Shown here: in pieces, positions 1 through 64,000 of the stretch
How positions within the stretch are numbered: the first letter of the stretch is position 1
Layout: each line of letters begins with the position of its first letter
Assembly: GCA_011033025.1 (NCBI GenBank)
Contig: WFMF01000052.1
Coordinates: 506,396-570,395 of the forward strand
Source of the DNA: Beroe forskalii
Lineage: Eukaryota; Ctenophora; Nuda; Beroida; Beroidae
Length of the DNA: 64,000 nt
Direction of reading: 5' to 3'
Position numbers and translations under genes: made by a program
Notes under the pieces: generated by a model
Seen by the model: the letters and a program-made list of their open reading frames with translations, nothing else
What the model was told of the DNA's origin: nothing
Database searches by the model: none

Positions 1-103
1 GTGTTAAAGGGTGTGTTTTTGATTGAAAGCCAATTTATGTTTACTAGTGAATTGAAGTGAGATGGTTCAATACCATTATGTTTTTATTATTATTATTATT
101 ATA
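1..103 (+). mobile_element. LINE copy A, 3' terminus only
   Basis: This is the 3' untranslated end of the same CR1/jockey-like LINE found at 4879, 20384 and 29710. It matches the reverse complement of those copies and ends in a TTA trinucleotide tail at about 81-101. The rest of the element lies outside the window. It runs on the plus strand, so its 3' end faces the GPCR gene. Confidence 0.85.
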
Positions 104-744
104 TATAGATTTAATAGTTTTATTGATTTTAGTTTTGCTTTATGTTATATCTTCTGCTTGTAATATCTTCTTCTCCTTCTGCTTGTAATATTCTGTTATT
201 AACGTTTTGTATTATTCAGAGGACATGTAACAGAGTCAATATATCTTATGTTGTTCAGAGGGCAGAGACCCCTCAAATGTCCTCACCTAGCATTTCACTT
301 CGTTAATATCATGATTAGGTTATCTGTGCTATATATTGATGTCCAGGTTTATTAAACAAATGCAGTGTATGAGCCTTGTTCGATGTTATTAGATTGATCA
401 TTGACACACTTAAACGAATGAATAACAAATCCAAACCTCAAACTATACACCATTATGGGCATGTATAACAAAAATATTGTTATTTTCTCACTAGATCAAG
501 GATTTTCTATGTGAAGCAGTTAATTGAATGAAGTTGATTGATTTGGTGCACATGTAATTTAGTTTTTCAGCAGGGATTTAGGGTTCAGCTGCAGGGATTA
601 CAGTTGGTATCAGTGATGTCCAGATACTCCCATCCGTAAAGCAAAGTGGATTTTTAGCTGGGGAATTTATCTCCAAAATTGGCTTCAAGCTTCGAAAAAA
701 AATTATTTCAGTTTGCACTTTAGTCCAAGACGTAAGGTCCATCC

Positions 745-1925
745 GTTAGCAACCCGTGTTAAAAGCGATTTTTCGACGGTTACTAGGCCTTTAGACCATG
801 TAGAATCGATCTAGCTCGGTCAGGACATCTGATCTCGATGGCGCCAAGTCGATATTGTCCACGCCCCCTTTTTAAGGTTCAGGCTTGAGCAGTATTTCAT
901 AACTTGGCTCAGGAAGATCGTAGAGAGTTCGTTTGGGCGCAAACGAAACAATGGCCATGTTTCTACACAATTGTTGAAGAAGTATACCAAAATGAGTCAG
1001 AAAAAGTTATGACCGAAAAACAGTTTTAAGCCATATACCGAGCAAATTTTTGGTGATTTTCGAAAATCGATAGCAACCCGTGTTTAAAGCGATTTCTCGA
1101 CGGTTGCCTAGACCTTCAGATCATGTAGAATCAATTAGCTTGGTCGGCATCTGATCTCGACGGCATAAGTCGATATTGACCACGCCTTTTTAAGGCTCGT
1201 GCGAGGCTTATTATTTTCATAACCTTGGCTCAGGAGGAGGTCGTAGAGAGTTCGTTTTGGAAACAAACGGCGCAATGGTCATGTTTCTAGACAATTATTT
1301 AATAAAGATATGCCCTAAAATATGAAGATTGTTGTGGGCGAAAAACTGATTTTTGGGCACCCGGCGAGTATATGGAGGCTATTTTTTGTATCTGGCCCTG
1401 GAAAATCGTAGAGTTCGTTTTGGGCGCTAATGAATCACCAATAGTCATTTTATATACGACTTTATTGATAAACATTTGCCCTAAGATGATGGTCAGGAAA
1501 AATTTATGGGCGAAAAGTGTTTTCTTGGTACTCTAGTTCCACAAGGCATAGCAGGAGGCAATTTTTGTATCTTGGCCCCAAGAAGATCGTAGAGGCTTCG
1601 TTGTGGGTGCAAAATCTAATGACCATGTTTATATACGACTTGTAATAAAGATAATATATGAACAGAGGTATGAGCGAACAACTGATTTTGGGCACCTGTG
1701 ATGCATATCACCTACCTCTTGTGCCTCTTTTCCGTTTCCAAAGTTCAATGGGGACCCAAAAGTCGTATGACCCAGGAACGTCTGTGCAAACGAATTGCAA
1801 TGACCATGTTTATACTTTACTGATAAACATATGCCCTAAATTGCTCAGGAACAGAGTAATGGATGAAAAACTGATAATTTGGACACCTGCAGGGGCGAAT
1901 ATCTGGGAGATGGTAGTGGACAGGT
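745..1925. repeat. Degenerate tandem repeat
   Basis: Diverged units repeat at about 325 bp (for example AGCAACCCGTGTT near 749 and 1074). Shorter units of roughly 190 bp follow, each with phrases such as GATCGTAGAG, ACCATGTTTATA and ATGCCCTAA. Short reading frames here come from the repeat and I do not regard them as genes. The region 104-744 holds nothing I recognise. Confidence 0.6.
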
Positions 1926-3480
1926 AGGGCTAAAGCACTCGTTGCAGTCCATCTTCACTGATTCCTCAGGGCAGGTCTGGTGTTCTGCACAGAGGTTTTT
2001 CTGAGGAGCATGCATGACAGGCTTAGTTCTGGGGGCGCACGAGAGGTCGTTGTTTTCCTGTTTTCGTTGCTGTTCTCATTACTGATATCAGATTTGATGT
2101 TGTCTGTGGGGCTATCAGCTATGAGAGCAGTTTTATTTATATCATCACTAGACAGTTCAGTTCTTTAGGATTGCTCTCCAAGTCAATGATCTGATATCCT
2201 GCTCCATTACATTGGTGGGGTTATTCATTTCTAATGATTACTTTTCTCAGACTTGGAAATATCAAACCATCACAACTCCTATCATCAAGTTAAGGTGATT
2301 GATTTGTCGCTTTCTGGATCACTCACTTCAACAGTGCCACTATTGATGGAGTTATCTTCTATTTCCTGCGAGGAATTTAAATGATTAAATACCTCTAAAC
2401 ACGTACACCTGTTGTTTCATGATAATATGCCATTAAAATTTTGACGGATTTGAGCATGGGAGTTTCAATTTTCTGAAAGGTGGTAATTTTCTCGGTAAGT
2501 GGTTAAGTTTATGTTCTGGGAAGCAATTTAAAATTTATAAACTTAAACCTATTAAAAGTCTCTGGCGAATCTGTATAAGTTATTAAAATTGGAAAACTGT
2601 GACAAAAATAAATATCATTTCATATACTTACTTCGTTCCCTGTCATCAGTATTAATTGCAAATCCAGTACATCATCATACCAATTAGGGTTCAGTCAGTG
2701 AACTATAAGTCATTCTGAAACAGTAATTCATCAACCAGGCCTAACATACTAACATGCAGCACAGTGCAACAGGTGCCAAAATACATACAAATTATATAAA
2801 AAATTCATTGCTTCATCATACTTTATAACTGACTGCAAATAATGATATTATGACAGTCATCAATCATTTGCAATTTGCATACATCATTACCAAAGTCCAC
2901 AGACTCTGCTGTAAATGAAACATTATAACAGAAAAATAATATTTTCATTAAGTCATGCTATGTTATGATAATATGATATTATTCTGTAACTGTCCGCAGA
3001 GTATGCAGGTTAAATCATTCATTATACATATTCCAGTGACCAGTTTTTCCCTAAAATGACCAATCACAAACAGCTGACCTGATAAGCAAAGCACTCACTT
3101 CCACTCACCACTGAGGAATAGGATGTTATTGAATAACCCATGAGTAAAAAACCTATTGGTCGAATTAGCTTATCAGGGGCCTACTCAACGTCAACTTCTG
3201 AATATCTTTTGCATGCCACATGATCGCTACTGATACCTTTAAATACCTTAGCCATCTCTAGTTAACTTGTTGCTTTCCTATTCCTTCCCTTGCTTTTACA
3301 AGTCACAATATAACTAGTTATGACTAGTTAGCCATTGATAAATTATGGTGCAGTTGATTTTAATGATAGTGTAGTATGATGAAGTCAACTATTTAGAATG
3401 CAGGTTTGAATGTGAGTACCTATTCGATGAAATGATGATTTTAAACATTTTAGTATTGTAACATTGTAACTTCACAGCAC
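1926..3480. other. Intergenic DNA upstream of GPCR, no recognised feature
   Basis: AT-rich sequence without a convincing reading frame or a clear repeat. The last part should contain the GPCR promoter and 5' UTR. A TTCACAG just before the start codon (about 3472-3478) could be a splice acceptor, so a 5' non-coding exon is possible. Confidence 0.4.
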
Positions 3481-3483
3481 AAA

Positions 3484-4482
3484 ATGAATGACTCGTTTGA
3501 TGAAATGAAGATAGACTTCACAGAATCCCAGACAATTCCTCTGGGCCTTTATTCTCTCCTCATGACTCTCTTTGGGCTATTGGGAAATGCTATAGTTCTC
3601 TTCTCATCGATGAAATACAATGCTATACAACTTGACAAAGCATCCTTAATTTTTGTCCAAAGTCTAGCTGCAGCTGATATTCTATACACATTGTTTGTGA
3701 TCTTTCCACAGACAGTAACTTATTGTGCAGGAAGCTGGGTCCTTGGAGACATATACTGCTTTGTGAATGCTCAGTTAAGCTTCATTCCTGGTTCAGTGAA
3801 TGCCTTAACAGTCTTCCTGATAACATCTTATAGAGTAAGACTTGTGATTAATCCATTCTATAGGATTTCTGTGTCTTCTGCCAGAGTTTTGTCAGTGGCA
3901 ATGTGGGTGTTAGGCACAGCAGGTACCATTATTTCTCTAGCTTTCAAGTCTACATCTTCCTTTGATTCTTCAAATGCAAAATGCATGTCTAGTATATATG
4001 TAAATCTTTCTGCAGAAAAGTTTCTCAAGTTGGCATTGATCATCATTGTAATAATCCCTCTGGTGGTCATCACAGTTGAAAACTTCATACTGTCTACATT
4101 TGCCATCAGAAGCAGCAGAAAGCAGAGCAACCCTCAATCATCATCAACATATAAAGCACTCCTCATGGTCTGTGCATTGTCTGGCATCTTCATAATAAGC
4201 TGGGTTCCTTACATTATATTCACAGTGGTTAAAGCCAAGAACCCACAAACACCACTGGTATTGGATTTGATGGCTTTTCACTGCATATTCATCAACTCAG
4301 CAGCAAATCCTATACTATACTCAATCACCAATAAAAGGTTTGGTTGTTTTATTCTAAATTTCATGAGTAGCTTCTTTTGCTCAATCTGCAATAAATCAAA
4401 AGTGTTCAACCCTCATCAAGCAGCATTTATTCATCCATCATCCAAAAGTAATGATACACCAATGATACAGAGTAGTCAATAA
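3484..4482 (+). CDS. Class A (rhodopsin-like) G protein-coupled receptor, orphan
   Basis: Single-exon gene for a 332-residue seven-helix receptor of the plasma membrane. Visible class A landmarks: GN..V in helix 1 (N35), AAAD in helix 2 (D65), C92 at the top of helix 3 pairing with a cysteine in loop 2 (probably C167), SWVP in helix 6 (W240, P242) and NPILY in helix 7 (N275-Y279), followed by an amphipathic helix 8. Possible N-glycosylation sites are N2 and N173. The helix 3 DRY motif is degenerate: R117 is kept and the conserved proline seven residues later (P124) is present, but the acidic residue before the arginine is Y116 and the following tyrosine is V118. An AATAAA at 4779-4784 is a plausible poly(A) signal. 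The ligand cannot be told from sequence; the family is certain, the subfamily is not. Confidence 0.88.
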   Translation: MNDSFDEMKIDFTESQTIPLGLYSLLMTLFGLLGNAIVLFSSMKYNAIQLDKASLIFVQSLAAADILYTLFVIFPQTVTYCAGSWVLGDIYCFVNAQLSFIPGSVNALTVFLITSYRVRLVINPFYRISVSSARVLSVAMWVLGTAGTIISLAFKSTSSFDSSNAKCMSSIYVNLSAEKFLKLALIIIVIIPLVVITVENFILSTFAIRSSRKQSNPQSSSTYKALLMVCALSGIFIISWVPYIIFTVVKAKNPQTPLVLDLMAFHCIFINSAANPILYSITNKRFGCFILNFMSSFFCSICNKSKVFNPHQAAFIHPSSKSNDTPMIQSSQ

Positions 4483-4878
4483 AAGATCCTTTTACTTGTG
4501 AAAGAGACCCCTTGATGATGAAATTAAGTCAAACATAATTGACGAAATAACACTGTGTGAAGCAATGAAAAGCAAGTTTTTTATGAGCCACTGTGGTCAC
4601 TGGTCAGAAACCCCCCATTATCAATTGGGCCATAAAAAGCGTTACTACTATGAGAGAGGCCTATCAATATAGAATTAAAAGAATTTAAAGGCCATTAATA
4701 ATTAATAAAATCCCACTGAATAACATGGTTGAGTTGGATGATTGTTCCATATAATTCTATCTGTTTATTTGTCTACATAATAAAGAGTGATATCTTCAAG
4801 TCTTCAATCTGCAAGACTTCAGTTCAGGTATATAAATGAGTTATACACATTTGAGGTGTCCATAACCACAACAGACTT

Positions 4879-6072
4879 ATAATAATAATAATAATAATAA
4901 AAACATAATGGTATTGAACCATCTCACTTCAATTCACTAGTAAACATAAATTGGCTTTCAATAAAAAAAAACACACCCTTTAACACAGGCGTCCAATAAC
5001 TTAAAGCTGTCAAAATCAAGCCTGAAAAACATGATAAAAAGTTATGTAATTATGGAAAAACAACTATGAAGAGTTGATGTTGATGCCCTTCTTCTTGGCC
5101 ACAAAAGGATTTTTCCTCAAATACTGGTTAAACTTCATCTTATTTGACAAATAACTGCTCCCTTCTATTTTTTCTAGAACTTGTGTAGATACATACCAAA
5201 AGTTGCTAGGGCTAAGACACTTTGCATCATTTTTATAACACTCCAGACTAGCTTTGAAATTATCAACAGTGGAAACATCTCTCACTGATTTAGGTAAATC
5301 ATTCCAAAATTGCCGGACTCTTTCAGAAATAAAATTGTCAGACAATTTGCATATATCCTTTGACAAATTAACATTAGCTGTCTTATGAGTTAACAGATTC
5401 CTTCTACTTCTACCAAGTTTAAACAAACCCTTGCCATATTCAACTTGATTATTAACCATTTTAAATGTTTCTATGAGGTCACCTCTTATTCTTCTTTCAG
5501 CCAATGTTGTTAAACCAAGTCTGTCCAAACGTTCACTATAGGGAAGTGTACCAATGCCATTTATAAGCCTTGTGAAGCGACGCTGAACACCTTCTAATTC
5601 AAGGATGGTAGTCCAATTCCCATAGTGAGCAGTTGGACACCAAAGCTGCACACAGTACTCAAGCTTTGGTCTAATTATTGCCTTATATATTCTTAACATT
5701 ATTTCACTTTCTTTAGAGATAACATTCCTTCCTACCCATGCAATGGTTCTATTTGCTTCCTTAATACATTTATCAATATTACAGTCCCACTGCAAGTTAT
5801 TATTCATTAAAACACCCAGATCCTTTTCAGTTAGAGTTTCTTGCAAGATCTTACCATCTAAAACATACTCATTTTTTGGGTTATCATTCACAGTAATGTG
5901 CATCACTTTACATTTATCAACATTAAATTTGAGAAGCCAGGTTTCCTCCCAACATTCTAAAGATTTCAAATCAGCACTGGTTACATTTAAGTTATCAGCA
6001 TTGGCAACAATTTTTAAATCATCAGCAAATATTTTGGAGACACCTTTTATACCATCAGGCAAATCGTTGATA
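4879..6072 (-). mobile_element. LINE copy B, 5'-truncated CR1/jockey-like retrotransposon
   Basis: Holds the 3' UTR, an AAT microsatellite tail (left end, about 4880-4900) and the C-terminal 330 residues of a reverse transcriptase. The frame 5064-6062 is intact from just before the FADD catalytic motif through the thumb and C-terminal domain (LGVLMNNNLQW, RPKLEYC, FWNDLPKSV). Homology to the longer copy at 29710 stops at about 6072, within the region coding for YINDLPDGI, so fingers and palm are missing and the copy is dead on its own. It lies minus, 3' end facing the GPCR gene. The frame at 5743-6078 on the opposite strand is a shadow. Confidence 0.92.
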
Positions 6073-6338
6073 AACTGACTCTTTAATTTTACGTATCATA
6101 TGATTTAATTAACAAAGGATATCGTAATTTTGTAATGTAATCGTATAAATAGATATTATGAAATGTTTCCTTTGGTGGGTGATAATCATTTGACAGTGAT
6201 CTGCTATAGCTTTAATTTTGATTGTTTTGTATTCTACATCTATTACATATTCATATTCAATTCGTAAAGTGTTAAATAGTCATTTGATTTGTGTCCAGTT
6301 CAATGTTTTGGAATTTTGGTTAATTTGAGAAATGATTG

Positions 6339-6393
6339 CCCTAACCAGCGCCCTGGTTTCGCGCACGGAGTGCGCGACGCCCCTGGTTAGGGG
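6339..6393. repeat. Short GC-rich palindrome bounded by CCCTAACCAG / CTGGTTAGGG
   Basis: A 55-bp self-complementary block in AT-rich DNA. It starts CCCTAACCAG and ends CTGGTTAGGGG, with a GCGCAC-GGAG-TGCGCG core. The same ends recur near 6651 and, as larger blocks, inside the GC-rich clusters at 26.6-27.1 and 32.4-32.9 kb. Confidence 0.6.
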
Positions 6394-6568
6394 AAGAGAA
6401 ATGGTTGCTTTATTTATACTGAATACATAAAATGTTTTTCCCTTGTCTGTCGTTGTCTGACGGCGTCGGACCTGATCGACCCATTATTTCAAATTTTAAA
6501 TTAATTGTGAGTCGTGGCCCGCGCAAGGGGGTCAGGCAACGCCTGACAAGTCTGTCGTTCGCGTTGGC

Positions 6569-6769
6569 TTGCTAAACACGTATATCCCTGTTTGCGCGGC
6601 GTTGCGCGCGTACACACACCTATGCGGGCTTAGGAGGTCGTTCGCTTCCCCTAACCAGGGGTTCCTAAGTCCGCATAGGTGTGCGTACGCGCCGTGCGCT
6701 TACCTACGGGACACACTGTGCTGGGGAAGCGCGCCGCGCGAGCCACACAGGGATATACGTGTTTAGCAA
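6569..6769. mobile_element. Pair of inverted GC-rich hairpin elements (TTGCTAAACACG family)
   Basis: Two members of the GC-rich family defined at 23870-24101 lie head to head: 6569-6635 forward (TTGCTAAACACG to GGGCTTAGGA) and 6662-6769 reverse (TTCCTAAGTCCGC to GTTTAGCAA). A CCCTAACCAGG motif lies between them. Short frames at 6569-6867 are by-products of GC-rich sequence without stops. Confidence 0.65.
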
Positions 6770-6835
6770 AACCAGGGGCGTCGCAGCTTGCCGCGCCGCG
6801 CACTCTGTGCGCAAAACTTGCCAGGCCAGACGTTG

Positions 6836-7102
6836 GGTATGTCTCCCATATAAACAGCTCTGAGTGACGTCACAGATCTAAACGTCAATTTTTCTGTATC
6901 CTAAACCTAACCATTGCCCATGCCCTAACCAAAACCCTAACCTTAATCCTTATCCTAAACCTAACAAATCCTGACCCTAACCAGAACGGCAGAACGTAAC
7001 CCTAACCTTACTGCTTAAAGCGCTAGATGCGCTTAATTATATTTTTCTGAGTGACGTCATTGTCATAAATAATGAAAGTTCCCGTTTATATGGGAGACTG
7101 AC
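6836..7102. mobile_element. Foldback element with telomere-like core and 9-bp target duplication
   Basis: Terminal inverted repeats GTCTCCCATATAAAC (6841-6855) and its complement (7084-7098) flank a core of degenerate CCCTAA-type repeats (about 6897-7010). A CTGAGTGACGTCA motif is present near both ends. The direct repeat CAGACGTTG at 6827-6835 and 7103-7111 looks like a 9-bp target site duplication, which suggests a Mutator-like mobilising transposase. No coding capacity. Confidence 0.65.
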
Positions 7103-7229
7103 CAGACGTTGCCTGCCCGAATCTGCGAGTCGGGGCGCGCGCGCTTGGCGCGCGCAGGGGGCCAGGCAACGTCTGGCAAGATTAATGTACAAATAATAAA
7201 ATATTTGACATTTGTTTGATTTTATTTTT

Positions 7230-7500
7230 TAAACTTAACAATACTACCATTTACAATCAAATTTGAGTAAGGTGCTTTATATCACCGAATGGAGTTTTCT
7301 GAAGACGAGAAATAATATAATCATTTTAAAAGTTGTATTCTCGAAACTGGCAGTAAATCAGTGGTGTAGAGTATATCTGATTTGATCCCATTTTTGCATT
7401 CTTAGTGTTTTACTATGGGGTCCCCCTCAGTCAATGCTAAAAGAAATCAAGTTCAACACATTTTTAAATACAATAGAAATATTATGCCCAGACTAACTCT
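7230..7500 (+). repeat. Dispersed repeat R1, copy 1
   Basis: About 250 bp closely related to 29473-29690 and to the complement of 61860-62080. Shared landmarks in order: TACAATCAAATTTGAG, GAGTTTTCTGAAGAC, CTCGAAACTG.CAGTAAATCAG and CCCCTCAGTCAATGCTA. A more diverged relative lies near 7920-8030. Family unknown. Confidence 0.6.
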
Positions 7501-8381
7501 GTAGTTGATGTTTAGTTCTTCTGCCTCCTTTCTCTCACCAAGTCCATTTCATTCCATTCAAATCGGAGATTATAGTATTGTGTTGGCATTGTCAAGTAAA
7601 TGTCTTCTTGGTCCACAACATTTTTTAGGAATAAATCAATTTCAATCACTCAGATTCACTACAGGGATATATATAGTGGATTTGATTTGAATATTTGAAT
7701 CAAAATTTTTCAATTCTATTCTATTCAAAATATCATTCCACTCAAGCTAAAATTAGCAGATTATTTTGTAATTTGTATTTGAAATACAGAGTTGGAGAGG
7801 TCTTGCAGATCATTGTCTCAAATGATTTTCTTTCTGTTCAATCCATTATTTGACACTTTCTGTTCAATCCATTATTTGATTTATTTCAACTTTTATGATC
7901 CAATTGACAGGATGGCTAACATCCAAATGGAGATGCTGAAGACAGAATAATTTTCCGAAACTGTCAGTAGATTAGCATGTGTGAAGGGTTTGATTCATGC
8001 CATTCATGCATTGTTCCTTTTCACATCCAAGACACCCTCGTACACAGGAACACTGTTCTCCTGTGTACATTGTATACTGTTGCCATAGTCTGTTTTCGCA
8101 CCCTTGAAGCTGCGGCTGCACCCCCTAGTATCATAACCCAGTGAAGATGGTGAGTCCAAGACAGTATGGGTCCTCCCCACTGGTAACTGCCATTCAATAC
8201 ACAGTGTTTACCTGACAAAGTAACCCAGGTAGACCCTCCTGATCTGTGTTCTGAGCAAGAGGGTCAACTCGTTTCTTTCTGGCTTATTCATTTCACTCAC
8301 TCATCTCACTTTGGGGTGTCACTGCTATGTGTTCATCAGTAAATAACAGAGGTAGTAAATAAGGTTGTAGATAGGGTTTTT
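7501..8381. other. Non-coding stretch before the gap
   Basis: Contains a short direct duplication (TTTCTGTTCAATCCATTATTTGA twice near 7828 and 7857; each copy is slightly longer than quoted) and an R1-like fragment. The phrase GAGTTGGAGAGGTCTTGCAG near 7790 recurs in related form near 58810. No gene is supported. Confidence 0.4.
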
Positions 8382-8481
8382 NNNNNNNNNNNNNNNNNNN
8401 NNNNNNNNNNNNNNNNNNNNNNNNNNNNNNNNNNNNNNNNNNNNNNNNNNNNNNNNNNNNNNNNNNNNNNNNNNNNNNNNN
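8382..8481. other. Assembly gap (100 N)
   Basis: Exactly 100 unknown bases, the usual placeholder for a scaffold join of unknown length. Sequence order across this point is therefore less certain. Confidence 0.99.
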
Positions 8482-9008
8482 TACTTTACATGTGATCGTT
8501 TTTTCTTTAAGAGTTTATGTTAAGGGTAAACCCTATCCGCATAAGATTGTGGCCTCGAGTCAGTTGGTTATTTATGCTTAAATGGTTGTGGTGTGAAATG
8601 TTTTGTTTCGAAGTTTCAATTGCATTTAACTTTCATGCAACATGTTTTATGGCAATGAAATATCAAAACAAAATTTTTGTGAAGTACATACACTACTTCA
8701 TACACCAACAGTATGTATCAATGCTGGGCGCTGGTTCTATCATTTGACGTTTGATCTTAAAAAACTTATTCGCTGAATTGAACAGCTAAACACTATGATT
8801 ATGGGATGTTGACTTTTACAAATTCATCTAAGGCAAATTGTACAAAATATTCGCTTGTTTCAATTATGAAATAGCGTACCTATTGAGATTTTGATCATAA
8901 ACATCGAGTTCGAATACGACAAACGTTCATTCATATAAAATTGTTGCTATGTTTCTATTCAGTCCGTCTCCTTTGATTGCCGCATATATGGCAGGGTATT
9001 AATACAGC

Positions 9009-9165
9009 AAATACACACTTGGGTGTGTAATTACCATCGTAATTGCACTCGCAAGCCTGTCGTATCATCTAATAAATGCACTCGCAAGCTCGTGCATTTA
9101 TTGCATGAATTCCACTCGCAAGCTCGTGGAATTAATGTGGTAATTACACACCCAAGTGTGTATTT
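9009..9165. mobile_element. Small foldback element
   Basis: Terminal inverted repeats of about 26 bp (AATACACACTTGGGTGTG at 9010 onward and its complement ending near 9164). The interior holds three small hairpins built on the phrase CACTCGCAAGC(T)CGTG. It looks like a non-autonomous miniature element. I found no clear target duplication. Confidence 0.6.
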
Positions 9166-10050
9166 ACCGTATACAATTTTCGACATTTTTTTGATAATTG
9201 AAACTGCTTTTGGAAGCTGATAGATGTGGCTTGATGCTGCCTGAATTTCATGGGAATTGCTTGTGATTTAAAAAAGTTGCAGTCCTGCAACTTCGAAACT
9301 TTTTGAGAAAATTTTGAGAGAAATGGAATTACCTGTAAAATGCATTATACCCCTCCCAAGCTTGTTTTAGCGACCGTGTAAGTTTGGTTATACGGTCTCC
9401 ACTAAATTACAGTGCAAAAAAGGTTAAAATGAAATCTGATTTTATGAAGGAGCACTCAAAAATCTACTTTAAGCGTTGAATCCGTACGAGGGTCGTCAGA
9501 CCGAGTAGGAAGAAATACTGTTGCTTGGTCGGATAATAGTAGGCCCCAGCTGTTTCTGGTCGGGGTATAATCCAGTTCCATGATCTCAGCTGTGACCGTA
9601 TACCTTCGATAATGAACTCGGCACGCCTCGTCCATTATCCAACACAGTCTCGGCTGTCGCCTCGACCATGTAAGTTGCGGTATACGGTCACCACTTCGAC
9701 ATGTAACCGCTTATTACTCCTTCATGAATCTAGCATTTCAAAAGGACTTTGACGCTTGAATACTTTTTTTTTCTATTTTGACCGATATAAAACAAACAAT
9801 ATCACATGAAGCCCGGAAACGTTTTGAGCACTTCGTCCCCTAGGAAACTGTCAAATAAATCATTGATATCATGTCCTGAAAGTTGAAAGAATAACTTTAT
9901 AAAATCATGTTCAAGTTCAACAACAATAGTGGTAAATTTTTCCCAAAATATAGCAGTACAAGTGAATTGAAAAATTAAACTGGGTCGCAGACTCACATGC
10001 GTCACAAGTACGACACAGTTGTAACACAAGTACAACCGACATAGTCCTGC
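9166..10050. other. Non-coding stretch with weak repeats
   Basis: Between about 9340 and 9740 there are partial inverted phrases (TATACGGTC twice; GAAGGAG near 9445 and CTCCTTC near 9719), perhaps an eroded foldback element. The frame 9802-10101 on the minus strand has no recognisable domain. Confidence 0.35.
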
Positions 10051-10059
10051 ACAACTCAG

Positions 10060-10253
10060 ATGGTAGGACAAAACCCACCGGACAAAACCCCACCCGGACA
10101 TAACCCCACCTTAGAGCGAACTATACGTCCTAACCCTAACCGTAACATTGCGTCACAGGATTATGCACGAGCGTCCCTTTCGCGCAATTTGTGCTCTAAG
10201 GTGGGGTTATGTCCGGGTGCGGTTTTGTCCGGGTGGTGTTTTGTCCGCGCACC
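10060..10253. mobile_element. MULE-like miniature element with long inverted repeats
   Basis: About 50-bp terminal inverted repeats (GGACAAAACCCACCGGAC and onward through CTTAGAGC; complement from GCTCTAAGG to TTTTGTCC) enclose a 75-bp core that contains CCTAACCCTAACCG, a telomere-like phrase. ACAACTCAG occurs at 10051-10059 and 10254-10262, a perfect 9-bp direct repeat flanking the element, as expected for Mutator-like transposition. No coding capacity. Confidence 0.75.
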
Positions 10254-10262
10254 ACAACTCAG

Positions 10263-11415
10263 CCTGATGGACTCCCTCAAAGCCCAGTGTTAGAGGGGCC
10301 TGGCCTACAAGGCACAAGCCATTCCTACCAAGGGATCACGATTCACGGTAGTCAATCAATAGAAAAATCAAAATTTGGTACAGAAATTGGAACAGGAGCC
10401 CAATTCGGGCATCAATCTGCTCATCAAGTGAACCATGAGCTGCTTAGATGTGAGATTTATCTCCCATCCTAATTCCTAATTAAATAAGTAAGAAGCACGG
10501 AACGCAAGGTGGGAAATGAACCTTTCGATTGAACTTAATCCAACGCCTAACCAACTGCCAGATTTGCCAGCACTTTCGGCATGGCAGAAAAATTTGGTCA
10601 GAGCATATCGTACCAATCTTTCCCGATGTAAAAATAAATTGAAGATCAATTTTCGAACCATTATCATGTTAGGCAAATGAAAGGCTTATTACTAGCCGAT
10701 TCTTGCTTCAAAAATCCGTAAAGCTGAACGAATAGAATCTCGATGACGTATTTTATTTGCATACTCTTATGCCCATGGGACTCTTCGAGGTTCACAGTGA
10801 CCCTCACAGCATGCGAGTAGACTGTAAACTGAGTTCTCTAAAAGTAAACTGAATGTTTAGTTTTAATATCAGTTAACTTCAGAGCATAATAGATGAGGTT
10901 AGTAATATGAAAGAAAAGTGGAATTAATGCGTGAACTCATGAACAGGAACTGTTCACTGTTCTCGGCACTTGGTGAAAACACTTTTGTATTTCAGATCGT
11001 GGGTCACTGGAAGGACTTTCTACCCGAAGCGAAGATTATAAACTGATGGAGATCTGGATTTATTATGAAGTATAAAATATAGTTTAGCCTTTTGAAACAT
11101 GACATAATATGAGCCATAACAAACTTATCTGTGATAAATAATGATAATTTCAACTTTGATCCTGAATTAGAACAAAATAAACGGAAATCGCTTTTATTGT
11201 CGCTGCTGGCAGTTGATTTTATTTCTATCGATTGAAGCTTTTTGTAAGCGGCAATTCTGATTTCCTTCATTATATTACGACAATTAAAACAAATTTTATA
11301 ATTGTTATGATTGATGTTTCGTTTTAAATAGAATTGTATCTCTTTTAATTCAGATTTAGATCCCAAAATTAGCATCCTTCTTTTTCATTGCATGCGTGAT
11401 CAGTCACTTGTCAGG
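10263..11415. other. Non-coding stretch, nothing recognised
   Basis: AT-rich sequence with only short frames (longest 123 codons, minus strand, 11004-11375) that carry no motif I know. Confidence 0.35.
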
Positions 11416-11419
11416 CGTT

Positions 11420-12268
11420 TACGGTGTTCTAAAAGGGCCAAATTGGAAATAGTCATTTAGTATATTTGCTATTTGATACCTATTCGATACCTATTTTTTC
11501 ATTTGGCCCTTTTGGAACAGTGCAGGTGTTCCAAAAGGGCCAAATTGGCCCTTTTAGAACAGCACGTGTTCCAAAAGGGCCAAAGTGCCCCTTTTAGAAT
11601 AGCTTCGTGTTCCAAAAGGGCCAAATGCACAAAAACGGTCAAAATGCTGAGTTTTTCAAGTGTTCTTGAGGTTGAAAGGTATTTAAAACTATGCACGAGT
11701 TTGTTGACCATCTAAACAAGCTATAATAACATCATTGCTCATGTAAAAGTTGTTTTTGGTATACTTAGCCCTCATGGAATGAAATTAAGGTAAAATGCCA
11801 AATTGTCACATTGCATTAACATTCCATTTCCTAAATGCCTGTTAAGGTGCCTGGTAAACATTTGAAAGCTGTAGAATCTTTGAGGAACAAAAACAAATGA
11901 AAAACTCAGCATTTTGACCGTTTTTGTGCATTTGGCCCTTTTGGAACACGAAGCTATTCTAAAATGCTGAGTTTTTCAAGTGTTCTTGAGGTTGAAAGGT
12001 ATTTAAAACTATGCACGAGTTTGTTGACCATCTAAACAAGCTATAATAACATCATTGCTCATGTAAAAGTTGTTTTTGGTATACTTAGCCCTCATGGAAT
12101 GAAATTAAGGTAAAATGCCAAATTGTCACATTGCATTAACATTCCATTTCCTGAATGCCTGTTAAGGTGCCTGGTAAACAGTTGAAAGCTGTAGAATCTT
12201 TGAGGAACAAAAACAAATGAAAAACTCAGCATTTTGACCGTTTTTGTGCATTTGGCCCTTTTGGAACA
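11420..12268. repeat. Foldback cluster (GTGTTCCAAAAGGGCC family) with a duplicated 308-bp unit
   Basis: Small hairpins of GTGTTCCAAAAGGGCCAAAT and its complement alternate at 11425-11630. Two nearly identical units follow at about 11641-11948 and 11957-12264. Each is bounded by inverted copies of AAAATGCTGAGTTTTTC and ends in GGCCCTTTTGGAACAC. I see about two mismatches between the units, so the duplication is recent. Confidence 0.7.
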
Positions 12269-12272
12269 CTAT

Positions 12273-12610
12273 GGTGGCCGAGGTGGCTCACTTGAAAATA
12301 ATTTTTCATGCTTTTGAAAAAGTGAGCCATTTCGGCCACCGCGTGGCCGAGCTGGCTCACCTATATTTTCCCAACTTTGATGCAAAATTTAAATGCCAAT
12401 TTTAATCCGAAAAGACAAAATTCGGCATGTATTTGAAACTAGAAAAGTTGCTCTTTCCAACGGTGTAAAGATTAGGACCAACCGACCCAAAATGGAGGAG
12501 TTATAGCGCTCCAAAAATGTGGGACCCCTCGGCCACGCGATGGCCGAACTGGCTCACTTGTTCAAAGTGAGCCACGCCGGCCACCGCGTGGCCGAACTGG
12601 CTCATTTGAA
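12273..12610. repeat. Palindromic repeat cluster (GTGGCCGA.CTGGCTCA)
   Basis: The phrase GTGGCCGA(A/G)(C/G)TGGCTCA appears four times, with complementary TGAGCCA..CGGCCAC between copies (12273-12360 and 12532-12607). Hairpins of several sizes are therefore possible. It adjoins the GTGTTCC cluster directly. Confidence 0.65.
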
Positions 12611-14340
12611 AAGCAACAAATGCGCGTTTCGTACGTACGTGGTATATTAAAACGCTTTCGCGCCGTACATACATCAGTAATTTACAGTTAATAGTGGCAA
12701 ATTTTGACGCGCACTCATATCACAGATTGACAGAACCGTATAATCTGGAACCAGCACTCAACGAGGAGGGTATCGATCCTCTTCCGAGCCAGGCTGCTGC
12801 CTTGCTTTCCGTTGACCACGATTTCATCCCACTCACCAAACCCTAACCATATCATCCATTCAAACTCATAAAACCACACTTCTCATTAACTTCTGCGTGT
12901 ATGGGAAATATCACAAATGAAGTGAGCTCATTTCAACCGCCTGTATGTACTCATCAGTCAAAAGCATCCAATGGGTAATAAAATGAGTCAGTTAGGTCCC
13001 GAAGCCTTCCATGGTGGAAATAACAATCCAATGTCTTATCTATAGAGGTGTATGGGTATACTACAAACATAACAAAATACTGCACATCGATTTTCTAATT
13101 CAAGGATTGACACGTATCCAAAGAACCCTTCATAGTTTATACCAGCGTATTTTCCATGACTTTTCACTGATGAGCACACATAGCCGGAACGTCTGATAGT
13201 CTATTTTTGCAATTTACGTGCCCCAAGCAAGGTTGTCCTCTTCGCCTTTTTTCAAGATATGCTCCACCGTTATTATAGTAAGCGTGCAAAACTACCACAA
13301 AAGTGCAGATTTATGCACATTGGAACTACTTGGGAAAAGGCCGGGAAATTTGACCAAGGAAGTGTACCTAATTATGTGGATGGATATTAAGGGCAGAAAT
13401 ATGATTAAAGGCGCAAAAGGGGTCACCAAGTTAAAAGTTGATACTTGATCAACATTTGGAGCACGCATCGCACATGAACAAACTCGAGAGTAGAATTGAG
13501 TAAGTCTCATCAAACAAATTGAACAAAAAGAAACACAGTTATGGCTGTAATTTTCGAATATCAGGTTGATGTTTACAACAAACAACAATACGTAGGTAAT
13601 AATAAAATGTCTCTGAGCGGCATGAGATACTTAAGTATCTAGAAAGTTTAGCTTTAGAATGAACGATATTATTGACTAATTTGGAAGATTATGCAATGCT
13701 GTTATAAGCACATAAGTCGGCATAAGTTCAAGAAAATTCTAAATCATTCCCTTGTCACAGTTGCTATTTAATATAATGTTAACAAAAAATAGCAATATCA
13801 AACTTTAAACTTTGAAACAAATATTGAACTTAGAAACAAATTTTTTCTATCAAAATTTAGCTGCAACGATAGGATAGTATGAAATGTCAATATTATATAA
13901 GCACACCAAAGCTAAATCTTAAGCTTAAGAAACGCAATTTTCGCCACTTAACTGCTTATACAGTAGCCTCACGAAAATAATTTCAAGTTAGCAATTTCTA
14001 GTTACGTTCGGCTACCATGGTACTGCCTCTCTTTGCACTTTAATCGAAATGCGATGTTGGCTTTAAATAATGTATTCTCTGCGCGTTAGGTACATAAAAA
14101 GCGGAGAGATACACTAAGCAGTTAGCCAGGCCATGCATTATAACGTAAATGTCTAAATTCTTAATAAAAAATTTCTCATATTTGACTTGAAGACAAACGA
14201 TAAATTCCTGGACTATACTGTAAAAGTAGTAAGGGCTATATTTGATACATCTGAACATGGGTGTGAAATAAATCTTAATCTAGGTTTGAGGGCTCAATTC
14301 GACAGCATATAGGTCAAATATATACCAGAAAAAAAGTCTC
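12611..14340. other. Non-coding stretch, nothing recognised
   Basis: Only short frames (the best, 13292-13588 minus and 13218-13448 plus, overlap on opposite strands). None contains a recognisable domain. A single CCCTAACC at about 12840 is isolated. Confidence 0.35.
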
Positions 14341-14399
14341 AAAAACTTTCGATGCGGAAACCCATTTTTGGCCACGCCCTTTTGGGCAGTGCCCAAAAA

Positions 14400-15330
14400 T
14401 GAATGAACGATATCTCAGCTTCTTTTTTGAGGAAAAGTTATAAATGACCACTCTAACTGACGTAGAATTGTCGGTTTTGGTAGGGTAGAACATGGTTTTA
14501 AGTTTCTATCTCAACCCATTCCGAGATAATCCCAAATTTGGCCATTTTTGGCTGTCCATAAGGCCCAATATGGGCATTTGGGCAGCTTATGAGAGGGTGA
14601 ACATCAGAACCATGTAACTCGACTGGAAATGATCGGTTTATGATGGCAGAGCTTGGTTTCAAAGCTCTATCTTAACCCGTTTCCGAGATAATCTCCATTT
14701 TGGTCATTTTGGCTGTCCATGAGGCCCAATTTGGGCATTTGGACAGCTTATGAGATGGAGAACATCAGAACCATGTAACTCGACCGGAAATGATCGGTTT
14801 ATGAGGGTAGAGCATGGTTTGAAAGCTCTATCTCTACCTATTCCCGAGATAATCCCCAATTTGGCCATATTGGCTGTCCATGAGGCCCAATTTGGGCATT
14901 TGGACAGCTTATGAGGTGGAGAACATCAGAACCATGTAACTCGACCGGAAATGATCGGTTTATGAGGGTAGAGCATGGTTTCAAAGCTCTATCTCAACCT
15001 ATTCCCGAGATAATCCCCAATTTGGCCATATTGGCTGTACATGAGGCCCAATTTGGGCATTTGGACAACTTATGAGATGAAGACCATCAGAACCATCTAA
15101 CTCGACTGAAAATGGTCGGTTTGTGAGGGTAAAGCATGGTTTTAAGGCTCTATCTCAGCCCGTTCTAAGATAATCCCCAATTTGGCCATATTGGCTGTCA
15201 GTGTCCATGACCCCAATTTGGGCATTTGGACAGCTAATGAGATGGAGACCAGTAACCATGTAACTTGACTGGAAATGGTCGGTTTAAGGGGGTAGAGCAT
15301 GGTTTAAGGCTCTATTTCCACTCTTTTTCG
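14400..15330. repeat. Tandem repeat, about 162-bp unit, 5-6 copies
   Basis: CATCAGAACCATGTAACTCG recurs at about 14602, 14764, 14926 and, with changes, near 15085 and 15250. Each unit also holds TTTGGCCAT, GGCTGTCCATGAGGCCCAA and GGGTAGAGCATGGTTT. The outermost copies are the most diverged, typical of an array homogenised in its middle. Confidence 0.75.
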
Positions 15331-18210
15331 AAATTGCCATTCGATTACAACTTCTATTACAACTCATTTCTATTTATGTCTCGAGCAAAATCAATAACCT
15401 CAAACGTGAATATAGTATACTGACCTAGAACGGCACTTATTATGATTCTTCTTATCTTTTTACAAAGTTGGTTAAAGTCAAGGTCACCAATCACATCTAG
15501 CGTGCATCCTGGATCCTTAAACTCTGCAATAAACTCTACAATAAAATCTTGTTTTCTATTCATGGCCTTTATCTATTTCCGGTAAAATAAATATACTATC
15601 ATGTGGCTCAGAAAGTAAATGTGACGATCAATTCCTCAATTCCCCCCCCCCCCACAATTATATTCTTATAGAACCCTCTGACGTTTTCATGCGGGTCTAT
15701 AATACATAGACACTCGCCTGATCGGGTCCTTATTGGTTTAGACCCTCACCCTATGGGCTCGGGCCATAACCGGATAAATCCCTTGGGCTTACGCGGTACG
15801 CCCTCGGGAAGTATCCCAAAAGCCCAAAATGGAACCGATGGGCACGTTTCTATGAATAATATAGCTATATAGGTATTTTTTTAATATCAATTTAAGATGA
15901 AACTGCAAAAAAAAAACATGTAAGTGATGTAACCCTTGGATGTTAAGAAAGTAAGAAGGTGAAAGCAAGCTTAAACAAGTCGATCGTTCTATCTCTGGCC
16001 AACAATAAACCTCATTGTACGAATCTATGACCGATGGCGCCGAAAATGTTGAGATGATCTGAAATTGATTACACGTGTTAAAACATCGACGTTCATAGGG
16101 TCATGAGTCTTGGAGCTACCATTAACCACAGTGCAGGATTTCCCCAAAAGGGTGTTTTTTTACACTTTGGAAAAATTGGGTTTTTCAATAAAACAAAAAA
16201 TTTGGACAGAAATTCTATGAATAGTAAGTTGCATGCACTGTGAAATGCATTTCTTTAATCCCTCAGTCGATCATTGCAACCACAGCAAAGCACATATTAT
16301 ATGCATGTCGTCATGTATGACATGAAAGGTTAAGACACCATCATACAGTAACTCCTTCATTTCACGTTTTGCTTTGGTTCTATGGAGCCATCCATAAAGG
16401 ACGGCCACAAAATATTGGTCATTGTAGAGGTCCCCCTCCCCCTTGTCTGCAAGCAACTGCAGCTTGCAGACAATGATCTGAGAGATCATCGATTATTGTA
16501 GCAAATGCTTGTTTGCAGATTTTGACCCTGCAATCGGCACCAATCACTGCTGATCAGCACCAATTGCAAGGTCAACATCTAACTGCTTGGCAAATCATCC
16601 AAAATTTTCATCTGGACATCTGTCATCTGCATCCAAAAAACCCCTTCCCTGCATCTGCATTGGTCCCCTCATAGTGAAAGTCCTTTATCTCGAGCTGATC
16701 TCTAACACAATATGCTGGCAAGCCCTGAATTGCTTTGCAGTCTGATAGTGGGGTCCTGGACTGCAGGCTGCTCTGAGCTCTCAGCTCAGGATATCCCTGG
16801 CAGTCGGGTGGCCAGTCCACCCAGGAGCACATGCCCTTGGCCTTGTATACAGAGAAGTCTCTATGCTCTGCATGGTTGCCAGAGGCCTGGTTGCTTATAA
16901 AGGCAACTGTGGCCTTTTCTTACTTGACTTGACTTGATGATATCCTTTATGGATGGCCCCTTAATAGGTTTTCAATCCAATGTCAATTCAATTATTAATT
17001 TTATTTTAGTTCCAAAAACCAATGAAAAGGATCCATGTATATTAGTAAAGCCAGTAATAATTATGGAAGTTCCTGTAGGCTGCATTCTCTACTTTATTTG
17101 GCTAAGACTTTGCAGCAATGTAAATTGGGCAGCATTTGATGCTGCAAACATTTTTCGACATAGGGGATTATGAAATTTTGGACAGCATCCTTTCATAGAG
17201 CCAATCCCAGGGAAAGAAGAAATACCCAAAGCATGTGTACATTATGGTTTCATCACTCATGAAGCCACAAAACAATGGAAACATTTTCAATGTTAAAATA
17301 AAGTAAAGTTAAACAATACATAAGTTGCAATTCAAATTCAAAGCTTGAAAGTGTACAGAACCATTCAAAAATCATAGGTACCATATTTTTTCTTTGTGAT
17401 TTGAATGTATTGGTACCACTCACAGACACATGACTCATCTTGGTGGTTTTCATTTATCTTACTACCCATAGGAGCCATTGGAAATGTAATAGTACTGTGG
17501 GCATTTACTGTCAACCACAAAGAAACATTTCCAAAATACAGAGGGTATAAATGCAACTTATGTCGTAGTATTAATGGGTGTCTAAGTGCATAACCATGGT
17601 GAACTCAGTTTAGATCCTTGCTGTACGGCATGTTAAACAAGGAATCGAAGCTGAGGGGTTCTGTACAGGACATTGCTATTGCGACGTATGTAAATAAAAT
17701 AAAATAAATAAAATAAAAAATTTTGATATTACATCAACACTAATTTCATAAACATGTCAATGATTCATTGGTCAATCTGCTGGATCTTCCAGCCCATATT
17801 ATTTTATAGACATTAACATTGAAAAATAAATTAAACATTATAAGTTAAACATTATAATTTATGGGATAATAAATTAGCGCATAATAATTTAATATTGATA
17901 AATTAATAGAAATTAACATACGGCATAGGTAATAACTGCTTCAATGAAGGAAATAAAAACACAGCAAACACAGTGTCTCTGTGTCAAATACTAATTTTAA
18001 AATGCCCAAAACCGAATTCATATGAATTTAATTTGAATACTGCAACACATAAATAAAGATACAACTACAAATAGATAAACAAGTAATTTGCTGAGGAGTA
18101 ACCTAATAGTGCATACAAAAACTCCAAATAAGTACAAAATAAATTCATGAAAGCCCTTACATGTTACCTAATACCTTAAATTGAAATAATTCTTTTTGGC
18201 TAAAAAAGGA
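15331..18210. other. Non-coding stretch with one SINE-like insert
   Basis: Contains a C homopolymer near 15643 and a SINE-like element at 17614. The phrase CCTTTATGGATGG near 16946 and its complement near 16388 form a widely spaced inverted pair. Frames 16934-17173 and 17405-17593 encode short hydrophobic stretches; the latter has IGNVIVLWAF, which resembles a GPCR helix 1, but too little follows to call a gene. Confidence 0.35.
17614..17717 (+). mobile_element. SINE-like repeat fragment
   Basis: About 65 bp (CCTTGCTGTACGGCATG, TTAAACAAGGAA, GAAGCTGAGGGGTTC) match 53869-53935 with a few changes. A simple AAATA-type tail follows at 17690-17717, as in SINE or LINE 3' ends. Confidence 0.5.
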
Positions 18211-18214
18211 TTAA

Positions 18215-20246
18215 CCCTTAAAGGACGAGTGTACTTAAAATTAACCTATCCTCATATTCAAATCATATGTCAAGTACATGTTACTAAGCATTTCTGTGAA
18301 ATCCCCGTAATCAAATTCCCTTCCTATCGCGTGTGAGAGCTAAATAAATAAATTACACTGTGACGTCAGTTCTTCCTTGTGCACTCTCGTATATACTGCG
18401 TGAGAGCTTAGTAACACCAGTTTTATATCATAATTAAAGCGTTTCTGCTGATTAATCATTAACTTTTGAAGAGAAATTTAAGATTACACCTGTGAGTGGT
18501 AGCAGGAATAAAACATGTGCATAAATGAAAAAAAAGAAGATTCAATGATCCAATCCAGAGTCAAGTATATATTCCGATATTATTATGAATAGACGTGATA
18601 TCATATCTGTACGTTTCACATTTCAATAATACCATACAGCACTACAATAACAATGAGTACATTACGCTTCCTCCAGTTTTGTTATCATTTTGTGTCGATG
18701 TTTCTTGTTTTCCAGTTACAGTACAAGAAAAGGAGTGGAAAAATTCAATAGACTCATGAGTAAAAGGGTCACAAGAGTTGTGAATTTTGTCCAATGGATC
18801 CATGATGTCCAATGGAAGTCCATTAAACATCCAATGGACATCCATTGAACATGATGTACATTGTCCTATGTTGTTCAATGGATCCATTGGATCCATTTTT
18901 GATGTTCAGTGGACATGTTCAATGGATCCAATAGACGTTCAATAGATCCATCTGAGTGATTGCAATGGACAAAATCACCAAAAATGTTTGGTAGATGAAC
19001 ATCAGTCTGGTATTTTTGTTCAATGGATCCGTTGTGTCCATTGGATTCAATGGATCCATTGTGTCCATTGAAAACCATTGCACATTGTGTCCATTGGATC
19101 CATTAGATTCATTGCACATTGTGTCCATTGGATTTATTGTGTCCAATGGATCCATTTCAATTGGGTTCAATGGACAAAATGGATCCAATGGTGCGATGGA
19201 TCCAATGGACATGTCCAATGGTGTTTAATTGACACAATGGATCCATTGGACCAATGGACGCAATGGGTCCTTTGAATAAAAATACCAGACTGATGTCCAT
19301 CTACCAAACCATGTTTGGTGATTGTGTCCAATGGATCCACTCAGATGGACCCATTAAACATCTATTGAATCCATTAATAAACATGTCCATTGAACACCAT
19401 TGGACATTTTTACCGATGGACATCATGTTCAATGGATGTTTATTGGATCTCCAATGGACGTTCATTTAAGACGTCCATTGGACATGATGGATCCATTGGA
19501 CAAAATTCGCAACTCTTGTGACCCTTTTACCGACTCATGAGACACATAGCAGACAGGCCATATTCTTAATTTTAGAGGTTTGGGAATAGGTAAAAGGTAC
19601 AGGCTTCCATCCTGTGTTGAGACGTAATCAGAGAATTATACATAAATCCATTTATACCCTTGTCTTAGTGCTCTAGTGGACAATACACAGGTTTTCATGG
19701 ATTAGACGATTCACTGAATGAATACCATACTATTTGCGTTAATTACAACATAAAGTTAACGAGTTAGTTTAAAACGATACACTGCTATCTAAGGCATATC
19801 ATACGTAGATACGTCTTGTTCTGGTTGCACTATTATATATGTCTAAAGGATAACATGTTCACATAATATCTAGATTTTTTCATTATTGATTATCAATATA
19901 TAGGGCGTTATTAAACAACAGAAGATTTATTGTTATCAACCAGATTGAACAACTGAAGTTTTTCAATCTGCAGTGAAGCAGAACAATAATAGATCAATTG
20001 CAAAAGAATCAGTGTTTACATAGCGATTTTACATACATGGCGGCTGTGGGCAGTGATTCCAAGGAAGAACTGACGTCACGCCATAAGGTATCATGTTTCT
20101 AATTTACGCCCATATCTTGCGTTACACACGGAGTAGAGAGGTGGGACTTTCGAGATTCGATTACTATAATAATAACTATGACATACTGAATTTTTTGTTA
20201 CATTTAGAAGAAGTCAATTTTTAAGTACACCCGTCCTTTAAGAACT
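18215..20246. mobile_element. Foldback transposon of about 2 kb, piggyBac-like ends
   Basis: The ends are inverted: CTTAAAGGACGAGTGTACTT at 18217 and its near-complement AAGTACACCCGTCCTTTAAG at 20223-20242. The left end is preceded by TTAA (18211-18214) and begins CCCTT, like piggyBac-type elements; the right flank has TTGA instead (complement). A second inverted pair, GACGTCAGTTCTTCCTTG (18363) and its complement (about 20060-20077), lies inside. No transposase frame is present, so it is non-autonomous. The piggyBac assignment is an inference from the ends only. Confidence 0.6.
18749..19545. repeat. Giant imperfect palindrome built on CCAATGGATCCATTGG
   Basis: About 800 bp that fold back on themselves. 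The outer stem is ACTCATGAG followed by AAAAGGGTCACAAGAGTTG, with its complement at about 19507-19540. A middle stem is AATACCAGACTGATG (complement near 19004). The centre is a quasi-repetitive field of GTCCATTGGATCC and its complement. Open frames on both strands here are low-complexity artefacts of this repeat. It is nested in the 18215-20246 element. Confidence 0.8.
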
Positions 20247-20383
20247 CAACTTTTTTTGATCTACTGATTAGATTATAGGCAGGTGTTTCAATTTTTGACA
20301 AGACTTCATGTGAAACATTCCAATAAAATGCTCCAGAACTGATCCCTTCTCTTAAACACATAGATTTAAAATTTTCTAGATTA

Positions 20384-22738
20384 TAATAATATAATAAATA
20401 ATAAAAACATAATGGTATTGAACCATCTCACTTCAATTCACTAGTAAACATAAATTGGCTTTCAATAAAAAAAAACACGCCCTTTAACACAGGCGTCCAA
20501 TAACTTAAAGCTGTCAAAATCAAGCCTGAAAAACATGATAAAAAGTTATGTAATTATAGAAAAACAACTATGAAAAGTTGATGTTGATGCCCTTCTTCTT
20601 GGCCACAAAAGGATTTTTCCTCAAATACTGGTTAAACTTCATCTTATTTGACAAATAACTGCTCCCTTCTATTTTTTCTAGAACTTGTGTAGATACATAC
20701 CAAAAGTTGCTAGGGCTAAGACACTTTGCATCATTTTATAACACTCCAGACTAGCTTTGAAATTATCAACAGTGGAAACATCTCTCACTGATTTAGGTAA
20801 ATCATTCCAAATTGCCGGACTCTTTCAGAAATAAAATTGTCAGACAATTTGCATATCCTTTGACAAATTAACATTAGCTGTCTTATGAGTTAACAGATTC
20901 CTTCTACTTCTACCAAGTTTAAACAAACCCTTGCCATATTCAACTTGATTATTAACCATTTTAAATGTTTCAATGAGGTCACCTCTTATTCTTCTTTCAG
21001 CCAATGTTGTCAAACCAAGTCTGTCCAAACGTTCACTATAGGGAAGTGTACCAATGCCATTTATAAGCCTTGTGAAGCGACGCTGAACACCTTCTAATTC
21101 AAGGATGGTAGTCCAATTCCCATAGTGAGCAGTTGGACACCAAAGCTGCACACACAGTACTCAAGCTTTGGTCTAATTATTGCCTTATATATTCTTAACA
21201 TTATTTCACTTTCTTTAGAGATAACATTCCTTCCTACCCATACAATGGTTCTATTTGCTTCCTTAATACATTTATCAATATTACAGTCCCACTGCAAGTT
21301 ATTATTCATTAAACACCCAGATCCTTTTCAGTTAGAGTTTCTTGCAAGATCTTACCATCTAAAACATACTCATTTTTTGGGTTATCATTCACAGTAATGT
21401 GCATCACTTTACATTTATCAACATTAAATTTGAGAAGCCAGGTTTCCTCCCAACATTCTAAAGATTTCAAATCAGCACTGGTTACATTTAAGTTATCAGC
21501 ATTAACAATTTTAAATCATCAGCAAATATTTTGGAGACACCTTTTATACCATCAGGCAAATCGTTGATATATAGTATAAATAATAAAGGTCCTAATATTG
21601 AACCCTGTGGGACACCTGATTTAACACTTTTAGAATCAGAATATTCTCCTCTTACTACAGTTTTCATAGTTCTGTTAGACAAAAGTCCTGAATTATAGCC
21701 AAGGTTTTCCACTAATACCGAATTTTTCTAATTTAATAAGGAGCCTATAGTGGGGTACAGAATCGAAAGCTTTCATGAAATCAAAAAATAACACATCTAC
21801 AGGTGAGCCTTCTTCAAGTAAATTAATTATAGTATCCACAGTTTCTAACAGATTTGACAAACAAGACTTCTTAGGAACAAATCCATGTTGATCATCAGAA
21901 ATATTACTTTCAACAAATTTTAAAATATGATCTCTCACTAATTTTTCATACACTTTGCATAAAATACATGTTAGGGATACTGGCCTATAATTATATGGAT
22001 CATTCCTTGAATCCTTCTTATGGAGTGACACAATGTATGCTTCTTTCCAAATCTCAGGGATTTTTGCCTCCTTAGCACATTTATTAAACAGAGCAGTTAC
22101 AACTTGAACAAATTGATCATTTTCAGCCAATGAATTCAATAGTTTGGGGTGTACACCATCAGGCCCAAAACTCTTATAAACATTTAGAACTCTCAATTCG
22201 TATACACATCATTAAAATTGATATCTATGTCATTACATTTGGTAACATTTTTTGTATTATTATAACAAGCCTTTGGCAATGGACCATTTGGCTCTTCAAC
22301 AAAAAACTGAACTAAAAGCATCAATAAACAATCAACTGTTTCCTTATCATCATTGCAAGTACGAGCCATCTGTTCTTACCAGGCTTGTTATAATATCTTT
22401 GACTTTGTTCCGTGACCTCAAATATGAAAAGAATGCACGAGTTGTACTTAAGATTCTTGGTTACCTTTCTCTCATAACCCCAGCTTCATTCCAAATTTTC
22501 AAAAATCTGTTGTTTTCTAGTGCTATGTTCCAATTTCTTATGGTTGGACTTAAATCAAACTATTGATTCCAAGCTTTGTTCTTACCTCTAATTGCTCTTT
22601 TCAAAGAACGATTAACCAGGGAGTATTATAATTGTCATCAATATTGTCCTTTCTCATTTTCAATGGAATTCTATTGAATAGAATATTCCAAGTTTTTCAT
22701 AATACTAGTCCAAATATCATTAACAGAAATATCATCAG
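20384..22738 (-). mobile_element. LINE copy C, decayed CR1/jockey-like retrotransposon
   Basis: Same extent as the intact copy at 29710-32079: AAT-rich tail at the left, 3' UTR, reverse transcriptase reading right to left. The frame is broken into fragments at 20840-21151, 21094-21309, 21488-21712 and 21693-22196 by several small deletions. Palm landmarks FDFMKAFDSVP and [13 protein letters not shown] and the FADD motif are still readable. The 5' boundary (complement CTGATGAT, 22731-22738) is the same base as in copy E. Confidence 0.9.
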
Positions 22739-22945
22739 AATCAAGATTGCATTTAAAATTAATAACTGAATCAGATTCACGAACATAAGAAGGCAGCTTA
22801 TTCCATATTTCCCGTATTCTTTCTGTAAAGAATCTTCTGTGCAACTTTTTGACATTATTAGGAATTCTATTACTCGTCTTTAAACAAGAGACAATATTAC
22901 TTCTATGATTACTAAACTTAAATATATGCCATAATACAGATAAGA
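22739..22945 (-). mobile_element. C-terminal fragment of a second LINE family
   Basis: The minus strand from about 22920 down reads as the end of another LINE reverse transcriptase protein: FSNHRSNIV, then FFTERIREIWNKLPSYV, then VINFKCNLD. The equivalent region of the main LINE reads FISERVRQFWNDLPKSV, so this is a related but distinct family. The frame runs without a stop straight into LINE copy C. Confidence 0.7.
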
Positions 22946-22984
22946 TTTAGATAAATAAAAGTTATTGTCCATGGCCAGTTGGTT

Positions 22985-23135
22985 GCCAAGACTTTGCCAG
23001 ATGTTGTCTGGCACATTTTTTATGGCTAGATAAGTGACAACATCTTTGTTGTTCAATGTATGACCCGCTAACGCCAGCGGCGAAGCGGTGCTAATTCTTG
23101 AGAGGGTCTGTCAACGTCAGACAACATCTGACAAA
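22985..23135. mobile_element. Miniature foldback element (TTGCCAGATGTTGTCTGGC)
   Basis: Self-complementary TTGCCAGATGTTGTCTGGC near 23002 is mirrored at 23112-23130 by GTCAGACAACATCTGACAA. Similar ..CAACGTCTGGCAAG and ..CAACGCCTGACAAG phrases occur at 7161-7180 and 6533-6550, suggesting a small family with hairpin ends. Confidence 0.5.
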
Positions 23136-23385
23136 ATTACAAAAAATACTCATTGTGAACAATGCAACATATAGATCAGTTTCAGAACGAAACTCGAAAG
23201 TGTTTTTCGACCAATTCACTGACAAATTAAAATAATTTGAAATGCATGAATTCAATAAAATCTGTTTGATATGATCTGAATGAAATTTACCTGCACATAT
23301 GGACTTTTTATAAATTTTATTGCACTGCAACTGTTAAGAGAATTTGTTATTCAGATGATATATCATCAATTTTCCTTCGCCGCGC

Positions 23386-23706
23386 TTGCTAAACACGTAT
23401 ATCCCTGTTTGCGTTGCGCGGCGCGCTTCCTCAGAACAGTTTCTTAAACCCGCATAGGCCATAGGTGTGTGTGTACGCGCCGCGCGCTTTCCTATGACCC
23501 TAAGCGCGACGATAACATAACAGGGGTATTCGTGTTTGGCAACAAAACAGTTGGCCCGCTAACCAAGGCCCGGGCCCTGGTTGCAACCGGTTGCGCGATC
23601 GGAGTGCGCAGCGCGGCAAGGGGAACAAAACAGTGCAGTTGCAGTGTGCCCCGTAGGGAAGCGCGCGGCGCGTACACACACATCTAGATCTATGCGGGCT
23701 TAGGAA
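23386..23706. mobile_element. Composite cluster of GC-rich hairpin elements
   Basis: Starts TTGCTAAACACGTATATCC and ends GGGCTTAGGAA, the two termini of the GC-rich family. A reverse partial copy (ACCCGCATAGG to GTGTTTGGCAA, about 23448-23542) and GC-rich filler lie between them. Frames in this stretch are compositional and not genes. Confidence 0.6.
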
Positions 23707-23869
23707 ACGCCGCTCGAGTTACTTTAACCGGAGCCCTCTTTTGCGCGCGCCGTTGTTTCACTCCGGTCGGCGTTACCACCTGGTTAGGTGAACCATAACC
23801 ACTCGAGTGTATAAGCTAGGGGTATGTTCATGGTTATTTAAAAAATTGGTTAATCTATTAATCGAATCT

Positions 23870-23963
23870 TTCCTAAGCCCGCATAGGTGTGTGTACGCGC
23901 GCGGCGCTTCCCTTCTGAGGAAGCGCGCCGCGCAACGCAGACAGGGATATACGTGTTTAGCAA
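23870..23963 (-). mobile_element. 94-bp GC-rich miniature element with perfect 9-bp target duplication
   Basis: Runs TTCCTAAGCCCGCATA to TATACGTGTTTAGCAA. Its two ends are imperfect inverted repeats, and the middle folds into a GC-rich hairpin (GAAGCGCGCCGCGC and complement). ATCGAATCT flanks it at 23861-23869 and 23964-23972, a perfect 9-bp target site duplication that fixes the element borders. Confidence 0.8.
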
Positions 23964-24007
23964 ATCGAATCTAAACATATGCCTTCGCGCGCGCGGCTTC
24001 CTCCCCC

Positions 24008-24101
24008 TTGCTAAACACGTATATCCCTGTGTGGCTCGAGCGGCGCGCTTCCCCAGTAGGGAAGCGCGCGGCGCGTACACACACCTATGCGGGCTTAGGA
24101 A
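24008..24101 (+). mobile_element. 94-bp GC-rich miniature element, second copy
   Basis: Same length and ends as the copy at 23870-23963 but in the opposite orientation, 44 bp away: TTGCTAAACACGTATATCC to GGGCTTAGGAA. Both flanks are C-rich (CCCCC before, CCCCC after), so a target duplication cannot be separated from base composition. Confidence 0.75.
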
Positions 24102-24988
24102 CCCCCTGATACCATTATATGGTTTAATACCATTATACTTATTTTACTTTAGCCTGAATTACTCGGAAATCAAAATTTATTGGTCCCAAAATCTGTTCTC
24201 AGGATAACAAGGCAACAACTAACCATGACAATTATTTATTAATCATAACCTAATACATCGTTAATTCAAGCAGGCTCAATCAATCTTAACCATATTTATT
24301 CATATTTATTCATCTTTAATTATATTTTTCTAATTCTGACTTTGGATTGGGGGTGCCTTGTGAAGGTATGTAATTGTAGTGAAGGATTCAGATTGCTTAG
24401 TTTTTCTGTTTGGACACCTTGGAAATAAAGGTGTGGAAACGAGGATGAAGTTTAGTAGCTAATTTTATGGCGCTATATACTGGGTGAACGCAGTTCATAT
24501 GAAGTCGCCCGCCTTATTAATTCAAAAATTCATGAGTTCATTTTAATCTTTCCATTAATAAATTTTTTTTTTGAATGAAATTCATAGAAATTTAAATTCA
24601 TAGAAATTCATATGAACTCCCCCAAAGGTTCATGAACTTTTAAAATTCATAATATTCGATGAACAGTTCACCAAAAAATTTTGTGAAAAATGTATAAATT
24701 TTTGCTATGCATTCGTTTGAATTATTAATAGGAAGTTCATCTGGGACTCCAGTTCACGGGTTCAAGCGTTACAGTTCAGCGTTCAACGCCAGTTCAACAG
24801 TTCAGCGGGTTCAAAATTCATCTAAAATTCATCAGAAATCAAAATGATAACAAGAATTTTTTTGGGGATGGATCGGAAACCCGAAAACCCCGGCGTGCTT
24901 CAGGGGCAGTGCCATGGGGGAACCACAAGGACCCCCTTCCCACCCTACTGGAGCCTGATTTAAAAGGGGCCCCCGGGCCCCGGGGCCC
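24102..24988. other. Non-coding DNA ending in an odd GC-rich block
   Basis: From 24480 to 24840 the phrases AATTCAT, AGTTCA and ATGAACT repeat irregularly. From about 24857 to 24988 the sequence turns abruptly GC-rich, ending in runs of GGGGCCCC immediately before the truncated LINE copy D. The block has no counterpart elsewhere in the window. Confidence 0.4.
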
Positions 24989-26299
24989 CAACATTAAATT
25001 TGAGAAGCCAGGTTTCCTCCCAACATTCTAAAGATTTCAAATCAGCACTGGTTACATTTAAGTTATCAGCATTGGCAACAATTTTTAAATCATCAGCAAA
25101 TATTTTGGAGACACCTTTTATACCATCAGGCAAATCGTTGATATATAGTATAAATAATAAAGGTCTAATATTGAACCCTGTGGGACACCTGATTTAACAC
25201 TTTTAGAATCAGAATATTCTCCTCTTACTACAGTTTTCATAGTTCTGTTAGACAAAAGTCCTGAATTATAGCCAAGGTTTCCCACTAATACCGAATTTTC
25301 TAATTTAATTAGAGCCTAGTGGGGTACAGAATCAAGCTTTCATGAAATCAAAAATAACACATCTACAGGTGAGCCTTCTTCAAGTAAATTAATTATAGTA
25401 TCCACAGTTTCTAACAGATTTGACAAACAAGACTTCTTAGGAACAAATCCATGTTGATCATCAGAAATATTACTTTCAACGAATTTCAAAATATGATCTC
25501 TCACTAATTTTTCATACACTTTGCATAGAATACATGTTAAGGATACTGGCCTATAATTATATGGATCATTCCTTGAATCCTTCTTATGGAGAGACAATGT
25601 ATGCTTCTTTCCAAATCTGGGGATTTTGCCTCCCAGCACATTTATTAAACAGAGCAGTTACAACTTGAACAAATTGATCATTTTCAGCTAAGGATTTCAA
25701 TAGTTTGGGGTGTACACCATCAGGCCCAAAAAACTCTATAAACATTTAGAACTCTCAATTCATTATACACATCATTAAAATTGATATCTATGTCATTCAT
25801 TTGGTAACATTTTTTATTATTATAACAAGCCTTTGGCAATGGACCATTTGGCTCTTTCAACAAAAACTGAACTAAAAGCATCAGCTAAACAATCAGCTGT
25901 TTCCTTATCATTGCAAGTACGAGAGCCATCTGTTCTTACCAGGCTTGTTATAATATCTTTGACTTTTGTTCCGTGACCTCAAATATGAAAAGAATGCACG
26001 AGAGTTGTACTTAAGATTCTTGTTACCTTTCTCTCATACTTAACCCAGCTTCATTCCAAATTTTCAAAAATCTGTTGTTTTTCTAGTGCTATGTCCAATT
26101 TCTTATGGTTGGACTTAAATCAAACTGATTCCAAGCTTTGTTCTTACCTCTAATTGCTCTTTTCAAGAACGATTAACCCAGGAGTATTATAATTGTCATC
26201 AATATTGTCCTTTCTCATTTTCAATGGAATTCTATTAGATAAGTCATTCAAAGTTTTCAGGCATACTAGTCCAAATATCATTAACAGAAATATCATCAG
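24989..26299 (-). mobile_element. LINE copy D, 3'-truncated, start of a tandem duplicate
   Basis: Corresponds to 30748-32079 of copy E (5' half, reverse transcriptase fingers and palm) and shares with it the same right-hand flank, so it was copied together with that flank and not inserted independently. The 3' half and tail are missing. Many one-base deletions relative to copy E break the frame. Confidence 0.85.
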
Positions 26300-26539
26300 A
26301 ATAGATGAATTAATTAATCTTAATTATAATTGTATAAAAGTTCACAAGTGCTTACTTGTATGACACAGATAAACCAGACAAAATCAGTTTTAAATCAATG
26401 AGCTTTCAAATTAAAATCTATGATGGAGCTGAATGCACATTACAGGCAATGCAATATCAAAGAACATTTCTTAAATCTTAATTTCCAGTGAAGCAGACGA
26501 TTTTGAAAATACTGAAAAAATTATTGAAAATAACAATCT

Positions 26540-27310
26540 TATTGTACAGCCCCGAGCTCAGCGCGGCGCTATGTGTTTGTGCGCGCGCGCTTTTGCTAGG
26601 AAAATCCAATATTTTTTGAAAAAGAAGCTAGGCACATGGGCACATGGCACTTCCCCAACCAGGGTGTCGCGAAACACCGAGGCGCGGCGCGCGCGTAAAA
26701 CCAGGGATCTGGTTAAAGCAAACATGTGGCACCTGTATCATTTGCAGTGCATATGCATGGCGAAAAATAAATCGTGTTTCTTTAAGCTCTAACCAGATCC
26801 TTGCTAAACACGTATATCCCTGTTTGCCCCCCTAACCAGGGGTGTCGATACGCTTGCACCGCGCCGGGCCGCGCACTCCGTGCGCGTAAAAGGGTCCTGG
26901 TTAGGGCAACCCTGTTTGCGTTGCGCCACGCGCGTGCACACACCTATGCGGGCTTAGGAAACCTTAACCAGATCCCTAGTTTAACGCGCGCAGTGCAGTG
27001 CGGGCGCGCGGCCCGGCGCGGTGCCTTGCTCGTTCCGCGAATAACCCCTGGTTTTCATAAACCCGCATAAATGTGTGTACGCGCCGCGCCGCGCGCTTCC
27101 CTACGCCGCGCCGCGTGACGATATCGATAACAGGGGTATACGTGTTAAGCAACCCATGGTTGGGGAATAAGCCGGGCCGGGCTGTGTAAAAATAAATTCT
27201 TTTTTATTTTTAGCCCACCTATGTGTGCGTCACTGCGTCTACGCGCAACAGTGCTTCAATTCCCCTGAGGAACGCGCAAACAGGGGTATATGTGTTTTTA
27301 GCAAGTCATA
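26540..27310. mobile_element. GC-rich hairpin-element cluster, left unit 1
   Basis: Contains TTGCTAAACACGTATATCC at 26801, GGGCTTAGGAA at 26950-26960 and a reverse pair (ACCCGCATAAATGTG near 27061, ATACGTGTTAAGCAA near 27137). Nested inside is a second GC-rich element with ends CCCTAACCAGG and CCTGGTTAGGG (about 26829-26908), flanked by the duplicated phrase CCCTGTTTG. Confidence 0.6.
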
Positions 27311-28264
27311 AACTGATTCAAAGATGTGTTTTAAGTTTTAATTTTCAAATATATTCTTTTTTCTATCTATTATTTCCTTTGCTTAATGTTTTGCTTTTCT
27401 TAAATTTAATTTGATAAATAGCAGATACGAACCAAAACAATGGTGATTAGTGAACTTTTACGTGTGGAAGTTTCACTCTTAACATTTCAGTAAGTTTTAA
27501 AAAGCTGGAAGAACCAGTAATCTGTAGTGGAAGGTTGAAGAATGAAGATATTGAGTTCTGTGAAGTTCTAGCGTTGATGCATCCAACAAAATCCTTTATT
27601 TCACTTTATTTTACTATTGTCAGATGTTGCAACATCAAAATCCTTCATATCACTTTATTTTACTATTGTCAGATGTTGCAACACCATTTAAAGTTGTAGT
27701 ACAAATGAATATCCTTCATCTTTAAGACATGATGTTTGTTACCCTGTGGCTGGGGGGGGATTCCAGATATTTTGCTTTATAGATTGCCAGGGTAATGTTG
27801 GGTAACCAACTTATCATTAACCTTTTGAAAATAACCTCATTGGCTGTTATGTATCTTCTTATGTATCTCATTGATACCCATGATGTATTACTATTCTATT
27901 GCCAGTTTATCGACACTTCCATTGATATTTTCAAGATAAATACATCTTTTCATCAGGAAGTCCACCTAGTGTTGAATAAAATGCTCAAATTTTATAACAT
28001 GAATTGGTTTGTTAATTTAAACCTCATTATGCACAATTTCATGGAATATTGAATGAAAATTGAATCAGGTAGTTTAGCAATTGCATATTGAATTCATATT
28101 TAAATAACGATAATGATTTCTCCCTAATGAATCCTTTCCTAGGTCTTCTTCTAGAGATCCCCCTCAGTCATTGCTAGAGGTGATGATTGATATAATTCTT
28201 ATATTCTTTTATTTGTTTACAACTAACTCAAGCTGCTTCTAGGTTGTGCTCACAGCTACTTTGC

Positions 28265-29434
28265 ATGACACATGTTACTATAAGGAATGTTGACATAGAG
28301 TTTCCTTTTACTCCATACAAATGTCAAGAAGATTATATGAGTCATGTCATCAAGGCCTTGCAACTAAAGCAGAATGCTATTCTAGAATCCCCAACTGGCA
28401 CAGGAAAAACTCTATGCCTGCTCTGTTCTGTCCTTGCTTGGAGGCTTACCTACATTGCCAAAAGGCAACTTGATGCCATTTCAGGAAATCCCAGTGTCGC
28501 GGGATTGAATGAAGCTGTTGGGCATGGGAAAGATGTACCAATTGAAGCATTTGCAGCAATTCCCAAGATTATTTATGCCTCAAGAACTCATTCACAGATA
28601 TCTCAGGTTGTTAATGAACTCAAAATACTATCTACAAACCAAAAAGTAAGTGTGATAGGGTCACGAGAACAATTATGTTTGCATCCAAAAGTGATGAACA
28701 TTGAGAATTCAATGGCTAAAATCCATACATGTAGGTCAAAAGTTAAGGAGAGGTCATGTGTTCACTACACCAATGTTGAGAAAAAATTCAGGATTCTGCA
28801 TTTGATGCAATTCTGGACATTGAGGAGTTGATTGCTATTTCTAAAGATAAAACTATGTGTCCCTATTATTCTACACGAGAACTTTTGAGGAATGCTGATG
28901 TCATATTTATGCCTTATAATTATCTTATTGATAGTAAGACTAGAAGAAATCAAGGCATTTCCTTAGAAAATGCAATTGTCATATTTGATGAAGCACACAA
29001 TATAGAGAAAGTTTGTGAAGAGTCATACTCTTTTGAAATAACCTCAACTGATATTGCCAATTGTATTGAGAACTGCCAACTAACTTTGCAAAAGATACTG
29101 GATGATGGATCAGGTGATGATGCTTCTCGAGCAGGACAAGATCCTACTGAATTGACTAAAGATGATGTCCTAACAATGAAAGCTATATTTTTGGCTTTAG
29201 AACGTGAGTTTAACAAAATTGAAGTGAAGGGTGAAGGCAATACAATTGAAAAATCAACTTTCAGAGACTTACTAGCATCCATTAAAATTAATCTTGAAAC
29301 AAAGGGGTTGATTACAGAAGTCCTTCAAAAAATGGAAGCTGTACTATCTGTGAGTACAAGTAATAAGATTGTTGGCAATACCTTTGTCGTGCTGAATAAC
29401 TTTATGCAGATATTAGACTTAACATTAGCACAAG
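28265..29434 (+). pseudogene. RTEL1: RTEL1 partial copy 1 (5' part, truncated)
   Basis: Encodes the N-terminal helicase part of RTEL1 from the same ATG as the intact copy, then stops at the duplication breakpoint 29434, about 390 codons in. The equivalent of the rest of exon 1 and exon 2 is missing. One base is lost from an A run near 28785, which splits the frame (28265-28831, then 28828 onward). Walker A (ESPTGTGKT), ASRTHSQ and DEAH (FDEAHN) are all readable. At several sites it agrees with the right-arm RTEL1 and not with the neighbouring left copy, for example in the LNEAVGHGKD region. It cannot make a working helicase. Confidence 0.85.
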
Positions 29435-29472
29435 TTAGCTACATCATAATGATAATATATTATTAAACTCAA

Positions 29473-29690
29473 CACTACTAACTACAATCAAATTTGAGAT
29501 AGGTGCTCATCACCAAATAGAGTTTTCTGAAGACAAGAGATAATATAATCATTTGTATTCTCGAAACTGTCAGTAAATCAGTGGTGTAAAGTAGATCTGA
29601 TTCGAATCCATTATTGCATTTATAGCGTTTCATTATGCTGTCCCCCCTCAGTCAATGCTATAAGCAATCAAGTTCCACACATTAATACCA
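29473..29690 (+). repeat. Dispersed repeat R1, copy 2
   Basis: Matches 7252-7480 along its length and is the mirror of 61860-62071 in the right arm. It lies just outside LINE E in the left arm. Confidence 0.65.
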
Positions 29691-29709
29691 TATAATTGTA
29701 AGAGCTAAT

Positions 29710-32079
29710 AAATAATAATAATAATAATAATAAAAACATAATGGTATTGAACCATCTCACTTCAATTCACTAGTAAACATAAAATGGCTTTCAATAAAAA
29801 ACACGCCCTTTAACACAGGCGTCCAATAACTTAAAGCTGTCAAAATCAAGCCTGAAAAACATGATAAAAAGTTATGTAATTATTGAAAAACAACTATGAA
29901 GAGTTGATGTTGATGCCCTTCTTCTTGGCCACAAAAGGATTTTCCCTCAAATACTGGTTAAACTTCATCTTATTTGACAAATAACTGCTCGCTTCTATTT
30001 TTTCTAGAACTTGTTTAGATACATACCAAAAGTTGCTAGGGCTAAGACACTTTGCATCATTTTTATAACACTCCAGACTAGCTTTGAAATTATCAACAGT
30101 GGAAACATCTCTCACTGATTTAGGTAAATCATTCCAAAATTGCCGGACTCTTTCAGAAATAAAATTGTCAGACAATTTGCATATATCCTTTGACAAATTA
30201 ACATTAGCTGTCTTATGAGTTAACAGATTCCTTCTACTTCTACCAAGTTTAAACAAACCCTTTCCATATTCAACTTGATTATTAACCATTTTAAATGTTT
30301 CTATGAGGTCACCTCTTATTCTTCTTTCAGCCAATGTTGTCAAACTAAGTCTGTCCAAACGTTCACTATAGGGAAGTGTACCAATGCCATTTATAAGCCT
30401 TGTGAAGCGACGCTGAACACCTTCTAATTCAAGGATGGTAGTCCAATTCCCACAGTGAGCAGTCGGACACCAAAGCTGCACACAGTACTCAAGCTTTGGT
30501 CTAATTATTGCCTTATATATTCTTAACATTATTTCACTTTCTTTAGAGATAACATTCCTTCCTACCCATGCAATGGTTCTATTTGCTTCCTTAATACATT
30601 TATCAATATTACAGTCCCACTGCAAGTTATTATTCATTAAAACACCCAGATCCTTTTCAGTTAGAGTTTCTTGCAAGATCTTACCATCTAAAACATACTC
30701 ATTTTTTGGGTTATCATTCACAGTAATGTGCATCACTTTACATTTATCAACATTAAATTTGAGAAGCCAGGTTTCCTCCCAACATTCTAAAGATTTCAAA
30801 TCAGCACTGGTTACATTTAAGTTATCAGCATTGGCAACAATTTTTAAATCATCAGCAAATATTTTGGAGACACCTTTTATACCATCAGGCAAATCGTTGA
30901 TATATAGTATAAATAATAAAGGTCCTAATATTGAACCCTGTGGGACACCTGATTTAACACTTTTAGAATCAGAATATTCTCCTCTTACTACAGTTTTCAT
31001 AGTTCTGTTAGACAAAAAGTCCTGAATTATAGCCAAGGTTTTCCCACTAATACCGAATTTTTCTAATTTAATTAGGAGCCTATAGTGGGGTACGGAATCG
31101 AAAGCTTTCATGAAATCAAAAAATAACACATCTACAGGTGAGCCTTCTTCAAGTAAATTAATTATAGTATCCACAGTTTCTAACAGATTTGACAAACAAG
31201 ACTTCTTAGGAACAAATCCATGTTGATCATCAGAAATATTACTTTCAACGAATTTCAAAATATGATCTCTCACTAATTTTTCATACACTTTGCATAGAAT
31301 ACATGTTAAGGATACTGGCCTATAATTATATGGATCATTCCTTGAATCCTTCTTATGGAGTGACACAATGTATGCTTCTTTCCAAATCTCAGGGATTTTT
31401 GCCTCCTTAGCACATTTATTAAACAGAGCAGTTACAACTTGAACAAATTGATAATTTTCAGCTAAGGATTTCAATAGTTTGGGGTGTACACCATCAGGCC
31501 CAAAACTCTTATAAACATTTAGAACTCTCAATTCATTATACACATCATTAAAATTGATATCTATGTCATTACATTTGGTAACATTTTTTGTATTATTATA
31601 ACAAGCCTTTGGCAATGGACCATTTGGCTCTTCAACAAAAACTGAACTAAAAGCATCAGCTAAACAATCAGCTGTTTCCTTATCATTGCAAGTACGAGAG
31701 CCATCTGTTCTTACCAGGCTTGTTATAATATCTTTGACTTTGTTCCGTGACCTCAAATATGAAAAGAATGCACGAGAGTTGTACTTAAGATTCTTGGTTA
31801 CCTTTCTCTCATACTTAACCCTAGCTTCACATTCCAAATTTTCAAAAATCTGTTGTTTTTCTAGTGCTATGTTCCAATTTCTTATGGTTGGACTTAAATC
31901 AAACTGATTCCAAGCTTTGTTCTTACCTCTAATTGCTCTTTTCAAAGAACGATTAACCCAGGGAGTATTATAATTGTCATCAATATTGTCCTTTCTCATT
32001 TTCAATGGAATTCTATTAGATAAGTCATTCAAGTTTTTCATAATACTAGTCCAAATATCATTAACAGAAATATCATCAG
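29710..32079 (-). mobile_element. LINE copy E, CR1/jockey-like retrotransposon with empty site visible
   Basis: The most complete LINE in the window: AAT microsatellite tail (29711-29732), 3' UTR and one long reverse-transcriptase frame. The right arm carries the unoccupied site (GAGCTAATAGAT in complement near 61838-61850). The left junction is GAGCTAATA followed by the tail; the right junction is CAG-AATAGAT, so a target duplication of about 4 bp (AATA) is likely. The 5' end (complement CTGATGAT) is the same base as in copy C, although endonuclease and ORF1 are missing. Confidence 0.92.
29894..32041 (-). CDS. LINE reverse transcriptase (copy E), lacks endonuclease
   Basis: 715-residue frame starting at an ATG; a stop lies upstream in the flanking DNA, so the frame is limited by the element's 5' end. 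Order of parts: pre-RT segment with TPWVNRSLKRAIRGKNKAW, fingers and palm with [36 protein letters not shown], the catalytic FADD at about residues 395-398, thumb, then the usual C-terminal domain (RPKLEYC, FWNDLPKSV). No APE-type endonuclease domain and no ORF1, both expected of an autonomous element in this group. It may be translatable, but the copy is unlikely to move alone. The CR1/jockey placement is from motif style, not from a tree. Confidence 0.9.
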   Translation of the reverse strand: MKNLNDLSNRIPLKMRKDNIDDNYNTPWVNRSLKRAIRGKNKAWNQFDLSPTIRNWNIALEKQQIFENLECEARVKYERKVTKNLKYNSRAFFSYLRSRNKVKDIITSLVRTDGSRTCNDKETADCLADAFSSVFVEEPNGPLPKACYNNTKNVTKCNDIDINFNDVYNELRVLNVYKSFGPDGVHPKLLKSLAENYQFVQVVTALFNKCAKEAKIPEIWKEAYIVSLHKKDSRNDPYNYRPVSLTCILCKVYEKLVRDHILKFVESNISDDQHGFVPKKSCLSNLLETVDTIINLLEEGSPVDVLFFDFMKAFDSVPHYRLLIKLEKFGISGKTLAIIQDFLSNRTMKTVVRGEYSDSKSVKSGVPQGSILGPLLFILYINDLPDGIKGVSKIFADDLKIVANADNLNVTSADLKSLECWEETWLLKFNVDKCKVMHITVNDNPKNEYVLDGKILQETLTEKDLGVLMNNNLQWDCNIDKCIKEANRTIAWVGRNVISKESEIMLRIYKAIIRPKLEYCVQLWCPTAHCGNWTTILELEGVQRRFTRLINGIGTLPYSERLDRLSLTTLAERRIRGDLIETFKMVNNQVEYGKGLFKLGRSRRNLLTHKTANVNLSKDICKLSDNFISERVRQFWNDLPKSVRDVSTVDNFKASLECYKNDAKCLSPSNFWYVSKQVLEKIEASSYLSNKMKFNQYLRENPFVAKKKGININSS

Positions 32080-32329
32080 AATAGATGAATTAATTAATCT
32101 TAATTATAATTGTATAAAAGTTCACAAGTGCTTACTTGTATGACACAGATAACCAGACAAAATCAGTTTTAAATCAATGAGCTTTCAAATTAAAATCTAT
32201 GATGGAGCTGAATGCACATTACAGGCAATGCAATATCAAAGAACATTTCTTAAATCTTAATTTCAGTGAAGCAGACGATTTTTGAAAATACTGAAAAAAT
32301 TTATTGAAAAATAACAATCTTATTGTACA

Positions 32330-33090
32330 GCCCCGAGCTCAGCGCGGCGCTATGTGTTTGTGCGCGCGCTTTTTGCTAGGAAAATCCAATATTTTTTTGA
32401 AAAAGAAGCTAGGCACATGGGCACATGGCACTTCCCCTAACCAGGGGTGTCGCGAAACGCAAGGCGCGGCGCGCGCGTAAAACTAGGGATCTGGTTAAAG
32501 CAAACATGTGGCACCTGTATCATTTGCAGTGCATATGCATGGCGAAAAATAAATCGTGTTTCTTTAAGCTCTAACCAGATCCTTGCTAAACACGTATATC
32601 CCTGTTTGTTCCCCTAACCAGGGGTGTCGATACGCTTGCACCGCGCCGGGCCGCGCACTCCGTGCGCGTAAAAGGGTCCTGGTTAGGGCAACCCTGTTTG
32701 CGTTGCGCCACGCGCGTGCACACACCTATGCGGGCTTAGGAAACCTTAACCAGATCCCTAGTTTAACGCGCGCAGTGCAGTGCGGGCGCGCGGCCCGGCG
32801 CGGTGCCTTGCTCGTTCCGCGAATAACCCCTGGTTTTCATAAACCCGCATAAATGTGTGTACGCGCCGCGCCGCGCGCTTCCCTACGCCGCGCCGCGTGA
32901 CGATATCGATAACAGGGGTATACGTGTTAAGCAACCCATGGTTGGGGAATAAGCCGGGCCGGGCTGTGTAAAAATAAATTCTTTTTTATTTTTTTAGCCC
33001 ACCTATGTGTGCGTCACTGCGTCTGCGCGCAGTGCTTCAATTCCCTGAGGGAACGCGCCGCAAACAGGGGTATATGTGTTTTAGCAAGTC
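32330..33090. mobile_element. GC-rich hairpin-element cluster, left unit 2
   Basis: Near-identical to 26540-27310 (the tandem partner) and partly mirrored at 60870-61380 in the right arm. Starts of the TTGCTAAACACG and CCCTAACCAGG families are at 32584 and about 32612. Confidence 0.6.
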
Positions 33091-35686
33091 ATAAACTGAT
33101 TCAAAGATGTGTTTTAAGTTTTAATTTTCAAATATATTCTTTTTTCTATCTATTATTTCCTTTGCTTAATGTTTACTTTTCTTAAATTTAATTTGATAAA
33201 TAGCAGATACGAACCAAAACAATGGTGATTAGTGAACTTTTACGTGTGGAAGTTTCACTTTCTTAACATTTCAGTAAGTTTTAAAAAGCTGGAAGAACCA
33301 GTAATCTGTAGTGGAAGGTTGAAGAATGAAGATATTGAGTTCTGTGAAGTTCTGAAGTGTTGATGCATCCAACAAAATCCTTTATTTCACTTTATTTTAC
33401 TATTGTCAGATGTTGCAACATCAAAATCCTTCATATCACTTTATTTTACTATTGTCAGATGTTGCAACACCATTTAAAGTTGTAGTACAAATGAATATCC
33501 TTCATCTTTAAGACATGATGTTTGTTACCCTGTGGCTGGGGGGGGGGGATTCCAGATATTTTGCTTTATAGATTGCCAGGGTAATGTTGGGTAACCAACT
33601 TATCATTAACCCCTTTTTGAAAATAACCTCATTGGCTGTTATGTATCTTCTTATGTATCTCATTGATACCCATGATGTATTACTATTCTATTGCCAGTTT
33701 TATCGACACTTCCATTGATATTTTCAAGATAAATACATCTTTTTCATCAGGAAGTCCACCTAGTGTTGAATAAAATGCTCAAATTTTATAACATGAATTG
33801 GTTTGTTAATTTAAACCTCATTATGCACAATTTCATGGAATATTGAATGAAAATTGAATCAGGTAGTTTAGCAATTGCATATTGAATTCATATTTAAATA
33901 ACGATAATGATTTCTCCCTAATGAATCCTTTCCTAGGTCTTCTTCTAGAGATCCCCCTCAGTCATTGCTAGAGGTGATGATTGATATAATTCTTATATTC
34001 TTTTATTTGTTTACAACTAACTCAAGCTGCTTCTAGGTTGTGCTCACAGCTACTTTGCATGACACATGTTACTATAAGGAATGTTGACATAGAGTTTCCT
34101 TTTTACTCCATACAAATGTCAAGAAGATTATATGAGTCATGTCATCAAGGCCTTGCAACTAAAGCAGAATGCTATTCTAGAATCCCCAACTGGCACAGGA
34201 AAAACTCTATGCCTGCTCTGTTCCGTCCTTGCTTGGAGACTTACCTACATTGCAAAAAGGCAACTTGATGCCATTTCAGGAAATCCCAGTGTCTCGGGAT
34301 TGAATGAAGCTGTTGGGCATGGGAAAGATGCACCAATTGAAGCATTTGCAGCAATTCCCAAGATTATTTATGCCTCAAGAACTCATTCACAGATATCTCA
34401 GGTTGTTAATGAACTGAAAAATACTATCTACGAACCAAAAGTAAGTGTGATAGGGTCACGAGAACAATTATGTTTGCATCCAAAAGTGATGAACATTGAG
34501 AATTCAATGGCTAAAATCCATACATGTAGGTCAAAAGTTAAGGAGAGGTCATGTGTTCACTACACCAATGTTGAGAAAAAAATTCAGGATTCTGCATTTG
34601 ATGCAATTCTGGACATTGAGGAGTTGATTGCTATTTCTAAAGATAAAACTATGTGTCCCTATTATTCTACACGAGAACTTTTGAGGAATGCTGATGTCAT
34701 ATTTATGCCTTATAATTATCTTATTGATAGTAAGACTAGAAGAAATCAAGGCATTTCCTTAGAAAATTCAATTGTCATATTTGATGAAGCACACAATATA
34801 GAGAAAGTTTGTGAAGAGTCATACTCTTTTGAAATTACCTCAACTGATATTGCCAATTGTATTGAGAACTGCCAACTAACTTTGCAAAGATACTGGATGA
34901 TGGATCAGGTGATGATGCTTCTCGAGCAGGACAAGATCCTACTGAATTAACTAAAGATGATGTCCTAACAATGAAAGCTATATTTTGGCTTTAGAACGTG
35001 AGTTTAACAAAATTGAAGTGAAGGGTGAAGGCAATACAATTGAAAAATCAACTTTCAGAGACTTACTAGCATCCATTAAAATTAATCTTGAAACAAAGGG
35101 GTTGATTACAGAAGTCCTTCAAAAAATGGAAGCTGTACTATCTGTGAGTACAAGTAATAAGATTGTTGGCAATACCTTTGTCGTGCTGAATAACTTTATG
35201 CAGATATTAGACTTAACATTAGCACAAGATGAAAGCTCTCAATCAACATATGTCTGTTATGTTTCAAAGGAAAAAGCCGATAAAAAGGGACCAAAGGGGA
35301 GGATGGACAAAAATGCAGAATCAGTTGTTGCAAGATATGTTACCAAACTATCTTACTGGTGTTTCAGCCCAGGAATTGCTATGCAAGACTTTATTCGGCA
35401 GGGAGTGTATTCAATCATACTCACTAGTGGAACATTGTCTCCTCTCAACTCATTCTCTAGTGAACTGAAGATACCCTTCCCAATAACCCTTCAGAATCCT
35501 CATGTAATTGCTCCTTCTCAAATAAGTGTGCAGGTAAATATGATACTTTAGTTACTTTGATAGTAATTAAATACCCCAAATCATCTTGCAGAGTAATTGC
35601 AAATAGATCAATAAGCATGCAAATAAACTCTCACTTCAATAGTGCCATCAATCTACAAGATGATTATGGGATCCTATGGCCTCAAG

Positions 35687-38324
35687 CAGGCATGGATCCA
35701 CCGGGGCGTCTTGAGGCGTCTGCGCCCCCACCAGATATTTGGGGCGTGCATGGGGGCGTGCAATTTTGAAAATTTGATGCTTGCGAATTAATTCAAGATG
35801 CCAGAAATAAACTTTGTGGAAAACTTTCATTCATTCGTTACTTCTAGAAGCATATTTTAAATTTGAATACCTCTGATAATGATATTTTTTATCTACATAA
35901 AACAGTACAGAGTAGCTGTACTATGATCAACCATATTTATATAGTTAGCAAAAGGGAAAAGAAACAAAACAGAGGGCCCATGCGTTACAGATATTAACAT
36001 AAAGCACACCTCCAGAACCATAACAAAAGGGACACATGAACTAAAAATAATTTTTTCCTGTTCCCAATCGCGTTTTTGTTTTACAAAAAGGCATTGAGAA
36101 AAGGTTAGCAGAGATCGTGTTTTGTGGGGGTTGTGTGTATACTACCTTTACGCGTACTGTTAAATCTGAAATAGGTACTGTGCTGCTTGTAGCATACCCA
36201 AATTTGGTCGTCGTCACGATGTCGTCGTATGTCACTTTTTCGATCAACTGCTCCTTTATAATATCACTCAGCGTCAGAGTAGCTTGGTGTAGTGGCATCC
36301 TTCGCATTATGGGCTGCAACTAGCAAACTGGGCTACTTTGTAGGTATTTGAGTTCAATGCTCTGTTGATGCTGATGTTCTTTATGAAAAATTTAACAATT
36401 CTTTAATCATAAAATAAAAACTTAATCAATTTTCACGGTATCAATCAGATTGGATTTCAATCACACAGCCATTTGAACTTCTTTAAGTAGCGGGCAATTC
36501 GGCCAATTTACAATGGGCAGTATTAGTGCCATCAGTTATGAATGATCTAAAGAATTGACTTGAGGAAAATAAACATGATAGTTTGTCTCGGTTCATGATT
36601 GATAACAATGATATATCTGAAGCTTTAATCTTGGTCAGTAATTGATAATTATATTGTGTATTTCAATCTTGAAGATATCATGGCGGGGTACAATATTAGC
36701 GAACATTGCAATGGTTTGATATCTGCAACGCAACACAAATGAAAATTTAACGTACAACGAAAATGGTGATCATAGTTATGAAACTCTGAACGGCCCGCAA
36801 CGAATCTTCAGAGAGTTCTATGAAATGGCGGGAAGCAGCGAACATTTGGCACGTGGAACGAAATCGCCCACGTGATATTTAGATCTCATGCGTTAATTCA
36901 AACTTGTAGTAGAGAAATGTATATAGCGCCCATGCCCGCGCCGAGGAATATCTATAAAATTGATTCAATGATGTTAGTATTGCGATGTCACACTTGATAG
37001 AAGAAGCGTTTATCACGGAAAATTATTTCAGATAAATCGTAAATCTATTGAATACCAACTCTTGCTCTTAATTCCGTGGGTGTCGCCCGATTGTATATCT
37101 TGATTTGTGAGGTCACTTTTGTGCTTTATCGTCAACTCACTATATCAGTAAATAAGACGGACAACAGTCAAATGACAGCGTGTTCTAATAGTACTACCAG
37201 CCCCGAGGAACAGGAAATTAAGCGCCTGCATACGGGAACAATCAACAAACGCACAAGAAATGCTCCGGCAGGCGCAATTCTTGTTTAATAATAAGGCTTG
37301 AAAAGTGAAAAAATAGCTCACGGGCTAAAACGGGTCATTTAGTTGTGCAAGGGTGATTGTGTAGTACAAAGTGTACTACACACGATTTTTTGGCCTCCAT
37401 CCAAAAAATAATATTCATGCCAATAGCCTTAAAGGCTTCAGACAAAAACAGGATTTAGAGTTTTTGAATCCTATTGATTCAAAACTCTACTGCCTTCTAC
37501 AGTATTACAACAACGAAAATAAAAGTCGAAAATAACAGGCACAATGCAATTAATACTTCAGACCTCTAACTACAGGGGCTGCCCCCCAGACCCCTGTAGC
37601 ACGATTTTATATTTATATCAATGAGATTTTGTACGACAGCATTAGCAGCGCTGTTATATTGAAAGCAATGCCCACACACTATTGAGTTGCCATTTCTTTA
37701 TACTCCAGACCTCTGGCTTCTGGGGGCTGCCGCCACAGACCTCTGCTGCTCTTTTGATTCTTAGTATATCATTTATTGGAATTTTTATGACAGAAACAAC
37801 AGCACTGTTATTAAGTTGAAAATAATGCCCAAACACTATTGACTTACCATTTCTCTATACTTCAAACCTCTGGCTTCTGGGGGCTGCCGCCCCCAGACCC
37901 CTGCTGCTCTTTTGATTTAATATTTATTGATATTTCGTACAACATCAACAAGAGTGTCGTTAAGTTGACAACAATGCTCAAACACTATTTAGTTGCTAAT
38001 TCTTTATACTCCAGACCTCTGGCTTCTGGGGGCTGCCGCCCCCAGACCCCTGCTGCTCTTTTGATTCTTAGTATAACATTATTGGAATTTTAATAACAGA
38101 AACGACAGCGCTGTTATTAAGTTGAAAATAATGCCCAAACACTATTGACTTACCATTTCTTTATACTTCAGACCTCTGGCTTCTGGGGGCTGCCACCCCC
38201 AGACCCCTGCTGCTCTTCAAATATTCAAAAACTTCCTATGTGCGAACGAGGTGCCGCGAAGCGGCGCCGAGTGAGCTGTATGAATTTGCACGCCCCCAAA
38301 AATTCTGGGCTGGATCCATGCCTG
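35687..38324. mobile_element. hAT-like DNA transposon, non-autonomous, with 8-bp target duplication
   Basis: 2638 bp with terminal inverted repeats CAGGCATGGATCCA and TGGATCCATGCCTG; a second inverted match, TGGGGGCGTGCAA, lies just inside. GCCTCAAG flanks it at 35679-35686 and 38325-38332. The right arm has a single GCCTCAAG (complement at 56788-56795) at the same place, an untouched empty site. An 8-bp duplication and CAGG.. ends are the signature of the hAT superfamily. I find no transposase frame; the longest frames are under 100 codons. It sits in the RTEL1 intron. Confidence 0.92.
37560..38220. repeat. Internal tandem repeat of the hAT-like element
   Basis: Five copies, spaced about 145-158 bp, of a hairpin phrase CTTCTGGGGGCTGCCGCC followed by CCCAGACCCCTGCTGCTC (near 37570, 37710, 37868, 38016, 38176). 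The first copy is the most diverged. GGGGGCTGCCGCCCCC is itself self-complementary. Confidence 0.75.
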
Positions 38325-40182
38325 GCCTCAAGATAAGGAATAAGGATAAGCAGTAATCCAATCAATATAAGCACCTCATTGAATCTTCCAGTTGAATAAC
38401 AATGTATGACCATAACCAGTTGTTTTATGATGTACAGTATATAGTACATAACAAGCAACAGCAGTTCAAAATTGCAATTTAACTTCTCTGAAATGGCAAT
38501 ATTGAAAGATTTTGAACCAAACTTTATCTCTACTCTTGTAGTGAGCTGAATCAGTTAATCATATATATAGACTTCTACTCCATGAGTTGAATCTCTCTAG
38601 ACTGAAAGCATGATTGTATAGTTTATACTCAATAATTTGCTAACCATATCTAATTTATCTGCATTTTCAGGTTCTTTGTAATGGGTACGATGGTGTGGAA
38701 TTTCTTTCAACTTACAAGAATCGAAGCAATGTCAGTTATATTACATCTTTGGGAAATACCATCATAAATCTCCTGCGACTCATACCAAGTGGGGTGCTTG
38801 TCTTCTTCCCCAGCTATGTTGTTATGAATACAACCATAGAGTCTTGGCAAGGGAGTAATATCTTTACTAGAATATCTAAAATAAAGCAATGCTTCATTGA
38901 ACCCAGATCAAAGAATGAAATGGCAAGTGTCATGGCAGAGTTTGATCAAAAGGTTAAGAACCCCTTTGAAGGAACAACTGGCGCTATACTCTTCGCTGTC
39001 TGCAGAGGAAAGGCGTCAGAAGGAATTGATTTTGCAGATATGCATGGGAGAGCAGTTATCATAACTGGCTTGCCTTTTCCACCCAGAGTTGACCCAAAAG
39101 TAAATTCCAAGATGGTATTTTTAAACCAGCAGAAGAAATCTGTACCAGACTCATTGAGTGGGGATGAATGGTATAAGCAGCAAAGTTCAAGGGCTGTTAA
39201 CCAGGCAGTGGGTCGAGTCATAAGGCATAAGGATGACTTTGGTGCTGTGATTTTCATGGATAAACGCTTTTCTTTCCGGTCTAATATAGAAGAATTACCT
39301 AAATGGACTAGAAATTTTACCAAGGTTCATGACAAATTTGGCACATGTGTGAAAGAATTGTCCCAGTTTTTCAAACTCCATGCTAGCCAAGAAATGAAGA
39401 AAGGTGATGATACCAAAGATGTGAACTCAACCAAGCCCTCTGGAGGAAGACTCAGCACAAAGTATCAAGTGTTTCAACAGAATGAGAAAAGTAAAATAGA
39501 CAGCAGAAACGATGAGTTGGAATCTTTGAAGATCCTTGCTGAGAACGATGAGCACACACCCCCTCCAATTAGATTAAGTCAAAAGAATAGACGGATAGAG
39601 AAAAGTCTGATCACATCACTTAACAATGTCAACTCACCTAATTTTACCTTGTCACCAGAACTGTCTCCCATTACCTCCAAAAGTAAGGTACGCCATGACT
39701 TCAAAACACCAGAGGCTTTGAAAAATCCAAGGAAAAGAATAAAAGTCGTTCAAAGATCCACGACAGTGACTGATCAGCCGTTTTCCCAAGATTCGAGAAC
39801 AACTGTGAAATTTATGCCTCAGTTGAATTCTGCAAGTACTGGTTGTCACAATAGTAAGAGTGGATCTCAACCAGACACAAAATCCAAGGAACCTGAACCA
39901 AGCCAAACTGCAGCTGCAGACAATAAGAAAGTGGAAAAGGAGAAGAGTTGTAAAGAATATGCTGCACTCATTAGATCCTCGTTAGATCCCTCTGAATATG
40001 AAGTTTTTAAAAGCATTGTAGGTATCTATAGGAAAGATGGTGACATCCAATTGCTGATTAATAAGATTAATGATCTTCTTTTTGTAAACCACAAAGGTTT
40101 ACTCAGAGGGTTCAGAGTATTTCTTAACCGCAAAGACAAGCCTACGTTTGATAAGTATTTTAATGGGTTGGTTTTTTCATAG

Positions 40183-40958
40183 TTTAGATGGCCCAGCTTT
40201 TATTTTTAGACAAAAATTATGGTATAGGTCATAATAAGAGTATAGGAATCAAATGATTTTATAGTGTTTGACCGATAAATACTTTTTTATATGATGAGAT
40301 TACTAAATTTTGCGATGAGTTATTTGTTTTACTGATAATTGGTAATGATCGAAAGAATACCATGGAATCTAGATTGTTTTGTTGTCTGATCACTTCAGTT
40401 GCAATTTATCGAAGTTGCCAGGATTTTTAATTGTAATTTATGAGACTCATTTTTAGAGTATTAAGCTATGTCATGGGTATCTAATAAAAAGAATTAGCTA
40501 CATGGATAAGGATAATTTTTATCTTTTCTTCACATGATAAGGATATAGTTGAATATAAAGATAAACTTATAACCTATTTATTAATTGTTTTTAACTATAA
40601 ACGATGAGGCATTTTTTATTCATTGGACTACAGTAATGTTTAAAAATATTACATTAGCAAATTGTAGTAATTTGCTTCCGTTCCACAGTCTCAATTATTT
40701 CAATGGCCATCATTGGGCATTGGTTGGTGGCTATCTCTATTCACCTTTAAACACACTTATTAAGATATTATTGTTCAGTTGACTCGATCATATTTCCGGT
40801 TAATCAAATGCTTTGGAAAAATTAACCCCATTAAACAAATAACACATCACTATGTTACGCTTCCAATAATATCTCATCACCACAATTATCAGTAATTCCC
40901 CTATTAATTCCCCTATCAATTATCCTCTAATTACCCAACTAACTGAGTCTATCTAGCC
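40183..40958. other. RTEL1-PPM1G intergenic region, left arm
   Basis: Mirror of 54159-54962. Presumably holds the RTEL1 3' UTR and the PPM1G promoter. Near its right end ATTCCCCTATTAATT occurs about twice; the right arm has more copies of the same 12-bp phrase. No other signal is clear. Confidence 0.5.
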
Positions 40959-41084
40959 ATGGGAGCAGCGCTATCTGGTTACTTGGAAGCACCGGTCACT
41001 GATAAGGAAGTTACGGATGGAACGTCCAAGTTGGGCATCAGATACGGCGCTTCTACCATGCAGGGATGGCGGGTCGCAAATGAG
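40959..41084 (+). pseudogene. PPM1G: Orphan PPM1G exon 1 (left arm)
   Basis: 42 codons identical in protein to exon 1 of the intact right-arm PPM1G ([18 protein letters not shown].. to MQGWRVANE), ending at a GT donor (GAG|GTATGT). No downstream PPM1G exon follows on this strand: the inverted homology stops inside intron 1 at 42642 and unrelated DNA begins. If transcribed, it could only produce a short aberrant RNA, unless it splices to something in the spacer. Confidence 0.85.
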
Positions 41085-41103
41085 GTATGTCTAAATTATT
41101 CGT

Positions 41104-41800
41104 GTCTAAGTGCGTAGTAGTATGTCACCCGACTAAGTGGTGTCAAAGTGCGTAGCGGTATGTTATCTGAAATATGTGACTTAGTGGTGTCAAGATGCGT
41201 AGCGGTATGTTATCTGACTTAGTTGTGTCAAGGTGCGCAGCGGTATGTTATCTGACTTAGTGGTGTCAAGGTGCGCAGCGGTATGTTATCTGACATAGTG
41301 GTGTCAAGCTTAGTAACGGTATGTTATCTGACTTAGTGGTGTCAAGGTGTGTATCAGTATGTTATCTGACTTAGTGGTGTCAAGCTTAGTAGCGGTATGT
41401 TATCTGACTTAGTGTTGTCATGGTGAGTAGCGGTATGTTATCTGACTTAGTGGTGTCAAGCTTAGTAGCGGTATGTTATCTGACTCAGTGGTGTCAAGCT
41501 TAGTAGCGGTATGTTATCTGACTTAGTGGTGTCAAGGTGCGCAGCGGTATGTTATCTGACTTAGTGGTGTCAAGGTGCGCAGTGGTATGTTATCTTACTT
41601 AGTGGTGTCAAGGTGAGAAGCGGTATGTTACCTGACTTAGTGGTGTCAAGGTGGTTAGCGGTATGCTTTCAGACTTAGTGGTGTCAAGGTGCGCAGCGGT
41701 ATGTTATCTGACTTAGTGGTGTCAAGGTGCGTGGCGGTATGTTACCTGACTTAGTGGTGTCAAGGTGGTTAGCGGTATGCTTTCAGACTTAGTCGTGTTA
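41104..41800. repeat. 38-bp minisatellite in PPM1G intron 1, left arm
   Basis: About 18 units of 38 bp, consensus around TTATCTGACTTAGTGGTGTC then AAG.T..GTAGCGGTATG. Units vary at a few positions and alternate between an AAGCTTAG and an AAGGTGCG form. No spacers, so not CRISPR-like. Confidence 0.9.
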
Positions 41801-42699
41801 GTTGTTGCTTTCAATCGCTGCCACTCATCACAATCACTTGGTACAACACGTATAGTATCCACTGGTGAAATGAAGATTTAAGCCATGAGTGGGAACGACA
41901 AAATGCGTTCAGCTTAAAGAGTCTTCACATCGTAATGTTTTAGTATTTCGTTACAGGTCACGTAAACCTAGTTGTCACACGTTACATATACTCAGAAACT
42001 GGTCGCATGCCCAAATAAGGCTTTTTCACGCCATAGATCAACCACCCTAAACCCTGATAATGACGTCATTATCAATAACCTGTTATAACCCCGAACCGTT
42101 TACAGTACTTCGTGTTGACAGGACTTATTTGTTGTATGAGTCTGTGCCATGTATAAGAATGGACAGTGCCAGTAAGCTATGTGCTGGTGTTCTGTCAGAT
42201 ATTATAGGACCCCTTTGTCTTCTGTTTTTCTTATCTCAAACTCCCCTTCAAATATGAAATAAATCTTCGGTTTGAATCATCATCATTGGACACAGTCATC
42301 TTATTAGAAAACAAGAAAGTGATAATTATCTCAGGATTACGGTTGAAAGTTGATGTTCTAGGCTGTCTGTAATGAACTGCTAGTATTAATTAACATTCTA
42401 TTAATCAAACATCATGGTCGTATCTCGTTGACTCAAAAGCTCAAACTATATAAATAATTAATCAACTACCTTTTTACCAAGCCCAAGAATAATGGTGGTT
42501 AATGTAACGTTTAAAACCATTAAATCCTCGAAACACCCCTTCAATCCCTTTAGCCAGGCTAATGGGTTTACGTAATTGAGCTTTAACTTGATTAAATGGC
42601 AGGGTAATGAGTGCTGAACACTTGAAAGAAATTGTTCGAATTTGGAGGCGATGTTTACATGGGACAAAAAAGTAAGGACAGGACAAATGTCAGGCGACA

Positions 42700-43265
42700 T
42701 GGGATTTTAGCCTCAAATGTGCTTGATATGAGTTTCTATGGTTAGATATCATGTTTAAGAAGCCCAGGCCATCATAGGAGCCACGACCTTGAGCCACGCC
42801 CAAAATCCCATCTTTCCTGCCAATATGGTGGCCAAAAGAGACAAGTTTGGACATGCGATTTCAGCCGAAAATCACTCCAAATCATTTTATTTCGATAACA
42901 AAGTTAATTTAGGGTTCCAGACTAAATCAACCATTCCCAGCCCAATACGCCCAGATTCCACGCCCCATAAATGCGCGAAATGTCGCAAGCTCAGTGGCAA
43001 AATACAAATGTCACGATATGGATTTTAGGTCAAATGTGCCTGATATGAGTTTCTATGGTTAGATATCTATGTGCCACAGGCCATCAAGAGCCACGCCACA
43101 ACCTTGAGCCTAAAATTCCATCTTTCCAACAATATTGGCCAAAGACAAGTTTGGACATGCGATTTCAGCTCGAAAATCACCCAAATCATTTTATTTCGAT
43201 CACAAAGTTAATTTAGGGTTTAGACCAAATTCAAAAAATTTTGTTTTTTTTTTTTAAAGGTTTTG
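42700..43265. repeat. Tandem pair, about 305-bp period
   Basis: GATATGAGTTTCTATGGTTA at about 42727 and 43041, and TTTGGACATGCGATTTCAGC at about 42847 and 43150, mark two diverged copies. They begin just inside the spacer next to the left arm end. T homopolymers near 43245-43256 and 43290 follow. Confidence 0.6.
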
Positions 43266-44489
43266 GTTTAGGTTCGTGGGCTTTTTCCATTTTTTTTTCC
43301 AAACATTAATTTTTTCCCCAAGGCCCCCGAATCCATTTTCTTTCAAAATCATGACAGACATATTACTTCAAGATTTCCTACATTTCCCCGCTTATATCCG
43401 ATAGATACACTAGCTACATAGGACTCCATACATTATTCATACCAAAGTTCAAAATAGGACCGTCAAACGCTTATGATCATCGGCTGCGTATTAGCTTAAA
43501 CCCAATACCCAAAAGCTCATTTGACATTAACCAATCAGTGCCCGAGTTGGCAATAAACTCGCGCGCTGATTGGTCAAATTTGTGACGATTTTGGGCTCCC
43601 ACGGGTAAGTCAATATGGCGCCGATACATATTATAAGTAGCGAAGAGTTGGAAACGAAAATTAGTACACAATACACGGCATTTACTGCCGCACATGGAGT
43701 GATCCGATCACGCAACAACAGGTCATGGGCACATAATCCCCACGTGTGGGAAGGCAATAGGTGTAGAATGACGTCATTATCAGGGAATAACGTGGGGAGT
43801 TGATGACGAAACCGCGGCGACTTCTCAAAGCAACAGATCACGGGTAATTGATTTTACTGTTTACTACTGAGCGCGGGAACGCGTGCATATGAGTGTGTGT
43901 ATGTGTGTGGGCGGAGTGATTAGGGGACATCAGCTACTCAGTTAAAGTGCGCGCGGCAAACGATTAAGGGGCATCTTTTAGAGTTTTGAAGAGTGCCTGA
44001 AGCGATTATGGGAGCATTTTCATTAGGCTAAATTCAAAATTGGACGAAATCGTGATATGAGTTGATACGGGTTTTTACAGGTCCCCAGGTCTCTTAACGA
44101 TTCAATAAACTAATCAATATAAAATAACTTTTAAATACTATCAAGTATCAACTTTAGATAGCTAAGATGTGACGCTATAAATGTATTACGTAGATATGGA
44201 CAGTGATGTGTGTCAAAGTGATCGTTTTTGTATTGCTTTTAGCAAGTACACATCACGACAGACCTATAATAATACTTTTACTCAGTAAAAATCAGCAACA
44301 TCTAACCCCTAAAATCGTAATCAATCCACAGCAAGGTTAAAACCACTCTCTCAACACACAGTAAATACCTGTTAAAAGTCACAATTACGTAACACGTCGT
44401 GTTACCATGACAACTGTAAAGAGCGTTTGACACTAAATAATACACATCCCTACCATATAAGCGGACAACCTGTGAACATTTACCAATCA

Positions 44490-44595
44490 CGGATTAGAAA
44501 CACGTACTCGCACATTGACAACCAATCAGAGGGCAGTTACGTGGCTGCTCAACCAATCGGAAGTGAGGATGAAGGTCACGTGACCGATACGCGAG
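44490..44595. promoter_or_regulatory. Candidate promoter elements (CCAAT boxes and an E-box)
   Basis: Two CCAAT boxes (ACCAATCAGAG near 44520, ACCAATCGG near 44552) precede a perfect E-box palindrome GTCACGTGAC (44575-44584). A second such patch is at 43534-43580: CCAATCAG and, on the other strand, GATTGGTCA, followed by a YY1-like CAATATGGCGCC with an ATG at 43615. Position and content look promoter-like in an otherwise anonymous spacer; no transcript is proven. Confidence 0.35.
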
Positions 44596-45360
44596 TGCTC
44601 GACCTCACGGCTATATCATATTAAAATATATACATGCTGTATTTGTAACTAAATGATATAATTTATATCATATATTTGAGTAGCGATCAGTAAAAGTGTT
44701 AAATGCTCATCAGACACAGATTAGAATTGAATCGGAAGTGAGAGCTCTCCCCCAGCGATAATAATATAACCCAAAAACCGCGCGATGAGAAAAAACTAAT
44801 TAAATCAACCGCGGAGAACACTCATCAATACACGTGTACATATATGTACATGATTTCCGAATACAAAAATGTATACATCTATACACATACACGCGCCGCA
44901 AAAAGAGGGGTACAAATTATCATGAGTGTTGTGATGAATGTCACAGGTAAGAGAATCCTTCCTGTGACAGAGCAAGAGAAGGGTAGCGAGGTATAATCTC
45001 TGTGAGTGTTAAGCATCAGATAAAAGAAGAATATTGAATTTCACGTGTCCACTCTCCGGTGGAGAATTGAAGACAGAGAGAGAGTGGAGGGATGCCATGG
45101 CAACATAATATGGCACATGTATTAGCATTGCAGGAATGAGTATTTTATATATAAAGTGTGGAACGGTAATGAACCTAATATATATTTATTGAAGTAAGTA
45201 CGTATTATATAATAAAAGTCTACGTAAGTACGTATTCTATATAATGATGATTTCAGCTTTAACCAGCGCGCGCAGCAATTGAGAGTTCTATATATATAAA
45301 ACTAATTACGTTTATACCACCACCACTACTACTAGCCCTCACAAATGTAGTAGTATATTG

Positions 45361-45588
45361 ATGAAGGAGCTGAGGAGTCTTTTATTTATACTTATATTGG
45401 TAGTTATAATATACAATACGAAGTGTCGTTATGGTGACGGTACACCTAGCCGTCTCCTAACTAATACGTCACCATGGCAACTGTCAGGTCAAGCAGTCAG
45501 TCGGGCACCAAACTCCTCAACTACAGCAGTAAAACTCCTCCAGAGAGAGAGATATTCCTATTATTTCCACTTAACCACGCCCCATTGA
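45361..45588 (+). CDS. Possible small secreted protein, unconfirmed
   Basis: Starts MKELRSLLFILILVVIIY, a convincing signal-peptide shape (basic start, hydrophobic core, then NTKC), followed by about 50 polar residues with one N-glycosylation-type NSS. I recognise no family. The downstream end may not be the true C terminus, since GT dinucleotides near 45530 could be donors. It lies in the spacer of the inverted duplication, downstream of the candidate promoter patch. It could also be chance. Confidence 0.25.
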   Translation: MKELRSLLFILILVVIIYNTKCRYGDGTPSRLLTNTSPWQLSGQAVSRAPNSSTTAVKLLQRERYSYYFHLTTPH

Positions 45589-47088
45589 CGTCATATCCAG
45601 GCTGGGAATCACTTAACAATCATTTTCATCAATCATATAATTCATGAGCAGCAGCCAATGATTTGTTTATACTTTTATTATACACGGTATATTAATATAA
45701 GGAAACGCGCGGTAGGGTTGTATACGAGCATACTAAGGTTATTACCCTTATTATTAGTTAATGGAGGAAGGGTGAAGGCGGTTCATAAGCACATGATTAG
45801 GGTACGAGGTTCATAGTAACCCCCACACACATTAACCTTATCTGGGGACAAACCCTGAAGCTTCATCTTTACTTCACACTTCACAGATCATTAAAGATTA
45901 AAGGCTAATTGATAAACCCAAATGATTTTCTGTAAGACCCTATTAGCATATTGAAGTCACATACCATACAAACTACAGTAAGAATTCAAAGAACCAAGTT
46001 TAAAAAGATGCTGTTCCCTCCGTTGAATATAAAGAAAGTCACTGAGTCATCGTGATGACATGAAAAGGATAAAACTTTTATTGCTTTCAATTTCATCCAA
46101 CTACGCTTGACTTGGTCCCAAATGTTAAGCTTCTTTTCATCCCCATCAAAAGGACAAACAATTGTTGTCATTTAACCTCTGTAGATAATATGATGAGTAA
46201 GTCTAGGGTGTTAGCTTTTCAACTGGTGCCTTTATAATTTGCTCAACTTCTTATAAACAACCATGACATTTTCAGTTTGCTTCATCTCTTTGGTTAGCGA
46301 TGCCTCTGTCCGCTCAGTCTTAACTTGGCATAAGCTGGTTACAAGCTTTGCTGGTGTTTTTTACACAAGTGATTTTGACTATTGGGTAGGCAATACGACG
46401 ACCAAAAACCAGCGGTTAGGCTTTTCCTTTTTCCGATTTAAATGGAAACTTGTCAACTCATTTATATATTTACAACGGTCCTAATCTCATTTTGCAACTG
46501 GCATATTTGAGAGAAAAAAAGAAATAAGGCATTTCTAAGAGCCGCAGTCCTCTGTTAACTTGAGCCTGTTTACGACTTATGTAACTGATGTAAAACATTT
46601 CATTTGACCCATGTATAGTTCTAGAAAGTGCAAGAAAGTTGAATTGAACGTGTGTTTAAAAACAGTAAAACGGTTACAGGAACATAAAATCTATGGAGAT
46701 TCGAGGGTAGATGACATAATCCACACATACACACGCAGAATTGGATCTGTGACACATCAAAAGGTGGGGTACAAAACGTTTAACGACGATGGGATCAGTT
46801 TCCATGGCTGACGTTATTACTAAGTTACACTCGAATGGATGCACGTCGTGGGTGGCGAGTACGGAGCTCGGTTTCTACAGACAGAAACTGTTACGGACAG
46901 AAAATTGTGTCTTAAAACCTCGCTAGATATTTGAAAATGATTACTGGTCATATTCATTGAGCCGTGACTAATGAAGAAAAAATCGTGTCTGTTTATTCTT
47001 TATCGAAAGCTGGAGCCATTATCAAAGCAACCAATAGCTTGATAAAATCGGAATTGTAACTTTTAATCAAATTTAAGACTAAGATCTA
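45589..47088. other. Spacer DNA, no recognised gene
   Basis: AT-rich with only short frames (46263-46484, 46611-46811) that show no motif. The stretch 44630-45360 before it is also anonymous, apart from CRE-like and simple AT repeats. Confidence 0.35.
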
Positions 47089-47550
47089 ATGTACCGAACA
47101 TATCCGAGCATAGCATGGATAAAATTGTTACTGGTTATCGAGCAAACATTGTTAATTGATCTTCCATTTTCTATTTATAGCACTAGAATTAACTTCATCT
47201 TACTTGTATTCATTAGCCCTCCCCCTAATGTCAGCAAGGTGGCCCATGAACTCATTAAGCAAGCCATTTGCCTTATGGGTACATTATTTGCGATACAAAA
47301 TATCTTATTTCAGCACGCGACTTATGGATACTTGAAATATAGGATTTTCCTCATCCCGATAATTTCACTGAAAATTTGGGCATTTTTTCGACAAAGCAAC
47401 GTAAAAATGAACTCACTAACTTCGGAATCACCGGCGCTTAATGAAGCAATGACCCTAACTAATTCAAATACTTCAAATAATCCAAGACGTTCAGTCGTTC
47501 AAATAGTAAGTCCGCGAGTTGAATCTATAATATTAAATGAATTTACCTGA
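47089..47550 (+). CDS. Hypothetical protein with hydrophobic segments, doubtful
   Basis: 153 codons from a real ATG. Three or four hydrophobic stretches (for example LIKQAICLMGTLFAIQNILF and IFLIPIISLKIWAFF) are followed by a polar Ser/Thr/Asn-rich tail. No family is recognised. In AT-rich DNA a frame of this length can arise by chance, and there is no splice or promoter support. Confidence 0.2.
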   Translation: MYRTYPSIAWIKLLLVIEQTLLIDLPFSIYSTRINFILLVFISPPPNVSKVAHELIKQAICLMGTLFAIQNILFQHATYGYLKYRIFLIPIISLKIWAFFRQSNVKMNSLTSESPALNEAMTLTNSNTSNNPRRSVVQIVSPRVESIILNEFT

Positions 47551-48578
47551 CTATAATCCACTGCACCAGCGTAAGTGAATCGACGCGTTGCAAATCATTT
47601 GTTCATCTTATGGTATCTTTTTTCTGCTTCGTTGAGCTGCTGTTTCGATCCATGAAGTGATCAATCAGAATTCGAACCTTCAGCACCATCTTCGTACCGA
47701 CATGTGACCTAACAATGTGGAAACTTCAGTCATTTCATTGAAATTTAACAGACCTTTTTGATCCGAAATTATCAATTAAGATGGAAATGGTTTTGGTACA
47801 CTATTTGGATGATATTTTCTTCCAATTAAACTGAAAATATTTGAATTTTTGCATTCCACGGAAAATGATAAAAGAAAATATCACCATTAATCTGTATAAT
47901 TGTATGATTCGACGCCAGGGCAAGAATCACAAATTGAATAAAACTGTTATCTGAGTATGTGAAAATGAAAATTTCAAAAAATATACATTAAAAGAACAAA
48001 TAAATGGGCTACAAACTCGGCTGGTATAGGAATGTTAGTGCCATATTATTATTATCACTGTTAAAACTAAATATATAGTTCATATGAGAAATAATTAAAT
48101 TGGTTTGAAAACCAGTCAAATACGATTAAATTTAAAAACGGAAAATCTCCTTGATTATAAGTTGGAAATATCCTTTAAAAATCTTTTCAGCTGAAATATA
48201 GTTTAACGGATTTGAACGGATAGATAACGGGTAAACAATTTCCAATCATCGTCCATTAAAACTTTCGATATCAGCGTCAACAAGTATCCGAAGATTTTAG
48301 AGGCGGATCATGCCTTTCACCCCAACTCATAACGAATGTGCAACCTTACCATCCTGATGAATACCACGAACAAACACACAGGTGAATAGACAATGTCCAT
48401 TCTCCATGTCCATTGGACATCCCGGGATAAGAAATGAACATTTCAGAATAAGAAATCCTAGAAACATAAACCTCTAAATATGAGGTATATATTATCAGAT
48501 AGGAAATGGCATAGGGATACAAGAAGACCAGAGATTCCAGGGAGAAGAAAAGTATCTGAATAATATTATGTGGATATA
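47551..48578. other. Intergenic DNA downstream of PPM1G
   Basis: AT-rich, no convincing frame. It should include the PPM1G 3' UTR at its right end. A short ATGTCCATTGGACAT palindrome near 48407 recalls the CCAATGG repeats at 18.8-19.5 kb. Confidence 0.35.
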
Positions 48579-51500
48579 TTAACTGGTTTTGCTCTTCTTC
48601 GAGTCTGGGACATCTGCTCCATCTTCTAGCTTTCGCTTGGAAGCCTCTTCATCTTTGATGTTTGAAACGTCCTGTGGGGAGTAAGAATCTAGTTAGACTT
48701 GGAGTAAAATGTGGCAGTATATGGTCAATATTCCACCCTTTTATCTTCCACGCATACATAAAAACTATATCAATATCTGAGTAGACCAATCAGCTTCCAA
48801 ATACTGAACCTGGATGTCCGATGTTAGGTACTAGGTAGTTGGGTTAGTTGGATACTACAGAACCAATCAACTCATCAAACACTGAACCTGGTTGAGCATT
48901 GCAATGACACACGTCATGTTGTCACATCCCGTACCATCACCACTGGTGTCTGGAGACATGCACTTATCCAGCAACTGAAATTATTAAACAGTGAAAAAGT
49001 AAATAACTGAGATTTACAGAGTTTGATTGAGATTTACAGAGTTTAGCTGATTTGACATAGATTAACAGAGTTTAACAGAGATTAACTGGGATGAACAGAG
49101 TTTAAAAGTGAGTTAAACAGAGATTAGATTCAGAGATAAATTGAAATAGAGGTAGGGCAGGGTGTTCCAGTCTGAAAATGTTTCGAGCACATACTCCATC
49201 CAGTTTACCAACCTTGCTAGCAATGTCTGAAAGGAATGTTGCACTCGACGTTTCCTCGGCTGTTGCCTCTTTGATATGGTCCCTCACAAAGGTTGCCGCT
49301 TCTTCAGAAGACATGACATTCCAAATACCATCGCATGCTATCAGCATGAACTCGTCATCCCTGGAAAGAGGATATAACGAGTAAACAGATAAGGATATCA
49401 GGTAAGAAAATCAAGCAAAATTCATGGAAATCCCATAAAATCAAATGAGATGCATCTTCGATAAATCCCTACTTATTGACTCAAATCCATGATGCTACTG
49501 AGACATGCTGCAGCAGCCAAACCCCCCAACTTACTCTGTGATGGAGTGAGTCTGAATATCCGGCATAGGACTAATCATCTGCTGCTCTGGAGCCAGCTCC
49601 GTGTTACTCTTGTACTGGTGATCCCCCAGAGCTCTGGCTAAGTTCAGACCCCCGTTAATCCTGCCGTCCTTGGTGATCTTACCCCCGGCCTTCTCAACCC
49701 GGGTCTTCTCAACCTCGTTCTCTGGTTTGTGGTCCTCGGAGAGGTCTGTGGTGGTTCCGTCCTTACTGCAGATCACACATCGGGAATCACCTGTTAGAGG
49801 ATTAAGGAGTGAAGGATATGAAGGTCAAAATAATGATCCGATTGCTCCGATTTAAAAAAAGTATTTGAATTATGGTAAGGTACAAGAGTGAGCATATCAG
49901 TGCCATCAGATCTCAGTTGGTTCAACTTACCAACATTGGCGACTGTTAGCACTCCCCCTTTGACTACAGCCACACAAGCAGTCGTCCCACTCCCGTACCC
50001 CTCCCGATCATCAAAATCAGCGCAACCTTCTTCCCCGTCTTCGTCATCGGATGATTCTTCATCATCATCGTCTTCATCGTCTTCGGAATCTTCTTCCGAG
50101 TCAACGAAATGAACATTCACTTATTTAGGCATTTGACATATGCGCAGCGTGTTAGAAAATTGGACAAAATGTGAAAGAACGGAGAATTTTGAATCTCAGG
50201 ATTTTATTTAAAAAAGTAGAAATGGATTACCGAGTCATCTTCGTCTCCTTCCTCATAATCTGAATCATCCGAATCCTCATCGTCCTTTTCTCCGTCCTTT
50301 TTCTCGGCCTCCTCTTCTCCTTCTTTCTTTTCAGCTCCCTCGCCCACCTCTGTTGCAGCCGATGCGCCCTCTTTGGCATCGTCACTGGTTTTAGGCTCAC
50401 TTACTTCGTCCTTCGCAGCCTCCCCGTTGGTAGAATTAGCAGCAGCAGCTGCTTCACCATTCTGAGGCAAATAGGGGTGAAGTAATGAAAGAAATCAGAA
50501 AATTTTAAATTATAATTAAGGCACACATTTTGTTTCACGCTACCACGCACAAACGCCAAATAACGAACTCCAGTTTAATATTATTAAAACTGGAGCTGCG
50601 TTGAGTAACAATATTCCTACCCCATTAACTTTGACTGGAGATGCTTCATCTCCGTTCTCAGCTTCCTTCTTCGCTTTCTTTCCTTTTCCAGACCCTTCAA
50701 ACTCCTCCTCTGCTTCCTCTTCTGCTTGGGCCTCAGCGACTGGGAAGAGTATGAGATAATCATACCATCATTCGAGTTCATATCCGGTCCTTATCCTACT
50801 TTGGCCTGGCGCGGGTCTTGCGCCAGACTATTGCAGGTTTGGCATACGTATTTAGTCATTTTACGGTCACACTAAGCAGTTTTATCTTCGAAAATGCGGC
50901 TGATACTCTTATATCATTGATGAACATGCCAGAAATAATTGAGCCTCTATAACTGGTGATAACAGCAACTGTATGCATCATACTTACTTTTCTTCTTGTA
51001 CTTTGCAAGGAGATCAAAGAGTGGCATCTTTGCCTCTTCGTTTAGTTCTTCACATTCCTTCAGCTTATCATCGATATCTTCATCTTCATCGTCTGCCTTG
51101 GTACCTGCAAGAAATCCAGAATCTAGTAAAGTTAATTATTACGAGAATAAGAATAGTTCTAGAATCTTCCAATCCATTATACCAATTTCAGCACAGTACC
51201 CATTACTCCCAATTACTCCTACGTTCTCTGCACAGAGAACTATTCCGAACTTTGTTAAATATTTAGCCGGGGACTGGACCTACGATCTCTAACTCAATAT
51301 CAAAGCTATTCCGAACTATTGGTTCAATTGACAGTACCTGCCAGAGTCTGTAGCTCATCTGCTGTCTCCTCCAACACAATCTGTTTGTCTACCGCCAGGA
51401 ACGCTTCCTTGAGCGCCGCGTCTACCTTTCCCGCTGTGAAGTGGTATTGTGTCTTGAGCAGGAATGGGAGGTATTTGGCAACGTACAGAGCTACTTCAGG

Positions 51501-54158
51501 ACCACCATGTCCGTCGTATACAGCAAACATGGCAGAGTCGTCTGTCAGATCGGGTAGACAGCTCATGGCGTCCTGGAATGATGGGAGAGGGATTAGAGTT
51601 GGCATAAACGGGTGGTATTTTGCATTTTAATTCATTAAATGATGGTTGTTCATTGCCCGCTTGTCGCTTCGATAAAATCGGTGGCGCGTTGATGAAAACA
51701 CCTGGTTTTAGATGGTCTAGGCATCTCAAACCAAGCACGCAGTATTGCATCAGAGTTATATTTGGGCTCTTTCTTAGAAATTCCTTCGCATTCCATTAAT
51801 TGAGATGTTGCCGCCAAATTACTGTGAACGGGCATGTGCTAAAATCGCGAATCTCTTTTGCGCGCGAAACATAATTCAACACAACGCGCGACAGATACTC
51901 TATTTCGATCTTCGCGGCTGCGCGAAATTCCAGAATTCGAACAATTTCTTTCAAGTGTTCAGCACTCATTACCCTGCCATTTAATCAAGTTAAAGCTCCA
52001 ATTACGCAAACCCATTAGCCTGGCTAAAGTGATTGAAGGGGTGTTTCGAGGATTTAATGGTTTTAAACGTTACATTAACCACCATTATTCTTGGGAAACG
52101 GAAAAGGTAAATTTGATAAATTGTTATACAGTTTGAGCTTTTGAGTCAACGAGATACGACCATGATGCTTGATTAATAGAAATATTAATTAATACTAGCA
52201 GTTCATTACAGACAGCCTAGAACATCATCTTTCAACTGTAATCCTGAGATAATCATCACTTTCTTATAAGATGACTGTGTCCTGTGATGATGATTCAAAC
52301 CGAAGATTTATTTCATATAAGAGGAGTTTGAGATAAGAAAAACAGAAGACAAAGGGGTCCTATATCTGACAGAACACCAGCACATAGCTTACTGACACTG
52401 TCCATTCTCTTACATGGCACAGACTCGCTAACAAATAAGAAGTCCTGTCAACACGAAATACTGTAACCCAGTTCGGGGTTATAACAGGTTATTGATAATG
52501 ACGTCATTATCAGGGTTTAGGATGGTTGATCTATGGCGTGAAAAAGCCTTATTTGGGCATGCGACCAGTTTCTGAGTATATGTAACGTGTGACAACTAGG
52601 TTTACGTGACCTGTAACGAAACACTAAAATATGATGCGAAGACTCTTTAAGCTTAACGCATTTTGTCGTTTCCACTCATGGCTGTAATCTTCATTTCACC
52701 AGTGGATAATATTCGTGTTGTAACAAGTAATTGTGGCAATCAGCAGCGAAATAATGACATTTATAACAACTAACACCAAGACATCAGATAACCGCTACTC
52801 ACCTTGACATTTTATTAACATTTAAACCTTGTAAACTTTGACACCACTAAGTGAGATAACATACCGCTACTAAGCTTGACACCACTGAGTTAGATAACAC
52901 ACCGCTACTCACCATGACACCACTAAGTGAGATAACATACCGCTACTAAGCTTGACACCACTAAGTCAGATAACATACCGCTACTCACCTTGACACCACT
53001 AAGTCAGATAACATACCGCTGCGCACCTTGACACCACTAAGTCAGATAACATACCGCTACTAAGCTTGACACCACTAGGTCAGATAACACACCGCTACTC
53101 ACCATGACACCACTAAGTCAGATAACATACCGCTACTCACCTTGACACCACTAAGTCAGATAACATACCGCTACTAAGCTTGACACCACTAAGTCAGATA
53201 ACACACTGTTACGCAACTTGACACCACTGAGTCAGATAACATACCGCTACTAAGCTTGACACCACTAGGTCAGGTCACACACCGCTATTAAACTTGACAC
53301 CGCTAAGTCAGATAACATACCGCTGCGCACCTTGACACCACTAAGTCAGATAACATACCGCTACGAAGCTTGACACCACTGAGTTAGATACCATACCGCT
53401 ACTAAGCTTGACACCACTAAGTCAGATAACATACCGCAAACCACCTTGACACCACTAAGTCAGTTAAAATACCGCTACTAAGCTTGACACCACTAAGTCA
53501 GATAACACACTGTTACGCAACTTGACACCACTAAGTGAGATAACATACCGCTACTAAGCTTGACACCACTGAGTTAGATACCATACCGCTACTAAGCTTG
53601 ACACCACTAAGTCAGATAACATACCGCTACTAAGCTTGACACCACTAAGTCAGATAAGATACAGCTAAGCACATTGACACCACTAAATCTGATAACATAC
53701 CGATATGCACTTTGGCACCACTTAGACGCGAATAATTTAGATGTATAATATATATCAATCCATGTCACCTAAACAGTACACAACTACAATTAATGACAGT
53801 AAATAAACCAACTTCTGTCCCTATGGTTGTTCAGATATGGCCTAGCCTGGCGACCTTAGTGAATGTCCTTGCTGAACGGCATGTTAAACAAGGAACTGAA
53901 GCTGAGAGGTTCCGTTCAGTACAGACAGCTATAGTGTCAGATGTTGGTATATACAAAGTGTGTTTCTCAACACAACCCTAGATTATGTCCTAATTTAGCC
54001 TCATTATTGAGATATGCCCTAATTAAACGTACCTCATTAGCGACCCGCCATCCCTGCATAGTAGAAGCGCCGTATCTGATGCCCAACTTGGACGTTCCAT
54101 CCGTAACTTCCTTATCAGTGACCGGTGCTTCCAAGTAACCAGATAGCGCTGCTCCCAT
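48579..54158 (-). CDS. PPM1G: Protein phosphatase 1G (PP2C gamma), 10 exons
   Basis: Nuclear Mg/Mn-dependent Ser/Thr phosphatase that acts on histone and splicing substrates in known orthologues. Exons in order: 54033-54158, 51338-51572, 50988-51104, 50621-50739, 50231-50461, 49931-about 50119, 49535-49790, 49213-49360, 48888-48974, 48579-48671. Landmarks: MQGWRV then EDAM, VYDGHGG (D62), a long acidic insert (runs of Asp/Glu in exons 3-6, the hallmark of PPM1G), [36 protein letters not shown], and a basic bipartite tail (KRKLED..KKSK) likely to be a nuclear signal. About 530 residues against 546 in human. All junctions are GT-AG except the acceptor of exon 6, where the only nearby AG (50120-50121) would shift the frame by one. 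Intron 1 holds the 38-bp minisatellite. Confidence 0.92.
52785..53735. repeat. 38-bp minisatellite in PPM1G intron 1, right arm
   Basis: About 24 units of the same 38-bp repeat as 41104-41800, in complement (CTAAGCTTGACACCACTAAG, then TCAGATAACATACCG). Longer than the left-arm array by about six units. Confidence 0.9.
53752..54028 (+). mobile_element. SINE-like insertion in PPM1G intron 1, right arm only
   Basis: The left arm reads straight from AATAATTTAGA to the exon 1 donor; here about 280 bp intervene, bracketed by similar AATTTAGATGTA and AATTAAACGTA (a possible diverged target duplication). Inside, CCTTGCTGAACGGCATG to GAAGCTGAGAGGTTCCG (53869-53918) matches the repeat at 17614. Confidence 0.5.
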
Positions 54159-54962
54159 GGCTAGATAGACTCAGTTAGTTGGGTAATTAGTAGGGTAATT
54201 AATAGGGGAATTAATAGGGGAATTAATAGGGGAATTACCGATAATGGTGGTGATGAGATAATTAGAAGAGTAACATAGTGATGTGTTATTAGTGTTATGG
54301 GGTTAATTTTTCCAAGGCATTTGATTAACCGGAAATATGATTGAGTCAACTGAACAATTAAATCTTGATAAGTGTGATAACATGTGAATAGAGATAGTCA
54401 GCAACAAATGCCCAATGAAGGCTATTGAAATAATTGAGACTGTGGAACGGAAGCAAATTACTACAATTTGCTAATGAAATATTTTTAAACAATACTGTAG
54501 TCTGTAGTCCAATGAATAAAAAATTGCCACATTGTTTATAGTTAAAAACAATTAACAAATAGGTTATAAGTTACTTTCATATCCAACTATATTCTAATGT
54601 GAAGAAAATATAAAAACAATCCTCATGATCTATATGTAGCTAATTATGTTTATTAGATACCCATGACATAGCTAAATACTCTAAAAATGAGTCTCATAAA
54701 TTACAATTAAAAATCCTGGCAACTTCGATAAATTGCAACTGAAGTGATCAGACAACAAAACAATCTAGATTCCATGGTATTCTTAGGATCATTACCAATT
54801 AAGCAATTATCAGTAAAAAAAATAACTCATCGCAAAATTTAGTTATCTCATCATATAAAAGAGTATTTATCGGTCAAGCACTATGAAATCATTTGATTCC
54901 TTTACTACTATTATGACCTATACCACAAGTTTTGTCTAAAAATAAAAGCTGGGTCATCTAAA
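54159..54962. other. RTEL1-PPM1G intergenic region, right arm
   Basis: 804 bp between the RTEL1 stop and the PPM1G start, both genes on the minus strand. GGGGAATTAATA is repeated three to four times at about 54196-54237, more than in the left arm. The close spacing leaves little room for a separate PPM1G promoter, which should lie here. Confidence 0.5.
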
Positions 54963-57900
54963 CTATGAAAAAACCAACCCATTAAAATACTTATCAAACG
55001 TAGGCTTGTCTTTGCGGTTAAGAAATACTCTGAACCCTCTGAGTAAACCTTTGTGGTTTACAAAAAGAAGATCATTAATCTTATTAATCAGCAATTGAAT
55101 GTCACCATCTTTCCTATAGACTCCTACAATGCTTTTAAAAACTTCATATTCAGAGGGATCTAACGAGGATCGGATGAGTGCAGCATATTCTTTACAACTC
55201 TTCTCCTTTTCCACTTTCTTATTGTCTGCAGCTGCAGCTTGGCTTGGTTCAGGTTCCTTGGTTTTTGTGTCTGGTTGAGATCCGCTCTTACTGTTGTGAC
55301 CACCAGTACTTGCAGAATTTGAACTGGGCATAAATTTAACAGTTGTTCTAGAATCTTGGGAAAACGGCTGGTCAGTCACTGCCCTGGATCTTTGAACAAC
55401 TTTTATTCTTTTCCTTGGATTCTTCAAAGCCTCTGGTGTTTTGAAGTCATGACGAACCTTACTTTTGGAGGTTATGGGAGACAGTTCTGGTGATAAAGTA
55501 AAATTAGGTGAGTTGACATTGTTAAGTGATGTGATCAGACTTTTCTCTATTCGTCTTTCCTTCTGACTTAATCTAATTGGAGGGGGTGTGTGCTCATCGT
55601 TCTCAGCAAGGATCTTCAAAGATTCCAACTCATCCTTTCTGCAGTTTATTTTACTTTTCTCATTCTGTTGAAACACTTGATACTTTGTTCTGAGTCTTCC
55701 TCCAGAGGGCTTGGTTGAGTTCACATCTTTGGTATCATCACCTTTCTTCATTTCTTGGCAAGCATGGAGTTTAAAAAACTGGGACAATTCTTTCACACAT
55801 GTGCCAAATTTGTCATGAACCTTGGTAAAATTTCTAGTCCATTTAGGTAATTCTTCTATATTAGACCGGAAAGAAAAGCGTTTATCCATGAAAATCACAG
55901 CACCAAAGTCATCCTTATGCCTTATGACTCGACCCACTGCCTGGTTAACAGCCCTTGAACTTTGCTGCTTATACCATTCATCCCCACTCAGAGATTCTTG
56001 TACAGATTTCTTCTGTTGGTTTAGAAATGCCATCTTGGAATTTACTTTTGGGTCAACTCTGGGTGGAAAAGGCAAGCCAGTTATGATAACTGCTCTCCCA
56101 TGCATATCTGCAAAATCAATTCCTTCTGAGGCTTTGCCTCTGCAGACAGCGAAGAGTATAGCACCAGTTGTTCCTTCAAAGGGGTTCTTAACCTTTTGAT
56201 CAAACTCTGCCATGACACTTGCCATTTCATTCTTTGATCTGGGTTCAATGAAGCATTGCTTTATTTTTGATATTCTAGTAAAGATATTACTCCCTTGCCA
56301 AGACTCTATGGTCGTATTCATAACAACATAGCTGGGGAAGAAGACAAGCACCCCACTTGGTATGAGTCGCAGAAGATTTATGATGGTATTTCCCAAAGAT
56401 GTAATATAACTGACATTGCTTCGATTCTTGTAAGTTGAAAGAAATTCCACACCATCATACCCATTACAAAGAACCTGAAAATGCAGATAAATTAGATATG
56501 GAACTTAACAAATTATTGAGTATAAACTATACAATCATGCTTTCAGTCTAGAGAGATTCAACTCATAGAGTAGAAGTCTATATATGTTTAACTGATTCAG
56601 CTCACTTCAAAATCTTTCAATATTGCCATTTCAGAGAAGTTTAATTGCAATTTTGAACTGCTTTTGCTTGTTATGTACTATATAATGTACATCATAAAAC
56701 AACTGGTTATGGACATTTTGTATTCAACTGGAAGATTCAATGAGGTGCTAATATTGATTGAATTACTGCTTAGTGCTTATCCTTAGCCTTGAGGCCATAG
56801 GATACCATAATCATTTTGTAGAGTGATGGCACATTGGCCAATCAGCTAATATTTAGGTGAGAGTTTATTTGCATGCTTATTGATCTATTTGCAATTACTC
56901 TGCAAGATGATTTGGGGTATTTAATTACTATCAAAGTAACTAAAGTATCATATTTACCTGTACACTTATTTGAGAAGGAGCAATTACATGAGGATTCTGT
57001 AGGGTTATTGGGAAAGGTATCTTCAGTTCACTAGAGAATGAGTTGAGAGGAGACAATGTTCCACTAGTGAGTATGATGGAATACACTCCCTGCCGAAGAA
57101 AGTCTTGCATAGCAATTCCTGGGCTGAAACACCAGTAAGATAGTTTGGTAACATATCTTGCAACAACTGATTCTGCATTTTTGTCCATCCTCCCCTTTGG
57201 TCCCTTTTTATCGGCTTTTTCCTTTGAAACATAACAGACATATGTTGATTGAGAGCTTTCATCTTGTGCTAATGTTAAGTCTAATATCTGCATAAAGTTA
57301 TTCAGCACGACAAAGGTATTGCCAACAATCTTATTACTGGTACTCACAGATAGCACAGCTTCCATTTTTTGAAGGACTTCTGTAATCAACCCCTTTGTTT
57401 CAAGATTAATATTAATGGATGCTAGTAAGTCTCTGAAGGTTGATTTTTCAATTGTTTTGCCTTCACCCTTCACTTCAATTTTGTTAAACTCACGTTCTAA
57501 AGCCAAAAATATAGCTTTCATTGTTAGGACATCATCTTTAGTCAATTCAGTAGGATCTTGTCCTGCTCGAGAAGCATCATCACCTGATCCATCATCCAGT
57601 ATCTTTTGCAAAGTTAGTTGGCAGTTCTCAATACAATTGGCAATATCAGTTGAGGTAATTTCAAAAGAGTATGACTCTTCACAAACTTTCTCTATATTGT
57701 GTGCTTCATCAAATATGACAATTGCATTTTCTAAGGAAATGCCTTGATTTCTTCTTGTCTTACTATCAATGAGATAATTATAAGGCATAAATATGACATC
57801 AGCATTCCTCAAAAGTTCTCGTGAAGAATAATAGGGACACATAGTTTTATCTTTAGAAATAGCAATCAACTCCTCAATGTCCAGAATTGCATCAAATGCA

Positions 57901-58433
57901 GAATCCTGAATTTTCTTCTCAACATTGGTGTAGTGAACACATGACCTCTCCTTAACTTTTGACCTACATGTATGGATTTTAGCCATTGAATTCTCTATGT
58001 TCATCACTTTTGGATGCAAACATAATTGTTCTCGTGACCCTATCACACTTACTTTTGGTTTGTAGATTGTATTTTTGAGTTCATTAACAACCTGAGATAT
58101 CTGTGAATGGGTTCTTGAGGCATAAATAATCTTAGGAATTGCTGCAAATGCTTCAATTGGTGCATCTTTTCCATGCCCAACAGCTTCATTTAATCCTGCG
58201 ACACTGGGATTTCCTGAAATGGCATCAAGTTGCCTTTTGGCAATGTAGGTAAGCCTCCAAGCAAGGACAGAACAGAGCAGGCAAAGTGTTTTTCCTGTGC
58301 CAGTTGGGGATTCTAGTATAGCATTTTGCTTAAGTTGCAAGGCCTTGATGACATGACTCATATAATCTTCTTGACATTTGTATGGAGTAAAGGGAAACTC
58401 TATGTCAACATTCCTTATAGTAACATGTGTCAT
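54963..58433 (-). CDS. RTEL1: Regulator of telomere elongation helicase 1, intact copy
   Basis: Iron-sulphur DEAH helicase that dismantles T-loops, G-quadruplexes and D-loops in the nucleus. Exons 56958-58433 and 54963-56474 join in frame (Val-Gln before, Val-Leu-Cys after) to give 995 residues. ATG at 58433 is chosen because the open frame upstream has no ATG and the start aligns with known RTEL1 N termini. Motifs: Walker A ESPTGTGKT (41-49), ASRTHSQ (105-111), four cluster cysteines (about 138, 156, 165, 199), DEAH (242-245), LSYWCFSPG, ILTSGTL, VCRGKASEG, QAVGRVIRH. A disordered linker is followed by one harmonin-like domain near the C terminus (KEYAALIRSSL to FLNRKDKPTFDKYF). Human RTEL1 is about 1,220-1,300 residues with two such domains and a PCNA-binding tail; here one domain and no obvious tail are seen. 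Only one intron, unusually few. Confidence 0.95.
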
Positions 58434-58668
58434 GCAAAGTAGCTGTGAGCACAACCTAGAAGCAGCTTGAGTTAGTAGTAAACAAAGAATATATGAATTA
58501 AATCAATCATCACCTCTAGCAATGACTGAGGGGGATTTCTAGAACAAGACCTAGGAGAGGATTCATTAGGGAAAAATCATTATCGTTATTAAAATATGAA
58601 TTCAATGTGCAGTTGCTAAACTATCTAACTCAATTTTTGTTTCATTCAATAATAATATTCCATGAAAT

Positions 58669-59974
58669 TTAAACACCCCAAAAGCTGAGGTAGGTATTCG
58701 ACTGAAGAAGCCTGCACACCACTCATCTTGGTGTGACTCATTTGGATCCTGCTGCTCTCTAAATTGCATTACCTAAAGGGATCATGTTGGAGTTCAAGTA
58801 CGGAGTTGGAGAAAAGTCTTGCAGATTGATGTCTTGAAGAAAGTTTTTCTTTTTAATTCAAATATATACCACAGACAAAACCGCAAGCGGCTGTCATAGC
58901 AACCCCCTCACAGAGTCACAGGGGCGCCGCTTTTTAATTGTAAGAGGTTATTATGATCTAAAAATACGTTATTCAGCGTCAAAGATAGAAATAATTTGTT
59001 AAAATCCTTGAAATAGTGATTTCCCTAATTTCTACAAAACGTCCACGTGAATTCACGTGCATTTCATTTCCATCGGCCATTTCTTGTTCTATTCAAGTAC
59101 AAATTAAGTTAAAATATTGATTCAGTCACTATTGTATAGTACAACAGCCCTGCACTTTTGGAATTCGGCCTGAAATTGGACTTAGCCGGCTCAAATTTAC
59201 GTTTTCGAGGGGCCATCACACCTTTCCCCTTAAATCGGGACGACTTAAAACTTTTTACCCTTGATATTTGATTGAGAAAGAACATTGATCTATCTGGAAA
59301 AGATGGAGCAATGTTCGTGAGTCGAGATATAGATGCTGAAAGTCACCATATTTTGGCCTAGTAAGAATCCTCGATTTTTGGATGCCTCCCACGACCTCAT
59401 TTTTTCACCAATCACCATGAAACTTCTTTTGTGGCTAAAACTCGAGGTCTTGATGCAACATAAGTCGGGAAATCATGATGCGATAGAAAACTTTTCAGAT
59501 ACAGTGCTTCAAAGTGGTCCAAAATTACGTTTTTCGCTAAAAATCGTGATTTCATCGATTTTGATGACGTCATAACAGCAAAAAAATCGATCCGCGAAAC
59601 TTCCTACATAGCCTATAACATTCTCCCATCTTAGCTGAAAAAAACACGCCCTCGATCAAGGCTCTACCATTTGTGGTTCTCGAGATTTCATCGTTACAAA
59701 CTTGGTCCTAAATTATCACGTCTATAAATAAGTATATATTCGTCCTGTGACATCGATACATTACTATATAGTCCTGGCAAGGTTGCGTTCGAGATATCTC
59801 GAGATTTCGGTATACGCATTAACTCGAGAGGGGTCGATTCCTACGTAAAATTTGACGAGGAATCGTTTAAGATAGGTTTCAAAGCTCTCAGTTGCTTCCT
59901 ACACTATTTTCAAACGCAAGTTTTTTTTTTCTTTTTTTTACTGTGAGGGGGTTGCCGTCCTTGCCAGGATGGAA
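58669..59974. mobile_element. 1.3-kb insertion in the right arm, with 12-bp direct repeat
   Basis: Absent from the left arm. ATTCCATGAAAT flanks it at 58657-58668 and 59975-59986, and the left arm has the single site (complement at 33830-33841). The first 200 bp resemble repeat sequence near 7790 (GAGTTGGAG..GTCTTGCAG). The rest, about 58889-59965, has its own inverted ends: CAACCCCCTCACAG at 58900-58913 and its complement at 59941-59954. It may therefore be a composite of two elements. No coding frame of note. Confidence 0.75.
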
Positions 59975-60869
59975 ATTCCATGAAATGAGTTTTAAATTAA
60001 CAAACCAATCCATGTTGTCAAATTTGATAAATTTGAGCATATTATTCAACACTAGGTGGACTTCCTGATGAAAGAGATATATTGGTCTTCAAACTATCAA
60101 TAGTAGTGTCGATACAACTGTCAATAGAATAGTAATACATCGTGGGGGTATCAATGAGATACATAAGGAGATACATAACAGCCAATGAAATTATTTTCAA
60201 AAAGTGGTTCATGATTAGTTGGTTACCCAACATTACCCTGGCAACCCATAAAGCAAAAAATCTGACATTCCCCCCCAGCCACAGGGTAAAAAACATCATA
60301 AAGGATATTCATTTTTTTTTAATGGGGGGAAAAATCTCCGAAGAGAGTAAAATATTATATAGCTTGAGGAAGCACCAAACATCCATGATGGATGGTGTAT
60401 CACAATAACAGAATCAAATACTTAATTATAAACTAATAAAATCTGATATCAAAGGATATTCATTTGTACTATAACTTTAAATGGTGTTGCAACATCTGAC
60501 TTTAGTAAAATAAAGTGATATAAAAGATTTTGATGTTGCAACATCTGAAAATAGTAAAATAAAGTGATATAAATGATTTTGATGGATGTATCAACACTTC
60601 AGTACTTCTCAGAACTCAGTTATCCTCATTTATCATCCTTCTACTGCAGATTACTGGTTATTCATGCTTTTTAAAACATAAAGAAATGTTAAGAAAGTGA
60701 AACTTCTTCAAAAAATAGTAACAGTTCACTAATCACCCTTTTTTTGTTCTGTATCTGCTATTTATCAAATTAAATTAAAAAAGGTAAACATTAAGCAAAA
60801 GATAAAGGGGAAACAAAAAGAAAAGATATATTTGAAAATGAAAATTTAAAACAAAGCTTCCGCGGGTCA

Positions 60870-61380
60870 GCTTCTGCTCATTACCTCAGGGAAGTGTTGC
60901 TAAATACGTATACCCCTGTTATAGTTGCGCGGCGCGTACACACATCTATGCGGCCCGGGCCCTTAGGAAAGGAAAGCGTTGCGCGCGTACGCTTGCAAAT
61001 ATGTAGGTTTTAAAGAGGATATATATATTTACACGGCCCGGCTTATTCCCCCAACCAGGTTGCTAAACACGTATATCCCTGTGTGGCTCGCGCGGCGCGC
61101 TTCCCCAGCGCGCTTCCCGCAGGGAAGCGCGCGGCGCGTACACACACCTATGCGGGCTTAGGAACCAACCAGGGGCTTCGCGAAAAGAGCAAGGCGCCGC
61201 GCGCGTAAAAATAGGGATCTCGTTAGATCAACGTAACACGGCTTATTTTTTTGCAGTGCATATACGCTGCATGCTGCAGATGATACAACAAGTGCCATGT
61301 GCGTCGCTTCTTTTTTTTCTTAAAAAATTATTGGACAAAAAGCGCGCGCACAGCTGGCAAATAGCGCCGCGCTGAGTTTG
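60870..61380. mobile_element. GC-rich hairpin-element cluster, right arm
   Basis: Diverged counterpart of 32330-33090 in complement. It includes the clean copy at 61060-61164 and partial ends (TGCTAAATACGTATACC near 60899; GGGCCCTTAGGAA near 60956). Element content differs from the left arm, so these elements moved or recombined after the arms separated. Confidence 0.6.
61060..61164 (+). mobile_element. 105-bp GC-rich miniature element with 9-bp target duplication
   Basis: TTGCTAAACACGTATATCC to GGGCTTAGGAA with a GC-rich hairpin core. CCAACCAGG flanks it at 61051-61059 and 61165-61173, a perfect 9-bp duplication. It is 11 bp longer than the 94-bp copies because of an extra GCGCTTCCC-type segment in the loop. 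Confidence 0.8.
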
Positions 61381-61850
61381 GAACTGTACACTAAGATTGT
61401 TATTTTGTTTTACGAATTTTTCAGAATTTTCAAAAATTGTCTGCTTCACTGAATTTTTTGATATTGCAGTGCCTGCATTGCATGCATTGTAATCATTCAG
61501 CTGCATCATACCTTGTAATATATTGTTTGCATGTAGTCAGATGAATAAATTTTTAGGTGGTTTCATCGTTATTCGTTCCACGTCGATCGAATGGACTGAT
61601 CAAATGAAAACTGCGCACAATACACTATACTAATTCACGATGGCATCGCGCAAAACAGCAATTGTGTGCGTTTTTCATTTGATCAATTCATTCAATCGAC
61701 GTGGAATGATGCAGGTGCCTAATAATTGTATTGATGATTGATGTACTCACTTTTTCACTGAAAGCTTATCGATTTAAAACTGATTTTGTCTGGTTGTCTG
61801 CGTCATACAACTTAACAGTTGTGAAGATTAATTAATTTATCTATTAGCTC

Positions 61851-61875
61851 TATATATATATATATATATATATAT
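61851..61875. repeat. TA dinucleotide microsatellite
   Basis: About 12 TA units next to the LINE E empty site (GAGCTAATAGAT in complement). The left arm has no such run here. Confidence 0.9.
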
Positions 61876-62121
61876 GCATTATATGCATTGAACTTGATTG
61901 CTTATAGCATTGACTGAAGGGGACTGCATAGTGAAACTCTGAAAATGCAATAATGAATTCAAATCAGATCTACTTTACACCACTGATTTACTGCCAGCTT
62001 CAAGAATACAACATTAAAAATGATTGTTATCTCTCGTCGTCAGAAAACTCCATTCCTCAAATTTGATTGTAATTAGTAGTGTTGTTAAGTTTAATAATAT
62101 ATTATCATTATGATGTAGCTA
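61876..62121 (-). repeat. Dispersed repeat R1, copy 3, and outer end of right arm
   Basis: Complement of 29436-29690. The R1 landmark TACAATCAAATTTGAG is at 62056-62071 in complement. Homology to the left side ends at 62121. Confidence 0.65.
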
Positions 62122-62489
62122 GATAGGCAATGTTGAATGTGCACTTTCCTTGATGATAGATTGGTCAAAATCTGGATAGAACTTATCAGTTTGAACTCGT
62201 ATTTGCACATTCTTTCTACAATGACAATCCCCTTGCAGAGCTTAATGAGACAAACTCATTTCAAGGTGAACAGCACCAAGGTTTAGTTTGCCTTGTGATC
62301 ATATAATGTTTTTAAACTGTAAGTTTTTAATTCTTAACTACAATGGATCTCACAAGCTCTGTGCATCTTATTTTAAATCTGTTGGTTATTGGGGATGTAT
62401 GTATATTTAGAAGTAATTAATTAATTAATGTACATAGAACTGATTTTACTGGTCCACTTATGATTATTGATTACAATCAAATTTGAGTG

Positions 62490-63425
62490 ATGTTCTCAAG
62501 ACTATCTACTGTTTGCTCAAAGAAGCCCATTTTGAATGTTTGTTTTGCAACTTTACGTACTCATGCTAGAGCTGTTCCAAGAGTAGCAAAGCCTTCTACT
62601 AAGACTGTAGTGAAAAGAGATTGGGACTTCTATGGAAAAATTTTCTTAGGAGGAGCTGCCCTGGTTGGTGGCACATCTATGTGCATTGTTGGTCTTAAGC
62701 CTGGACATTTTGAGATAAGTGCTCTTGCTCGCTCTGTTCTCTGGCCTGAATATGTCAAAAATCGTATGCAAGGAACATATGTGTACTTTGGACTTGGTTT
62801 GGCAGTAACAGGTGCAACAATGGTGGCTACAAAAAATTTTGTGGGCCTTCAAAATTTGATTACAAGACATCCCATCCTATCAATGGTTGGGTTCATTGGA
62901 GCTCAAATTACAATCAATAGCATTCAGCATAGTTTGCCATACACTAGTGAAAACATGCTTGCTAAACACGTTCTTGCTGGAGGCTTATATACAATGATAG
63001 GAACACTTCTTGGCCCACTCCTTCATGTTGGTGGACCAATAGTTTCACGAGCTGCTATGTATACAGGAGCACTTGTATTTGGACTAACAATGGCTGCTGT
63101 TACAGCACCTTCAGAGCATTATCTGCAGATGTCTGGGCCCCTGATGATGGGATTTTGTGCTGTTGCTGCTGCCACCATAGGTTCAGCTTTCCTTCCTAAG
63201 ACAGGTGCACTTGGGGGTGGATTATACTCAGTTGCAGTCTATGGAGGAGTTGTTCTTTTTTCTGCTCTGATGCTTTATCAGACTCAGCAAATAGTACAGC
63301 AATGTGAACGTATGCCACATTACATGCAGTATGATCCCATTTCAATGAGTATTGGAATTTACATGTCAACTATCAACCTTTTCATAAGAATCCTATCCAT
63401 TCTGTCCAATAACAGGAGGAAATAA
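62490..63425 (+). CDS. GHITM: Growth hormone-inducible transmembrane protein (TMBIM5/MICS1)
   Basis: Inner mitochondrial membrane protein of the BAX-inhibitor-1 family, linked to cristae organisation, cytochrome c retention and cation exchange. Intronless frame of 311 residues from the ATG at 62490; a GTG immediately before it is in frame but unlikely to be used. The N terminus is basic and Ser/Thr-rich with no acidic residues for about 40 residues, as for a mitochondrial presequence. About seven hydrophobic helices follow. Family landmarks: AAVTAPSEHYLQM, LYSVAVYGGVVLFSALMLYQTQ, YDPISMSIGIYM and a short basic end. Human GHITM is 345 residues. It lies 370 bp outside the right arm, divergent from RTEL1. 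The absence of introns could mean a retrocopy or lineage-specific intron loss; no poly(A) tract or target duplication is seen. Confidence 0.92.
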   Translation: MFSRLSTVCSKKPILNVCFATLRTHARAVPRVAKPSTKTVVKRDWDFYGKIFLGGAALVGGTSMCIVGLKPGHFEISALARSVLWPEYVKNRMQGTYVYFGLGLAVTGATMVATKNFVGLQNLITRHPILSMVGFIGAQITINSIQHSLPYTSENMLAKHVLAGGLYTMIGTLLGPLLHVGGPIVSRAAMYTGALVFGLTMAAVTAPSEHYLQMSGPLMMGFCAVAAATIGSAFLPKTGALGGGLYSVAVYGGVVLFSALMLYQTQQIVQQCERMPHYMQYDPISMSIGIYMSTINLFIRILSILSNNRRK

Positions 63426-64000
63426 GAACCATCAACTCATGGAATGAAAGTTTCGAATGTGTTAAGTCCAAGGTTAAGATGAAGTTCACTTAAGATGGAA
63501 ACAAAACTCTTCTGAATATAGATTTGGGGACAACAAGTAACAGCTTCAATAGCCATGCCCTCATGAACTTTGATTCTAAAATTGCTTAGTGCAATGACTT
63601 GACAAGCTGTGGGTAATGAATGTTTCAACCAGTGAATGAACACTAAGTGGTTTCAATAACAATGAATTGTTAACAAGACCCTCAAAGAGACTTTAAACCA
63701 CACAATATTTGTGCTGTACAGTTTAATTTTGTTTTGTCAATAGTGAAAGTATGATTTTCATATATTACAAATTGTCTCATGTGCTTGTGAAGATTTCCTG
63801 CTATCAACTGAAAGAATAGAATTTTAATTTACCAGCTTTGTGTCTATTCTTGCATTTCACATCACACCTTCAGTGAAGAAAGTGTCAGTTGATGATGAAC
63901 TAATGAAAAACTATAATATAACCTTGTATTTTAAAATCTCTTATTTTAGACAATTTGTTAAAATTTGTGAATAATGAATATCATTGCTATGTGTTTAAGA
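63426..64000. other. GHITM downstream region
   Basis: AT-rich, presumably 3' UTR and beyond. I see no canonical AATAAA close to the stop codon, and no other feature. Confidence 0.4.

What the first reader, a model, noticed from the sequence alone, without database searches (positions are those of the whole stretch)
29436..62121. Large inverted duplication containing RTEL1 and the start of PPM1G
The left arm 29436-42642 and right arm 51934-62121 are reverse complements over about 8.2 kb of shared sequence, separated by a 9.3-kb spacer. They differ by clean insertions and by a few percent of bases. Either this is a real palindromic segmental duplication or two divergent haplotypes were joined head to head. 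Highly heterozygous marine animals make the second quite possible.
Basis: partly seen in the sequence, partly recalled or inferred. Interest (0 to 1): 0.8.

Follow-up and report, generated by a model that had tools for sequence, protein, structure and literature searches.

The report
Probable misassembled RTEL1 allele, inverted
In a comb jelly genome assembly the gene RTEL1 appears in two facing copies, most likely because the assembly set the other parental version of the same stretch beside the first, backwards, so it is probably not a real palindrome.

Summary
The inverted repeat is in the sequence: 29436-42646 against 51929-62121, about 7.8 kb of matching blocks, 9.3-kb spacer. The assembly's mitochondrial COX1 is 100% identical to the comb jelly Beroe forskalii. 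The right arm belongs to an uninterrupted locus: GHITM-like gene, RTEL1, and a PP2C gene (PPM1G) running from the arm into the spacer. The left arm holds RTEL1 and only the putative first exon of that gene, meets repeats at both ends, and carries a hAT-like transposon and a LINE absent from the right arm.

Within 264 kb of the scaffold I counted seven local duplications. In one, a stretch without a transposon sits inside the transposon-bearing version of itself; in another, an inverted piece lies between two copies of another segment. Both look like alternate-haplotype pieces inserted at contig breaks. I judge the left arm to be such a piece (0.65). A real inverted duplication is not excluded (0.28): no reads could be examined, and the outer flanks are not alleles of each other, which argues against a simple head-to-head join.

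The parts
29436..42646 (+). Left arm (copy B): RTEL1 on +, putative first exon of the PP2C/PPM1G gene, LINE and hAT-like insertions
51929..62121 (-). Right arm (copy C): RTEL1 on -, putative first exon of the PP2C/PPM1G gene; part of an uninterrupted locus
42647..51928 (.). Spacer: rest of the PP2C/PPM1G gene (minus strand), satellite units at its left end; no second long copy seen in the assembly (listing cut off, sorted by score)
49102..51626 (-). PP2C (PPM1G) exons: profile positions 28-91 (51626-51324), 119-200 (49824-49531), 197-243 (49410-49102), in gene order
54963..58502 (-). RTEL1 copy C: two large open exons (56940-58502, 54963-56504)
34030..40182 (+). RTEL1 copy B: three single-base homopolymer indels (34100, 34885, 34982) in the first large exon; second large exon (38644-40182) open
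24989..29434 (+). Third, partial copy (A): LINE fragment plus RTEL1 5' part, cut mid-exon; direct duplicate of 30748-35228
29436..29694 (.). Outer end of the left arm: dispersed repeat that also lies at the outer end of the right arm (61871-62121)
29712..32082 (-). Non-LTR retrotransposon (reverse transcriptase ORF 29894-32089) in copy B; apparent empty site in copy C, read by eye
35687..38324 (.). hAT-like DNA transposon with a nested repeat; inverted ends CAGGCATGGATCCA, 8-bp target duplication GCCTCAAG at 35679-35686 and 38325-38332; copy C has the empty site
41102..41798 (.). 38-bp minisatellite, left arm, 18.1 copies
52838..53702 (.). 38-bp minisatellite, right arm, 22.8 copies
42692..43234 (.). 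Satellite units (~345 bp) 45 bases beyond the inner end of the left arm; arrays on many other contigs
62487..63425 (+). GHITM-like gene (Bax1-I domain) in the right flank of copy C
8482..24988 (.). Left flank: largely dispersed repeats; no long match to the right flank in the parts compared

Best explanation
The palindrome is most likely an assembly artefact. Where the two versions of the RTEL1 region of a heterozygous diploid differ strongly (two transposon insertions, minisatellite length, 3-9% substitutions) they were assembled apart. One version (C) stayed in its true place between the PP2C/PPM1G gene and the GHITM-like gene. The other (B) was left as a short contig ending in repeats and was set beside the contig holding its partner, in the wrong orientation, with the joins closed without N. 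The partial copy A is a further, poorly supported duplicate of B. SHOWN: the anatomy, the hAT-like empty site, indel-rich LINE sequence left of B, purifying selection between B and C, and two nearby duplications whose anatomy fits inserted alternate pieces. INFERRED: that B is an allele rather than a paralogue (heterozygosity of this species was not measured), and the scaffolding and gap-closing steps.
For: (1) C is the complete locus: the PP2C gene runs from the right arm into the spacer, while B has only the putative first exon and satellite begins 45 bases after the arm ends. The second RTEL1 half gave two matches in the 216-Mb assembly, both here. (2) B's ends lie at repeats: a dispersed repeat at 29436, none of whose listed matches runs past the equivalent of 62121, and the satellite at 42692. 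(3) C has the empty site of B's hAT-like element with its 8-bp target duplication, and an apparent one for the LINE, read by eye, no target duplication identified. (4) dN/dS between B and C 0.15 and 0.07, dS 0.111 and 0.087 for the two exon halves; B's three frame breaks are single bases in homopolymers. (5) In nine aligned LINE copies private indels per kb are 19.2 (A) and 12.5 (20383 copy), against 0-4.6 in the other seven. (6) Same scaffold: at window -94731 to -68798 the order is a b | a' b' c | c' d, where a' b' c runs unbroken across the point at which the flanking copies carry an inverted-repeat element, the two homologies meeting with a 2-bp overlap. At 94.5-129 kb an inverted copy (114600-121448 of 94546-100316) lies between two copies of another segment (111286-114424, 124384-128980); both pairs contain minisatellite as well as ordinary sequence. 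(7) Four of four stretches searched outside known duplications and repeat nests show no second long copy. (8) Relatives, from passages: Hormiphora 2% SNP and 3.2% combined heterozygosity with a stated ceiling; allelic contigs in Beroe ovata Canu assemblies.
Against: No reads, depth or k-mers could be examined. There is no N between the arms. The outer flanks are not alleles in the parts compared, so B needs at least two false joins, and another if A is false. The indel excess does not run up to the 29434/29436 join: it fades along A, and the last 1.4 kb of A has 3 private indels, the same as B. dS of about 0.1 is above the 2% SNP heterozygosity of Hormiphora. Frequent local duplications could be real. 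The two calibrating cases are analogies, and in the second 2.9 kb (121449-124383) remain unassigned.
Confidence: 0.65

Rival explanations
1. A real inverted segmental duplication: RTEL1 and the first PP2C exon were copied in reverse orientation next to the original, both RTEL1 copies stayed under selection, and the copy later took up a LINE and a hAT-like element.
For: Arms in one stretch without N; other collinear duplications within 264 kb; non-allelic outer flanks in the parts compared; low dN/dS is also expected for two working genes; no indel-rich sequence directly at the 29434/29436 join.
Against: B's ends at repeats and its lone PP2C exon; three single-base frame breaks in B; same-scaffold cases best read as inserted haplotype pieces.
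Confidence: 0.28
2. Two whole haplotypes joined head to head (one of the first reader's two readings).
For: Divergence and transposon polymorphism fit alleles.
Against: Outer flanks share no long match in the parts compared, and no second long copy of the PP2C gene body was seen.
Confidence: 0.04
3. A chimeric molecule (amplification or ligation) folded back on itself.
For: Inverted arrangement.
Against: Such a molecule would give near-identical arms; these differ by 3-9% substitutions and two transposon insertions.
Confidence: 0.03

Closest known systems
False heterotype duplication (alleles assembled as paralogues; Ko et al. 2022, PMC9516828, passages seen)
   Same: Gene duplicated on one scaffold, allele-like divergence, ends at repeats, other tested stretches single
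   Different: Inverted, no N gap between the pair; read depth and k-mers not tested
False homotype duplication (read-error duplicate; same passages)
   Same: Copy A: near-identical to B, indel-rich in its LINE half, cut mid-exon
   Different: Depth not tested; 1.08% substitutions remain; RTEL1 half of A not indel-rich
Inverted segmental duplication / palindrome (recalled)
   Same: Inverted blocks over 1 kb at over 90% identity
   Different: Existence in a real chromosome unproved; one arm ends at repeats and carries one exon of a gene complete on the other side

Membership tests
False heterotype duplication | Half (haploid) read depth over both copies | not testable with these tools
   No reads available
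False heterotype duplication | Scaffold gap or depth gap between the pair | tested here: inconclusive
   No N between the arms, so the scaffold-gap form is not met; a depth gap cannot be tested
False heterotype duplication | Single-copy (haplotype-specific) k-mers in the reads | not testable with these tools
   No reads available
False heterotype duplication | Discordant linked or paired reads | not testable with these tools
   No reads available
False heterotype duplication | Copies differ as alleles do (substitutions, polymorphic transposons, selection kept) | tested here: met
   paralogues could meet it too
Inverted segmental duplication | Inverted blocks of at least 1 kb at 90% identity or more | tested here: met
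   95-97% over 1.8-1.9 kb and 93% over 2.8 kb; threshold recalled
Inverted segmental duplication | Both copies on one real chromosome | not testable with these tools
   Needs spanning reads or a second assembly

The most novel reading that the evidence does not exclude
The duplication is real: Beroe forskalii carries two selectively maintained RTEL1 genes in inverted orientation, on a scaffold dense with local duplications, and such an inverted pair could drive recurrent inversion polymorphism of the kind reported on Hormiphora chromosome 1.
Probability: 0.24. Interest if true: 0.35.

Novelty: not a real feature. Interest (0 to 1): 0.12.

Why it matters
If it is an artefact, RTEL1 copy number and local duplication counts in this assembly are inflated, and gene-family studies of ctenophores that use it need depth filtering. 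The signature of an element-free piece inside the element-bearing version of the same locus is a way to spot inserted haplotype pieces without reads. If it is real, it would be an animal with two RTEL1 genes in an inversion-prone arrangement.

Tried and rejected
Perfect-identity run at the inner end as a sign of an assembly-graph bubble: rejected; runs of 65 bp or more occur three times in the inner 850 bp. Left flank as the allele of the right flank: one 271-bp match in the parts compared (20301-22741, a LINE, was not in that comparison). 121449-124383 as part of the inverted piece: no match at the settings used. Zero spacing of the tandem pair at -32278 to -10519: not informative, a real tandem duplication also abuts. 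A sharp quality break at 29434: first believed from the LINE counts, dropped on rereading, and the odds for the artefact lowered from 0.68 to 0.65. Published nuclear genome of B. forskalii: listings showed none by title; not exhaustive. PMC12221973 (passages) does not name Beroe. NCBIfam gave rad3-like hits below the cut-off for RTEL1 and nothing for two PP2C exons. Limit of the genome search: only the best candidates are scored, and (repeat nest) even the query's own place is not listed, so absence in repeat-rich queries means little; the own place was found.

Full report
WHAT IS THERE. The window lies at C603:506396-570395 of a 216-Mb assembly in 1134 contigs. Self-comparison confirms an inverted repeat, left arm 29436-42646 (copy B) and right arm 51929-62121 (copy C), with 7752 and 7797 bases in matching blocks and a 9282-bp spacer. 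Both arms hold the helicase gene RTEL1 (Helicase_C_2 in both, DEAD_2 and ARCH_RTEL1 in both) and the same putative first exon of a PP2C phosphatase gene (the exon was not scanned for domains and was recognised by eye and recall).

THE ORGANISM. A mitochondrial COX1 on contig C1134 is 100% identical over 487 residues to Beroe forskalii (lineage). Listings showed no nuclear genome paper for this species by title.

THE TWO ARMS ARE NOT EQUAL. On the right, the PP2C gene starts in the arm and continues on the minus strand into the spacer, with PP2C profile positions 28-91, 119-200 and 197-243 in order at 51626-51324, 49824-49531 and 49410-49102. RTEL1 there has two open large exons, and the far side continues into a GHITM-like gene in sequence with no second copy found. 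On the left, only the first PP2C exon is present; the homology ends at 42646 and a satellite starts at 42692. The outer ends of both arms (29436, 62121) lie in a dispersed repeat, none of whose listed matches elsewhere runs past 62121. Copy B carries a hAT-like transposon (35687-38324; the family label rests on recalled traits, 8-bp target duplication and CAG...CTG ends), of which copy C has the empty site, and a LINE for which C shows an apparent empty site, read by eye and without an identified target duplication. The intron minisatellite has 18.1 copies in B and 22.8 in C.

A THIRD COPY. 24989-29434 (copy A) repeats 30748-35228 in direct orientation. It starts inside the LINE, lacking the LINE's 3' end, and stops inside an RTEL1 exon. 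Against B it shows 48 substitutions and 46 gaps, 31 of one base, 20 of these in homopolymers. Among nine LINE copies aligned, private indels per kb are 19.2 in A and 12.5 in the copy at 20383, against 0 to 4.6 in the other seven. The excess fades along A (gaps in A per 500 columns 7, 5, 5, 4, 2, 5, 2, 2, 0), and its last 1.4 kb has 3 private indels, as many as B. I read A as poorly supported long-read sequence; that is inference.

DIVERGENCE. B against C: dS 0.111 and dN/dS 0.15 in the second exon half, dS 0.087 and dN/dS 0.07 in the first. Substitutions are 3.0, 4.8, 7.8 and 9.5% in four blocks. Copy B has three single-base homopolymer indels in its first large exon. Both copies evolved mostly under selection, as alleles or as two working genes; this does not separate the two.

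THE NEIGHBOURHOOD. In the 264 kb of this scaffold that I read I counted seven collinear local duplications, A/B and B/C included: five direct and two inverted. Left out of the count are single-block pairs, LINE copies and, apart from A/B, pairs closer than 1.5 kb. Of 16 blocks measured, 14 differ by 3.0-10.5% substitutions; the exceptions are A/B (1.08%) and one block of the second inverted pair (0.24%). Two cases are telling. At -94731 to -68798 the order is a b | a' b' c | c' d. The middle piece runs unbroken through the point at which a b stops and c' d starts, the two homologies meeting with a 2-bp overlap, and in the outer pieces that point is occupied by an inverted-repeat element, 417 bp on the left and about 0.9 kb on the right. 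So the element-free version of a locus sits inside the element-bearing version. Two independent real duplications would have to meet at that point; insertion of the alternate haplotype at a contig break explains it in one step. At 94.5-129 kb an inverted copy of 94546-100316 (114600-121448) lies between two direct copies of another segment (111286-114424, 124384-128980), as expected if a small contig was set backwards between two overlapping contig ends. Parts of both pairs are minisatellite arrays, and 2.9 kb there remain unassigned.

WEIGHING. Four of four stretches searched outside known duplications and repeat nests have no second long copy in the assembly (the listing was cut off but sorted by score, and the search scores only the best candidates). 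So the assembly looks haploid at the places tested, with local leftovers. By analogy copy B is such a leftover: a repeat-bounded allelic piece placed beside the contig that holds its partner, inverted. Against this stand the lack of an N gap, the need for at least two false joins because the outer flanks are not alleles in the parts compared, the lack of an indel excess right at the 29434/29436 join, and a divergence above the 2% SNP heterozygosity reported for Hormiphora (passages of PMC8527503, which also says the measure has a ceiling). [quoted passage not shown] Passages of PMC9516828 (Ko et al.) give the read-based tests that would settle it; none can be run here.

VERDICT. Observation confirmed. 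Interpretation: probably an assembly artefact of heterozygosity (0.65), not a simple head-to-head join; a real inverted duplication remains possible (0.28).

Noticed in passing
window -94731 to -68798 (C603:411664-437597): Element-free haplotype-like piece inserted inside the element-bearing version of the same locus; the two homologies meet with a 2-bp overlap. A 100-N gap ends 237 bases before it.
   Followed up: yes
window 94546-128980 (C603:600941-635375): Second inverted duplication (94546-100316 against 114600-121448) between two direct copies of another segment, partly minisatellite; 121449-124383 unassigned.
   Followed up: partly
window -32278 to -10519: Tandem pair with no spacer, blocks at 88-96% identity and a few lower.
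   Followed up: partly
window -2261 to 32082: Four of the nine listed matches of at least 795 bases at 97% or more to a 1-kb query of this LINE (self included) lie on this scaffold (40 of 248 candidates scored); a fifth fragment is in copy A.
   Followed up: partly
window 36049-37288: 1.24-kb repeat nested in the hAT-like insert, with more than 30 listed copies across the assembly, most at 86-96%.
   Followed up: no
42692-43234: ~345-bp satellite with arrays in both orientations on C1024, C203, C327, C691 and others.
   Followed up: no
11641-12269: Two-copy 320-bp tandem repeat at 99% identity, possibly a local assembly duplicate.
   Followed up: no
3454-4482: Single-exon rhodopsin-like GPCR reading frame.
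   Followed up: no
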